Origin: Eremomyces bilateralis CBS 781.70 | Lineage: Eukaryota > Ascomycota > Dothideomycetes > Eremomycetales > Eremomycetaceae | Length of the DNA: 64,000 bases | Direction of reading: 5' to 3' | Assembly (NCBI RefSeq): GCF_010015585.1 | Contig: NW_022985081.1 | Span: 171,995 to 235,994 of the forward strand | Shown here: positions 1 through 64,000 of the stretch, in pieces | Numbering within the stretch: position 1 is the first letter of the stretch | Layout of the letters: each line of letters opens with the position of its first letter | The notes under the pieces: generated by a model | The model's database searches: none | What the model saw: only the letters and a program-made list of their open reading frames with translations | What the model was told of the DNA's origin: nothing | Program-made: the position numbers and the translations under genes

Positions 1-2
1 CA

Positions 3-176
3 GCCCCAAAACGCAAGAAGAAGGTTCGGATAGATCCCAATGTTAAGTTCGCACAGATTAAAGAGATCAAAGTAGCGCAAGAGGCTGTACGGCTTCTGGA
101 GGCAAATACTATACTAGAACAGAGTATTCCCGTGGCTGAAACTATACCAGACGCTCCCCAAGATGCTGTACAATAG
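3..176 (+). CDS. C-terminal fragment of an open frame cut by the window edge; possible pogo/Fot1-type transposase tail
   Basis: An open frame runs in from the left edge and stops with TAG at 174-176, giving 57 visible residues. It begins with a lysine/arginine cluster (PKRKKKVRIDPN), followed by a charged helix-like stretch. Fungal pogo/Fot1 (CENP-B/DDE-1) transposases often end with a basic patch followed by a 'DPNxxFAxI' segment, and this tail resembles that. The resemblance is from memory and weak. Catalytic parts, if any, lie outside the window. It could equally be the end of an unrelated nuclear protein. Confidence 0.35.
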   Translation, partial: APKRKKKVRIDPNVKFAQIKEIKVAQEAVRLLEANTILEQSIPVAETIPDAPQDAVQ

Positions 177-576
177 TCCTATGGTTTGAATTTTCAATAT
201 AATTACGTGGTGGTAGAGATGTCACGGTTTTCATGATGGTGGCTAAGATGGTGATACTGGCCAAGTAGGTGGTTGGCCAACAGGCAGGGGTTCGAACTTA
301 GTGGACCAGGCGGCTCGGCCCGGAAATCTAGCGGCGGCATTCAGACGCCAGCGAGGCAGCGATGTTGGATTTTCATCGCGACTTTTGTCCTTTAAGACTT
401 TGACCACGTTCAGGTAGGACCTAAGTGAACTTGTCATATTCATTATGCTGTGCTACTTGAATTAATCCGCCATTCCAGAGCCTCTCGCCGAATGTGATAG
501 CCTGCGTTTTGTGTTCCGAGCAGCATACTGATCACACCAACTCGCCCTGTTGCGTGTCATAAAAGGGCCCCATGAT
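177..576. other. Intergenic, no gene seen
   Basis: This is the downstream region shared by the edge fragment and the convergent MFS gene. It contains no convincing codon pattern or repeat. Confidence 0.5.
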
Positions 577-2653
577 CTATACCCGCCTTGTCCGCCTAGC
601 AGCCACTACTGCTGCCACTTCCGCTTCCGTACCCACCGTTGGAGGCTGTCTCGGTACATCAAGAAGCGTTGATGGGTTGCTCCTAAACTCCCGATCGGTC
701 GGGCTGCTCCGAGAGTCCCGTGCGGTTGGGGTTCCATCCGGGTTACCCACTGGTAACGCTCCTGCCATCTCCACGCTCTCCAGAGTTGCCCGGCTGGGTG
801 GACGCAACTCTTCATGTTCCCCATGCTCCGGAGCCTGATCCTCCTTTTCCTCGAAAGTCCAGGCACCGACAGCTTTGGGGACAGTGACCATACTCATGGC
901 AATGACTAGTTCAATAACGCTGCTTGCCACCCCGAACCACGTGCCATGCCGGAACCTTTGAGATTCAACTCTGGAAGTGGCCTCCGAGGCCATGTGGCCA
1001 AAGGCGATGAGCAAGCTCATTCCGAGGAAGTACATTGTGTGGATCAGGGCCGCAGCGAGTCCTTGCTTGCGTCTTGGGAAATTTGTCATGATGAAGACGG
1101 TCGAAACCGCGTACAGCAAGTCGAACCCGAGAGCGATACAAATCATGGGCAGGAATATGACAACCCAATAACTTGGTACATCTTTTATGTAGAGAAATGA
1201 CAAGAACGCAATAATATTTGCAAGGCTCGAGACTACGAGGAGATATTTGCCGTCGAATCGACGAATGAGCAGCCAGCCACCGACAGGAATAAGCATTCCA
1301 GCGATTGCCCTTGGCATGAACCACAGTGCTGCTATGGTTGCGTTTCTGTGTGCGTAAACCCAATAGATGCTATGTCCTTGTCAGCAGTGACCATTGAAAC
1401 CCAGATACTAGCTCTCAGGTCATTTCCTTGGGTCCTAGTACCAACCGCCAAAGACTTGTTTTAAAAATAGACTCTGTACTTACTGCTGGAAGAGATGGAA
1501 CATCAAGACCCCATACGATGCAAATCCACAAAGTAGTGCCAGTGCCAATGGTCTCATATGGGTGACTTTGAGGATGTCGAACGGAATGAGCGGTTCTGCT
1601 GCTACCTTCCACTCGACGTATGCGAAAGCAGCAAGAAGTGCAACTCCGGCAATGAAAGTCGAATATACCAGTGGCGATGCCCATTTAGCTGCCGTATGCG
1701 GACTGAGGAGGATCGCGAAGGTGGAAAGACCCAAACTGGATGCAAGGAGCAACAGCCCAAGCCAATCTTGCCCGCGGACTGTGCTCACTCTCTCCCACGG
1801 CCATATAATGTACCAGAATGATATCAAGGCCAAGGGTGTGCTTATAAGTGCCCCGATGAAGAAAAACCACGACCAACCCATGGTTTCAACCAGCATACCT
1901 CCGACTGCAGAGCCTAGGAGGTATCCAAGCCCAAAAGAAGCACCGTAAAAGACGTATGCCCAAGTCTTTCTTTCCGCCGGTCGGTACGCTTTTCCAAGGA
2001 GAGAGAGTCCGGCAGGAAGAAATGCAGCCGGTCCGAGTGCGGAGATTGCTCGTAATACGAGGAACATGGTGTAGTTGACAGAGAAACCAGTGATTAGGTT
2101 CGTGACATAGAACCAGGCGATTCCCAAATGGAACATTGCGTATTCACCGATAGCATCAATCAGATGGCCCATTGGGAGGATGAAGCACGCAACCGTGAGA
2201 GTGAATGCATTGAGGGTCCAGGCGTGGGTTGATTCAGGGAAATCAAGTGCGACATGGAGTTGGGGCATGATAACGAGGAACCCGTTGGTGAAGTATTCCT
2301 AATATTCGAAAAGATAGTGTTAGTGCGACCTCATATGAGAAGGTATAGGGATCTTGGTGATGTACCGATAGCATAGCTGACATCATTATGGTGATCAAGA
2401 AGATCATTTCTCCCGCCATAGTCATATTGCCAGGTCCACTCATTCTAGGCAATTCTAACTCCTCTAGGCTGGGCCGTGACCTTGGTGACGGGCCGCCAGG
2501 GTTCGAGGCAAGAGGGAGTAGAGCTCTAGCGGCACCGATCTCCGAAGTATTTTGCGGTAGTGTCTGGGGAGGAGAAGGTGGAGGAGGCCGGCGAGGAAGG
2601 GGGGGAGGAGGGGGGGAGGGAGCAACCTCCCTGGGTTCCTTTCCTGGTGCCAT
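577..2653 (-). CDS. Major facilitator superfamily transporter (drug/H+ antiporter-like), plasma membrane
   Basis: Three exons are proposed: 2653-2366, 2298-1484 and 1369-577, with introns of 67 and 114 bp and frame kept at both joins (631 residues). The N-terminus is a long proline-rich cytosolic tail. Hydrophobic helices follow, starting near residue 80. A conserved stretch after the first loop (YFTNGFLVIMPQL) and GPAAFLPAGLSLLGKAYRPAER, split over helices 4-5, match fungal multidrug/aminotriazole-type MFS proteins (DHA2-like, 12-14 helices). The C-terminal tail of about 90 residues is hydrophilic. The substrate cannot be told from sequence. The second intron is long for this window, so the exon 2-3 boundary is the least certain part. 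Confidence 0.8.
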
Positions 2654-3294
2654 TGGACAATATCCTATGTGATTGAAAGGACTGGAACGACTAAACCGAC
2701 TGAAACAACTGAAACAACTGAGAACAACAGGGACTCAAACATTGATCACCGAGATAGGATGATGATGGTTGGTGGTCGGATATGAATCAAGATAATCAGT
2801 GGAGCGAGATGAAAGAAGCAGGGTATCTGAAGTGAAAATTCACCAACAGCAACAGGGAGTCCGATAATCACTTCCTGGATGAAGCCGCCATTCTCCAAAT
2901 AAGTGAAACTGAATAATACAGACTCATGTATGAGGCAACAAACTGTGTTGGCGAGGTGACGAGGCGGCAACTTTCCCTTCCTTATTGCAGCGAAGACAAG
3001 TCGCACAATCGTTATCGCCAGATGTCCCATCTTCCAGTCCTGAGCTCCTAATCCATGCTGCAGATTCTGCACTGCATGTTTGGACAATAGCGTTATGCGT
3101 GCTTTGTCGAACAGGCGCACAACCAAGCCAGTTCAAGGGTGTCCCATACTGTGAAGAACCCCTGAGTATCGCTAGCAGATCCACCACAAGGATTACAGAA
3201 ACTATACTCGCAATAGACACTTCCTACCATCTCTGAACGTATCTATGGGGCCTCATATGCAGATGAAGGAAGACTTAGCCTGTAGAGCAAACCT
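2654..3294. other. Intergenic; upstream region of the MFS gene
   Basis: There is no gene. A short direct repeat of an ACTG-AAAC-AACTG type lies around 2690-2722, in the likely 5' leader of the transporter. Nothing else is recognisable. Confidence 0.5.
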
Positions 3295-5584
3295 CTAGCC
3301 TGCTCCGCTACCCTTTCCTTCCTTCATGGCAACCTGCATCAAACGCCCAACCCCTTCAACCCCATGCTTGCTGAGCCACTCCACAACGACCACCCTAAAT
3401 TCTCTCCAAGTCATTTCTTCCCCTGTACTCTTCGTCCACTCCTCCAGAGACCGCTGGGAAACCGGCATTTTCAACGTGGAAAAGACATCCTGCTTCCCCA
3501 TGTTTCGGCCAAACTCTTCCCACGCTTCTTTGGCCAGTGAAATAAGCGCCAAATGATTCGCCACATTTCCGAACTCCTTGAGATCTAGGCCGAATCCCTG
3601 TGTAGACCACCATCTCTTCAGAGCAGCAACATACTCGGGGCTTAATCCGAACGCATATCCGCCATGGCTAGTGTCGAAGGCGCGGTTTCGCCATAGTAAG
3701 TTCACGGAATCGAGGATATGTGAATTGAATGTTTGTGTCGTGGTTGCTGACGGTGCGTTGCGGGATGATGAACGGATGAGCATTTCAAGCGGTGGTTTAT
3801 ACGATGCAAGGACAGCGGTCCCCAGATTAAGAGAGGGAAGATGTGGAGAGGCAAGTAATGGAGACACGATGTGTGCCGGCATCAGAGGAAGCGGAAATAA
3901 AGATGGGGAAAAGAGGTCTGGAATGATCCGGTAGATATGGGGTAGAGAAGGTATGGAGAGATCTGATTGAGGATGACCGCAAGAAAGTGGGCAGGATCGG
4001 GTGATCTGCTCGACGAAAGAGTAGATGCTTTCAATTTGAAAGCGTAGCATACCAGTCCCCAAAGAAGAGTGGCTACACAATTTCTCTTCTTGAGCCCAGT
4101 TCCACAGAAGAGAAATTAGCGGCGAGCATATTAAAGAGTGAAGCTTGTCGGGAGGGATCCGAGCCCGGACAACGTTTATGCGGGAGAAGTACGCTTCATA
4201 GGGCGCTAGAAAACTTAATCAGCCACAGGCGCGATGATGGGCATGATAGTTGTACTACCTGTGAGGTCGTGAAGTGGGAGATAGGGCAAGATAGCCATCA
4301 GCGACGATAGGTTCGGATCTTCCTCCGCAACGCAGTCGTCGAGGTACTGTTTGACGAAGGTTTGAGCAAGCGGCGACAGTGGCTATCCAGTCGTTAGAAT
4401 AGGCCGACTCTGGAACCAGGCATAACTCACCTCCTTAGTTCGATAGTGAAAGTCTGCTAAGCCCGCCAACACTTCTCGCAAATGGCCATCATCTTCACCC
4501 CCTTCCCTCAAATTTCTTAGCTCGTCGTCAAAGACCTGCGCCAACCAGAACTGCAACCGCTTTCTTAAATCGTCGGACGGATGAAGGGTGAGGTAGTGCT
4601 GTAATAAGGGATCTCGCAACGCAGACGCCATCTGCGATGGCGGCTCCACCTTCTCGTAGACCTCCACAAACCGCTCGACGGAATCAATCTCCTCCAGGGT
4701 GACCGATTCCTCACTCGCGTATGCCGTCCGCACTTCCGGGACAACCCCTCTCCTCCCTCTCCTTTTCCCCCGCTGCACAGAGAACCCTCCTCCCGGCGCA
4801 TCCGCCACCAAGTCCCTCGCCCTTCCCTGAATCTCCTTCAACCGCCCTACTAACTCCCAATCGGGCCCTTTCAACCTCGTCCGCCTCCCTTGAGCTACAC
4901 CGACGCTCACAATGACCTCCGGATAAAACTCTTTGAATACCCCAAGCAGCCCGACCAGCGGCGCTGTATCACCCGCCCCGCGACACAGCTCCAGCAACAT
5001 CTGGATCCGATACGGGCGCACATGCGCGCGGCGGGTGATCCGCGCGAGCAGCGCACAGAGCGCCGGGCGCAGGGCACCGACGTCGAGGAGGGAGAAGAGC
5101 AGACCGTAGACGCGAGATAGAATCCGTGGTTCCTCGAAGGCGGACGGTACGGCGGTGAGGTTGAGGAGCCAGAGGAGGATGGAGATTTGGGTAGGGAGGG
5201 GGGGTTTGGTGGGAGAGGGACCGAGAGCGGAGAGGGCGGGGAGGATGAGAGAGGTGGGGAGGGGTGAGAGGGGAAAGAGGTTGGTGAAGAGGATATTGAT
5301 CGTGGAGTGAGGAAGACAGTTGGGTTGGGGAATAAGGAGAAGGGGAATAAGGCGCGTTAGTTGCGGGAGAGTGAGGCCGGACGAGAGGGCTTGGGCAGCG
5401 AGGGATTCAGCATATGGTTCAGACTTGAGCGTTCGGGATCGCGATGTGAGCTTGACGGCTATAGCAGTATTGTCAATATTCCTTCAACAAGACGAAAGAG
5501 CTTCTTGAGGATGAGATGCTAACCTTCTGAGAGCCGGTCGAGACAGTCTTCGATCGGGTAGTAAGGGTCTTCGGCATCAGCCAT
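3295..5584 (-). CDS. Mis6/CENP-I family inner kinetochore protein
   Basis: Four exons are read: 5584-5524, 5458-4431, 4382-4259 and 4205-3295 (introns 65, 48 and 53 bp), giving 707 residues, close to the usual Mis6/CENP-I length. The start is fixed by MADAEDPYYPIEDCLDRL in a small first exon. Family hallmarks are an alpha-helical, HEAT-like body, the block HVRPYRIQMLLELCRGA followed by LLGVFKEFYPEVIV, and a helical C-terminus ending in a WREFRVVVVEWLSKHG segment. Mis6/CENP-I (Ctf3 in yeast) belongs to the constitutive centromere-associated network and helps recruit CENP-A. It acts at the centromere in the nucleus. A glycine- and arginine-rich insert lies near the middle. Confidence in the family is good; exon 3 is short and could be off by a few bases. 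Confidence 0.8.
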
Positions 5585-6398
5585 CTGCGTATCCCCATCT
5601 TGTGACCCCATCCTGTCATTCCTAGCTCTTGTGTTTGCACTTTTATGATATTTTGAACATCTCCTCCCGAATGGGGTGATAGCATGGAATTAATGTCTTC
5701 GTTAGAACGCGATCGGAAGGACGCGTCTTGTGAGCGTGGTCACGTGCGGTGATCAATTTCAACCGCTGAAGACGATCGATATGTTGGATATTATATCGGC
5801 AAGAGCACCATCGAAAAAACTACAAGGTCTGGCTATTTGACCCTGACGATGCTTCTAGCAATTCACCCTCGTGGTCATTGCTTTGCCCGGCTAATATGGA
5901 TCCAGAATTGAGATCAAATAGTTGCAGGTCTAACCAAAGTCGGAACGATAAATCCTATCAATTGCCATCATCTGCCATAAAAGCTTTTCTAACTGCCTGG
6001 TATCTCAAATATATCGATAGATCGGTAAATAACCTCATCAACCACGGTGTCATCACCCCTGTCATCATCATTTTCCTTCTATAAACATCCTGTTCACCCT
6101 CCGTCATCGTCCCAGTGGACTATAAAACAGGATTGGGTACCTCCGTTCATACCCCAAGAAGATTCCGTACAAATACAAGCGTACCAGTACGTTAGAATGA
6201 AAAGCCAGTAAAAGCCCAAAGCCCGCTATCCGCTGTACGCCGAAGGAAAGCAAATATTAAGTCGACCTGATTCCGGGGCCGATGATATATCCGAACTCGG
6301 AAACGGAAGATTGAGAACGGAACTCCACGCACTGCAAACCGCCGTCTTAAATCAAAGATCGAGTGCCACCAAAGCGCCCCCATTATTCCTCACTCCGC
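5585..6398. other. Intergenic between two minus-strand genes
   Basis: It holds the promoter of the Mis6-like gene (right after 5584) and the downstream region of the next gene. No coding signal or repeat is seen. Confidence 0.5.
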
Positions 6399-7918
6399 TT
6401 ATGAATGGAACAGATCCCACGCCCGGTCACACAACCTCAAGAACTCCTCTTTCTTCCTCTGCACACTCTCCGGGCTATCCCGCCCCTCGCCAAACGCGCC
6501 CCGCTTTTCAGGCCCGCGTCCCAGCGGCGGCGTCCCCATATCCCGTTCATACTCCTCCCTCGTCCTCCGGCGCGACGTCGACCCTGTGCTGCTTGGATGC
6601 GGCATCTCGGGCCGGTCGCGCTCACGCTCGTAGTTATAGCTCGCGTGCGGGTGTGGATGCGAGTGGGCGGCGGCAGAGGGGGCGGAGAGGCCGAGGTGGG
6701 CTTTTTGCGGAATGGGAGACGGAGGGGTGGGGGGCTGGTGGCCGCCGTAGTGGACGATGCGGGGGAGGAGGTCCTCGCGGCCGCCGGACATGGATTGAAC
6801 AGCGTCCTCGGCGGAGTTGAATTCGCGACGGGTGGATTGTGGGAGTTGCGAGAGTTGTTGGTTGTGTGGCAGTTGGTGCGGGTGGGAGTTGGAGGTGGGT
6901 GGGAATCCAGGCGAGGGGAGGGGGACCTGGTGGGTGGAATGCGAGGAGGGCGAGTGGTGGAAGGTCGGGCGGGCGGTGTGCGGGGCGGCGGAGTTGAGTT
7001 CGGAAGCGAAGACGTCGGTAATGGGGGGTAGGCGGTTGTTGGTTTGAGTGGCGGGGACGTGGTGGATGTGAGAAGTGTGTGAAAGGGACGCGGGTTGGTT
7101 GGCGATGTGTCGCGTGAGGGGTTGAATGGTCTGTCGCAATCCTGTGAAAGTCTGGTTGATAGGAGCCGACTGGATCACTCGCTCGTTGGCGAACTGCTCG
7201 TGGGACGGCGGTGCGATAGAGAGTCCCGGGGGCGGCCCTTTGCGGCGAGAAGTTCCTGGAGTCTTGAGGGAGTTCTTGAGGGCGGAGGAAGGCTCCTTTT
7301 GTCCTTTTTGTCGAGCTTCGATAATTAGCCGCTGCTGCTCCCGGACGTCCATGCTGCGTTGAAGCTGTTCGCGCATCGAAGGGTCATGGGTCTGGAATCC
7401 GGGAGAGAGACAGGCCAGTCCGACGTCTTTCAGAGCCAGTCCGGCACTCTCCATGCCATTTGTGGGGAGACCTGGAGCACTGGTCATGTTCACGGAGAGG
7501 TCGAGACGACGAGGACGGTGACGCGTCGTGATTTCGGGAGAGGCGGGTTCTTTTTTCACGATCACCTTTGGCACGGCTCCATTGCGGCTTCTATATGGTC
7601 AAGTCAGCCTAGGTCACGGTACAGGCAATGCATCTGAACCTGGTCTCTTGCATTGCCAGAACGCAAGAGCCCCAAGACATCTGCACATGGCATTTCGAGA
7701 CAAGGTTGGTCTTACGTTGGTGAGTGTTTTCCATTTCCCATGCGCCTCAGTACTGTCCCTTCGCCGCCGGATACTGGACTGTTGCTGAGTTGATTTCCGC
7801 TCGCCGAGCGACTATTCGGAGTCCCCGATGTACTACCCGACGGTTGGATTGTGGCGTACGCTCGCGTTGTCGCCTCCATAGAGGTGGTAATGGGCGGGTG
7901 GGCTACTGCCGTCGACAT
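6399..7918 (-). CDS. Unrecognised, largely disordered protein of 464 residues
   Basis: Two exons are proposed: 7918-7716 and 7590-6399, with a 125-bp intron whose removal joins THSP-like and VPKVIVKKEP segments in frame. The protein is rich in Ser, Pro, His and Gln with few hydrophobic stretches. It has a basic block (VIVKKEPASPE then RHRPRRLDLS) near residue 75, a helical MREQLQRSMDVREQQRL segment, and a C-terminal charged helix (SVQRKKEEFLRLCDRAWDLF). This composition suggests a nuclear regulatory or scaffold protein, but I recognise no named family. The upstream region is strongly pyrimidine-rich on the coding strand, as in many highly used fungal promoters. Third-position GC bias and the conserved-looking terminal blocks argue that it is a real gene. 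Confidence 0.65.
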
Positions 7919-10900
7919 AGCTGCTATAGTATCTGTAGGATATCTTTTAATCCTTCAACGTATATTCGAGGGGTCGATTTCCGTCGTAGAGGCCACGATC
8001 CGACCGGTGGGGCGGGTACAGGGTCGGACGAGTTTAAGGAGCGTTCGGTGCAAGTAGAGGGATCTACTCAGAGTAACGGGCGGCTGCACGAGGGGGAAGA
8101 AACCGGTGGCAGAGGAGAAAGGGAGGAACCCGAGGAAGGGATAGGTGGTGGGAGAGGGAAGATGTGAAGTAGGAGAAGGATGTAAATGAGAGACGAGACA
8201 AGTGGTGGTGCAAGAAGGAAGGGTTTGGCGATTATACTAAGTAGGTTTAGGCGTAGGGACGGGATTTCCTTAGGCCTTGCTGACTCCAGCGAGGTTAGGG
8301 GGATTCTGCGACAGGATCGCTGATCACTGATGGGAGGGACGGGAGGACGGGGATTGCTGCGATGCTGAAGCTGAAAGGAGAACGGCAACTAGCCGAGCAA
8401 CCCCTTTCTTGGGACCAGAGCAATATAGGATGGGTTGATTGGTTTTCGCCTGGCCGTCGCACTGTACCTCTCCAAATCTGATGTTCCGTCGATAGAGGGA
8501 TTGTGGGAAATGATTGGAACGGCCCAGGGAGAACGAGAAAGACCGGATGAGGAATTGACTATTGAGTATGGAGGGGGGACTGGGGAGGGATCGGGGGCAA
8601 GGGGGGCCCAGAGTTTAACAATTCAACATCCAAGGGATGCCGACAGGGCTAGAGGGCGAGCTACCAACTACCAATTGACGATTGGCGGCATTCCAAAGGT
8701 TTAAACAAGACGATGGACATGGAGTAGCCGAGCAAGTTGTAAAGGAGACATCGGACATGGGGTCGGCGTGTGGTCGTCGCAGGCTAAGCACGACGATGAA
8801 ACCGAAGCGTGGAGGCGAGAGGTGCAGAACGGCCAGGGGCTTGCAAATTTATCATTTACTCCATACACAATTATGATTTATGGCTTTTCTCATTTCTGCC
8901 GCAACGGGTTTCCTGACTGGCTTATTCTTTCCAACTCCTGGAGAGAATCTGAGAAATGACCGGGTTTACCGACTCCCATTTGCCATTTAGCGTGGTGCAT
9001 TTCCATTTGAGCTGGCATCTTTGCTTCCCGTAGTCACTGTCGTGCAGAAGCGTAAAACCAAAGTGGGGCCAACCCTTTCGGGCTCCGTACTCAAATAGGT
9101 ACTTGTCCCTCTGCTGCATGATTCTTGTGTGTGCGAGTTGTGAAAGTATCGAGAATTCCGCTTGATAATCACGATGGGGAAATTGAACCACTCCTGCAAA
9201 GGATCAGTGGAGCGAGTGGAGCGAGATGATACGAAGATCGCACGCTTTAAGCCTTCGACAGATCCCTCCTCGTGGAAGTGGAAACACGCGAGAGTTTCAA
9301 TAGGGAATGGGAGTCATCCATATTTACACACGATGCACATTATACCGGTATCTGACCATTGCCTTGTGGTCCGAGTTGTGGGTGATGCTGTCAATCATGA
9401 AGATCTCTCAAATCTCGATCCATGGAACATCATCGCTTTGCCGCAAGTCTGCCTCGTCGCACAACACCAAAGTCCGTCTCAAACATGCGGTAGTAACGTG
9501 TGCTCATCCTATCGGACCAAGATCACACAGCAGTCCTCCGGATACATACAGACTAGTCAATAGTCATATTCCCTTCTCAGTCCTCACCATCGCTGTAACA
9601 TATCCAACCCACTCCACTCTTGGGCTCCCCCGAAAACGAAACTGCGAATTGCGATGAAGGTCGCATTATTCGCACATTTGCAGCCATCGCTGTTTTAGCC
9701 GCCGCAGATGACTTCCGCACGCGCTAGGATTGGCACCCCCTGCGGCCTCTCACTGGTCGACGAACGCCTCCAGCAGCTCCAGCTACACCCTGCGGCCCAC
9801 CGTCTCCGTAGCGCAAGGGCCTTTTTCAAACGTTTCACGCGTCAGATTCGAGATGAGCCAGTGAGCCGGCAAGCCAAGACGGACCCCTTCACTTTTCCTT
9901 TTGGACGATCCAGGCCCTTTGCAAGCACTCCAGCAACCATGAACCATGATGCATTTCGATTTTCCGCGCTTTGGGCTGATCGGTTCCGCCGTCGGTTCTG
10001 GACAAGGCGTCGTCTCATCCTCACAAATATGTTTTACAGTGTAACAAGTCTAATGACTAGCGAGAGAACAAAATGAGCCAGGACGACTGGACGAGCCCTA
10101 AGTACAGGGCCAGAAGAAATTCCCCATCAACCAGATGCCTGGTTCGAGGGATCGCCGCCAGGGAAGCCCATGGCGTGGCCGCTATCCAATTCAATATTGC
10201 AATATCTTAATGTCACTCCTTGCTCCAGGTTTCTTCTCCATTGTGTATCATCATTCCCTACCAATCAAAGCCCCGGGCTGTCTTTCCTCCGTTGCATCGC
10301 CGTTGTCCGTCCTCTTCGAGCTTGTTTCTTCTCCACCCGTGCGATTGGAAGTGTGTTGGGCCGGATGGCGTGGTCTCACTTCAACATGTCATTCCGAAAC
10401 CTCCAGTTCCGAAATGTCTAGCTCCAATCGACCGAAGGGCAATTCGACATTCATTCCTGCGGTCTCATGGCTGGCATAGAAGCACCTCAAATGCAATGCA
10501 CCATTCCTTCGTTGTAGCGCCAATAGTATCTCCGCGGCATCCTCCCAAAACCGCAATCCGGCGCTTGGAGAAGTGGGAGGCTGCAACCCGACCCAACGCT
10601 CCATCTACTGGCCGTAGCGTTGCCGCCCGACACCAGTCGCTTCTGCGTGCTCGACCGTACATAAAGTTGCATCTATCTTCCCTTTCAGGCCGGATGATGC
10701 AAGTTTGACTCAAGTTCTTCTCGCTTAGGCGCGGTGGTTCTGCCGCTTCGCGGATTTGTGCGACTTCAACGGGAATGTCACATTGGACTTACTTTGGAGA
10801 GCCAGATACCCCGCAAAGGCGTGCTGCAAACTGACCCGTTGAGGGTTCCATGTTGTTCGAGCCTCGAGGAGAATGGAGGGGAATCCCCTGCCCTGTTAGC

Positions 10901-12610
10901 AAGTAGCCAGACGGCATATGTGATATGGTGGGGCAAAGATGTCTACCACATGCTAATATCGATCGAGCGGGCAATATATCGCTGAGCTTGACAGCTTTCG
11001 TCCGATGCAGCATGATAATAATAGAATTTCAAGGTTTGGGATAGATAATCCAGATCGAAGGATATATCACGACAATCGTGTTGTCGATTGGGGTCTATGA
11101 GAACCCTTGACTCCCAAATGCTTTGCGAGATAATTCCTTTCAAGTCTCAAGCCCTACATACGCTATGGGACCGACAACTGAACCGATCGTAGAACCGGGC
11201 TATATCTTGACGCAGATATACCTATGTCCATATTGAGGGCTGTTTTGAAACGTTGATCAGCACAGTTTGCGTAGAACCATAGACAGACAGTATAGCCCCA
11301 TCCAGTCAATGGCGGCCATGGCCGGTGCCCAGTCTCAACGGCTGCTACCCTCGCCCAGCAACGATGGCATTCTTGGCCTCTTATTTGACAATATGTCCGG
11401 CTGGTCGTTCATGAACATCAAACGGAAGCCCCGCCAACCTAGTCGGAATAGTCTCCTCCTCGCCAGTAACAAATGCAGCGCACCGCACGTTGTTTGTAAT
11501 ATTGCCGCACGACGGGAGGACACTTTTCGTGCCGGTATCAAATAAATTAGGCTAGGCGTGCATTTAGGACCCAGACTTTGGGTATACATGTACTGATATG
11601 TAGGCGAATAGTGCTACCGGAAGATATCCTAAGCCGAGGCAGTTGCCCGTTCGGGGTATATCAAGCCCAACTATTGCTTGACAGCTTGAGGGACTGTGAA
11701 AGTACGTTTCGCATGGTGAGGTAACAACAAGGTTTTCAAATAGAAAGAGGAAGCAGCAAATTGGATTCATCATTGACAGACGACAGAATATGCGTTGCTA
11801 GATCAACACGCTGATATTGATGGTTCCTGAAGACGTTGTCTTTTTGAGAAACATTGTCGTGCTCGCCAATAACCTACCACCGAGTCCATGTCCCCTAGGG
11901 CTGGAGCGGCATGGTTTCCATGAAGTCGTTGAATAGGACGCAGCGATTCCAACGCACGATAAATATCGTTAGATTGTCGCACAGGGAAGTATACAATACC
12001 CAGGACATCCTGAGAGATCGGCGATGGATTCTTGTAAAGCACCGGTACCCAAGCGCACAGGATCTCACTCCCGTAGATCTTCCGTTCGTCTGCTGCTCCA
12101 AAGTGCGACATTTATATTGGATCCAGCTTCTGCTCCGAGTGGAATTATCCGGCAAGCAACCGGATGACCACCCTCTCCTAGACACATACAGTCATACACC
12201 CGGGTTGTGTACTCGCGTAGCTCGCTTCTACGCCAGAGCCCTACTGCAGCCATAAAGTGGACATGTACACGGGTAGCAGCATACTGGAGCGTATGGCTAG
12301 GGCCTCTCGCGACTGTGAATGGATACCCTGATCCACCGGTATATGGCCAACACATACTGCATGGCTTGCGACGGATAGCGACAGTATGTCCTTGGGAGTA
12401 CCGAGGCAGTTTCGTCGACTGCATCGAGGTGCAGAATTCTGGAGTCGAGTAGTGAATCGCTACTGCTCGACTCCGATTCTCGAAGAAAATATATGGAGGG
12501 TCGGATGGTGAGCTCAGGCTCACGGTTGGGAGAGCGATTCTGGAGAAGAGGCCTCGGTCAGCCTCGATGTCGTCGCTGTATGGTAGCAGATCCTGATGTA
12601 AGGTCCAAAA
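7919..12610. other. 4.7 kb stretch without a convincing gene
   Basis: The first 500 bases are purine-rich on the + strand (for example 8085-8165), and are probably the promoter and leader of the minus-strand gene ending its 5' side at 7918. Beyond that, open frames exist on both strands (for example 9708-10076 +, 122 codons, arginine-rich; 12065-12523 -), but none shows a domain, good intron structure or clear codon bias. It may be decayed sequence, a long regulatory region or host to a non-coding transcript. Confidence 0.5.
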
Positions 12611-13277
12611 TCATCCATTGGACTTGGGTGTCTCAGGCTGCATGTCCTGCGTCCGTTCAACACCCGGAGACACTTCGGAATCGTCCCCGTCTTGATCATC
12701 ATCATCATCGTGCTCGTCGAGCCCATCGCCATCCTCTTCTCCAACCGCAGCGCCCCCCTCCTGCCTGCTCTTCTCCTCCTCCAACTTCCGATACTTTCTT
12801 CTGCTCTTCTTCGCCCTGCTGCTTTTCTTCTTGCTCTGCCTATCGCGCTTGATCGCGCTCCGACTCGCCTCTCCATGCTCCCTCTCGTCCAGCGCCTCCG
12901 CCAGTCGTTTGCGCGCAATAACGCGGTTCTGCGACCGTGAGCGGGTGTCCTGGGATTTGACGACGAGTCCGGTGGGGATGTGGATAAGTTGGACGGCGGA
13001 GGTGGTTTTGTTCTAGGCCATGTCAGAATCCGGTCGCGCTGGAAGGACCAGGTGAGGAAATGAAATGCCATACAATCTTCTGCCCACCCGGCCCGGAGCC
13101 CCTCAGAAAGTTTTCGATAAGGTCATTGTCATCCACAGTAGGCTTCGGCGGAAGGGGTTTCTGTTTCGGCTTTTTTGCTGCCGCAATGGCGCTGGAGGAG
13201 AAGCGTGCCCTCTGAATTGCTGGAGCACGCCATGACTGAAGCGCTGTTGTGACCCGACGCCATTGATGGAATCGCAT
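12611..13277 (-). CDS. Mitochondrial class-I release-factor-like protein (GGQ domain; MTRFR/Rso55 type)
   Basis: Two exons are read: 13277-13074 and 13012-12611 (61-bp intron), giving 201 residues. An arginine-rich, acid-poor N-terminus ([16 protein letters not shown]...) is a probable mitochondrial presequence. The catalytic motif [17 protein letters not shown] is split exactly by the intron after KI, with the GGQ at residues 64-66. It is followed by the usual [20 protein letters not shown] segment. The codon-recognition domains of true RF1 are missing, which matches the short MTRFR/C12orf65 and yeast Rso55 proteins that rescue stalled mitochondrial ribosomes. The C-terminus is a basic helix followed by an acidic Asp-rich tail. 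The GGQ loop hydrolyses peptidyl-tRNA; the rescue role is from family knowledge. Confidence 0.88.
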
Positions 13278-13803
13278 TGGGGTTGTTTGCTACCGATTCA
13301 TCCCATCACCCAAATGATCTCAATAATCTGATGTCATTGATGGATCTGAATTCTAAGCATGGTAAAAAAAGATGAAACGCATGCACGCGTCTAGAACACC
13401 CCTTTTCTGCCCGCACACGTGTCTGCCCTGTGCCTCCTAGTGCTATTATCAGGGTATGAGTCGTTAGTGATCGGTGGAACCGCGCGAAGTCCGAACCTCA
13501 CCTCATCGGACGACTCGGCCTCTCCTAATATTTTTCTTAGATTGAAGTCTATCCCAGAATTGTCGATTTATTCAAGGCATCAAAATTTGTCAATTGGGGT
13601 ACAGAACGATCTCCGGATCCCAGATCCTAATTGTCGTGATCCTCCTATTTCCTCCACCCACCCCATCCACCACGTCGAAGATCCAGCGTTACCCGCATCG
13701 TTAATCGAAAGCACCGCAATTTCCGGCTGCCACCGCCTTCTCTTGAATCGCACGAATATCAGCCCTCGTTCTATCGCTTCCGCGGTCTTCCCGATCCGTC
13801 GCC
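13278..13803. promoter_or_regulatory. Shared upstream region of two divergent genes
   Basis: About 525 bp lie between the starts of the minus-strand release-factor-like gene and the plus-strand small membrane protein gene, so both promoters must be here. No clear TATA box is seen. Confidence 0.5.
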
Positions 13804-14358
13804 ATGGCATCACTGGCAAACATCGCGCTCCCCGAGCTGAACTCCACAACCACTCTCCTTGCGATCGTTCCTGTAATCAGCATTGCACTGGGCGCTTCTC
13901 CTACTACCCGGAAATGGCTGTTGAGGAAGTATTATCAGTACGAGGTGACCATGTCTGTCTACATGATGAATAGAAATGAGACGATTGTCTTCAGTAAGTT
14001 TAAGTTTGGTCGCATCTCTGCGCTGTCAAGCTATTTGCTTCCAACTGCTTCGCACCTCTAGAAACTACATGGACATTGGCTGACATCCTCGTCCACAGAC
14101 CTCATCTTCCTCTCGATCCTCCTCCTCTTCTTCTGGGCCACCTTCTTCTACCTCCCTCGACATCTCTTCACTATCTACCCGCGTCTCATCTATTACATCT
14201 TTGGCGACGAGTCCGACAGCCTGCACGGCATGGTCAAGAACGGTATGGAGGCCTTGTGGGACGCTTCGCAGAGCGTGTTTGGGGACAGCAGTACCCTTGC
14301 GGAAACCGCCACTACGGCGGTATCGGAAGCGGTATCAGAAGCGGTTAGTCAGATCTGA
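13804..14358 (+). CDS. Small two-helix membrane protein, function unknown
   Basis: Two exons are read: 13804-13993 and 14099-14358, giving 149 residues. The join (FNLIFLS) is in frame, with a GTAAGT donor and a CCACAG acceptor. There are two hydrophobic segments: one near residues 18-35 (LLAIVPVISIALGA) and one near 66-85 (LIFLSILLLFFWATFFYL). The C-terminus is Ala/Thr/Ser-rich and soluble. The order suggests an endomembrane or mitochondrial membrane protein, but I do not recognise the family. Clean splice sites and phase support it as real. Confidence 0.65.
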
Positions 14359-14869
14359 GGGAAAGCGTAACTGGTGAGCGATATTTAGCATTTGATGGCA
14401 TGGGATGTGGTACGGCGTTGCGGACATTGCGGGCATAATTATTGTGTATCAAACACATCCAAGCGTGTATGCTTCCAGTGGAAGGTTTCTTGGACGTATT
14501 GACTGGCTGGATCTGACACTGAAGGTAGGATTTCGGCGCCTTAATATTTCATCATAAAAATAATCGAATGAAAGACATTTAAGTTCAAACGATCGCGCCA
14601 GATATTGACCAAAGCAGAACAATTTTCCCACCTCATGCTGCATGCTGCTAGAGCTTATTTAAAGGCAAGATATTTATGCAGGCCAGAATATGAATTCAAG
14701 ACCGAAACATCAACGACACACCCTGACATGCCAATCGACCGCCTGGTATCCTTCAGAAGCTAAATTTCATCTGCCCTCACTGCAACGCCTGTACCACATC
14801 CGCGTCGTATACGTCATAACCTGCAATGTGCCCCCTTTAAAACGTCCGCTCATTCCCGCCACGGTCGAA
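14359..14869. other. Convergent intergenic region
   Basis: It separates the ends of two converging genes and probably holds both 3' untranslated regions. No feature is recognised. Confidence 0.5.
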
Positions 14870-15466
14870 TCACATGTACCTCGACAACTCCTCGTGCCCA
14901 AAAGCCTTATACGCAATATCCTGCAGATGCTCCGGCCGACACGACGACCCACTGAGGACGGCATCGTATCCCACCCCCACCTCCCCGTCCCCGGATCCCA
15001 CCAGCGGCGTCTGAACGACTACGAGCAACGACGGCACCTCCGACCCCAGCTCGGTCGTGACCTGCTGCGCGAACTGCTTCTGCTTCTCCGAATCCGTTTT
15101 GGACGTCAGACTGCACGCAAGGACCACGATGACGGCGCCGGCCTCCGCGAGGAATTCGCGGTGGATGTCGCGCATCCCGATGGACGGCACGTAGGGTACA
15201 TGGCGCACTTTTGGGTGGAAGCCGCTTAAGGCGCGGCCGAGGGGTTCGAAGGGGTCCATGTCGGGAATTGGGCCGGGGATGGCGGGGGATAGTAGGAGCA
15301 GGATGTCGGAGGAGGATAGCGTCGAGAGGACCGAGGCGCTGGCTTCATATGGGGACTTGTACTCCGACATGTTGGCGGTATGCAGGAGATTGGTGATTTG
15401 AATGCGGAGCGAAGAGTCGAAAGTAGAGTCGCCTGGTGCAACTGCGGGTGACTTGATTCGGCCCAT
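14870..15466 (-). CDS. Unknown protein of 198 residues
   Basis: This is a single uninterrupted frame with an ATG at 15464-15466. Visible features are a helical N-terminal part, a beta-strand-like hydrophobic segment (DILLLLSPAIPGPIPDMDP), the block KVRHVPYVPSIGMRDIH, a second hydrophobic strand (AGAVIVVLAC) and a third (PSLLVVVQT). Alternating strands and helices suggest a small alpha/beta fold. No catalytic motif or family is recognised. The even hydrophobic pattern and lack of low complexity argue for a real gene. Confidence 0.55.
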   Translation of the reverse strand: MGRIKSPAVAPGDSTFDSSLRIQITNLLHTANMSEYKSPYEASASVLSTLSSSDILLLLSPAIPGPIPDMDPFEPLGRALSGFHPKVRHVPYVPSIGMRDIHREFLAEAGAVIVVLACSLTSKTDSEKQKQFAQQVTTELGSEVPSLLVVVQTPLVGSGDGEVGVGYDAVLSGSSCRPEHLQDIAYKAFGHEELSRYM

Positions 15467-17649
15467 AGTACCAAATCTTTCCTAGCTCTTATAGTATACT
15501 TCTCTTTGCCACGATGACACTTGATGGAGTGGTGATCAGACGCGGAGCAGCTGAGGCGACTGGAGAGCTATGATTGGTGAAAGAGAAGTCCGGCGACCTG
15601 CGTATTCAAGCCCGACTCAGGATTCCCTCTGAACAAGGAGAGGTCCGTATATCAGTCATGCAACAGTAATGCCGTCCGCGAGTCAGGTGCACCCTCAACA
15701 AAGATTCTCGGTCAGGAAGCGTCAAATGATAGTTCAAACGTATTGCTTTCGTCAGGACTAGCTAAAAGAAAGCAGAGGATTGAGGGGGAGCATTGAAATA
15801 TCTGTATATACCTCCCTCTGCAAGAATATCGAATCAATGCTCCCCACCCTCTGGTTGTACTGCGCAGGATTCGCAATTCCTTCACTTCACAATTGGTTCA
15901 TATCGGTGCAATGCACACCGAATGTCGTTAGACTGCTTCACAGGACAGTGGGCTGACCAGTAATGAGCAAAGATTGAACATTGGAATCACACAAAATGTC
16001 TCTGACGCATTCAAGAAAGACGGGATCAAGTTACACCATAACTGAATGGAGTGACAGAACCTGCAAATAATGGCACACAACAAGGTCTCGACTGATATCG
16101 AGACGGGTTTGCCGACGACGTATTGAGGATTCGCGGGGAGAAGGCAGGATCTGCCTTGAGTAACCCATGCGAATCGGACTCAGACATCGCCCTCGGAAGC
16201 CTGCAGAACGTGGAGGTGTCCATTGTACGGAAATCATAGTCATGGCGGGAAGCTGCAGCCTTGGTACCAAACCTACCTATCGTTTGATCGAGTCGCCATA
16301 CATCCAACGGTTCGCAGCCGCAGCGGCCCGTCATGGCCCTTTCGTTGCCGCCGTGCGCGATGGCAAAGCCAGATGATGCAGGCGGAGAGATCCCCACCGG
16401 GCGTGCAGCGGAAGCGCGTTCGAGCTGATGGGCTCAGGGTCCGGTGGTCGATCTCCATGATGCAGGCATTGGGAATGGAATTTGGCACGAAAGGATAGAA
16501 TCAGCAGATGAAGACGGACGGGATTGGATTCCAAAAGGCCGCGATGCGAGAAACATCGGCGTCGTACCACATCGAGTCCGGAACCGGTCAACAGTTGAAG
16601 TTGGACGACCTTGAGGCAGAGAGTTCCTGGATCCATAATGCAGAGTGATAGCTGCGGGACGTATGGATGTCTATTGGCCTCCTGCAACGCATATGCGCGG
16701 ACATTTCGAGATGTTGAATGCTAGTTGGGCATCCGGATGTCCTTTGGTAGGGTTGCAAGCGGTGATTTTATCGAGTACAGCAGATGTGAAACATGTGGTC
16801 TCATCCTTGTAGATACTGCTCGAGATCAGATTCAATGGATCAAGTGAGAAAATGGAGATGTATGATCTATCACATTTAGTTGGCAGTTGAAGACTTGAAG
16901 TTCGTTCATTCAGCACTATGAGGGTTGGAGACAGACTGACAGTGGAGTACGTTAGACTTATCACGTGCTTTCCCCACAGTCCCAGTACCCCCAGAGGACC
17001 CTTTGCTGTTCAGACGGAATCCCCGCATCATCGTTCCATCAGACAGCACAATGGAGATGTTTTGAATTTTGATATTGACCCGTTCATCATCCGTATGCAT
17101 CCCGTATGCATCCTGTATGCATCAAATTTTCAAATTCGCTTCCCCAGCCCTCTCGTTAATGACCAATTTTAGTTGCAGTATCTTGTCCTACCCTCCAACA
17201 AATTCATCACACTTCACACTTCACACTTCACAGCAATTGTTTGTGCACGGACCTCCCTAACTGTCCGCCGAAGACAAGGATTCGCCGTTTATCGATAAGC
17301 GTGAGATCGTTGGGCTCCTTCAGTTAGTTCAGTACGGTCTTCCAACAGCATCATCACTGTCTGTCATTGTCACTTCGTTGAATGCAAGTTTGCGATCTTA
17401 TCCCACGTAACACATCCTCACGGCCCGCTTTCCTACTAGCTTTGGCCCCGCACCGTCCTTCTCCCTAAAAATATCAGTATGGGACCAGGATGATGGTTTC
17501 TCGAGAGATCGGACGGCAGTTCAAGGAGTTATCAGTAACTCCCACAAATAGGCAAACTACATCTAGTCGAGTAAGTGTTGCTGTTCCATCTTGCCAATTC
17601 CGTCATAGACATTTGTGCTTCGTTAGCTTTCCTGCTTGTTATTGAAATC
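15467..17649. other. 2.2 kb stretch without a convincing gene
   Basis: It lies between two divergent genes. Open frames around 16030-16690 exist on both strands but lack domains and consistent codon bias. CT-rich tracts near 17140-17250, just upstream of the CRT10-family gene, look like fungal promoter sequence. Confidence 0.45.
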
Positions 17650-19888
17650 ATGGAGACGTGGGAAGCTTCGTTTGGTACAAATCCGGATCTTTTGGCACTT
17701 CAAAAGTTCCCGTTCCGATCCATTGGTCCCACGTGTCAACGGGAGTCTAACTGAAGCCAGTTCCCGTCAGAAGATGCTCGGAGTGATCTAAGGAAGCTGT
17801 TGCCGTGGAGATGCAATCTGACAGCCCTCGCACAATCCCATGATTACTACCTGGTCGCCTGTGCTGCAGAGGTCGAGGTATACAAACCGACCTTCCCAGC
17901 CCATGGCTTGCCCGGCCAGCTTTCTTGGGTAGTTGATCTTCCGAAGTCAAGTCCTGGAATTACCGGAACCATTGATGCACTGAGGCCGCATTCTGTCAAT
18001 TACCTGATCATCGACTATCTGGGCAACAAGGAGGTAGTCCTGGTAGCGTGCGACGATGGAGACGTCCTGGGCTACTACATCGATGATATCCATCTTCAAA
18101 TTTTGCAATCCGGCGAGAACCGGGGTGGTCGCAACCCTAACGACTACAGGGTTCGTCCGTTCTTCCATAAAAATGTTGGGATGAGCGCCTGGGGTCTTGC
18201 CATTCACTCGGTTGCTCGCATGATAGCCGTTAGCTCCAATACTCATAGGCTTGTCGTCTATTGGTTTGGGTTGGACGGCAACGATATGATCCATCGAAAA
18301 GAGAAACGGCTTGAGCTTCCTGATTCCGGCGAGAACTTGCCTACGGTGAATTTCTGCAACACCGGGGATGACCCGGACGGAGAATGGCTCCTTTCCGGAA
18401 GTATCGGGAACTGGATGATGGTCTGGAACACCCGCACCGCGACTCTCTATAAAAAAGCCCAGCTCGCATTCTGCAAGGATCGGAAGCTCGACGGCAGTTG
18501 TGCATGCGGCGGGAAGAGCGCATACCCGCATGCAATATGGGGTACATACTGGTTGGATCGGCGATCTTTCCGCAGGATCAACCCACCGTCGTTCTCCAAA
18601 GCGCTAGGGCTCCAAAAGCGAGACTTTAGTGACAAGGATTTCCCAACGGACTTTTGGGATATCAGTGCTTCCCGCAAGGAAGTCATCGATGCGAGCGAGC
18701 GGTACGACGGCAGGGCGAACTTCGCCAACGTACAAGCACCTATGTCACCCGTTGAAGATGTTTCTGACGATGACGACGACGGGGCATATTCCGATGCGGA
18801 CAGTACCCTTAGCGACGATCTTGGCACAGATATGGCAGATGACGGTTCGGCGTCTGATATTGAACCTTCCATGTCTGGTGGAGCAGGAGGTCCCGCATCG
18901 TCAGTCCAATACCATGAACACCCAATGCAGGATCACAACACCGAGCTAGTGGACCCGATGTCGGATTGGTTCACTCCCGCTCGGCCTCTGCAAAGGTCTC
19001 TAGATGGGTAAGTCCTGAGCGTTTCCTTTAGATTCATCCAGTTTTCAGCTTTTCTCCTAGATTTTGCCTCTACCTAGCCCTTTAAAGGGGCCTTATATTT
19101 CTACTCATCCTAACTGCGTTCCCACCAGGTCTATTCCATTCCTTGAGATCATCCCGCCATCACGGTCAAACGTGGAACAAATGCTATTTCCTCCGGAAGC
19201 CCCGATTCTCCACCTCTCTTCCAAAGACATTTTCATCATGCAGCCACAGGTAGCGAAGATTTCCTCGAAGCGGCCACCATTCCACAACAAGCGCCAGTCA
19301 ATGGATGCGATCTCTGAGTTCGATCACAAGAACTACTATCCAGTCGTTGGAGCGCACGACCCGCTCTTCCAGGAAATCAAATCTGCCATTGCACCCACGT
19401 TTTATTCTCACGTCTTCAGTCAAACTGACCGAATGAACCTTCACGCATTTATTCCCGACCTGGGAGTCATCTGCATTGCCAGCGGGAAAGGACGTGTGGC
19501 TGTTTGCACACTGACGCAGATGGACGTCTTTTCTTCCGGGGCGCGCCTTAAGAAGCTGCGGGAGAGCAATGCGGACGCGAAATTACAAGCCCGATATGCG
19601 GGTTGGGAGGGTACGAAAACCGTCTACGGGTTTCGGCTCGACCACATCCTTCCTTTTGCCAGTCAGGAAGAGAAGTGTGAACGCCCTGAACACATCCTGA
19701 TCGGGATTGCCGTGGGTCCCATCCCTGGAAGTGGGTGGCAGCGGGAACCAGGCCACACGCCGTCGGGCCTACATGGCAATGGTTGCAAGCGGTGGCGGCT
19801 CATCCTCACCTGGATGAACCACTCCATCCTAAGCTACGAAATTCGACGAGGGGAGGAAGATGAGGGCGTGCAGATCCTGTCTCTTTGA
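17650..19888 (+). CDS. CRT10-family protein (WD40-like propeller; transcriptional regulator of ribonucleotide reductase genes in yeast)
   Basis: Three exons are proposed: 17650-17725, 17771-19007 and 19129-19888, giving 690 residues with phases 1 and 2 kept. The block PWRCNLTALAQSHDYYLVACAAEVEVYKP near the N-terminus, the central propeller-like repeats (HRLVVYWFGL; WLLSGSIGNWMMVWNT) and the C-terminal FDHKNYYPVVGAHDPLF region match fungal CRT10 proteins. An acidic Asp/Ser-rich linker sits between the two halves, just before the third exon. In S. cerevisiae Crt10 represses RNR gene transcription; the role in moulds is inferred from family membership only. The tiny first exon was chosen because it restores frame and gives an ATG; a different first exon is possible. 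Confidence 0.72.
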
Positions 19889-20140
19889 AATGTTTTTCTT
19901 GCGTTCGCCTCAGCGTTTGCACTGATTTGGCGTCTTGGACTTGCATGATACCAGGGGAGCGCGTATTCAACGAGGATGACTTGACGAGAAATGTAACATA
20001 CGACCTCCCGCGGTTATGAACTGCACGATACCTTCGAGGAGCAGGCTCCTACCTAGCTGTGCTGGGTAAAAATGATATGCCCCTTTGAGCAACACGTCTA
20101 TTCCAATCTCCAAGTGAATTCCAGTCCAATACGTGAGATT

Positions 20141-20920
20141 TCAACCTCGTTTGTCCTTTGACGAACCAGCCAACCAACCGGCCATGTCGAAATTTTGAAT
20201 TTGCGATGCAGTATCAGATGGTGAGCTAGCAGGCTTTTCGCGTCGCTGCTTCTGCATTGCTTCGAATTCGGCTTTCGTCTCGGGATCCACTAGGGTGCAT
20301 GTGTTAGATACCGCGGTCACCGCACCGAGATGGGGATAGTCAGGTAGACGTACTGTTGTTCATAATCCACGGGAGCCCGCCGATGACGAGAAGCGAGAAC
20401 AATGACATCAAGATCATCGGGTTCTTGAAGAATGATAACAGAGAAACTGCAGCGTCGTCAGTAATCAGCCAACTACTCCGCGGTTGGGAAATGTGCACTC
20501 ACATCCACCACGGCTCTGATAGTACTCATTCGACCCCAACGCCCTGATATCCACCGTCACATCCTTCCCCGCGCCCCTCAACTCCCCTTTGTTATCCCAC
20601 GCGTTTCCGCGGAACGTCTGCCACACCTGGACTGTCTCCTCGTCCGCTTCTCCACTCACATCCACCCTCAGCGGCTCGAACGCATAGTCGCGACAATACA
20701 CGGATAGGAGATATGACCCGGGCTCGAGGCTTCCGAATTCGAAGGTGTTGCGGCTGGTGAGCGGCGCGGTGAGCGAGGGGCCGGAGGAATGTAGGATGGC
20801 GTAGGTTGATGAGGAGAGGCTGGCGGGTTGGGGGATCTGGGCGGATGCGGGGATGGAGATGGCAAGCCGGGAGGCTACGGAGAGGGGAATTATACTCGCG
20901 AGGAGAGTGAAGAATTGCAT
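20141..20920 (-). CDS. EMC7: ER membrane protein complex subunit 7 (EMC7)
   Basis: Three exons are read: 20920-20503, 20446-20354 and 20289-20141 (introns 56 and 64 bp), giving 219 residues. I chose the ATG at 20920 because it is followed directly by a signal peptide (MQFFTLLASIIPLSVAS); an upstream in-frame ATG at 20962 would bury it. A beta-sandwich luminal domain follows, with the conserved SYLLSVYCRDYAFEPLRVDV block and YYQSRGG, then one membrane helix (MILMSLFSLLVIGGLPWIM) and the hallmark MDPETKAEFEAMQKQRR at the cytosolic start. EMC7 is a subunit of the ER membrane complex that inserts tail-anchored and multipass proteins. Confidence 0.9.
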
Positions 20921-21145
20921 TTTGGCGGCTATGGTGGAGATGTTGAACTTAGGCTTCTTCATCTTAAACGGAGATGGAATATGAATATTGCATATATGGT
21001 TTCTAGAGCCCGCCGGATGGATCTGGTCTTTGACGTTGATATTTGGGAAAGCGAGAAAGCAGGCTGTGAAGCGTGATAATAGGCGCCTAGTAAGATCTCA
21101 CATTAATATAAGTTCTATTCGGATCGATCAAGTGATCCATATTGA

Positions 21146-22320
21146 TTATATCTCGTCTTCTTCTTCATCGAAGTCATCCTCAACACCCATGTCATAGATA
21201 ATGCGACCACCTTGTCCCACTCCCTCATCCCTTTGCGCATCAAAGTATGGGAGCACCACGCCTTCACGCTCCCTCTTCTGTCTTTCCGTGAGCCCCAAAT
21301 CAAACGTTAGCCCCTCCACGTTTTCCTCGCCGCGTGGTTCCCCATCCGGCTTGGCCACCAAATCGTGATATAGAGGCCAATCATCCAGTAGCATGATCGT
21401 TTCCTTCTGCGACCCCGGGCCTATCCGCTTCGTCTTCGCCGCCGAATCCGGCGCTTCCACCGCCGCTGGACGTGCAGAAACGGCGTAGGGTAAGAAATAC
21501 CACTCGATGATCTCGCGGCCGCTCTTTCGCCGATGCTCCACCTCGAGCACGGCGCCGCGCCGGTCATTGCTGCCCAGGCCCGCGACGACGCCCTCGACGG
21601 ACTCGGAGAGCCCGAAAGATGGCTCGGCGAGCGATCGGTTCTTTGAGGCGCGACGGGCCAGCTGCTGGGCCGGGGAGTGGACCGTGATGATGGTGGTGGC
21701 CAGGTAGGTTAGGAGGCTGAATGGAGAGGGGGCATAGGATTGGAGGAGCGATGACTGGAGACCGCTTGAGGAACGCTGGGCAGGGATATCGAGGTGATAT
21801 ATGCCCAGTAGATTGACCTGAGGCGCTATCAAGGAGCCTAAGAATCCAGAGAGCTGCTCTGAGACGGTGGCACTCAGGGCATTGAGGGAGTCGATGACTA
21901 GCAGAGTTCCTGGGCAAATTAATAAGGCGAAAAGCAACCAGAGGCGGTGCAAAGGGTCGTACTCGTAGATGGACTTGCCGATATAATTGACAATACCTCC
22001 TTTCTGATCCCATCCATGCTCTTTCCGACGCAATCGATAAATGCATCCACATTCCGCGGGCATCGCAAGGTACCGAACGCAAGAAACGCAATCCGTAGCC
22101 TCCCACTCTGAATTGCACGAGTTAGCCTGACTGGAATTATAGCGGGGGATTTAAGCCGTACTTTTGCCCTTGCGATCATCTCTTCAGCGACAGGAGCGGC
22201 CGACTGCTCAAGCGAGTCCAGCAGCAGCGTGAATGGCGAGACATTGTCGCGGCAGCTGAAGAGCCTCGAGATCAGCAGAAGGTTATGAGTCCTTCGATGT
22301 GATAGTTGGCTTATGGGCAT
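21146..22320 (-). CDS. ELP5: Elongator complex subunit 5 (Elp5/Iki1)
   Basis: Three exons are proposed: 22320-22162, 22107-21963 and 21909-21146 (introns 54 and 53 bp), giving 355 residues. N-terminal HRRTHNLLLISRLFS and FTLLLDSLEQSA, the strand LLVIDSLNALSA, and the C-terminal EGLTFDLGLTERQKREREG with PYFDAQ and the acidic end YDMGVEDDFDEEEDEI are typical of Iki1/Elp5. It has a RecA-like fold and forms the Elp4-Elp5-Elp6 ring of Elongator, which modifies wobble uridines of tRNA. The second intron was placed at GTACGA because the alternative GT would leave an intron of only 30 bp; that junction is the weakest point. Confidence 0.87.
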
Positions 22321-22660
22321 TTACAATTCTGGGTATGTCCCGAAGTTATCAATTTATCTGGTGTTTTGAACAATGTAGAAAACGTGAAGTATTATCTCAG
22401 CGATAGCTGGAGCTGAAGGACCAAACGTTAGGGTCGCCTTTACACCTCAGGTCCCATAAATTGGCTCGAGAATTGAACCACTGGATATCGGTACTATCTT
22501 CCACCAATGTCTAGAGATGGGATCATTAACCTCAACCAACAACATAGAGTTACGGAGTCGCGAAAATTACACCATAGGATTAGGTACACAAAGGCTACAG
22601 TGAGAATGACTCTTGTACTAGCAAACGGGCAGTGAACTACAGGCTGCAATTATGGCAGCT
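22321..22660. promoter_or_regulatory. Upstream region of the Elp5 gene
   Basis: It lies between the start of the Elp5 gene and the end of the next minus-strand gene. No specific element is recognised. Confidence 0.4.
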
Positions 22661-23655
22661 TTAGTCCATGTCCTCATACTCGTCCTCATATTCGTCCTCA
22701 TCCTCATCCTCATCCTCGTCCCCGTCCTCGTCCCCCTCGTTCTCCTTGTCTTTATTCTCCTTGTCGTCTTTTGTTTTTTTCTCCTTCTTCGCTTTAATGT
22801 TTGCCCAACCCCTCGCTGTCTCATCTGTCGGGATTACCCTAATCGTGATGATCGCCACATATTCTGTTGTGGAGCTGATTTTATCGGTTGACTTTCTGCC
22901 GGCCTCGCCCTTATTCCCCTGATTGCCCTTGCCGCCCTTCCCGCTCTGTACTGCTGCAGGTGAATCTTTTACTACCTCGCCCCCTTGTCCCTCACCCTTG
23001 TCTGGCCAATATCCGTGCCGAACTTGTCTGCCAATCTTCTCATGCTCCTGAAAAGCGGCGGTCGCTCTCACTTCCTCGCGCGTGCATAGGCGACCAATGT
23101 AGCTGGGTTGTACCGGCCGGCGTTCACCTGATCGCCCACCATTCGGCAGTCAGGCCTGAAGGAGGTATTGTATAGGGCATGTCCAGTGGGAGCTGATACC
23201 TCGTCCCACCCTTTCCCACCACCTCGTGGAACTGGAGCGAGTAGGGACGTCAGCTCAGCCTGTTGGGCGGGATTCAAAGTGGTCCATGCTAGGTTGTGTT
23301 TGAGGATGTCGTTGATACCGATACTGCTGTCTTTGGCCAGAATTCCACTGGTCCGCAGAGCCCGTATAAAGGCGGTGTGTTCCACCCACCTCTGCCCATT
23401 TTCACGTTCCAACTGCTCTTGCGAAAGCTGTCCATTGGCCCCATCCGCTGGCTTCTCGTTTCCTACTTTTTGCTTCTTAGCCGCTAGTTCGTCTTCTCTA
23501 TTATTTTCCCTCGCGTGTTTTTTATTTGAGCTCTCTTGTCCATTATTCGTATTGGACCCGTTGAGGCCTACCATGGCTTCGTCGTCTGGTACTTGCGTGG
23601 CCTCTGGGCGATTGATCGGAGCAAGGAATCCAGCCCAAACGGAACGAATTGACAT
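22661..23655 (-). CDS. ASXH-like (Asx homology/DEUBAD type) nuclear protein with an apparent frameshift
   Basis: The first frame starts at an ATG at 23655 and runs to 23068. It has a basic, nuclear-localisation-like region (AAKKQKVGNEK) and a helical domain (SIGINDILKHNLAWTTLNPAQQAELTSLLA) with a later NAGRYNPATLVAYARAR block. Spacing and pattern resemble the fungal Asx homology domain, known from Polycomb-linked deubiquitinase cofactors. The domain appears to continue in another frame (EEVRATAAFQEHEKIGRQ) to 22661, ending in a very acidic Asp/Glu tail. No intron of plausible size bridges the two; a one-base shift near 23071-23085, in a CG-repeat run, would. It could be a real frameshift, a sequence error or an unusual intron. 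Family call is moderate. Confidence 0.5.
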
Positions 23656-24431
23656 GAGGTCGCTAAGATTGACTTATACTACGATTCATGCGATGTTGGG
23701 ATTGTACTTGGTAAAAGAAGGACAAAGGGCAAAAGGAGATCTCTTGTATGGTATGTTGGCTTTCTGCAAGCGAATAGAGCCCGTGGAGACAAAGGGGAAG
23801 ACATAAAGAATCAAACCAATTCTGCAATAGACTCGCCATGGGATTTGGGGAATTCAAATAAACCCGAAGGTCCAATCGTTGTACCAATTTGTCTTCCCCT
23901 ATTCGTGGTTAATAATGACGGTTGAGTTGCCTGATCCGTCCCATACTGCAGAAGGCCATTTGCAAATGGGCGGTTGAAAGCATGGGACCACCCAAAGTAG
24001 AAGACCATAATTAGTGGAAAGATTGACCAATGCCATTGTTAGAACAAAAGGTACTGTATTAGGATAGATGGTCCATTCAGTTACAGGCTCAATTTGATGA
24101 AAGGTTGAGGTAGAGTCTGAACGCTCGGTGTCAAAGTTGCACGTGGCGGTACCTGCCTGTCCGGTCGCATCTCTACCACCGACTCGCCGAGCCAGTGAGA
24201 CCACATCCAACGACTTCCAAACTCAGGTAGTTACGTATTTCGTATAACTAACTATTATTACACTTAGTAGCCTGGATTTGATGCCACATCAGTCATACCG
24301 CAGGATCCCATTTTCTATTCGTGATCCTCGTGTCTGTGTCTCACTTGTTCCACGTCCATAACTTCATCCTCCTACGAAAACCACGACTCACGGCTAACAT
24401 CAAAAGTTGCTATCGCAACAATTCGTCTACC
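23656..24431. other. Divergent intergenic region
   Basis: It separates the ASXH-like gene from the Sec22 gene and must hold both promoters. Short frames here show no family resemblance. Confidence 0.45.
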
Positions 24432-25298
24432 ATGATCCGTTCAACACAAATCGTCCGTTTGGATGGTATGTCCTGTTCCAAATTCTATATATATATGGTC
24501 CTGTACTAACACAACATCTGTTCTAAGGCCTTATACTAGCGGCATCAGTCGACAATGAGCAGGTAGCTTGCCCTGGAAGCTCCTTGCATCCGATACAATG
24601 CTTACTATTGTCCAGTCGCAAAACGAACTCGGAGAAGTCAAGAACAACGTGAAGAAGATCCTACGGCGCCTGAACAAGAACGCGGCACCGCAGGCCACGA
24701 TCGAATGCGGGCAATACACGCTCCAGTATGTATCCGCACCGCTGGCGATCAGCGCCGTCCTCCGTTAATTCTCAACAGCTACCTCATCCACGACAACGTC
24801 ATCTACCTCTGCATATGCGAGCGATCCTACCCGCGGAAGCTCGCCTTTACCTATCTCTCCGACATCCAAGGCGAATTCACCAACACCTACCCCGCGCAGC
24901 AGTACCTCTCTGCCAACCTGCGACCGTACGCGTTCGTCGAGTTCGACACCTTCATCCAGAAGACCATCAAAACGTACCAGGACGCGCGGGCGTCGCAGAA
25001 CCTCGACAAGCTGAATAGCGAGCTGCAGGACGTGACGAAGGTGATGACGAAGAATATCGAGGATCTACTGTATCGGGGGGACAGCTTGGAGCGGATGGGG
25101 GACATGAGCTCGCGGCTGCGGGACGATAGCTTGAAGTATAAGAAGGCGGCGATGCGGATTAATTGGGAGTTGCTGTTGAAGCAGGTGCGTATGGAATCGG
25201 CAGGTTACGGGCCGGTCGGCTAACTTGGAACGCAGTATGGCCCGATAGCAGGACTGGGGCTTATCATGATCATCTTCATCTGGTGGCGCTTCTTCTGA
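24432..25298 (+). CDS. SEC22: R-SNARE Sec22 (ER-Golgi vesicle fusion)
   Basis: Five exons are read: 24432-24465, 24528-24562, 24616-24725, 24779-25184 and 25236-25298, all with GT-AG ends and consistent phase. They give 215 residues, the normal Sec22 length. The start is MIRSTQIVRLDGLILAASVD, typical of the longin domain. Then come ECGQYTLHYLIHDNVIYLCI and SYPRKLAFTYLSDI (longin core, to about residue 120), the SNARE coiled coil (LNSELQDVTKVMTKNIEDLLYRGDSLERM, with the zero-layer Arg in LLYRGD) and a C-terminal membrane anchor (GPIAGLGLIMIIFIWWRFF). Sec22 acts in transport between the ER and Golgi and is tail-anchored. Confidence 0.94.
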
Positions 25299-25954
25299 TC
25301 GCGCACCATCCTCTCGAATGTTGGAGAGACACCCTCACCTAACCCTTCCCGACCGAGCTCTCCTGAGCAGCGCTCTATCGCGAGCCGTGGAAGCGCGACA
25401 GACACATAGGTTCGGGAGGTCGTCCTGTTGAGACGTGCATCGCACCAGATCCGAGCAGGATGCTCACCATGTATGCGGACGCTACGAGCCGAATGGTCTT
25501 TAGACGAGAGGACAGATCCCCTCCACATCCGAGAATTCTCCGACTGTATCGATAACTTGGGGAAGCGGGGCGTTGGTGTTGGGTAGTTATTGGAGGGATG
25601 CGAGGCTTGCGGTCGCCAACCACGGGGCCTGCCATGGGGCACATGATGTGTATGAATACCGTATGGTTTATAATTAAAGGAGCAACCCTAGTCTTATAGT
25701 TCGCTGTACAAATTTCTGGCTACCTTATAGATGCCAGATCTACATTGTTCGCTGTTCATTTCAGGATTAACCGTGCCTAGATCCAGGTTAAATGGTTGGC
25801 CACTATAATTGCTAAGAACTGCTTGGCATTCGAAAGTTGCTATCATGAAATCGACTTGGTCATTCTTGATTCCGCTAAACGACACTGGAATATTATCAAA
25901 GGGAGAAAGTCGCTACCCACAACCATCCAGTGGTGGAATTAACCCTTCCATCCC
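25299..25954. other. Convergent intergenic region
   Basis: It lies between the 3' ends of the Sec22 and KatG genes. No feature is seen beyond short random frames. Confidence 0.5.
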
Positions 25955-28309
<2,355 letters not shown>

Positions 28310-28316
28310 TTACAGG

Positions 28317-28327
28317 GCTTATATAGC
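28317..28327 (-). promoter_or_regulatory. TATA-like box upstream of katG
   Basis: The minus strand reads GCTATATAAGC, about 100 bp upstream of the katG ATG, a reasonable core promoter position. This is a sequence match only. Confidence 0.45.
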
Positions 28328-29987
28328 TGGTGGGTATGAAGACTTGAAGAGGCATGCCGGTGAAATTGCCCCGCGTATCGGCAACTGCAGCCTGTGGAAT
28401 CTGTTTTCCATAAGCTTCCTACGTGATTCGTCAGCCCCGCAGTTCTAGATGTTACACTCACTTGCAAACGCGCTGGTCGTCCAGGGTCCGGTTTATCAAT
28501 GGGTGCATCGGGAAAAGGGACCGGAAAGGGTTTGGTCCCTGAATATTGGAGTCCAACGGAGAGGATTAGAGGAGCTTTTAGTCCGTATTTAGCTGTTTAC
28601 TACGTAGACATTTGCTAACTTATAGCGGTACAGAATAATGAAGGTCACAGTAATGGTATTTTGCACCATGTCATCATGCTTGAATAATTCTCTTTCCCGT
28701 GGATTCACGAGGCCAGGAAGTACTGGTAGACAGAACTCAGAAGCCTGCACTGCTTGGTTCTTCATTCCTATACAATGTTGGAGTACCGGTGATACAATGT
28801 ATTGCTTATTTGGAACCAGCTTATGCTATGAACTCTCCAGTGCCCCTCCCCCTCCTCCAGAGGGAAATCCGGATGTTACAGGGCCGAAGCACAACCTTGG
28901 TGGAAAACTAGAGTAGTTCCAGGATTAGACCCAGAGGACAAATCAGATGCGTTTGATAGGTTGCTTGATCCCTGCCAACATCATCGCGGCGATCAAAGGG
29001 TATCGCACGCGATATCACTCAATAAGATGAAAAATACCGCCTGACCACCAGCAATATAGAACAGAAGAGAATTGAGACGTCAGTTAAGTGATGCCCGAAG
29101 AAGATTCCATAGTTAACAACATGAGGTTCATGATTTGAGTGCATCATTATCTGGAGATAGACCAGTGGATATATTCTCCAGAATTGGTAAGTCAGAGCGA
29201 TGTGTGGTTAATTCCCAGTCACGTGCCGGTGTGGGGTTGTGCCAAGACTTCATTGGCTGTTCTGGTCATGTAGAATTCGAACACCCCCCCCACCCCCCCC
29301 CACCTGCAAGGCCGCTTCAACCCAACGGAAATCCTAAATCCTGCCTGATCTGAATTCTGACCTCCCGTTGTCATCTCAACGATGGTGAGGCTCTTCACTT
29401 TTAGGATATGGGTGTTCGATAGTGTGTACTCGATACCTAGGCCATGAACTAGTCTATGACGTTAAATCCTTGATGGAATTCTATTGCATGGAGAGTGCTA
29501 AGCCCGGCTCGGCTTACACCCCAGGTTCTGTCTTCTGTTTCACCTTATACTTCGCCTCCATCCTTTCCAACTCTGCTCATTTAAACTGCATCATTCTAAA
29601 CCAGAAGGATTTTCCTCTGTCTATCATTATGTAGACTTTGGTCAAGTGTCTATCATGGATTGTGGCTGTATCGCCAAGTGTCTAATTATTACTATAGTGT
29701 TATTCTAGTTACTGGTCTCCTGCTCTCAGGTCATCCCTTGATCATCACCCTGGATACCGAAGATGTCGCAGGATCGCAAGTCGCAGCGAATCCTAGGAAT
29801 TAATATGTCAGGACCGAGGGGAGTTATTTTTACCTGTAGGCAGCAGATCTTTGGAAGGTTGCTCATGATAGAAACTTGCTGTTGAGTTTTGGAACCAAGT
29901 ATATTATAACATGCGTGGACCAAGCCGCTGCAATTGTTGCTCCTTGGCCCCCTTTACGCCTCGAGAATACGGATACATATTATCAAG
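28328..29987. other. 1.7 kb intergenic region with a C homopolymer tract
   Basis: No gene is found. A nearly uninterrupted run of C lies at about 29283-29302. The left part probably contains the stress-responsive promoter of katG. Confidence 0.45.
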
Positions 29988-30842
29988 ATGTTGTTCCGCC
30001 AATTCACTCTAACCGCCACCCTCTTCAGCCCGTTGATATCCTGCACCGCAGTTCCCGATACCGATTCCCAGCTTCAGAACCGCTCTCCTCAACCATTCCC
30101 GGCCGCTCTCATCCTCCCGAAGCCTCCCAAACCCCCAACCCCGGAACCACCAACTCCCAAAATCCCGAATCCTCAGACTCCCAACCTCTCACTTCTCTCA
30201 GGCGCTGGATCCCACCGACCTAGACCTCGACCCCGTCCCGACACAAAGCGCACCAGCCTCGGCGCTATCGAGCCCGGCGACGCGAACACCGATGCCAGCG
30301 CCGCGGCGGACTACGGCCGCATGAAGGACTTCGTCGATACGTTGATGACCTTGGCCGAGGTGATCGTGAACGCGGCGGCGGGGTCACCGGCGGTGAACCA
30401 GACGCTCATCCCGATACATCGGTGGAGGGTGAGGGGTTGCTCGCCGTGTCCGGCGAATGTCGCCCTGTGTCCGAAGCCGGTGGATTCGGGGATGGGGAAC
30501 AGGACGGGCAACGGGACGGGCAACGGGACGAGCAATCAGACGAGCTGGAATACCATCAGTCGCCGATTGAACGAGAGTTGCGATGCGGGTATATTGCTGA
30601 GCGACCTAACGAAAACCACCGGCTATCCCGCGGCCGCGGAGAAATGCGCCGCGGGCCTGGAAGCGTCGTATGATGACTGGTACCATTGGACGAACCCGCT
30701 GTGCTTCATTCCAAAAAACGCGCCGTACACTCCATCCCCTGCTCCTTGGACGCCTTCTATGTCAAGAGGGAGTAGTGGTTTCTCAGCTCGACAGCAACTC
30801 CCCTGGATTTTCATGACTGTTAGTCTGATTTTTGTAATATGA
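29988..30842 (+). CDS. Secreted, probably GPI-anchored glycoprotein of unknown function
   Basis: This is a single frame; I chose the ATG at 29988 (284 residues) because it starts a signal peptide (MLFRQFTLTATLFSPLISC). An earlier in-frame ATG at 29934 would place it internally. A proline-rich stalk of KPPKPPTPEPPTPK type follows, then a domain with about six cysteines (CSPCPANVALC; NESC; EKC; LCF) and a cluster of N-glycosylation sequons (NRT, NGT repeated, NQT, NES). The C-terminus is a hydrophobic segment (LPWIFMTVSLIFVI) with a small-residue region before it, as in GPI signals. It is probably a cell-wall or plasma-membrane surface protein. No named family is recognised. Confidence 0.65.
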   Translation: MLFRQFTLTATLFSPLISCTAVPDTDSQLQNRSPQPFPAALILPKPPKPPTPEPPTPKIPNPQTPNLSLLSGAGSHRPRPRPRPDTKRTSLGAIEPGDANTDASAAADYGRMKDFVDTLMTLAEVIVNAAAGSPAVNQTLIPIHRWRVRGCSPCPANVALCPKPVDSGMGNRTGNGTGNGTSNQTSWNTISRRLNESCDAGILLSDLTKTTGYPAAAEKCAAGLEASYDDWYHWTNPLCFIPKNAPYTPSPAPWTPSMSRGSSGFSARQQLPWIFMTVSLIFVI

Positions 30843-31162
30843 ACAGTTTGCATGATTTGGATATATTTTACGAAACGAATAACGGAATGGTGGCGTTCCG
30901 GGAAGACCACATCGTCTTCGAGATTGGCGTTATTAGTATTGTACAGAGCACGCTGTACATAAACCGACGCTTTTAGAGAAGACGACAAGGCTGCGTGTAA
31001 GCGGCATGTAAATATGACGGACCCCACTAGTCTGACTCATCAGGGATTATTGTTCCTTGAAAGGAAATATAACAAAGCCCGACGAACGAATCTGATGAAG
31101 CACAGCGTCTGAGAAGCTTCAGTATTGAGAACCTGGTTCGCGACCTACCACCGATTTCAAAC
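30843..31162. promoter_or_regulatory. Upstream region of the HD-domain gene
   Basis: This short intergenic stretch lies between two plus-strand genes. No particular motif is recognised. Confidence 0.4.
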
Positions 31163-31912
31163 ATGGCTGCACACTGGCGAGACGGCGCCATGGAGCCCAT
31201 CTGGAAGTTCGTCGAGCAATACATGTCACAATTCGACGCGTCGCACGACTTCCATCACATCAAACGCGTCGTCGCGCTAGCAACCACGATCCTCGAAGCC
31301 GAGCAAAAGGTGCAGACCGAAATTGCGTACAACAAGGACATCGTCCTCCTCGCAGCGTATGACCGCGCCCTTCCTCGTTGATTGTCATGAACTCACCTCC
31401 CCAGTCTCCTCCACGACGTCGGCGACAAGAAATACGAATCCCCGGGCTCCGCGGACGCGAACCGCATCCACGACCTCCTCGCCACGCACGGCGTGCCCTC
31501 GGACATCGCGTCAGCGGTCCAACTCGTCGCGACGACGGTCTCATATAGCTCAGAGGTCAAGAACCCGGGGGCGGTAACGGAGGTGCTCGCACGGCACCCG
31601 GAGCTCGCGATCGTGCAGGACGCGGATCGACTGGATGCGATTGGGGCGATTGGGATCGGGCGGGTGTTCACTTATGGGGGAGCCAAGGCGGGGGAGCGCG
31701 GGATGCGAGGGTGTTTGGAGCATTTGGAGGAGAAGCTGGTGCGCCTGGAGGGGATGATGAAGGTTAGTCGGATCATTCCTTGAGCTGGTATGGGCGAGGT
31801 TAACAGATGTCTGGAGACGGGGACAGGGAAGCAGCTCGCGAGGGAACGGACGCGGCGGTTGGAGGTGTTCCAGGGATGGTGGAAGGAGGAGTGGCCGGTT
31901 GATGGGGAGTGA
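31163..31912 (+). CDS. HD-domain metal-dependent phosphohydrolase
   Basis: Three exons are read: 31163-31356, 31405-31762 and 31817-31912 (introns 48 and 54 bp), giving 215 residues. HD-superfamily metal ligands are visible: H28/H32 in ASHDFHHIKRV, H68-D69 in ALLHDVGDKK, and D137/D139 in VQDADRLDAIGAIGIGR. The C-terminus (EGMMKTGTGKQLARERT...WW) is typical of the YedJ/YpgQ-like subgroup found in fungi and bacteria. It is probably a soluble nucleotide or nucleotide-sugar phosphohydrolase; the substrate is unknown. It is the last ordinary gene before the accessory region begins. Confidence 0.85.
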
Positions 31913-32157
31913 ATGGATATTTACGATCGAATGATGACGCTATGGATTGACAACGGCTACTTCCGAGAAATCGGGATGGTGTATCTCGAATACCAGCAGC
32001 ATATTAAACTAAGGAGACACTGTAGTTTGGCAGTGCGGGGGAATGCAAGCTGTCGGATTGTGTTGTGCAAGTGTTGAAGTGAGGCGGATGCAGGCGTGGA
32101 AAAGGATGGTTCTCGACCGCAGCACTAATTACAACTAGAATCTGAGGACCTGTGAAA

Positions 32158-32205
32158 TTGCCGCCGAAAAGAGCGGTTTCTGACGCTGTTTTTGGCGGCA
32201 TTTCC
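32158..32205 (+). repeat. 48-bp palindromic repeat, copy 1 (left end)
   Basis: It begins TTGCCGCC and its two arms (TGCCGCCGAAAAGAGCG and CGCTGTTTTTGGCGGCA) form an imperfect hairpin. It aligns without gaps to 41596-41643 and to the reverse complement of 62794-62841. It lies about 390 bp upstream of the DUF3435 start. Confidence 0.75.
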
Positions 32206-32591
32206 ACACGACCTGGTCACGAAAATCAACTCTTCTCCTCCCCAAACACCCCGTAATGCCAAGCGCATGTGACTCTGTCCATTATCAGTTTCTTGAGTTT
32301 CATGAATTTAGAAATCGGGATCCCGTTTCTGCACTCAACTCATCCCAACTTTCCAATATGCTCTGCCACCCTCTAGCCGCTACAGTCGGCAGCATCCAAA
32401 AATGATCGCATACAAAAGCCTACCATGCGCTGCCATGCCCTTCATCCTCTCATCCCATCCCTTCCTACCTGCTTCCACCTTCCCTTCTCCGGTATCCCTA
32501 CGGATTCGCTCTCTCGTATGCCGCCATACTCCCGGCTGGTCTTACCTTTCTTTCGCCTCTCTTTTCACTTTCTCTCTACCCGTGCTTCGCC

Positions 32592-35014
32592 ATGGGAAAG
32601 AGGGCGCTTCCTGCCGCCGACGCAGAGGAGCACCAGCACTGGACTCGGCCTATCCTCTGCGATGAGACCCGAGCGAGGCTCGAGCACTTTCGAAGCTTCG
32701 GACACCTTCCTCCAAACTTCAAGCCTAAAACACTTCAGGGTATCGCCGTAGTGGAGAGATATTGGCGCAGGTCGGTCACCTTTTTCGACATTGCTGGGCA
32801 GATAATGCTAACTGTCTCGATTGGGCCGGTAGGTACTGCGACCACCTAGGAGTAAACTATGTGGAACATCTCACTACAGAGGACCCCCCAGTTTATATGA
32901 GCTTCTTTGATTGGATGTACGAGTCTTCTAAGAAGAAGAAGTTACAATCATACGACGAGTATTGGAGGCGATTGAACCAGTACTTTACTCTCTTCACCCG
33001 CCATCCAATGAGTAACCACGTTCATCAACAAATACGACGGGTATGTTTGTGTACCTTCTATTCATCAAACCTCCCCTGCTGATCGAGTACCATTAGTTCC
33101 TTGAACATGTATTCCCGGCCGAACGCGAGATTTCAAGGCGTGCCAAGAGCAAGCATACTCTGACAATTGAGGAATATGGACTTTTCCAGAGGTATCTGTG
33201 GAAATATTCCTTCTATTTCCGCTGCGGCAACATGCTCGTTCAGCAATCCACAATTATGCTGTGGTCTTCAATCACGGGAACTCGACCTGGCGTGCTTCTG
33301 CCGGACAACTGTAGTCCTGACGCTTCATCTCGGAACGATGAAGACCAGCAAATCACTATTGCACCGAAACCGAAGAGACGGAAGCCGAACCAAACTTTCG
33401 TTAGCGATCTGCCGGAGTATGTCTCCATTGATCCCTCCCCAAAAACCGTTTGTTGGGAGGATATCGAACTCTTCTACCTCAGAAATCCAGAAGGCGGTAG
33501 AGACGTCCCGTGCGCAATTATTACCTTCCGGAATTTGAAGGGCAGACCAGAAGGCTCCGACGGGTATAATTCAACCTTTTCCTGGAAGTGTTTTTGCAGC
33601 AAAAAGGGTTGCTAATATATTTTTGGAACAGAACACGATTCTTCATGCATTGCGACTACCTGCTGACATATTGCCCGATCTTGCACATCGTGGCGATGGC
33701 GTTCCGCGACGGGGCCTTCGAAAACGAACGACTAACACCAGAACTTTTCTGGCGACTTCGAGTCCCGAAACGTCTACCGAGCCTGCCTCTAAGATAGAAG
33801 AAAGACAAACTGAAACTTCCAGTTCTCCGTCGCATGAAGCAAGCTCCTTACGGCTATGAAGTAGACCAGTTCCTGCCGATGAAGTACGACTCCAGTAATA
33901 GCGCACTGAAGCATATCGGAGAAGGGCTAGGGTACGAGGACCTACCAACTCATTATAACTTTCGACGCTGGGCTGCAAACGCTGTTAATCGTAAGCAATT
34001 TCGGAGAACGGTCCCTATTCTGCTTATCCTACCTTCCTTTTTGCCCGAGCCTCCATCCCTTGAACAATCGTAGAACTCGGCACTGATATCTACGCAGGTA
34101 ATTACACCGAGGCGGAGCGCATGAGGGTCCTCGGTCAATCTGGGAATCGCGTTTTTGAGAAACACTATCAAAGCGACTTCATCGGTGGTCTCCAACATGT
34201 TGTCTTGGTACGGCCGTCACAGACGGCTCTATGCAATGAAGCGCGGAAGTGTAGGAACAGAGATCCTCTAGCGCCAAAAGCACTCAGCGGCGAGCAGCTC
34301 AAAGTCGTCCGTGGGGATTCTCGGATTCTCCAACTAAGACAAGAGAGAATCGAACTAAAGAACGAGATGCGATTATTAGCGGGGACCGTAGAGGCTGCTA
34401 GAGATCTGTATCCGGAGCTTCACCAGAAACACGACCGGGTCTGCAAGAGGATGCATAGCGAAAGGAAGAGACTCCTTCGGGAAGCCAAGGAGAAGATGAG
34501 GGAGGACTACTACGATAGCATACCAATAATCGAAGTCGACAAGCAGATCGACCAACTCCTAGATAACCCAGGCGTAGACTCTTCGGATGGTGAGAACGAC
34601 GATGATGACTCGGACCCCCCGCCTCCCAAATACGTGTTTCAGGAGCGTGCACGTCTTGTGGACGCCTTCTACGGGCCGGACGCTGACACGCTTGATGGCG
34701 AACAGGACATCGGCCGACGGATCCAGGTCACAAAGGACATGATCGCACTTTGCGGGCTTTGGGAGCCGACCCGCCGAGGGAAGAGGTTCGACTGGAACAA
34801 GGATAACGAAGACATGGTTGATAACGTCATGAAGACAAAGCAGGAGCAGGACTCCAGTCCATGTCTCGACGAAACGAAATGTCCCACTGACGTTTGTATC
34901 ATATGCCCAAAATTGCATAGACGCAGGTTCCAGCGCATGGATTCGTTAAGACGTCACCTAATAAATCAACACCTGAGTCATCTGCCTGAAGGTGTTCCTC
35001 TCTCCTGCGCATAG
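32592..35014 (+). pseudogene. DUF3435 tyrosine recombinase (Starship captain-like) with C-terminal C2H2 finger; one in-frame stop
   Basis: Five exons are proposed: 32592-32770, 32833-33040, 33097-33563, 33632-33990 and 34098-35014, giving 710 codons. Visible motifs are the first catalytic Arg in SITGTRPGVL (R192), the second box in THYNFRRWAANAVN (H392, R396) and the candidate nucleophile Y428 in RVFEKHYQSD. A helical C-terminus with KRLLREAKEKMREDYYDSIP follows, and then a C2H2 finger (CIICPKLHRRRF...HLINQH). This layout matches DUF3435 proteins with a terminal zinc finger. Codon 340 (33795-33797) is TAG where the family usually has Trp (PLR-W-KKDKL); this removes the H-R-Y half. DUF3435 includes Starship captains and related recombinases; which clade this belongs to needs a tree. 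Confidence 0.78.
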
Positions 35015-35885
35015 GATACATGCGTAAGCAGATCTGCCTTCATCGAAATTAGAGCCTTCCTAAACCATATTGCCACGGTCCACGATTACGACGTTAAGAT
35101 TGGATCCCATTTCTTTGAGCGTTTCTGTCGCACGCAGCAAATAGGCGGGAATAGAAGACCTTCGACCGAGGATTCGAGTGCAGAGTCCTTAGAAGGTTTA
35201 TCGATCGACGGAATAGCCCCAAGCACGACAGTGACGGCGATGACGGATTCTGAATCAACACCGTCGTCGCCGCCGTATATAGATATTCTTGAAAGGATTG
35301 ACCCAATCATCCTGAAGGAGGGAAATGCGGAGTCGAAAGGCTAAGAAGTACGTTATGCCCCAGCATCCTGTCCATTCAGTCGAAATCTCAGCCGTCGGCC
35401 GCGATCCTGGCATTCGATAAATCCGAAATACGTGCCTTCAGCTTCAGGAAGAGGTGATGTAAAATTCGGAACGATCGAGAATAGAGCCCGGAATGGAGCT
35501 TGATGAAATGTAGTAGCTTAGATGAGGTGGATGGGGATGTACACTACAGGGAACTTATCGGGCTGCATCGCTTTCTTTGTCTCATCTACTCCTTATGGTT
35601 TTCTCTCCTTCATCCCCTTTCCCAGCACAATTTATCTAGATTTCGAAATTTTGAAAGGAATCGTCTCAGTCGTTAGCGCGTGCCATACGAGTCTATTCCT
35701 TTAGCACCCCCTCTGATCTTCGCAAGCGCTTTCGACGGAAACACTTGTCCAATATCAGGGACGGCAAGAGGATCGACTGCGGGGTTTGCAAGATGTCACT
35801 CAACTGCAAGACGCACTTGCAAAACCACGCGAAGAAAATACATGGGACAGTATCGTGAACTTCAATACTAAGTTATCGACGCTTG

Positions 35886-35941
35886 GCCCGAACGGGCTCC
35901 AAGCAAAGAAGCCCGTTCTGTTTCTATGCGCTTTCAGAGCC
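35886..35941 (+). repeat. Module A, copy 1
   Basis: The 56-bp sequence begins GCCCGAACGGGC (itself a palindrome) and ends CTTTCAGAGCC. It aligns well to 37342-37397, with a partial match at 40403-40429. Confidence 0.65.
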
Positions 35942-36002
35942 TTCCACGTTTACTTGTCACAGTATCCTTCCCGTACCATTCCGCACTTGTAACATTCTGC
36001 AG

Positions 36003-36024
36003 CTCGATTGATTGATTGATTGAT
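36003..36024 (+). repeat. Short (GATT)n microsatellite
   Basis: About four to five GATT units in a row follow a CAGCTC sequence. It lies inside the repeat-rich zone downstream of the DUF3435 gene. Confidence 0.6.
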
Positions 36025-36594
36025 TCATAGGCTGACCAAGCCGTTCCTTGCACGAACTGCTTCCGCTTCGGTACGATAACCCCTCTACTAATAGTCTTAC
36101 TTGCTGTTCTGTGCCTACGTACTTGTCAGGCCTTTCCTGGCCTTCCTCTGCTTCTGTTTACTAGTTATCGCTCGTCTACGCTGTGTATTTGAGTACTGTG
36201 GCTGGAACTGCCCGGAATTGCTCTAAGAGCCCAGTCCTAAGGATCATATTGGCTGCTTGTACTGCCATTGACGAGCTACAGAGAATGCGCTTGATGTCTC
36301 CTCTTCCCCGTAACATTTCGCAGCTCGTAGCATGTCAGGCTGGGAGGATGCTAGTCTCGTGATACACGTGCATCCCTCTATATAAACGGTCGCAGCCATC
36401 ACAGAGTTCTTTCGTCCTCAAGGATCAGTCTGAGCCTTGATCTTAAGCCAGAAACAGCATAGATTTCATCAATCAAGCATCGCTAGTTACTCTCTTGCTA
36501 CTCGCTTACTCGTATCACGTTATTCACCCACTCTGTGTTGCGACAAAACAAACTTTACATATACCTGGAAGTGAGCGTATATCTCCACAGTCAT

Positions 36595-36895
36595 CACTCT
36601 CCCGTAACGCTCCAAAGCTCGTATCACTCCACGCCCATCTCTCCCGTAGCGCTCCAAAGCTCGTAATATTCCAGAGTTCATCTTTCCCGTGCCATTCCGC
36701 AGCTCGTAGCATTCCAAAGCTTCTGTCTCCCGTAATACTTCATAGCCCGTAGCGTTTCAAAGCTCGTATCATTCCAGGCTCATCTCTCCCGTAGCGCTCC
36801 AAAACTCGTAATATTCCAGAGTTCATATTTCCCGTGCCATTCCGCAGCTCGTAACATTCCAAAGCTTATTATTCCTGTATCGTTCCGCAGCCTTC
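36595..36895 (+). repeat. Minisatellite of interleaved CCGTA / CTCGTA / TTCCA units
   Basis: About 300 bp are built from repeats of roughly 20 bp alternating 'CCCGTA-GCGCTCCAAAG' and 'CTCGTA-ATATTCCAGAG' types, and a higher-order unit of about 150 bp occurs twice (36640-36720 and 36785-36870). Isolated related units lie at about 35969-36015 and 36306-36338. Confidence 0.7.
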
Positions 36896-37054
36896 TAATC
36901 CCAGAAATTCTATCCCAGGAACACTATCCCAGAGCGTGCCCAGCCTCTTTGAAGAAAAGAAAAACACTGGTACTCAAATTGCGCATATGTTTACCCAAAA
37001 CAATCGCTACAACAGACAACAAAAACAAACACACGATCCCCAAAATCCCCAGGG

Positions 37055-37305
37055 ACGGCATCCCCACAAGGGATGGCATTCCACTGGGACCGACTGATAT
37101 TGGGGGCCAGAAATGGAGTGGGGATCCGCATGGATGGCGTTCCCACAAGGGATCCATAAGGACTCCCGAAAATAGATGCACTGATAAAGGGTGAGGTCAG
37201 AAACTCGAAATCCGCAGGGGTGGTATTCCCACAAGGGATGGCATTCCACTGGGACACCGCCTGATATCGGATAAGGCCAGAAATGGACTCGAAATCCGCA
37301 CAGTA
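37055..37305 (+). repeat. Degenerate tandem repeat with CCCACAAGGGAT core
   Basis: Three units of roughly 75-90 bp carry CCCACAAGGGAT near 37063, 37142 and 37228. Two of them continue with GGCATTCCACTGGGAC and later with GGCCAGAAATGGA. No coding role is seen. Confidence 0.65.
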
Positions 37306-37341
37306 GGCAATCCACCGGTCACCAGTGCCAAACTATTCGTA

Positions 37342-37397
37342 GCCCGAACGGGCTCCAGGCAAACAAGTCCGCTTTATTTCTATGCGCTTTCAGAGCC
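37342..37397 (+). repeat. Module A, copy 2
   Basis: It is a near copy of 35886-35941, beginning GCCCGAACGGGCTCCA. It is followed 35 bp later by module B (37433-37471). Confidence 0.65.
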
Positions 37398-37432
37398 ATA
37401 TTACGTATTAATTACCGCTGTTTTGGACAACC

Positions 37433-37471
37433 AAAAGTTCATAAAAGACAGGGGTGATTTGTTTCTAGGGT
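37433..37471 (+). repeat. Module B, copy 1
   Basis: It shares AAAAGTTC and GACAGGGGTGATTT.TTTCTAGGGTC with 40657-40696. In both places a module A-like piece precedes it. Confidence 0.6.
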
Positions 37472-37738
37472 CCAGCATGAGCTTGATTTTGCATCGTCTG
37501 CTCAATTTAGCGATACCTTCTGTGTCGTTGTCAAGGGCTGGTTAGTTTTGGAGCTATAGGCAACTAGGAATTGTAAAATGTATAACTATGTGAAATTAAT
37601 AAAAACACGAATCGCTGCTGTTCCCTGGCGGCAAACGGTGAACCTCGTTGAATTCATCATCGAACTCTACTCTCTAAACAACCACTTTTCAAACTGGGCC
37701 GTATTTAGACCTTTCGGTACCATTTCCCTCATTGTCGT

Positions 37739-39126
37739 TCACATCATAGAACATAGTCCAAAGCTAATATGATTGGCTGGCTTCAACGCGAGTGACTTCA
37801 CCCTCTGCGTCTCGGGGCTGTCCTCACCCTCGCAGATAACCCTTGCTTCGTACGCTCTCTCCGCAAACACGCTTGCCCGAGCCTGATCTCCATGCGCGAT
37901 GCCGACTTGAAAGGCGTCGTAATAGAGCCTGGCGATGAGCGCCCCAGCATACCCGTCATATTCCTCTTGAAAGACTTGAAGCAGCGAGTGGCAGTCACTC
38001 AGACTCTCCTTCGGCCTAATCTGCATGCGGAATGGATCGCCGATGGCATTGTCGAGGTCTTGAATCAGTAAACGACGGCTGTCACTGGCTTGGAGCTCGG
38101 AAGGACGAGAGCATTCACGGCAATTGCAATCGAAACCGAAGGCTTCTTTCAGGAAGGCACGTCGTACAGTTGAAGTACCTCCGTAGTCATACGAGATTGT
38201 GACCTCCTCTCCGGTTTTGATTGGCCGGATCGCGTAGATGGTTTCGTGCTCCGCGTTGCTATCCCAGTTGTTGTGAGAGTTTGGAATACAGTTGTGATTG
38301 ATGAGGCAAATCGTAGGGTAGACTCCACCCACCACTGAGCCTGCGCCACAGGGTAGAGCATTGGTCTTAAAAGTGTTGCTAAACGGATGCTTTCCCGGGC
38401 AGTTGTTGTAAAGGGACAAAAATTGTCGTTGCGACGCTTTGGGCAATGCCCTTAGCCTGGCCGCGAGGATCAACTCCAACTCATTGGGCGGCATGGATTA
38501 AGCCGTAAGAACTGGCTTCTCACAAAGTATCCGAGTGCCGTTGGATATATTGAAACGGGCAATGAGACATTTGCCTTTTCTGGGAATGTCCTTAATTTCG
38601 AAAAGTGGGATACCAAGCTCATTGATGGGATTAGTACCGGTGAGGAGAGATGCGATGCTGGTATTGATCTCAGGCTCGTCTCGCTGTGAGTAAAGGGGTT
38701 AGATGTTGTCAAAGAGCAGGAACGAGACTCTACGAAGGCATGACTGACTTGCTCATAGGATCTGATTAACTCTGACTTCATTCCCGTCGTAATTGCCATA
38801 CTGGTCGTCACCTTCGTCCCAGTACTGGACACGGGAGCCGAAGTGAACCTTTGCAATTCTGGTAACAGTGTTGATATAGCTTGCTACTCTTGTAGCCGCT
38901 GCGATGATCCCCGAAACTTTCGAACTGAAATGCAGGAATTTGTGGCCCTTAAAAGGAAGTATAGGGTGTTCCCCAGCTTTGAATAGGATGTAATTCGGTT
39001 TTATCTCGACCTGGCTATCGTCTTTATAATGGTTCTTGATGAAGCCGACAAACCGGTTCCATTTGTGTCTATCAACGACTCCTTCAGATAGACAAGGGGA
39101 CCATATCGAAGCCAGCGTCAACTCCT
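37739..39126 (-). pseudogene. SET-domain protein (SMYD/SET5-like) with an in-frame stop
   Basis: The main exon is 38683-37739. It carries the SET signatures NHNCIPNS and GEEVTISYDYGG and the post-SET cluster CNCRECSRP, so the family is a probable lysine methyltransferase of the fungal SMYD/SET5 type. The N-terminal SET part (GIPLFEIKDIPRKGKCLIAR ... ILCEKPVLTA) is separated from the rest (MPPNELELILAARL) by TAA at 38500-38498; relatives usually read straight through here. An upstream exon at about 39126-38777 (YWDEGDDQYGNYDGNE) can be joined in frame over a 93-bp intron with a good CTAAC branch site. No ATG was found for it, so the 5' end is open. A fungus could in principle start at the ATG at 38494, but that would lose half of the SET fold. 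Confidence 0.6.
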
Positions 39127-39344
39127 ATAGCGGCACTTTCTAATTGAATTACGCAAGCAGTGGTACCAGGTAATGAAGGTCAAAGGAAACGAGTTTGTTG
39201 ATGCAATCATGCACTAGGAGAAAGTTGTTAAGGCGGTGAGTCGATAAGCGTCTGGGGGCTTTTGGGTTTTATTATTGTCAGAGTAGCTTTCGCCATACTT
39301 AGGGGTCTAGCTCGCTTGGCCGAAAATGGCTCTATCCTGTAGAC

Positions 39345-39490
39345 TTGGGGGAGGGCGTTTGTAGGAAAGAGCGCTTGTAGGAGAGGGCGTTTGCAGGAGA
39401 GCATTTGCAGGAAGGCGTTTGTGGGTTTGCGTTTGAGGGCGTTTGTGGGTGGGTGTTTTTAGGTTTGCGTTTGTAGGTTTGTGTTTGATC
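39345..39490 (+). repeat. G/T-rich minisatellite (GGCGTTTGTAGG type)
   Basis: There are about ten degenerate units of 11-15 bp with core GCGTTTGTAGG or GCATTTGCAGG. It is strongly strand-asymmetric (G and T on the + strand). Confidence 0.65.
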
Positions 39491-39793
39491 ATGGGAGGAC
39501 GTTTTGTTTGATCGTAGGAGCTCATTCGTTCGTGGGGGAGGTTTCCGTACGGTGGGTTGAGATTGGGGATGGCATCAAGATCCTCCTCCTGTGAGCCCTC
39601 CTCCTGGAGGATCTTCTCCGGTAAGGAGAATGGCGTCGGTATAAGAGATCGGGGGGATACAAGAATTGAATGGATAGCACCCCTCTACTGCCGAGTAGGT
39701 CCAGCACTTACTCTTATGATAGATCCCGAATGCAGTGGTCTTATTCAGGCAAACGGATGGAGATTTCCATTTCAGGAATGATAACGTATATTG

Positions 39794-39843
39794 TGCCAAG
39801 ACACACCTGGAGCTGTATCCTAGGCTCCAGGTGTGTCTTGGCA
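39794..39843. repeat. Perfect 20-bp inverted repeat with 10-bp loop
   Basis: Arms 39794-39813 and 39824-39843 are exact reverse complements (starting TGCCAAGACACAC and ending GTGTGTCTTGGCA), with loop TGTATCCTAG. It could fold into a strong hairpin in RNA or single-stranded DNA. A CTAG follows 5 bp after the right arm. Confidence 0.85.
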
Positions 39844-40402
39844 TGTCCTAGCTATGAACATGTATTTCCAATTAAAAATCCTGAAACATGACACGACGAA
39901 ATGCGCTCCACCGCACGCAACCCGTCACACGCAGCTCGGGTTCGGACGTTTCTTAGGGCACATGCTTAACAACCATACGCATTACTTCGCAGCCGAAGAT
40001 GTTGGCACGGCTTACTCTATAATCTTCTTTGCGTGTTTTTCTTACCACACGCTATTTGCTGGCAGGAATTTGGCCACATGCATACTCTCACACGCTTCCA
40101 GCCCTACATCCCCTTGCTCTGCACGACCGTTACCGTATACTTTCCGCGTTTGCAGTTTTGTTGTTGTAGGCTCCCCTAACTGGCACGCAACTCACCGCAC
40201 ACTCTTGAGCTTACGCTCAGCAGAGGGCCCTGCATGAACCGAGGGCTATTATACACTCCGCATTTTATGTATGCAGCCCAAACAACCTCCTTTAAATAGC
40301 TACGTGACCTGGTATTTCCCGAATGAGCCTCAAGCCAGGGTGTTGATCGAGCTCCGCGCTAAATATATCAACAGTCCTCTCGTGGTGGTTACTACTCGTA
40401 AC

Positions 40403-40429
40403 CTGTTCTGTTTCCATGCGCTTTTAGAG
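40403..40429 (+). repeat. Module A, partial copy 3
   Basis: CTGTTCTGTTTCCATGCGC and TTTTAGAG match the right half of module A. Module B copy 2 follows about 230 bp downstream. Confidence 0.5.
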
Positions 40430-40656
40430 TGTCAGCCCTCAGTAGGGCGCAGGCCCTGTTTCTTGTAGTCGTTTCGTAGCGGTTCCTTCCTTCAACAACA
40501 GTCGAAAACAGGAAGACCGTATATGACCAGTTAACTAACCGTTCAAAAACCGTTAGAAGACTGTTCAAGAAAAATCAGGCCGTTGAAGCAAGTACTTGGC
40601 TACTTAACGGTAAAATAAACCATATCTTTCGCCCTGCTGCTGTCTTTTCACAAACT

Positions 40657-40696
40657 AAAAGTTCGGGAAAGACAGGGGTGATTTATTTCTAGGGTC
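40657..40696 (+). repeat. Module B, copy 2
   Basis: It aligns to 37433-37471 through GACAGGGGTGATTTATTTCT and ends directly at the MULE-like element. Confidence 0.6.
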
Positions 40697-40706
40697 TTAT
40701 AAGCTT

Positions 40707-41198
40707 ATCTCAGTTGGGACTCAGACGGGATCTGGAAGATGGTTGTGGCGGTGCAGGCATCTTCAGATGCCGTCTGAGGACCATCTGCAGCATTTTGGTG
40801 GGCGCGTAGGTAAAAAGAGCGGATTTGGCCCCTACGGCGCACTAAACTCGACCAAAATTAGCGACAGGGGTCGCTCCAAAAGTCCAACTACACCAGCCCT
40901 TCGAAACAGCCGGTGCTAATCCTTTGTTATAGAATTATTTTGATATATTTCTTAATATACTATAAAAGAGCAGATTCTTTTACCTGTTACCTAGCCCCGC
41001 CTAAACTTTAAGCTAATTTCGAGTACTGAAAGTTGAAATGGTTGACTGAAACGACTGGGAACTCTGAAAACTTCAACTACACCATCACACAAACCTTACA
41101 AAAGGACCTCAGACGGTATCTGAAGATACCTTGGCTGCACCGCCACAGTGTAGTCACGTGCAGCATCTGAAGATACCGTCTGAGCTTGCTGAGATAAG
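40707..41198. mobile_element. Non-autonomous MULE-like DNA transposon (MITE), about 490 bp
   Basis: The ends are ATCTCAG... and ...CTGAGATAAG, inside long degenerate terminal inverted repeats of about 90 bp that contain CTCAGACGG, GTGGCGGTGCAG and ATCTTCAGAT..CCGTCTGAG blocks in mirror order. The 9-bp direct repeat TATAAGCTT flanks it (40698-40706 and 41199-41207). Its last three bases could belong to the terminal repeat, so the true duplication is 6-9 bp. Nine-base duplications with long terminal repeats are typical of Mutator-like elements. The inside has no coding frame. Subterminal copies of CAGACGGTATCTGAAGATACC-like palindromes could be transposase sites. Confidence 0.7.
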
Positions 41199-41595
41199 TA
41201 TAAGCTTGAAGTCCACGTCTGGTACCTGTTGTTGCTGGAAAGGGGTTGTATCTGCGGCGAGCACCAAGTGCTTCATATTAAACAATGGCGAAGATGTCGT
41301 CGTACATGTGTCTTGGGGTAACGGACTGGACTCCTGGAGCAATTCCGGGTAGTCCCATCAGTGTTCAAATACACATAGCGAAGACGAGTGATTAGCGGTA
41401 TACGGAAGCAGAGGAGAGATAGGAAAGACCTGACAATTACATAGATATAGAATAGCTGTTCGAGCTAACAGTAAGGTGCAATAGCTCAGAGTAGAAGAGG
41501 AAGCAGTTCGTGCAAGGAACGGCTGGACTTCTGAAAGCGAAGGGCGGGGGCACAATATTTATAATTGTACGGAGTAACGTTGTGTGCTACCGAAC

Positions 41596-41643
41596 TTGCC
41601 TCCAAAAACGGCGGTGTCTGATGCCGTTTTCAGAGGGCTTTCC
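41596..41643 (+). repeat. 48-bp palindromic repeat, copy 2
   Basis: It begins TTGCCTCCAAAAACGGCGG and is in the same orientation as copy 1. It shares an extended outer flank (ACGGAGTAAC, then TTGTGTGCTAC) with copy 3. A DUF3435-like N-terminus starts about 435 bp downstream, nearly the same spacing as at copy 1. Confidence 0.7.
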
Positions 41644-42078
41644 GCTTAGGCGAAACGCTCTCGTTTCGTACCAGTGGTGCCCAAATCCCCCTGCCACAGT
41701 GCCAAGGCTTTGCACTCTCACAGACTTGCTTAAGCACTTGTAGAGGAAGGGGGCCGATTTTGAAATTCCAACTCTCAGTTTTCAGTTTTTCGAACTTCAC
41801 ATCTTCTATGTCTCCAGGTCAATTTCAGAAGCATGGCGGTGTCAAACGTCATGGCTCTGTTGCGGAGCTTCTCTTTGTTTTCGCACATAATAACCAATGT
41901 CCAGGCCCCGTCGCTCGATGGATCGCTCTGTCATTCCCGTTTCTCTGATAACTTTTTTTCTTGAGCCCTCCATGTTTTGCAGTTTCAGACCGATCTAATA
42001 TTATCTTGCTGCCTTCGGTAAATTGCCCTTTGCCCTCCTACGGGACCGCTCCATGCATCAATCGCCGAGATCATCGTA

Positions 42079-42270
42079 ATGGAAGGGGGAACAAGCCGCG
42101 CCCCTGCGGCAAAAAGGATACCACCACGAGACTCGGCGTATTATGAATCGCTCTATGCCGACGACCTAACCCCAACATTGCGCCTTATCACAGATGCGAC
42201 TGAGAGGGGAATTGGCTTTGTGTGGAAGAAGTGGACAGAATATAGGTTCAGGGCTAAAATTTACCAAGTT
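42079..42270 (+). pseudogene. Possible N-terminal remnant of a second DUF3435 recombinase gene
   Basis: From the ATG at 42079 the frame reads a basic start and then YADDLTPTLRLITDATERGIG followed by FVWKKWTEYRF. DUF3435 proteins with this N-terminus ('DDLTP ... ATERGIGY.WKKW..Y') are known to me from fungal annotations; the call is from memory and the match is short. The similarity fades after about residue 65 and no downstream recombinase core is found before the convergent gene ends at 42630. A truncated captain copy is the simplest reading; a chance match is possible. Confidence 0.38.
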
Positions 42271-42629
42271 TCTTCACTAACGGCCTCTGATTTCCGACAC
42301 ACACCCTCAAAAAAACGCCAAGCGTTCTCTCACATTTTGCAACTGTCAGATCTTCACTTCGCCAAATCTAGCTCAAAAAAGCCCGTTCCATTTCTACTTC
42401 ACCAGCAACTCGTCAAGTCGGCTCTTTGAGTAGCTATAAGAACCGCATCAGAAGTTAGTTATGTACCCTAGAAACGGCCCTTGACGCTAGGCGAGATTTA
42501 CTAAACGTCGAAAGTGTATCTCTACAAGAATTTTGTGCGGAAACGAAAGTGGAAGAGTGATTTAAGCATCAGTATTCCGTACTGTAAACCAAGCGCATGC
42601 GTGAAATGCTTCTTTGGATCTCTTCAACC

Positions 42630-45600
42630 TTATCTAGACGCTACCTTCCAGCTGTGCGTCGAGAATTGCAGCTCTCCTGTCTCACGAGCGGCCTCTGGGT
42701 CCAGGAATAGCCTCCACCCAATTCTTCGGGATGAAATGCCAAAAACTCGGCAGAGAACATACACTTCGGGCGTGTCCGAAAGGAGGGAGCTATGCGCCCT
42801 TTGCATCTACGGGGCGCAACATGTTAGAAGTATTCCGTCAGCTTGAGTGCCAGCTTACCAGATTGTATTGCCCGCTTTTCATAAAAAAGGGTTCCGAGCA
42901 ATCTTTCGTAGTCGTCTTGACTTCAAGAAGAAACTTTGTAGACGGCTTTGACGGACAGTCATATCCCGCATTAACCAATAACTCCCTCAGCCTTCCAGAG
43001 CTGTCCTCGTATACAAGATCGGCTGTTTCAGTGCCTTTCCATGGTTCTAGAGTCGTATGGCTCGGATGCACACGTATGTATTTCCGGATGGTGCTCGGCC
43101 AGTTAAGCTTACCGAAATCTTGGAGGCGGCTGCAAAGAAATTCAAAGACCTAGACCCGCTGTCAGCGCATCAGAAGCGGATCCAAAACTTCATTCTACTT
43201 ACAAATAGCTCTCCAGCTGCTCCGATCATGTTATCACGATCCAACAAGCGGGGCCCAAAGACGGCCTCGGTGTTCAGATTGGTCCACAATGCCGTTGGGT
43301 CCGCAGGCTCAGAGAAAACTGACTCGCCGATATTGGGTAGAGCTGTTCTCGCCGCGGCCTCTACTATGTGTTTGAGGAGTTCAGTGTAAGGCGCCATTTG
43401 AGAGGTCGAGTCTCTGTCCGGTATTTCAGGAGATATGTGGATCCTATCCCTTTCAACTATTTCTTCGCTACTCGACGTACGGCTTAAGGCAGGTGCATCA
43501 TATGCATCGGAAGTAGATCTTAATCTGTCTCGGCTTGGGGATGCGGGTTGAGAAGGCGCGCTATTTGGTGCGGTATCAGAGACAGCTGGCATGAACACAC
43601 CCCCTTGAACAGAGGATGTTCGATGCTGGTTTGAGTCTGGTGAATTTTCCTCGCTGCCGTCATAGTCATCTTCGGCATCGTCATCGTCGTCGTCGTCTAC
43701 GTCGGGTTTGTCTAGGCCCTCGAGCTCGGCCACCCCGGCATTTGTAATTATTCTGTCAGCGACCGAGACGCAACTGGACTGGATAATGTCCCCGAGGACT
43801 TTCTCTGCTCTAGAGTTTCGGCAGAGGAGAAACCGAAAAATGCTGCTAGGAAGTTGCTGCTTGAAGCAAACCTCTTGATCACTTCTGCGCCTAGGGACGT
43901 AGAGGTCCAATCGCCCGTTTCTATGTTCGAGGTGGAATTTCGCGCTCGGTAGAGGGACCCGGTGTGTTATGTCGTACTGAGTCAATGTAATTGACGTTGA
44001 AATGCCGCCACTGGTATAAATTGACGTGGATCGAAAGAGGTCGTAGAGACCTGTCTCGTCGCTCCCGAACTTCGCGCTGCCAAAGTGCAGAGCACAGCTG
44101 TCGCCTATTAGCTGAGACATATAGCTGGTCTAGGCGGAGCTCACCAGGTCATAAAGTATGCCTTCTCATTGAAAGAACCTGTCAGTCGTACACTGCGACA
44201 GCCTCCCTCCGCGGTCGTGCTCTCGTCCACGCAGGCTGAGCTATACCGTCCGCTCAATCCGGCTGCATCAAGGAATGCGCCGGCCTTCTGAATTTCCGCA
44301 AGAGAAAAATCCAACTTATTCAGTCTGTCTTCAAATGCAGATATATGCTCCTTACGATCCAGAATGAAAAAACCTGCATCTTTGTCCGCAAGTCTCATTT
44401 GCTTATCTTTTGTAAGGACCGGAAATACTTGTGCTCGGCCGAATTTGTCCAGGTCATCTTTGGTAGGATCCATTAACGAAATCTGGATAATACTCCTTTT
44501 GATGTCTGCGTATCTGGATAGATCTCCGCCAAGCGCCTTCAGCGCATCAATATGCATCTGCAAATCAGGCTTTTGGACCTTTAGGATTCCTAGAAAGAAG
44601 TCTTTCAGTTCCGGATACTGTGCAGCAATAGAAACTTTGTCCGGAATCTGCAAGGTTGCGTCCGCCCAGATAGCATCGCTAGCGGACAGCCACGATCCGC
44701 TTGGACAGTTGAAGATCATCTTCTCCTTTTCAAAGGCAGCCCTAGGCGTGTCAGTTTTTTCAACAGATTTTGTCAAGGTGATCGATATGATATACTTGAT
44801 TGAAGGCGCGCCATTTGAATCATGTTCAACTTGTCGCCAAATATAATGATAGATGGCCTTGATTTCGACAACTGCTGCGACCCCCTTCCCGCAACTCCTC
44901 CATTGAAGCTCCTTCAGGGCATCTTCAAGACATATATCTCTTATTTTTAACGTCACTCGGAAAAAGTCTTGTAAGCCGGTATATTCTGGGACACTTTTGA
45001 GAACGGAGGCATAAGTCTCCCATGACGGGCCGTCCCAGATACAGGAGTCATGGGATTGCCATTTGGAAACCGATAATTTCATGTTAAAGGCCTGCCGAAA
45101 GTATATCCCTTCATTTTCCCGTAGCCACTTTCTATAATGGATGAGCCAAATATTAGCATGGAAGAGAGAGAACAGACCGAATAGATTCCAGCTCAGTAGT
45201 ACTGTTGCAGCATGAGGATAATGCTTGATATACGGTGCAAGCTGATGCAGCTGTGCCAGGACCTTCTGTCTGGGCTTTAACTTCCAGGAGGCATTGTTGA
45301 TAGAATTGTCTGGTTGAAGTGACCACTACTCCCACATGTCGCAAGAACGTCCAGTCATCTTGGTTCAACAAATCCAATTTCTGAGGAAGCTGCAGAAATG
45401 GGAAGTCGGAGATTTGCAGCTTTTCGGCGAATTCGATCATCTCCGGGGTCGGTAGATACGCCTTCCGAAGTTCGGTGAAGCCTTTCTGCGTAAGTACGTC
45501 GATCTGGCGAAGACTTTTTCGAGCGGCGAAGAACATCTTATCATCGAGTCCGCTCGCTCGCCAACTGCGCTTCAGGAACCCAACGAATTTGTCTGGCTGG

Positions 45601-48115
45601 CGTTGCCGCACATATTCTGCTTCGACAGAGAGCGACGTTCCAGTATCGTCGAGCAGCGGTATGCTCGATCTCACGCCGGCCCAAACTTGGAGCCAGGACC
45701 GGAAGGTATTTCCGTCGTTTCGCTCGTGCTCCCCCGCTGCCGAGAAGTACGCGTCATCGAGAAATTCGGCTTTCAGCTCTGTATGGTTCCTGAGACGCAC
45801 AGGCTCATCTTTGTCGTCCCGAAGCAAGCTTGAAGGGCCGTATTCATCTTGGTCTCGTGGGTTTCGAAAGTATAGGTTCGACTTTTCGGTTCCACACAAC
45901 CGTACCAGGGAGCTATTTCCAAACAGGCCAATGTCATGGTTCGCAATAGAGTCCTCCGGTGGAGATTTTTGAAAAAGATAGCCAATATGAGAAACAGCGT
46001 CGGCGAGTTCAATTTGTCTGCCGAAAGGACTCTTCAACCAATACTCTCGGTATCTATCATCAATCTTCTGGATCACCAAACTCGGAGTGCAAGGCTGGAC
46101 ACCAAGTTTTTCGAACAGCTCTTGTCGAGCTATGTTCTGAGTCATTGAGTTTGGAACCAGGCAGAGACCTAGGTCATTTGGAATTGGAACTCCGTCAGTG
46201 CGATCGAAGTAGACAGAGCTGTCAACGTCATCTGCAGCAATCCAGCGGTTGCTCGTAAGGGGTATTAGCTTAAGCTGCCTTATTTTACGCTGTATCCCTG
46301 GTGCGAATTTTTTCAGAAATTCTTTCAAGGCCACTGATGCTCTGGACTGCCATTCATCTGACGTAGTACTACTCTTCCACAGCGAATCCTGCTCTTGAAG
46401 ATCGGCCGATACTCGATCTAAAAACTCAGTAATGTTCTCGGTTTTGAGGCCGAGAACTTCATAAAGCCGGCCCAATGGATTCCCTTCATACGCCTTAGAA
46501 ATGTATATTTCAGGGAGTATATCGCGGAATAACGGGTTGCCAAATTTATCGACGCTGTCGCTTCCGGGTTTACGGAGACTCGTTGGTAGAAATAAGTCAT
46601 TGTTACTCCGCGAGAACAGTATTCTGGTAGATTTGAGGGTTTCGACAATGCGATCTTTTGCAATGGACCAGAAGTCGCTGGGAACGGCATCATAGGGAAG
46701 CCAAAGAGGCCAGCTATACCGCAAAGTCTTGTGACGGCAAAATTCAAGAACAGCGACTGCGAAAAGACTACCAATTTCAGTCAGAAGCGCCTTGTTCCTT
46801 TCGGAGTGGTCTACGTCCTCTCTGTTGATTGATGTGACAAAGTCTGATTGAATGAGGAACTGTATAAGGAAAATATTAGCGATGATCGCAGACATATTAT
46901 GATTCTTGAGAAGAGTATGGATCGCGAAGATTCCACGGCTTTCCATTTTCACAGAGACTTCGGCATGTTCAGAAGACAATATTTTGGTTTTTATTACATG
47001 CTTAAGGAAACGAGGATATGGAACCCAACTAGAATGAAACACTCACATTGAAGTTGGCTTTGCGTAGAGGGAGATAAGCGTACGTCATTTGAGGTACCAC
47101 AATCGGCTCATCTTTGGCAGTGACCGGAAACGCCAATGCCACCGGAGCAGATCTTGTTTTCCGAAGCTGGTGTTCTGGCAGACCGCTCACGTCCTTCTCG
47201 AAAACGCGAAAGTACGATATTGATATCTCTGGGTCGTCGCAATTTCGCTGAACTTGCTTTTTAATCTGCCCTCTTTCATCGTTCAGTCCCCCTTTGTTGT
47301 AAGTATAGCTGGTTGTCGTGATGCTATCGCTATCAAGATGGTCATTGACTTTGAGCTGCTTTAGCTTGTTGAAAAACAGCATCATAGTGCCCTGGAGGTC
47401 GAACAAGTCTTTTACTGACTCTTTGATGCTCGCGGGGTTCGTTAGAGTTAAAACCATCCGCGTTCGAACAGAAGGTGGTAAAGGGAGAAAGTCCTCGTCC
47501 ATGGGAGTAATCATCCCCATGGAGTCCCTGAGGTCCACGCTTGGTCGCTTGAATGAGAAGGAAAGATTGACAGATTGAATGTGGACCCTGCTAGCAACTC
47601 TAAACACGGATTTGAAGCCGATGCCCTTCTCCCCGATATAACCGCGACGTTCTTTCTGTTGCTGTCCAGCCTTTGTACTTTTGTTGATATCGCAGATGGC
47701 TCTCACGTCCTCTTCTGTGAAACCATCTTCGTTCGAATCGACGATGACATGTTTTGGGAGTATGTCGAAGGAGAGAAAAGGGGTCTCGCCCTTACTTAAA
47801 GCGACGTCGAACTTGGTGTCTTCTGCATTCTGGATGAGCTCATAGATGAAACGAGTATCCTCCGAGTTGAGGTTGTCGGTCAAGCTGCGAATCGTAGCGT
47901 CAGAATGACATTATTACAGCACCTATCCGTGCTTACCTGCTCAGAGAAGCACCCAGCTGTCCGCGGAGCCCGGAAATAATTCCCAGCAATTCAGATTCAT
48001 CGTCCTTCTCCAGTAAATGGAGTTTCTCTGTCAGCTTTTGACTCATTCCTCCATTCTTTCTGCGCATCTCTGCGACCACCTCCCTACCGCGCTCTTTCGA
48101 AATCGGTATAGTCAT
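42630..48115 (-). CDS. Giant GHKL-ATPase / DUF3883 (NO VEIN-type) protein with PD-(D/E)XK-like C-terminus, intact copy
   Basis: Seven exons are proposed: 48115-47937, 47884-47047, 46859-45178, 45131-44145, 44097-43203, 43149-42859 and 42806-42630, giving 1682 residues with consistent phase. A short helical N-terminus is followed by a Hsp90/sacsin-type ATP-binding domain: N-box E75-LIQN-AED, DSNEDGF (109-115) and lid GEKGIGFKSVF (144-154). A long helical middle follows, then an acidic Asp-rich linker near residue 1370. The C-terminal DUF3883 starts IGAAGELFVFEFL and has ETADLVYED (D1571) and FLLEVKTT (E1603, K1605), the D...ExK pattern of restriction-endonuclease folds. The last exon (CRVFGISSRRIGWRLFLDPE) was found by comparing the sister gene. 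An ATP-driven clamp joined to a nuclease-like domain suggests nucleic-acid or protein surveillance, but no fungal function is established. Confidence 0.82.
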
Positions 48116-50560
48116 TTTCAACGCTTAGAGGGCCGGTCACTGAGGTACCTAAAACAATGAGGCAAGAACGAAATATGGAGACGAAAGGGGATTTACGAAT
48201 CATTGTAGGTTCTAACTGGCGTCCGACTTTTTATCTAGGTGTTAGCTCTACCGTGATCCCAGAATTCGGTACCTTGCGCTGCAGAATTGCGGCACAGCAG
48301 TGCGGCAAACCTAGAATCTTCATTCGCATCTCAAACGTTGGCTGCAGCGCGAACATGTACTCCTAACAGGGGTCGGAGAAGAAATAACACAATAAAAACG
48401 GGACGCGTAGCGCTGGGAGTTGACAAGGGAAGAGACTCGAGACGATACGTCTTCGAAGGAATATCAGCAAGCAAACTTAGATACCTGTAGCTCAAGATCG
48501 GATGAATTGACATACCGGTACGTCCGGTAGTTACCTTGCCGTAAAAGACATCGCATCCATCTCCTCGGACATTAAGAGGGTTGTCACCGAAACTCAGTGA
48601 GTTTGATGAAAGAGGAAGGTCCACCTCGACTTCCCACAAAAAACACGGGAAGCTGGGACCCACACACGGGCCGTTCCCTGACAGGTACAGAGCTTAAACA
48701 GTTTTCGTCTCAGATCCACAAACAGCAATAACACCAACCAAGCACCAACATCACAACGACGGGACTGCACCTCATCGTGGTGTTTGGGTCTAGTAGCCTC
48801 TCGAAGGGTGAAGCTAAGACAGTCTCAACGATCGATCACGACATTGAAATACAGCCTATCTACACCCGGTTACCGAAATACTCTTCCCCTAAGCGAGGAC
48901 TGTTGTCCGCTCGAAAAGAACCACGAACCACGGCTATCGTAGCCCACGGACAAGCACGAAATCGATCACAAAGATATGGCTGTGGAGGAAAGGGGATACC
49001 GACCACCGACATATAGTGGCGTAACCGACAGAGACAGGGGTTTCACGGAGTATAGTTCTCGATCGTGACCTCCCCGTCGCGCCTCTATGCCTAGGGAAAC
49101 GAGCTCGTTGGATGAAAGGTTTTAGATCGTTTTTAACGCTTAGTCAGGACCTACCGCAAGTAGGAGATCTCCTAGTTAAAGTGTTTCCCCCCTGTGAGTC
49201 TCACGAGACCCAGACGGTCTGGGGCCGGCGGAATCGCCACGACGAGATGTTTTTTCAGCTCCCAAGGATGGCACGTATGGAACTCAGCTTGGTGAACGGT
49301 AGTAGGGATGTATATCGCGTAGTATATGTGCTTGTGCAACGTTTTAGTACTGTATACGAGGATAGACTGCTGCCATAGCCTCTGGCTGAGCACCCAGCAG
49401 TCGGAGCTAGTGCTCCCATCGGCCTTCGCTAAGTAGGATCTAGAATATGTATTCAGGGGAATGATACAGGAGTAACGAGGCAGAGTCTAATTCAGGGGTA
49501 ATGGGTCGGGGAATGATACAGAAGCAATCGGTTGGGGAGTTGTACGACCATAAGAGAGATAGAGAAATGATTGGAGATGTCAAATTCCATTTTATCAAGC
49601 ACCAGGAGGAGCCAAGGATTCGTAATTGACCTGGGACCGTGACACTTCATTCCAGGTCGATCGATTTTGCATCTAACGTATCGACCTGGAGAAAGTGCCG
49701 CAGAAAGCTGAGGATTGAGCCTCAGGTTTGTGAGGGTTTGGCTCTGGACAACGGAAATATTTTGATCTGTACAGGTTTCAGTAGCACTTAGTAACACTTC
49801 ACTTAATATCTCCGGAGGGAAACAAAATATTTAATCAACAAGATCTTCTAGAATCCTATTAATTGTACCAGAAAGTGAGATAACTACTTCAATAGTTAAT
49901 GTTATATTCACTTCGCAGCTTCGCAGGTGTCGTGACAATGCACGAATTCGACAGGGGGTTTATCTTGGCCCAAGTGGGCCGCAGGTGCTCCCTGGCCTAA
50001 TACTGTATGATCTCGTAATTAGCGGACAGCTCCGATGCGCTAAATCCTGTGGAATTAGCCCATCTGGTCATCAGATGCAGCGTCTCTTCTCGGCCGCAGG
50101 GCTGAACCACCGTTTTGTGAATTTTGGCTCTCTGTTAAACCAAATTTGACCTTATTATTGCGAACTGGGTCGGTGAAGGATTGCTAAGGAGGTCATGGGA
50201 GTAGGTGAAAACACTGCCAAAATGGATCTCATCGACCACATGGAGCGTATTCATTGCGCTGCCATGCTTCGGGTTGTTTCGCGGCTGGGAGCTGAGTTGC
50301 GCATGTCGTGACTGTGGAAGTTCCTGTCGAATGGTGGTTTCGTCCTCAGATACTGCTGGCATTGTCCAGCAGGCGACTGGTCTGAAACTATTTAACCAAC
50401 CTCAAGGACGACATCTCTCTTCATCTGCGCTGCACTTCCCGAGCAGCCAAACAGTTCCTAGTAGGCTAGTACGAAGATAGCCAAGCACAGGCAGACACAC
50501 TGCACCATCAAATTCAACCTCTTTTCACTATACCCATCTTCTATCTCTCGTAAATTAGAC
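48116..50560. other. 2.4 kb spacer between the two ATPase-nuclease genes
   Basis: The left part holds the promoter of the first gene. Several frames of 60-100 codons occur on both strands, none with a family match or consistent codon bias. An A/T-rich stretch lies near 49810-49920. Confidence 0.5.
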
Positions 50561-50967
50561 ATGCCAACTACCGTCCGACTACCCAGGTGATTGGTCGGCG
50601 TCGATGGATTAAGAATAATTCTTCCAGGCGCAACCAGCACAAGCAGAATAGGATGATCCAGCTACACATCGACTTCAACGGCAAGAACGGTGTGCTCAAG
50701 GCACCTCGCGAGGGAATCAAACTTGTCGCTGCCGAACCAGAATTCGGCCGCATCAATCTTACCGAAGAGCCGTATCGCAGTGTTTTCAGCGATTCCACTC
50801 ATTTGGAGTCGGAAACGCTTGACGTCCAGTATACCGATCCGATTGCCGTGGAAGCAATGGGGCGCACCCGTCGATGGCGATTGCTCCACCACCTCTCCAA
50901 GACGAAGGTCAAGGTCCTCGTTCGTCCCAGGGGCACCAAGCACGGAAGGTGGACTTGGCCACATTGA
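50561..50967 (+). CDS. Small unknown protein, tentative
   Basis: Two exons are suggested: 50561-50586 and 50628-50967, giving 121 residues that start MPTTVRLPRRNQHKQNRM. The 41-bp intron is at the short limit. The segment QLHIDFNGKNGVLKAPREG, then VQYTDPIAVEAMGRTRRWRL, has the alternating pattern of a folded domain. No family is recognised. A frame just downstream (51007-51363, with MAKKFCRLPFLDSSMIHKL) could be a further exon or a decayed remainder. It may be the remnant of a larger gene. Confidence 0.35.
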
Positions 50968-51691
50968 TGATCCTGTCCGTCGCCCTGCGAGGGTCAAGAC
51001 GAGCTGGTGGCCGAGCTCCTCGGTCTCTCCCATCTAGAGGTCCTTAATACCATGGCAAAGAAGTTCTGTAGGCTCCCATTCTTGGATTCCAGCATGATAC
51101 ACAAGCTGGCCCACGTGACGGCCCACAACATCAATATATTCCGTCGCAGAAGCACATCCATGACGCGCAAACCTGCCATGACCCGACAGGTGGTAAATAT
51201 CATTGCCTCGCTCCTAGAGCTAGCCGGCAACGATGATAAACCCAAGAAGACCGAGCGACTCCACCCTTCTCGCCGAACACAACATAAAAGACAAGGGCGT
51301 TCAAGTCGTACGATCCGTAGAGAGAAGCATTATGGAAGGAGCGAGGTGGTCATGAAGGATTGAGGAGAAGGAAAGAACTAGGATTGCGACTACAGTGCGG
51401 ATGAGACTGGTATGGCACAACGGCCGGACTCGGATTGATGAAAGGCTGAGAAGAAGAGGTATCAAGACTAGTCAGAGGACCAATTCAGACGAATTCGAGC
51501 AGCTCGATTCAATGCCGTTGTCATCAACTGCAACACAGGATTGAACGACCCTGTTCAAATTGATGTTGACCATATACATTACAACTTGAATGCCGGCAGA
51601 ACTAGCCAAAAGATGAATTATGATATACTACGATTGCTGAGCAACATCCTTCACAAACAAACCACGGACACGGCCTCAAATCTTCTTAAAA
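50968..51691. other. Spacer with a possible decayed coding stretch
   Basis: The + strand from about 50985 to 51250 reads as an open, protein-like frame (ELVAELLGLSHLEVLNTMA...), with no start or join that I can support. Nothing recognisable lies beyond 51370. Confidence 0.4.
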
Positions 51692-54600
51692 TTATGCTGC
51701 TTCCGTCACCTCATACTTATCCGATCTGAACCTCAGCCTGCCTTCACGCTCCAACCGGTTCGGGTCGAGATACAACTTCAGCCCCATATCCGACTGGCCA
51801 AGATTAAACACTCTCGCGAGGATGTATACTCTGTCCGAAGCCGATTCTATGGGTAGTGTGGTGTCTATCATGAGTTCGTACTGGTTGCGGCCAACGTAGA
51901 GTGGCGTGGTGAGGCGACATGTGGAGGCTTTCACCTCAATATGGTACTTTGGTTGCTTCCCTGCCCAGAGGTCAGACCGGAGATAGCCATTGGCGACCAG
52001 TAAGCCGGTGAATTTGCTCTTGTGGTCTTCATAAACGATGTCTGAAGTCTCAGGTAATGACCAATTCGTTAGCGCTCTATAATCACGATGTGACTAAACG
52101 AGATTTCGAATCCTAGACTGCCAACTCTCAAGGCCGAAGTTCGGTAATTGGAGACTCTTCAACCATTCGAACATCTACTCAAATTAGCAACACTCATAGG
52201 CCGAACGGCGGACTTACAAAGAGTTCTCCAGCTGCTCCAACCTTGAAGTCTCTCTGGGTACCAGCCACCGCCACATCGACCTCGAACTTTGAAAAGCAAG
52301 GCTCAAGAGATACAGCGGAAGTTTCACCAACACGCGGAAATGGCGGCCCGCGCCGAGCGCTGTCGACCGCCACCTCGAGAAGCATAGTGTAGCGAGTAGG
52401 ATCTTCTTGAGTATCTGGTGTACTGAAGACTGACGTCGGGGGAGTTAAGTTCGAACCTGGCGAAAGCCCAGAGCTCCTTTGAGAAATGAAGTGGCTGGAG
52501 CTTGTACTGGACGGGCGGAAGGCAAGTTGCGCCTGCTCCAGGAAAGTAGGTCGAGGCGGTATGACCGGCCCAATCTCTCCAGTATCATCTGGTAACTGGA
52601 ACGTTGGATCGCCGTCGTCTTCTTCCGGTTCAGACGAATCCAACTCTACATCTTCAGGCCGATTGACACAAGCCACGGAAATGACTCCAGCGTTTTCTAG
52701 AATTTCGTCAACGTCTGCAAGCCCGTGGGCTGAGAATATGCTGCCCAGTTCTCCAACATAACTGTTCGGGGCGCCGAAGTGATTGAGAATAGCTTGGGGC
52801 AGGTGAGTCAGAAGGCATCGATACCGAAGCCGGGGGTCCCTCGGGATGTATACTTTCAGGCCAGCTGAATTCTCAAGACCACCTCCTTCATTGCTTTCAA
52901 CATTGCTATCCTCGTTGTCTACGTCTTCCAGGTGGCAGTATGCCTTCCCAGAAACCATTGTGACTGGCCTGCCATCCTGGTAGGTAGTCAGTGTCTTTGA
53001 AAATTCTTCACTAATCAGGACAGTTATGTTCTGAAGCTTCTTGAAACATTCGGCTGGGTCATCGCGAGCCGTAGTGCATCTCGCATGAGCAGCGTACCTA
53101 GTTTAATCAGTATTGATCCAATGCTAGTAATAAACACTCACCGGCAAATCGCATATGCCTTTCTTCTTAACTTGGTGGTCATTGAGTGATCGATCGAGCT
53201 TCTGGATGCCGTCGTCTCAGCTGCGACTGTTCCGGAAAGGTATCGATTCCGGAGACCTAGCCCAATGAGAAAGGCCTCCATTTCGTGGACTTCCTCCTTG
53301 GAGAAATCCAACGTTTTGAGCTCTCCTCGGAAGAGAGTTTCGTATTCCTGTCGATCGACGATAGCGAAGTCCTCCTTGCCATTCATCCAAGCGAGTGTTC
53401 CATCGGGGAGGCGAACGGGGAAGCATTTGCTGTCGAAGACCATTGCTAGATCACCCGCAGTAGGACTGAACTGACAAATGTTCCTGATGAGTTGCTTTAT
53501 TGAATCGCTGCTTGGCGATTTGGATGCTTCCCGCTTTAGTGCTTGGATGTATAGAGGAAGCTTCGGCTCTTCAATCCCAAGGACCGTCAGGAAGAAAGGT
53601 TTCTGCGCGGAGTACTCCGTTGCAATAGAGAATTTCTCGGGCAGGCGCACAGTATCGTTGACCCAAACGCAAGTTGATGGACTATGCCACATCTGGTCCT
53701 GGAAGTTATAGATAAGCTTATCCGATTCGAAACGTGATCTAGCTGAATTAGCATAGGAATTAAGTGAGTAGAAGTGCGGTTAATTTACTTAATGGATTCC
53801 TTCCAAGCGTTGTCCCCTCGAATCTCCGAGTGGAGCTTATTATAGAGAAGTTTGAGGATTTGGTCTCTTCTTGCCACACGGTTTGGATTTTTCAAGTAGG
53901 AAATGTAACTCAAGTAATCGTCCACTCCCGGATCAGTCGGAACTGAAAGACCATCGACGAAGAATGTCTTAAGAGATTCGTATCCAGGTAGTCGAGCGAG
54001 GTTAGGATGATGCGTGTACCAAGTCGGAGTATTCCATCGGCAGAAACTCGGGTAGCACCATGTGTCTTCCCGAGTGAAGATATAATTCCTTTCGGAGGAA
54101 CACTCAAACAGCTCTCTAGTATTGGCCGGTAAGAAGAGGAAGCTGCATTGCATACCACCGAACATGGAGGGGCCTTCAATAGCACCGAAGATTGTTCTGT
54201 AACTGTTAGTTCTACTCCCAGACTGGGGCATTCATCAGGTACCTGAGAGTGGTTTTGTGACTTGGTGTCGAGCAGAAGCCTAGAAGTCTGGAGTATATCT
54301 CCGACATTACAATGTATCCCGGGTTTTTCTTTTCGCGAGCCTTCTTCAACAGTAGCAACCAGAAGCAAAAATCTTCTTCGTACTGCACTCCTAAGTGACG
54401 CAAGAAACTCCAGTCGGACACGCCGTCATCCTCCATTCCATCAAGCTCCTTGATGAATCCGAAACCGCTCTGAAGCTCCAGTCGATCAACGATAGCTTTC
54501 AATTTTGGGAGTGGAAGATAGGTTGAGCTCAATGGTGAGAGATCATCTGAATGGAGTATCGGAACTCGGGCGAGCTTCTGGAAATCTGCTTTCCATGGGA

Positions 54601-56948
54601 TGTCGAAGTCAACATGAGACCATTGCCGCTTGAGAACTCCGAGAACAATTGAATGAGCCTTTTGAGTTGCCAGGTATTTGAACTCTTCAGCAATCGCTGC
54701 GCCAGCTCTAATCCTGGGCTCTGGTATGGACTTGACCTGGATGAATTCTTCAAGCCACTCGATGCCAGACTTGTCATATCTTCGTTCGCAAGCTCCAAAC
54801 ACTTCATAGTAGCGTGGATGCAAAAATTGAATCTCTCCCTTTAGCTGCTTCGGAACTGGATGGCCGATGACATTGGCTGCGCTGCAAGGGTCTGTGCTGC
54901 TCGGGCTGTACCACCATCTGGTCGACAAATCAGGGACTTGTTTCAAAAGATCTTTGCTCACAACCATAAGAGAAATTCTCTGTCCCTGAGACGGTAGATC
55001 GGTATGGTTCCAGAATACAAACTTGAGATGGTCGAGAGCTGTGTCCATTGTCCAGTCATCCTTCCTGCAGGCCTGTTCTAGCAATGGAAATATTCGCTGG
55101 GGAGCACATTCCGACACTCCGAGTTCTCGAAACAGCTCTGTCCTTTCGTCGTTGATAAGCGCCCGTGAATCAACTAGACTCAGGGGAAGATCTCGCGGAA
55201 TATCGATCCCTCGGCATTTTGGGAAATAGATCGATGCATTAAATGATGGAACCCATCGCTCATCCTTGAGAAGTGGCACTAATGGCAGCTTCTTAATACC
55301 GATTGCAAGTTGTTCTGAAGTGGCCACTGCTCGAAGCAAGGACCTGGAGAGATATGTATGCCATCGTGATTCCGCTGGCGTCGTGCGCAGCCGAGAGTAG
55401 CCGTTGGGTTTCAAGTCACAACGCAAGAGCCCAATGAATTCTGCGGTGGACAACGTTTCGAGGCCGAGTTTTCGGAGGATCGGAATGTCAAGAGTGGCGT
55501 CGTACTTATCTGAGACGTAGCGACTGTGAAGGTGGGGTGTAGTACAGTCGCACTCGGACAGCAGAGGTCGGTTTTCAAAGTCTCTCAAAGAGGTCGGTAC
55601 AAGTCTCAATGATCTGGCGAGTGTGGTACCGCGGTCCCCCAATGGAATGAAACAACTGTGATCCATGAGCTGGGAGAACAGCCGACTTTGAAGGGTGCCC
55701 CAAAACTCATCGGGCACCCCATTCGTTGCCAGATAGCGGAGCCATGAATATTTCAAGGTTGGTTGATCCAAAAATCCAGAGGTAGTAGTCTCCAAGAAAA
55801 GATTGACAATTTCGTCCAGAATACGTCGGTTCCAAGGGCAATTGGAAACATCTTCACGGCTCGCCTGAGTTATGAAGTCAGATTGGATAAGAAACTAGTC
55901 AGGTCAGCGTCGGCAGTTTTTGTCAAGAGAGTCTAGAGGATACCTTGAAACCAACTTTCCGGAGAGGAAGAAAGGCGAATACATGCTGCTCCTCAACAGT
56001 TGGAACGTCGTCCTGATTGAGAGGAAAGGCCAAAAACACATCTGCTGTCGTGATACCTGTTCTTGCTTCTTCCTCGGGCATATTAGTGATTGATTTGCTC
56101 GCGATCCAGTAGTTGAGATTGACAGTGTCATGTTTGATGGTTCGAGCGATACAAGCTCTATTATTCTCGATCGACAATTCGTACACCTTGCTGACAATCT
56201 TCTCGTGTCTTTCGATGCGAATTGAAAGCTTTTTTAATTTCCGTAGAAATAGTAGAAGGGTGTCCGGAAGAGCCTCAAACTCGCGAAGCAGGGCGTCCTT
56301 ATCGACCCTATCATTCAGGTGAAGAATGATGCGGGTCCGAACACCCAACAACTCATCGGGAGGTTCCACGAGAGGTGTGACCATTCCAAGTCCAGAATCC
56401 GGTAATCCACGATTGTACTCGAATGCAAACGAATATGGTTCCGACTGAACGTGAACTTTGCAGGCAACTTTGAAGACAGATTTGAATCCAATACCTTTCT
56501 CGCCAACATAGCCTTCGATTCCCGACTTGGTGCTTTCTCCTACCCTGCAGATTGCCCGGGTATTGGCCTCGGAGAATCCATCCTCATTGGAGTCGATTAT
56601 AATACGCTTGGCTGAAACAGTGAATGAGAGATGAGGACGCTCCTTGTTTCCATTAGCGATGGAGTACTTATTGTCTTCCGCGTTCTGGATCAATTCGTAC
56701 ACGAAGCGGGTATCCTTCGAGTACAAATTACGGGACAGTCTGGGGAAGTCAGTCAAAAGCATTTAAAGAGAATAGAGTACCTACGCCTCTGTGCTTGCAC
56801 AAGCCAGCCGTCGAGCTCCGTCGACGCTTTTGATGATATGCGGGCGATTCACTCGAAGATATTCGCGATCCTCGGCTGAAAGCCAACCATTCTCGGTCGC
56901 CAGTTCCTGGATCAGAGCCTTCGCTTCTTCCCTGCTTGTGCTAGTCAT
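51692..56948 (-). pseudogene. Second GHKL-ATPase / DUF3883 gene, paralogue with an in-frame stop before the nuclease-like motif
   Basis: Seven exons are proposed: 56948-56785, 56739-55944, 55894-54243, 54196-53789, 53738-53142, 53097-52218 and 52174-51692 (introns 43-50 bp), 1660 codons in all. The ATPase motifs are intact: E70-LIQN-AED, DSNEDGF (104-110) and GEKGIGFKSVF (134-144). DUF3883 starts VGAAGELFMFEWL and would contain TSDIVYED and HIEVKAST. A TAG at 52096-52094 (after SRIRNLV, before SHRDYRAL) cuts the product to 1525 residues, removing the D...ExK residues. The rest of the frame to 51692 stays open and conserved with the sister gene, so the stop is either recent or tolerated because the ATPase part still works. 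Five of six introns match the sister gene in position. Confidence 0.8.
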
Positions 56949-57704
56949 AATGTCGAATGATAAGATATTGGGCTATTATTGATTAAATGTGATGGTGCTA
57001 GCGTTGAATCATTCTCTCAATGATTCCTCGCGGCATGATATAGTAGCCAGTCCTAAAGGCGTCCTCTTTAAATACCTCAGTCAATGTCTACGGCTCTATC
57101 AGCAAGGGTACTACTCGCTTCGCCTCATTCATGAAACTCGAAATGTCTGGATATCAAGCCTGCCTGAGATTCACAGCCTTACCGGTTCATGAAGACAGGC
57201 GAATCGCCTAGTTTAGCGCCACGCTTGGCTGCCCACTCCGATGGGACGAATGTAGCCATTCACTCATGTCGCCGTAACGCTGCTACAACACAATTCCTGC
57301 TCCATATCGGGAAATATTCGAATCTGAGATCATGGAAAGAGATAAGGCACTCGTGAATTGAAGAAAACGATCGCTTACTGATGACTCGAATGCATGGCGC
57401 CAAGGTTGCGGCGAGGACCGCTGCGGACCCGACTAGCTTCCTTTGGGATTCTTTGCCTGGTCGCAACCCACTTCATTTATATCGGCAGCGCTTGCCTTGA
57501 GCAGATTATCAGTCATTGGTGGCTGTACGGAAACCAGATCGAGGAGCCTAAAACGACTCCGACTCAAATGGGCTCCGGCTCAAATCGTATGCGATCTGGG
57601 AACGGGCAAGCAATAAAGAATCCATCAGCCCCTAGCGAATCGCAGCAAATCGCAGCAAATCGCAAGCGACACTCCATTTTATATCACACTAGACAACTCC
57701 ATAC
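56949..57704. other. Upstream region of the second ATPase-nuclease gene; weak frame
   Basis: It holds the promoter of the minus-strand gene. A plus-strand frame (57394-57726) begins MAPRLRRGPLRTRLASFG and has one hydrophobic helix, but its end runs into the neighbouring transposon, so it is not supported as an intact gene. Confidence 0.4.
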
Positions 57705-57712
57705 GTGCTATG

Positions 57713-58004
57713 TAGGGTGGGTGTAAGAAATGAAATAAATAGGAGTCTGTAAATTACCGAATTAATGCAAGAAAGTAGTTTATTTCTTTCCATTATTTTC
57801 TTACCTAATCAGAAATCTCGTAGAAGCCCCTTGGCGGTTGGTTTTCCCGACCATAAATGTTCGTGCCTTAGGCATCAACATACGATGCGCTAAACAAATT
57901 GGGTTAGCGTTTTTTGCGAAATTTACATCGTATTCTTTGTTTCTTACACAAATTTGGGGATTTCTTCGCAACAAATGTTTATTTCATAAATTTTACCCAC
58001 CCTA
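57713..58004. mobile_element. hAT-like non-autonomous DNA transposon (MITE), 292 bp
   Basis: The ends read TAGGGTGGGTGTAAG and TTTTACCCACCCTA, forming terminal inverted repeats of about 27 bp (ten perfect bases at the tip, then ATGAAATAAA shared). The 8-bp target duplication GTGCTATG is exact at 57705-57712 and 58005-58012. Eight-base duplications and such tips are typical of hAT elements. The inside is A/T-rich with no coding frame. The perfect duplication suggests a fairly recent insertion. Confidence 0.88.
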
Positions 58005-59267
58005 GTGCTATGACAGGAAACGTAGTATGAAACAGGGAAGACTAGCCGCACAGTATCGACTGTCTAGAAGACGCAGGGCCAAGCATGAGGTGGAAAAGGA
58101 GAGAGGGGAACCTTGCGCATTGTTGGCTGCTGTTGAATGAAAATTAATGAGATCTAAATTTGGCTAGGAATCAAAGGAGTGGGTGATAGTTTGGAGTTGC
58201 AGTCGTTCTCATACCTACCCATGGCCACGTTTGGCCAAACAGACACATAGACCCTTGGCGCGAACCGGCCCGCTTTCCCCGCAGCCTTGTCTCCTGTAGC
58301 GACGGGCGGTACAGTTGCGACCAGAATCGGTTTCCGGTTTGCACTCTGATTTGTTCTCATCGCACGATCCAACATGACAAGGGCAGCTGCGTATTTACCA
58401 CTAGTTTTCGTTACATAATCGAACCATTTCTTGGCTTGAAGCATTGCTGCCTTAGACGGTTATGAATCATGTGGTTTTAATCTTTCGAAGATCGTCAATC
58501 CGAGAACATATTATTAGCGATTAGGAAGAAGACCGTATTCCGTCCGATCCAGCATCAAGAACCGCAGAAATCTGCGGTCTTTAATTTCATCTCTGAAGAG
58601 CCAGATCAGGATCCCTTTTGAAGTGCGGATAATATTTTGGCCGGTATTCAATGTATATCTTCCTTGGTTGTTCTGGATCACTGATATCTAACTTAACCAC
58701 CTTGAATGAGTGATTTCTATATTCAGTATGCCTGACAGTGAGCTTGTTCGTCCGTGTTTTCAAGTATAAAACATTTTCTAGGTGAATTACGCTTTTAAAT
58801 TTAGCGAGCAGGATCGGGGAAAATTTATGCATGTATGTCGATTCATTCAGAGTCAGATCCGGCAGAAACTTGAGGTTCCGCCGCAGTTTCCTGAGGGGTC
58901 TGTAGGGACTCCTCAAGAGGTACTTTCGCTAAATTACGACTAACCGTAAAGTACTGGCTGTTTTCATAGCTTACCAAGCAAGGTCAAGCTCAGAATATCG
59001 TATGAGCCAGCCTGCTAAACCCTTTTTCAAGTGGCTAATACTATATGTATCGACCGTATCGATCCGGGAATTGGTGCCGCCTTCGGGTCGCCTTGCCTGT
59101 TCTTCGTATTAACATGACTACGCATCCTTGCTTTGAAACGGCGCGAGTATCGCTTATGCCGGCTTCACCGATAGGGGGTGGCGTAGCGCACTGGTGATTT
59201 GCTTGCCAGCTCGGCAGGATCTTCGGCAGAGAGCCCTAAGGCGAGAAGCGGTGGAGTGGGCGAGTTC

Positions 59268-59350
59268 TAGGTGAGCAGTGGATGAGAAGTAAGTGAGCAG
59301 TGGGTGAGCAGTGGGTGTGTAGTGGGTGAGGGCGGTGAGGCAGTGGGTGA
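59268..59350 (+). repeat. GTGAGCAGTGG minisatellite
   Basis: About six degenerate units of 11-13 bp with core GTGAGCAGTGGGT. A TACTCCGTA motif follows at about 59366. Confidence 0.6.
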
Positions 59351-59510
59351 GTATCTGAGTATTGAGTACTCCGTAATCTGAGTGCTACAGAATTACCATT
59401 TGTAGTCTAGCGCCATTATATTTAGGTATAGCGCTGTTTTCCATTTTTAATCTTCACGTCCTTCAAAACATAAATAGTAATTCTGAGAGAGTAGTATATC
59501 ATGTGACCAT

Positions 59511-59580
59511 GAGGGTGTAAATGGAGCGGCAGTGAGGGTGTGAACGGAGCACCAACGGGTGTGAAAGGAGCCTCACCCGT
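59511..59580 (+). repeat. Short tandem repeat with GAGGGTGTGAACGGAGC core
   Basis: There are three degenerate units of about 25 bp sharing GGGTGTRAAYGGAGC. Confidence 0.6.
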
Positions 59581-59788
59581 CCCTGGTAAGGCACCCCGGT
59601 CTTTGAGCACTACAGTCTGCAGCCATCAAGGGGAGAGATGCAACGAGGCAGACAGCTGTGCCGCATTGTATCAAGTTTAATAACCCCTCAAGCCTTCATT
59701 AAATGTGTTCCAAGTTCGTGTTTCTCTTAATCTCACCGACTCTTAACTCAGTTTTATTATCATCTGTACCTTATATCCTACTTCAACT

Positions 59789-62098
59789 ATGCCTCTCAAT
59801 CTGACTCTGGATGATGAATCTCTGCCTCTTACACGGAGTATTGCAAATGAGAACTTCCCGCAACAAGGCCAAATTGACTGGGTGTCATTATCGCGAGGCA
59901 CCATTAACTTCTCCTTTGGCGTCCTCTCCAGGCTATCTGCGGCGTCTGTGGATCCATATACCCTCTCGTTGGGTCATTTTATCGGGAGTAATTTCCAATT
60001 TTCGTGCACTGGACGGCAGAACATTGAACAAACGCTTAGAGGCCTCAAATCCTTTGGTGGTGTTGGCGATGTTCTCTGGTTCGGGTTCGGCGTCAAACAT
60101 CTTATTCGTGCCATATCGGTTACCGAACAGGGTGCAATGTTGGTTGCTCTCTGCGCAACGCTCGCAGAATGCTTTCCAGATGAGATAAGCGCGGAAGTAC
60201 TCAGCCACCTTGCGAAAGGCACCGCGGACTTGAAAGTTGTACCATCATTGAGCGAATGGCGCTCCTTAGTGCGCTGTTGCGCGGGAACTGTCGCCACAAC
60301 ACCGTTTCCGTTGCGGGCAGAGACACTCATGGGAGTTCATGTTGGGATCGCTACTGGATCATCCGTTGGAAACCCGGATCCACATGGCTTAGCAGAGACA
60401 TTGCTTGGTATAGGCAAGCTCTCGCGCGGTGTGTGGAAGTCGATCACGATTACCGGACCAAGGGAGGTAGGGTGGATTGCAGCAGTGGCTGAATGGCTGT
60501 TCGGACTCACAGTCACCATCCTCAACGAGGACGGCGACGTGAAATATTCGAGTAGTCGAATTGACCATGTCGCGAGCATCATTATTTTACCCGAAAATAC
60601 GTCTGAAACAGTGGGAAAAGCTCCCATGTTACACGTTGTGGATAAATCATTCGAACTCCGCACCGCTCTGGACCTTTTTAACCTTAATTCGAGTGTACCT
60701 TTAGGTGGCGATAATGTTACTCGCATCTGTGGTCGAGTCAAGTGGCACCAGTGTTTGCATGCGGCATTTGGTATCCACTTCGAAAAGCTGATGACGATGA
60801 AGACAACATTTTGCGAGATATTTGCAAGTGCCTCACGGGTTTTCAAGGCCATTGCGAATTGCAATAAAGACATACAAACAGGGGACTCCTCCAGAAATCG
60901 GCTCTATACTGATCGTTCCTTCGGCATTGGACTTATACAGCACTCGGCGAATTGGCTCCCTGAACTCTCGCCTGCGGCGTCCACCATTCAAAATTGTTAC
61001 GACAACACCCCAGATGCGGAAGCTAGAAGCAAGTACGAGGCGAGGCTTGCGCTGCTGGCAGTGTCTTGTAAATGCAGGTTATGCGACCCACCAAAGAGTC
61101 GTGTGCGCAAAGATGATGCTGACCTTCGGTGCCTCGTTGTGATCACCGAGACAATAATTGTGCTTTGCAGATTATTGTCGACGCTTGAACTTGTCGAATC
61201 GCCTTTTCCTCTCCTGCGAGGTATTCAGAAATTGTACGGCGTGCAAGCGACCAGACGCTGCAGATTTCGAGATCAAGAGACAGATATGGGCGCGGTAGTG
61301 CATATACTGGATGATCCGCGCGTAGAAGGCACTGCACCGCTACTTGCTGCGCTATCGCTCTTCGCTGGACGTTCAGCGCTCAACCTAGACAAGAACGTGA
61401 TATGGCCTTGTGCGGTGTCAGCTGGAGGAATCTGTGTTTATCTGAATACCCTTCATGAGCCTTCTGATGATAAGGAGGTTGTAAACCAGATCTGTGTGGT
61501 TCCAGGACAGATCGAGTGCAACGAGAAGCCATTCTACTGCGTTGAAGATTGGCCTTACTCGAATGAGAATCTCTCTCGCTGGTTGGACGGTCAGGCAGAG
61601 TGTCGAATGCGGGAACCCACAGGGGACGAGCGTTGGACCAAGATGACTAACAGCTCTTTGATGTGTAGTGTCAAGGTTGAAGTTAAGGAGACAGTTCGCT
61701 CTCTAGCCATAAGATACAACATCATGGATGATCGGAACCAGCCAACACACCTATCTTTCAGCCCGATGCTTTTGGCTCAAGGGGCTTCGCATTCGCGCGG
61801 TCTAGTCCATTGCCCAGAATCGCATCGGGTTCAACCCATGGTTGCTTCTGGAAGCCCATCTGAGGAGCTATTAAAACGTCTCGAAGAAACAGGGATCACA
61901 TTTCGTTTGTTGAAAGCTCCAGTGCTAGGGCGATGCGCGGCATTGACGAGTTTTGGTCACAATCTGATTCTTCAAGAGAATGAGTGTCTAGACTGTTGCA
62001 TCAAATCAGCTCTAAGCAGCGACAGCACTGAGATTATCGTCATTTCACAAACCGAAAGAGGAAGCGCATCTGACTCGGTGTTCAGCGAAAATAGATAG
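59789..62098 (+). CDS. Uncharacterised fungal protein of 769 residues near the right end of the candidate element
   Basis: A single intronless frame with a good ATG context. Visible blocks are SLSRGTINFSFGVLSRL near the start, GGVGDVLWFGFGVKHLIR (about residue 90), then GKLSRGVWKSITITGPREVGWIAAVAEWLFGL (in two parts, about 210-240), a Cys pair (SCKCRLCDPP, about 430) and HILDDPRVEGTAPLL. I recall similar proteins as a large uncharacterised, fungus-specific family that is often found in variable genome regions; no enzymatic motif is evident. There is no signal peptide or membrane helix. The lack of introns contrasts with its neighbours. The frame is undamaged. Confidence 0.8.
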   Translation: MPLNLTLDDESLPLTRSIANENFPQQGQIDWVSLSRGTINFSFGVLSRLSAASVDPYTLSLGHFIGSNFQFSCTGRQNIEQTLRGLKSFGGVGDVLWFGFGVKHLIRAISVTEQGAMLVALCATLAECFPDEISAEVLSHLAKGTADLKVVPSLSEWRSLVRCCAGTVATTPFPLRAETLMGVHVGIATGSSVGNPDPHGLAETLLGIGKLSRGVWKSITITGPREVGWIAAVAEWLFGLTVTILNEDGDVKYSSSRIDHVASIIILPENTSETVGKAPMLHVVDKSFELRTALDLFNLNSSVPLGGDNVTRICGRVKWHQCLHAAFGIHFEKLMTMKTTFCEIFASASRVFKAIANCNKDIQTGDSSRNRLYTDRSFGIGLIQHSANWLPELSPAASTIQNCYDNTPDAEARSKYEARLALLAVSCKCRLCDPPKSRVRKDDADLRCLVVITETIIVLCRLLSTLELVESPFPLLRGIQKLYGVQATRRCRFRDQETDMGAVVHILDDPRVEGTAPLLAALSLFAGRSALNLDKNVIWPCAVSAGGICVYLNTLHEPSDDKEVVNQICVVPGQIECNEKPFYCVEDWPYSNENLSRWLDGQAECRMREPTGDERWTKMTNSSLMCSVKVEVKETVRSLAIRYNIMDDRNQPTHLSFSPMLLAQGASHSRGLVHCPESHRVQPMVASGSPSEELLKRLEETGITFRLLKAPVLGRCAALTSFGHNLILQENECLDCCIKSALSSDSTEIIVISQTERGSASDSVFSENR

Positions 62099-62671
62099 TA
62101 GTTTACTACCACAGATATTGAATCAGACATTTCACAATCGAGAGTACTACGTTTGTCTTTTTGTTAATAATTATCATGGATGTAAGCCAGGTTTGTCAAT
62201 GACGAAAACTTGCAGAGCAATCTGAAAAGGCTATGTTGGAATGTGAGCCAATTATGTAGACTAGACCTATACTCGAAAGAAATCCTGATTTGGCTCTTCA
62301 AGATGTGGAAACAAACAGGGCAAGTTTCTGCGGTATATGATTCGGGATCGATCAAGCATGAACAGCAGGTGCTCTCTGTGCTCCTGTGTCCTCACTCCAA
62401 GCAAAGAAAAGAACAGGAACGGGCACGACGAAACGATCAATCGAGTGACGGCCCTTAACATTGGTAATTATATGCGAAGGCAGAGGGAGGCTCTACAGCG
62501 GAGCTATAGTATTTAACAGTGTCATTTTCCGAAATTAGCATAGAGATATAGCAGTTGCTGACACGGTTTGGATGCGCAAGGTCTGCGATTACCAAGTTCC
62601 ATTAATCTAAACTGAAGAGAGAGAAGGAAGAAACCTCCCAGCGTCTCTGCGCGCAAGATATAGAAGATACT

Positions 62672-62716
62672 TCCTTTGTTCCTATCTCCTTTGTGCCTAT
62701 CTCCTTTGTGCCATCC
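62672..62716 (+). repeat. Three tandem 15-bp units
   Basis: The unit is TCCTTTGTGCCTATC, with one or two changes in the outer units. It sits about 80 bp inside the right copy of the 48-bp palindrome. Confidence 0.8.
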
Positions 62717-62793
62717 ACTAGCCACATCCCTGTGGCGTCAGCCATACTCAAGGGCTCAGGCCACAGGCCTGGGACCATAACAGTTGCGAAAGT

Positions 62794-62841
62794 CGAAAAC
62801 CCTCCAAAAACGGCGTCAGAAACCTCCGTGTCTGGAGGCAA
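62794..62841 (-). repeat. 48-bp palindromic repeat, copy 3 (right end, inverted)
   Basis: On the minus strand it begins TTGCCTCCAGACACGGAGG and aligns without gaps to copies 1 and 2. It is inverted relative to copy 1, as a terminal repeat would be. The outer flank (plus strand GTAGCACACAAAGTTACTCC) is shared with copy 2. Confidence 0.75.
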
Positions 62842-64000
62842 TTTCTGTAGCACACAAAGTTACTCCGTAGGGAACGAAGGGTTCGCGCCCGATGGAGGAA
62901 ATCTCGCGCCGCCAACAGGAGTTCCGGTTCGCGAGATGCCCGGGGTTGTCGATAGGAGCGTGCATCTCCGATCCAAGATGGCATATGGGCGCCCGGTAAA
63001 GGATAAGGGGAATTTGAATTGTGAATTGCACGAGGACAGGGATAGTTGCCACTTAAGTATTCGGGGCCGCTGCGGTGGAAGACGCTCTGCACTCGCTATC
63101 CTATCGCCACGGCTCGACCGCTCTTCTACTTGCATGCGCAACCCCGGAATTTACCCCTGAGTTTGCCTCGCCGCTCTTGCCGCCAGTCCACGACTTGCAA
63201 GAGGATGTGCATTCTACACCCAAGGCATGGATATACCATTCTGTCCTGGTTAGCGTGCCATCAGTAATATTGTTTGGGGGGTGCGTCCAAAAATAGCGGA
63301 AGGTGAAGCGGTAACATGGATTGACATTGATGCGGTCTGCTTGATATCTTTCGTTTTCATCTCCCTTTCAGTCCACGACCAGTGACGGCCAGGTATAATA
63401 TGCGACGACGCTCTCATCCCTATGCACACGCCCAAGGTTAGAGGAGAAAATGGTCACTACAAAATTCCATCGTCGCTGGATCCGAGATCGTACACAAGCT
63501 GCTTGACTCAAAGATAAGGGGCTGCCTCTGTCTATAAGAGCGCATGGTTGCGAGAAGTGTAATAATTGGGTTGGAGGAAATCTCAATGGTCGTGCTGGGC
63601 CACTAACCTCGAGTAGCCAGGGGTATCGGTAGTCAGTGGACCGTTATCCCGCGGGTAGATCCAGCTGCTCACGTTTAGATGATCGTAGAAATTCTAGTCC
63701 ACGAGACCACATGCAATGGCAACCGAGCAATTAGATCCACGGGCTTTTAAGTTCGCATGGATGGGTTGGCGTGCAAGAGCTGGAACAGCCACACCGCAAA
63801 GCACACTCGTCAAGATGCCTCACCGTCATCGTCACCGTCGGTGTCACCGATTTCACCTGGTTCGGCCTCACCGGATGCTTTAAGCATTGTCAGTTGGGCT
63901 ACGACTCGAAACTCCTACGTACGAATAGCAAGCTGCAATCGAGCGAGCGTGGCACCTCCCATGCCAATGATCCAAGCCAGAGACAGATTGGGGCATTAAC

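Follow-up and report, generated by a model that had tools for sequence, protein, structure and literature searches.

Does the DNA that follows a conserved gene block in Eremomyces bilateralis CBS 781.70 belong to one giant mobile element of the Starship type, or to several? A first-pass annotation had proposed a single degenerate Starship of about 30.7 kb, bounded by an inverted pair of palindromes with TTAC at both borders and carrying two ATPase genes and an orphan gene. From our analysis of the 64-kb window (the whole stretch, whose numbering is used throughout), Starship-derived DNA is probably the right kind of element, and the 30.7-kb unit probably wrong. We consider the region from 32 to 63 kb to be a patch of decayed remnants of Starship-type (DUF3435-recombinase) elements lying beside the conserved gene block, with a probability of about 0.6. 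This reading is based on a DUF3435 recombinase gene, on the location of this gene some 460 bp inward of an end-like sequence, and on outer motifs that match two published Starship targets.

A captain-type gene at the border of the conserved block

The features at the left border, beginning with a sequence that we call end A, are the following.

31163..31912, + strand: HD-domain gene, last of the conserved block (PF01966, E 7.8e-7; model spliced by eye)
32129..32141, + strand: TTACA(N5)AAT, Hephaestus-type (Nebuchadnezzar) target motif (PMC12153272), bordering end A on its outer side
32139..32215, + strand: end A, terminal sequence and palindrome (core 32,154-32,204; nhmmer 69 bits)
32592..35341, + strand: DUF3435 tyrosine-recombinase (captain-type) gene, five exons (PF11917, E 5.3e-78)
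35655..35855, + strand: possible remnant of a second DUF3435 C-terminal zinc-finger tail (weak tblastn match, E 15, at 35,718-35,783; remainder by eye)

An inward-reading DUF3435 recombinase had been placed at the border of the conserved block, and this was confirmed: the HD gene, whose start codon is at 31,163 or 31,190, lies immediately to its left, and the PF11917 match covers residues 160-630 of the spliced model, in which X stood for both in-frame stops. The recombinase is the first gene at the 5' edge of the putative element that starts at A, and its ATG lies 438 bp downstream of the start of the palindrome core. Two in-frame TAGs, at 33,795 and 35,012, break the gene, which has 827 codons if these are counted. 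RIP was considered as the cause of decay and rejected, the composite index being -0.30 for the captain gene; it exceeds zero in just two of the 32 2-kb blocks of the window (40,001-42,000 and 48,001-50,000).

Compared by description, the gene resembles the captain of Sanctuary, a protein of 786 aa with a recombinase domain at 111-463 and a DNA-binding domain at 711-784 (PMC12506042), in its length, in the position of its PF11917 domain and in a C-terminus that looks zinc-finger-like by eye; it differs by its two in-frame stops. End A itself, TTACAACTAGAAT, recalls the Hephaestus family, whose target is TTAC(N7)A, with TTACA(N5)AAT for its member Nebuchadnezzar (PMC12153272), and in which likeness the DUF3435 gene just inside also shares, although here the captain is broken. 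TTACA(N5)AAT occurs three times in the window against 1.54 expected, a count reached in 15 of 100 shuffles; the occurrence at A coincides with the outer limit of the repeat alignment. The shorter TTAC(N7)A is abundant (68 occurrences, 37 on the + and 31 on the - strand).

Searches for relatives of the captain gave no confirmed match, either in viral contigs (one exon as query, 10 pattern matches) or in prokaryote genome contigs (another exon, 24 pattern matches), and no credible match to a captain exon came from PDB sequences (best E 0.65). Placing the gene in a captain clade is a weak test, since captains are reported to lie scattered among solo DUF3435 genes and not to be monophyletic (PMC12134995).

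Four related terminal sequences

Three further sequences are related to end A, which brings the set to four: A (32.13 kb), B (41.57 kb), D (59.37 kb) and C (62.87 kb).

41568..41576, + strand: TACGGAGTA at the outer edge of end B (from the motif count in the window)
41567..41654, + strand: end B, terminal sequence and palindrome (core 41,592-41,642; nhmmer 88.7 bits)
41800..41944, + strand: B leader, homologous to the C leader at 62,415-62,557 (71% over 145 bp)
42079..42426, + strand: probable remnant of a DUF3435 N-terminus, inward of end B (segment comparison with the captain N-terminus)
59367..59375, + strand: TACTCCGTA, direct repeat on the left of the D-C unit (9-mer pair scan)
59376..59398, + strand: end D, terminal sequence in inverted orientation, taken to be a 3' end (window scan against C)
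59789..62098, + strand: orphan single-exon open reading frame, 769 aa (open reading frame list)
62784..62870, - strand: end C, terminal sequence and palindrome (core 62,795-62,845; nhmmer 90.2 bits), presumed 5' end of the D-C unit
62861..62869, + strand: TACTCCGTA, direct repeat on the right of the D-C unit (9-mer pair scan), sharing three bases with the TTAC at C

Direct observation covers the repeat sequences, the orientation of each and the associated statistics. Ends A and B on the + strand and C on the - strand carry the palindrome, with nhmmer E-values of 1e-20 to 2e-27 for a model built from these same three copies, and no further locus in the 64 kb exceeds the inclusion threshold. The palindrome has arms of about 21 nt around a near-constant asymmetric 8-nt spacer, GT[T/G]TCTGA, a loxP-like geometry. 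At A, its fold energy was reached in none of 300 shuffles. Covariation between the arms was discarded as evidence: two compensatory pairs were seen, but 143 of 500 shuffles also reach two.

The inverted pair that had been described at the borders, A and C, is thus real, but C matches the internal copy B better, at 85% over 75 bp, than it does A, at 78% over 54 bp; this third copy, which had been listed as a weak point of the proposal, exists and is of the two C's closer relative. The leaders agree, the B-C similarity score being reached in none of 300 shuffles, while A-B and A-C are unconvincing (6 and 5 of 300, one control pair giving 2 of 300). Nor do the TTACs of the two borders match: that of A (32,129-32,132) stands at the outer margin of the repeat alignment, whereas that of C (62,860-62,863) is part of TACGGAGTAAC read backwards, common to B, and A's lies about six alignment columns farther out.

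Behind end B, the segment 42079..42426 comes first of 442 tiled segments compared with the captain N-terminus (score 56, next 49), and its ATG is placed 487 bp past the start of the B palindrome core. The match is weak by tblastn (E 16), and no Pfam domain was found in it. End B is probably a 5' end with a DUF3435 remnant. Its 9-mer has no partner in direct orientation in the 64-kb window, so that the 3' end of B may fall outside.

The 9-mer TACGGAGTA is found three times in the window against 0.22 expected, a count that none of 100 shuffles reaches, and its three sites are at the outer margins of ends B, C and D. It is the published direct-repeat and target motif of the Tardis Starships, for which the target TACGGAGTAG and direct repeats of 9-11 bp are given (PMC12153272), this paper being also the sole match of a literature search with the letters of the ends. 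Read inward, the motif is alike at B and C and opposite at D, as a direct repeat requires. Searches with two DNA patterns gave no match in viral contigs; a 19-mer gave four matches to bacterial MAGs among prokaryote genome contigs, which we estimate to be about chance level.

Between A and B we also note a pair of inverted repeats and a SET-domain gene.

36039..36237, + strand: left arm of an inverted repeat of about 200 bp (74% over 207 columns with 41,323-41,524)
37742..38497, - strand: SET-domain gene, main open stretch (PF00856, E 5.4e-10)
41323..41524, - strand: right arm of the inverted repeat, pairing with 36039..36237

A 3.5-kb unit with Starship-like ends

Ends D and C delimit a unit of 3,503 bp (59,367-62,869) with 9-bp direct repeats and inverted inner ends of about 24 bp. 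Among 7,777 direct 9-mer pairs 0.8-40 kb apart, it ranks first for inverted inner ends (score 12, runner-up 7), in a scan run after the pair had been noticed. When both strands of the window were scanned, with a 6-mer in common with C as prefilter, the 15 start positions that score at least as high as D against C all fell at C, B and D. Taken singly, D, which was first spotted partly via its target motif, is weak against models built without it (E 0.17 and 0.72) and has no clear palindrome, its fold being reached in 60 of 300 shuffles.

The unit thus has the direct repeats and terminal inverted repeats of a Starship, and lacks a captain of its own and giant size, which in published sets means at least 15 kb (PMC12134995, PMC12153272). 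Up to E 20, tblastn gave no captain match in the stretch from 59.4 to 62.9 kb; two segments at 61,601 and 61,881 (+ strand) reach 47 in the comparison with the captain N-terminus, ranking third of 442, below an unrelated segment at 12,321 (49), and were taken as noise. The orphan gene has no Pfam or NCBIfam match, and its AlphaFold model, made without alignment, is unusable (mean pLDDT 33.6).

By motif and description, the likeness is greatest to Tardis: h1 has TACGGAGTAG or CTACGGAGTA as target and direct repeat, of 9-11 bp, as at B, C and D, and the inverted D-C termini recall those of 18 of 20 Aspergillus fumigatus Starships (PMC12153272). In contrast, Tardis h1 averages 81.7 kb with its captain, against 3.5 kb without one here. 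That survey started from captain genes and dropped elements below 15 kb (PMC12153272), so that short captain-less units with Starship-like ends would be invisible in it.

How could such a patch have formed? End A would be the 5' end of one element, with its captain, now carrying two stops, 460 bp inside; plausibly, this is another element than the D-C unit. End B would be the 5' end of a second, with its probable captain remnant. C and D would be the two ends of a single 3.5-kb insertion with the orphan inside and a captain-side leader and palindrome at C, and a captain encoded elsewhere may recognise the common ends and move the unit in trans into a TACGGAGTA target, much as MITEs are mobilised by parent transposases. 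That A to D are recombinase ends, and that there is mobility in trans, we infer from sequence. Tentatively, and by analogy, the D-C unit may be a captain-less miniature Starship derivative moved in trans, with the palindrome as candidate captain binding site.

Two large genes related to TmtA

42630..48115, - strand: GHKL-1, sacsin-like/TmtA-like ATPase with a NOV_C-like tail, open seven-exon model, 1682 aa (domain searches)
51692..56948, - strand: GHKL-2, paralogue of GHKL-1, seven exons (identity to GHKL-1, TmtA match)

The two ATPase-nuclease genes and the 769-residue orphan of the first-pass annotation are real as two large GHKL-ATPase genes and an open reading frame. The two ATPase genes are paralogues related to TmtA, 28.8% identical over 1753 columns, and GHKL-2 has one in-frame stop near 52,094-52,096. 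The PADLOC model of the TmtA ATPase matches GHKL-1 with E 5.1e-45 and GHKL-2 with E 2.7e-57. In the tail of GHKL-1, the best PADLOC match is PDC-S36 (E 4.4e-6), with the TmtA model at E 2.7e-4; Pfam NOV_C reaches E 8e-4 there, below the cut-off, and E 0.056 in the tail of GHKL-2. Parts of the ATPase stretch are 28-35% identical to 15 plasmid records.

By sequence, these genes are related to bacterial TmtA, which we take to be the 'Tiamat' anti-phage system. Like TmtA, both proteins are predicted to combine an N-terminal sacsin/GHKL ATPase and a C-terminal NOV_C-like domain in one large protein; unlike it, the genes are fungal, with six introns per model. The plant NO VEIN proteins are presumably relatives as well.

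Alternative explanations

A less likely explanation is that the palindrome and terminal sequence are an ordinary dispersed repeat, MITE-like or promoter-like, that the DUF3435 gene is a solo pseudogene, and that the D-C repeat is a common regulatory motif occurring twice. Solo DUF3435 genes are reported to be the commoner case (PMC12134995), the window holds additional small repeats, and CTACGGAGTA is reportedly over-represented in A. fumigatus Af293, where a role as transcription-factor site, in overlap with C6 zinc-cluster motifs, is suggested for it (PMC12153272), so that presence of the motif is by itself weak proof. However, D-C stands far above the other 7,776 pairs, the left 32 kb of the window contain no copy above threshold, the palindrome cores precede one certain and one probable DUF3435 ATG (core starts 438 and 487 bp before these), and the motif orientations at B, C and D fit 5', 5' and 3' ends.

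It is unlikely that, beside the D-C unit, a larger Starship has one of the ATPase genes, or both, as its cargo, anchored either at A, with a length of about 19.5 kb, or at B and extending beyond the window. No 3' partner of end A was identified in the window; at 51,579, TTACAACTTGAAT is a direct copy of its 13-mer with one mismatch, but near-copies number two against 0.99 expected, 25 of 100 shuffles reach two, and no inverted end was seen by eye inside 51,579. For B, the missing direct partner would agree with a 3' end outside, but equally no such end was found inside the window.

An element of 21.3 kb bounded by B (41,568) and C (62,869) as long inverted repeats, with both ATPase genes and the orphan inside, appears improbable. 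Of all pairs, B and C resemble each other most; they have TACGGAGTAAC in common and are homologous in two stretches, within 377 and 455 bp, and B has the probable captain remnant pointing inward. We nevertheless disfavour B-C as one element because the 9-bp motifs are inverted rather than direct; both ends, besides, resemble captain-side 5' ends, and no flanking duplication was found by eye.

A single Starship running from A (32.13 kb) as far as C (62.86 kb), with duplicated TTAC, is very improbable: its inward captain at the left end, the inverted relationship of A and C and the + strand TTACs near both speak for it, but the TTACs are not equivalent in position, the outer motifs differ (TTACA(N5)AAT at A, TACTCCGTA at C), and D, at 59,367, and B are better partners for C. 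Of the proposed Starship layout, the DUF3435 gene and the end-like sequences stand and the single A-to-C element is unsupported; nor do conserved genes resume to the right of C before the window ends (open reading frames read by eye).

Implications

In the literature, mostly that outside subscription journals, we found no description of captain-less mini-Starships or of fungal TmtA relatives. At this locus, two eukaryotic genes related to a family of bacterial anti-phage proteins lie next to what are probably decayed mobile elements, an antiviral role here being putative. If the D-C unit is a captain-less Starship unit, it would provide a minimal pair of ends with which to ask what sequence a captain recognises, target motifs being described so far as predictions that await experimental confirmation (PMC12153272), and the palindrome with its near-constant 8-nt centre would be a concrete candidate. 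In that case, giant fungal elements would give rise to small cassettes of one gene each, which a 15-kb size filter discards.

A proposed captain-less unit with Starship-like ends

Four ends are discussed here: A (about 32.15 kb, + strand), B (about 41.6 kb, + strand) and C (about 62.8 kb, inverted), which bear a palindrome and are presumed 5' ends, and D (59,367), a presumed 3' end. The proposed insertion between D and C, judged from the sequence of one locus in one genome, appears to bear Starship-like ends without a captain, the DUF3435 tyrosine-recombinase gene of Starship elements.

59,367-62,869: D-C unit, 3,503 bp, direct repeats TACTCCGTA at both borders
59,789-62,098, + strand: 769-aa ORF inside the unit

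The inner ends of the unit are inverted (ATCTGAGTGCTACAGAATTACC and ACTTTGTGTGCTACAGAAATTGCC). The pair was first spotted via its motif, and all-pairs scoring was run afterwards as a check: among all 7,777 identical 9-mer pairs of the window in direct orientation and 0.8 to 40 kb apart, D-C ranks first for inner-end score (12; next pair, 7). A both-strand scan, limited to 24-mers with a 6-mer in common with C, gave 15 start positions attaining this score, every one at C, B or D. Of 30,000 randomly sampled 24-mers of the window, 3 attained it, loci C, B and D being left in. The match of D to models built before its inclusion was weak (E 0.17 and 0.72).

The captain-side leader and palindrome are present at C. 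D lacks the palindrome, as expected for a 3' end, and its fold energy was equalled by 60 of 300 shuffles. The ends are thus like those of Starships, but no captain similarity was found within the unit by tblastn up to E 20, and its length is far under the 15 kb applied as a lower size limit in two studies (PMC12134995, PMC12153272). Most likely, a captain produced elsewhere would recognise ends common to the D-C unit and others, and the same captain would then move the unit in trans. At 57713-58004, we also noted a MITE-like unit of about 290 bp, with 27-bp inverted ends (81%) and, by eye, TA adjoining both.

Outer motifs

The first-pass annotation had proposed a single Starship of about 30.7 kb running from A to C, with TTAC at both borders. 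These fail as matching borders, because they sit at different alignment positions (A's marks the repeat's outer edge, and C's is displaced inward by about six columns) and because C's, the reverse of GTAA within TACGGAGTAAC in the aligned ends, is also present in the internal copy B. Across the window, there are 68 occurrences of TTAC(N7)A.

PMC12153272 lists TACGGAGTAG as the target of Tardis, together with a direct repeat of 9-11 bp and a consensus, CTACGGAGTA, that is also conserved among other Eurotiomycetes; for Nebuchadnezzar (Hephaestus family) it lists TTACA(N5)AAT. The Tardis motif TACGGAGTA is found three times in the window (0.22 expected; none of 100 shuffles gets to three): B and C each carry one copy at the outer edge, and the third, in reverse, is at 59,367. 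In this window, its enrichment is a strong link to a Tardis-type target. TTACA(N5)AAT occurs three times (1.54 expected), once precisely at A's outer edge, and this link to a Nebuchadnezzar-type target is only suggestive. At 51579-51591, TTACAACTTGAAT differs by one base from A's outer TTACAACTAGAAT, in direct orientation, which is within chance.

Palindromes and leaders

The palindrome forms three solid loci in the window. C is closer to B than to A: it matches B at 85% over 75 bp, with 145 bp of adjoining leader at 71%, and A at 78% over 54 bp. The B-C leader score was matched by none of 300 shuffles; those of A-B and A-C, matched by 6 and 5 of 300, are unconvincing. Among 16 pairs with a control leader, one (D with the region upstream of the peroxidase gene) gave 2 of 300.

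Between arms of about 21 nt, the 8 nt at the centre read GTGTCTGA in B and GTTTCTGA in the other two copies. The dyad strengths of A, C and B were equalled by 1, 53 and 165 of 5,000 random segments, and the fold energies of A, B and C by 0, 10 and 4 of 300 shuffles. Covariation among the three sequences amounted to two compensatory pairs; 143 of 500 shuffles reach as many, so it is without significance. In loxP, arms surround a short asymmetric centre, and this similar geometry suggests that the palindrome is a candidate recombinase-binding site.

The recombinase gene and a probable second captain end

A dense gene block, ending with an HD-domain gene, fills the left 32 kb. The window is fungal. 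Its genes are intron-rich, and their families include Elongator Iki1, EMC7 and a peroxidase, read as catalase-peroxidase; both features point to Pezizomycotina. Behind end A lies the following gene.

32,592-35,341, + strand: DUF3435 gene, five-exon model, 827 codons including two in-frame TAG (33,795 and 35,012)

PF11917 (DUF3435) matches residues 160-630 of the model (E 5.3e-78). Read by eye, the product contains GTRPG, HYNFRR and KHYQ, which we take to be the tyrosine-recombinase tetrad residues, and zinc-finger-like cysteines and histidines at its C-terminus. PMC12506042 describes the Sanctuary captain as a protein of 786 aa that combines a recombinase domain with DNA binding at its C-terminus, in a separate domain. 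The predicted product therefore fits a captain, though architecture alone is no proof, because solo DUF3435 genes are reported to be the more usual case and, in trees, to be interspersed with captains (PMC12134995).

From the start of the palindrome core to the ATG, the distance is 438 bp at A (DUF3435 gene) and 487 bp at B (ATG 42,079). The segment behind B also tops 442 tiled 560-nt segments compared with the captain N-terminus, the captain's own stretch being excluded (score 56; runner-up 49). On this spacing and best-of-442 match, B is probably a second captain end whose captain is largely lost; by tblastn alone the region behind it gives E 16, and a Pfam search of it found no match. In the same tiling, two overlapping + strand segments of the D-C unit (61.6-62.4 kb) come third with 47; we take them as noise, since they are outscored by an unrelated segment at 12.3 kb (49).

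Two inverted repeats of about 200 bp (36039-36237 and 41323-41524; 74%, 5.1 kb apart) end 44 bp before B and may mark a separate decayed element that surrounds the SET gene. Within 36299-37313 lie imperfect tandem and direct repeats (up to 93% identity over 122 bp), with CCCGTA and AGCTCGTA recurring by eye.

The GHKL genes

42,630-48,115, - strand: GHKL-1, seven exons, reads open, 1,682 aa
51,692-56,948, - strand: GHKL-2, seven exons, frame interrupted by one stop (residue 1,528 of 1,661)

Aligned over 1,753 columns, these two large ATPase genes are 28.8% identical. Their ATPase parts match PADLOC models of TmtA, also called Tiamat (5.1e-45 for GHKL-1, 2.7e-57 for GHKL-2), as well as the NCBIfam sacsin N-terminal domain and Pfam SACS. 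Three of six further GHKL pieces gave weak TmtA matches (best E 5.5e-9) and three gave none; the GHKL-1 tail matches PDC-S36 (4.4e-6) ahead of TmtA (2.7e-4), and the NOV_C match falls below its cut-off. In a plasmid collection, the ATPase part of GHKL-2 matched 15 records at 28-35% identity, five of them annotated DUF3883. By sequence comparison, the two genes are side-by-side fungal paralogues related to the TmtA anti-phage ATPase family; among the listed papers on Tiamat and eukaryotes, titles and abstract starts mention no fungal relatives.

GHKL-1 and GHKL-2 would count as element cargo only if A or B had a 3' end to their right. At 49776-49791 (- strand), a sequence reading TTTCAGTAGCACTTAGTAAC on the + strand from 49,776 resembles C's inverted terminal sequence, without the 9-bp motif and possibly by chance (E 1.6-3.9); paired with B, it would enclose GHKL-1.
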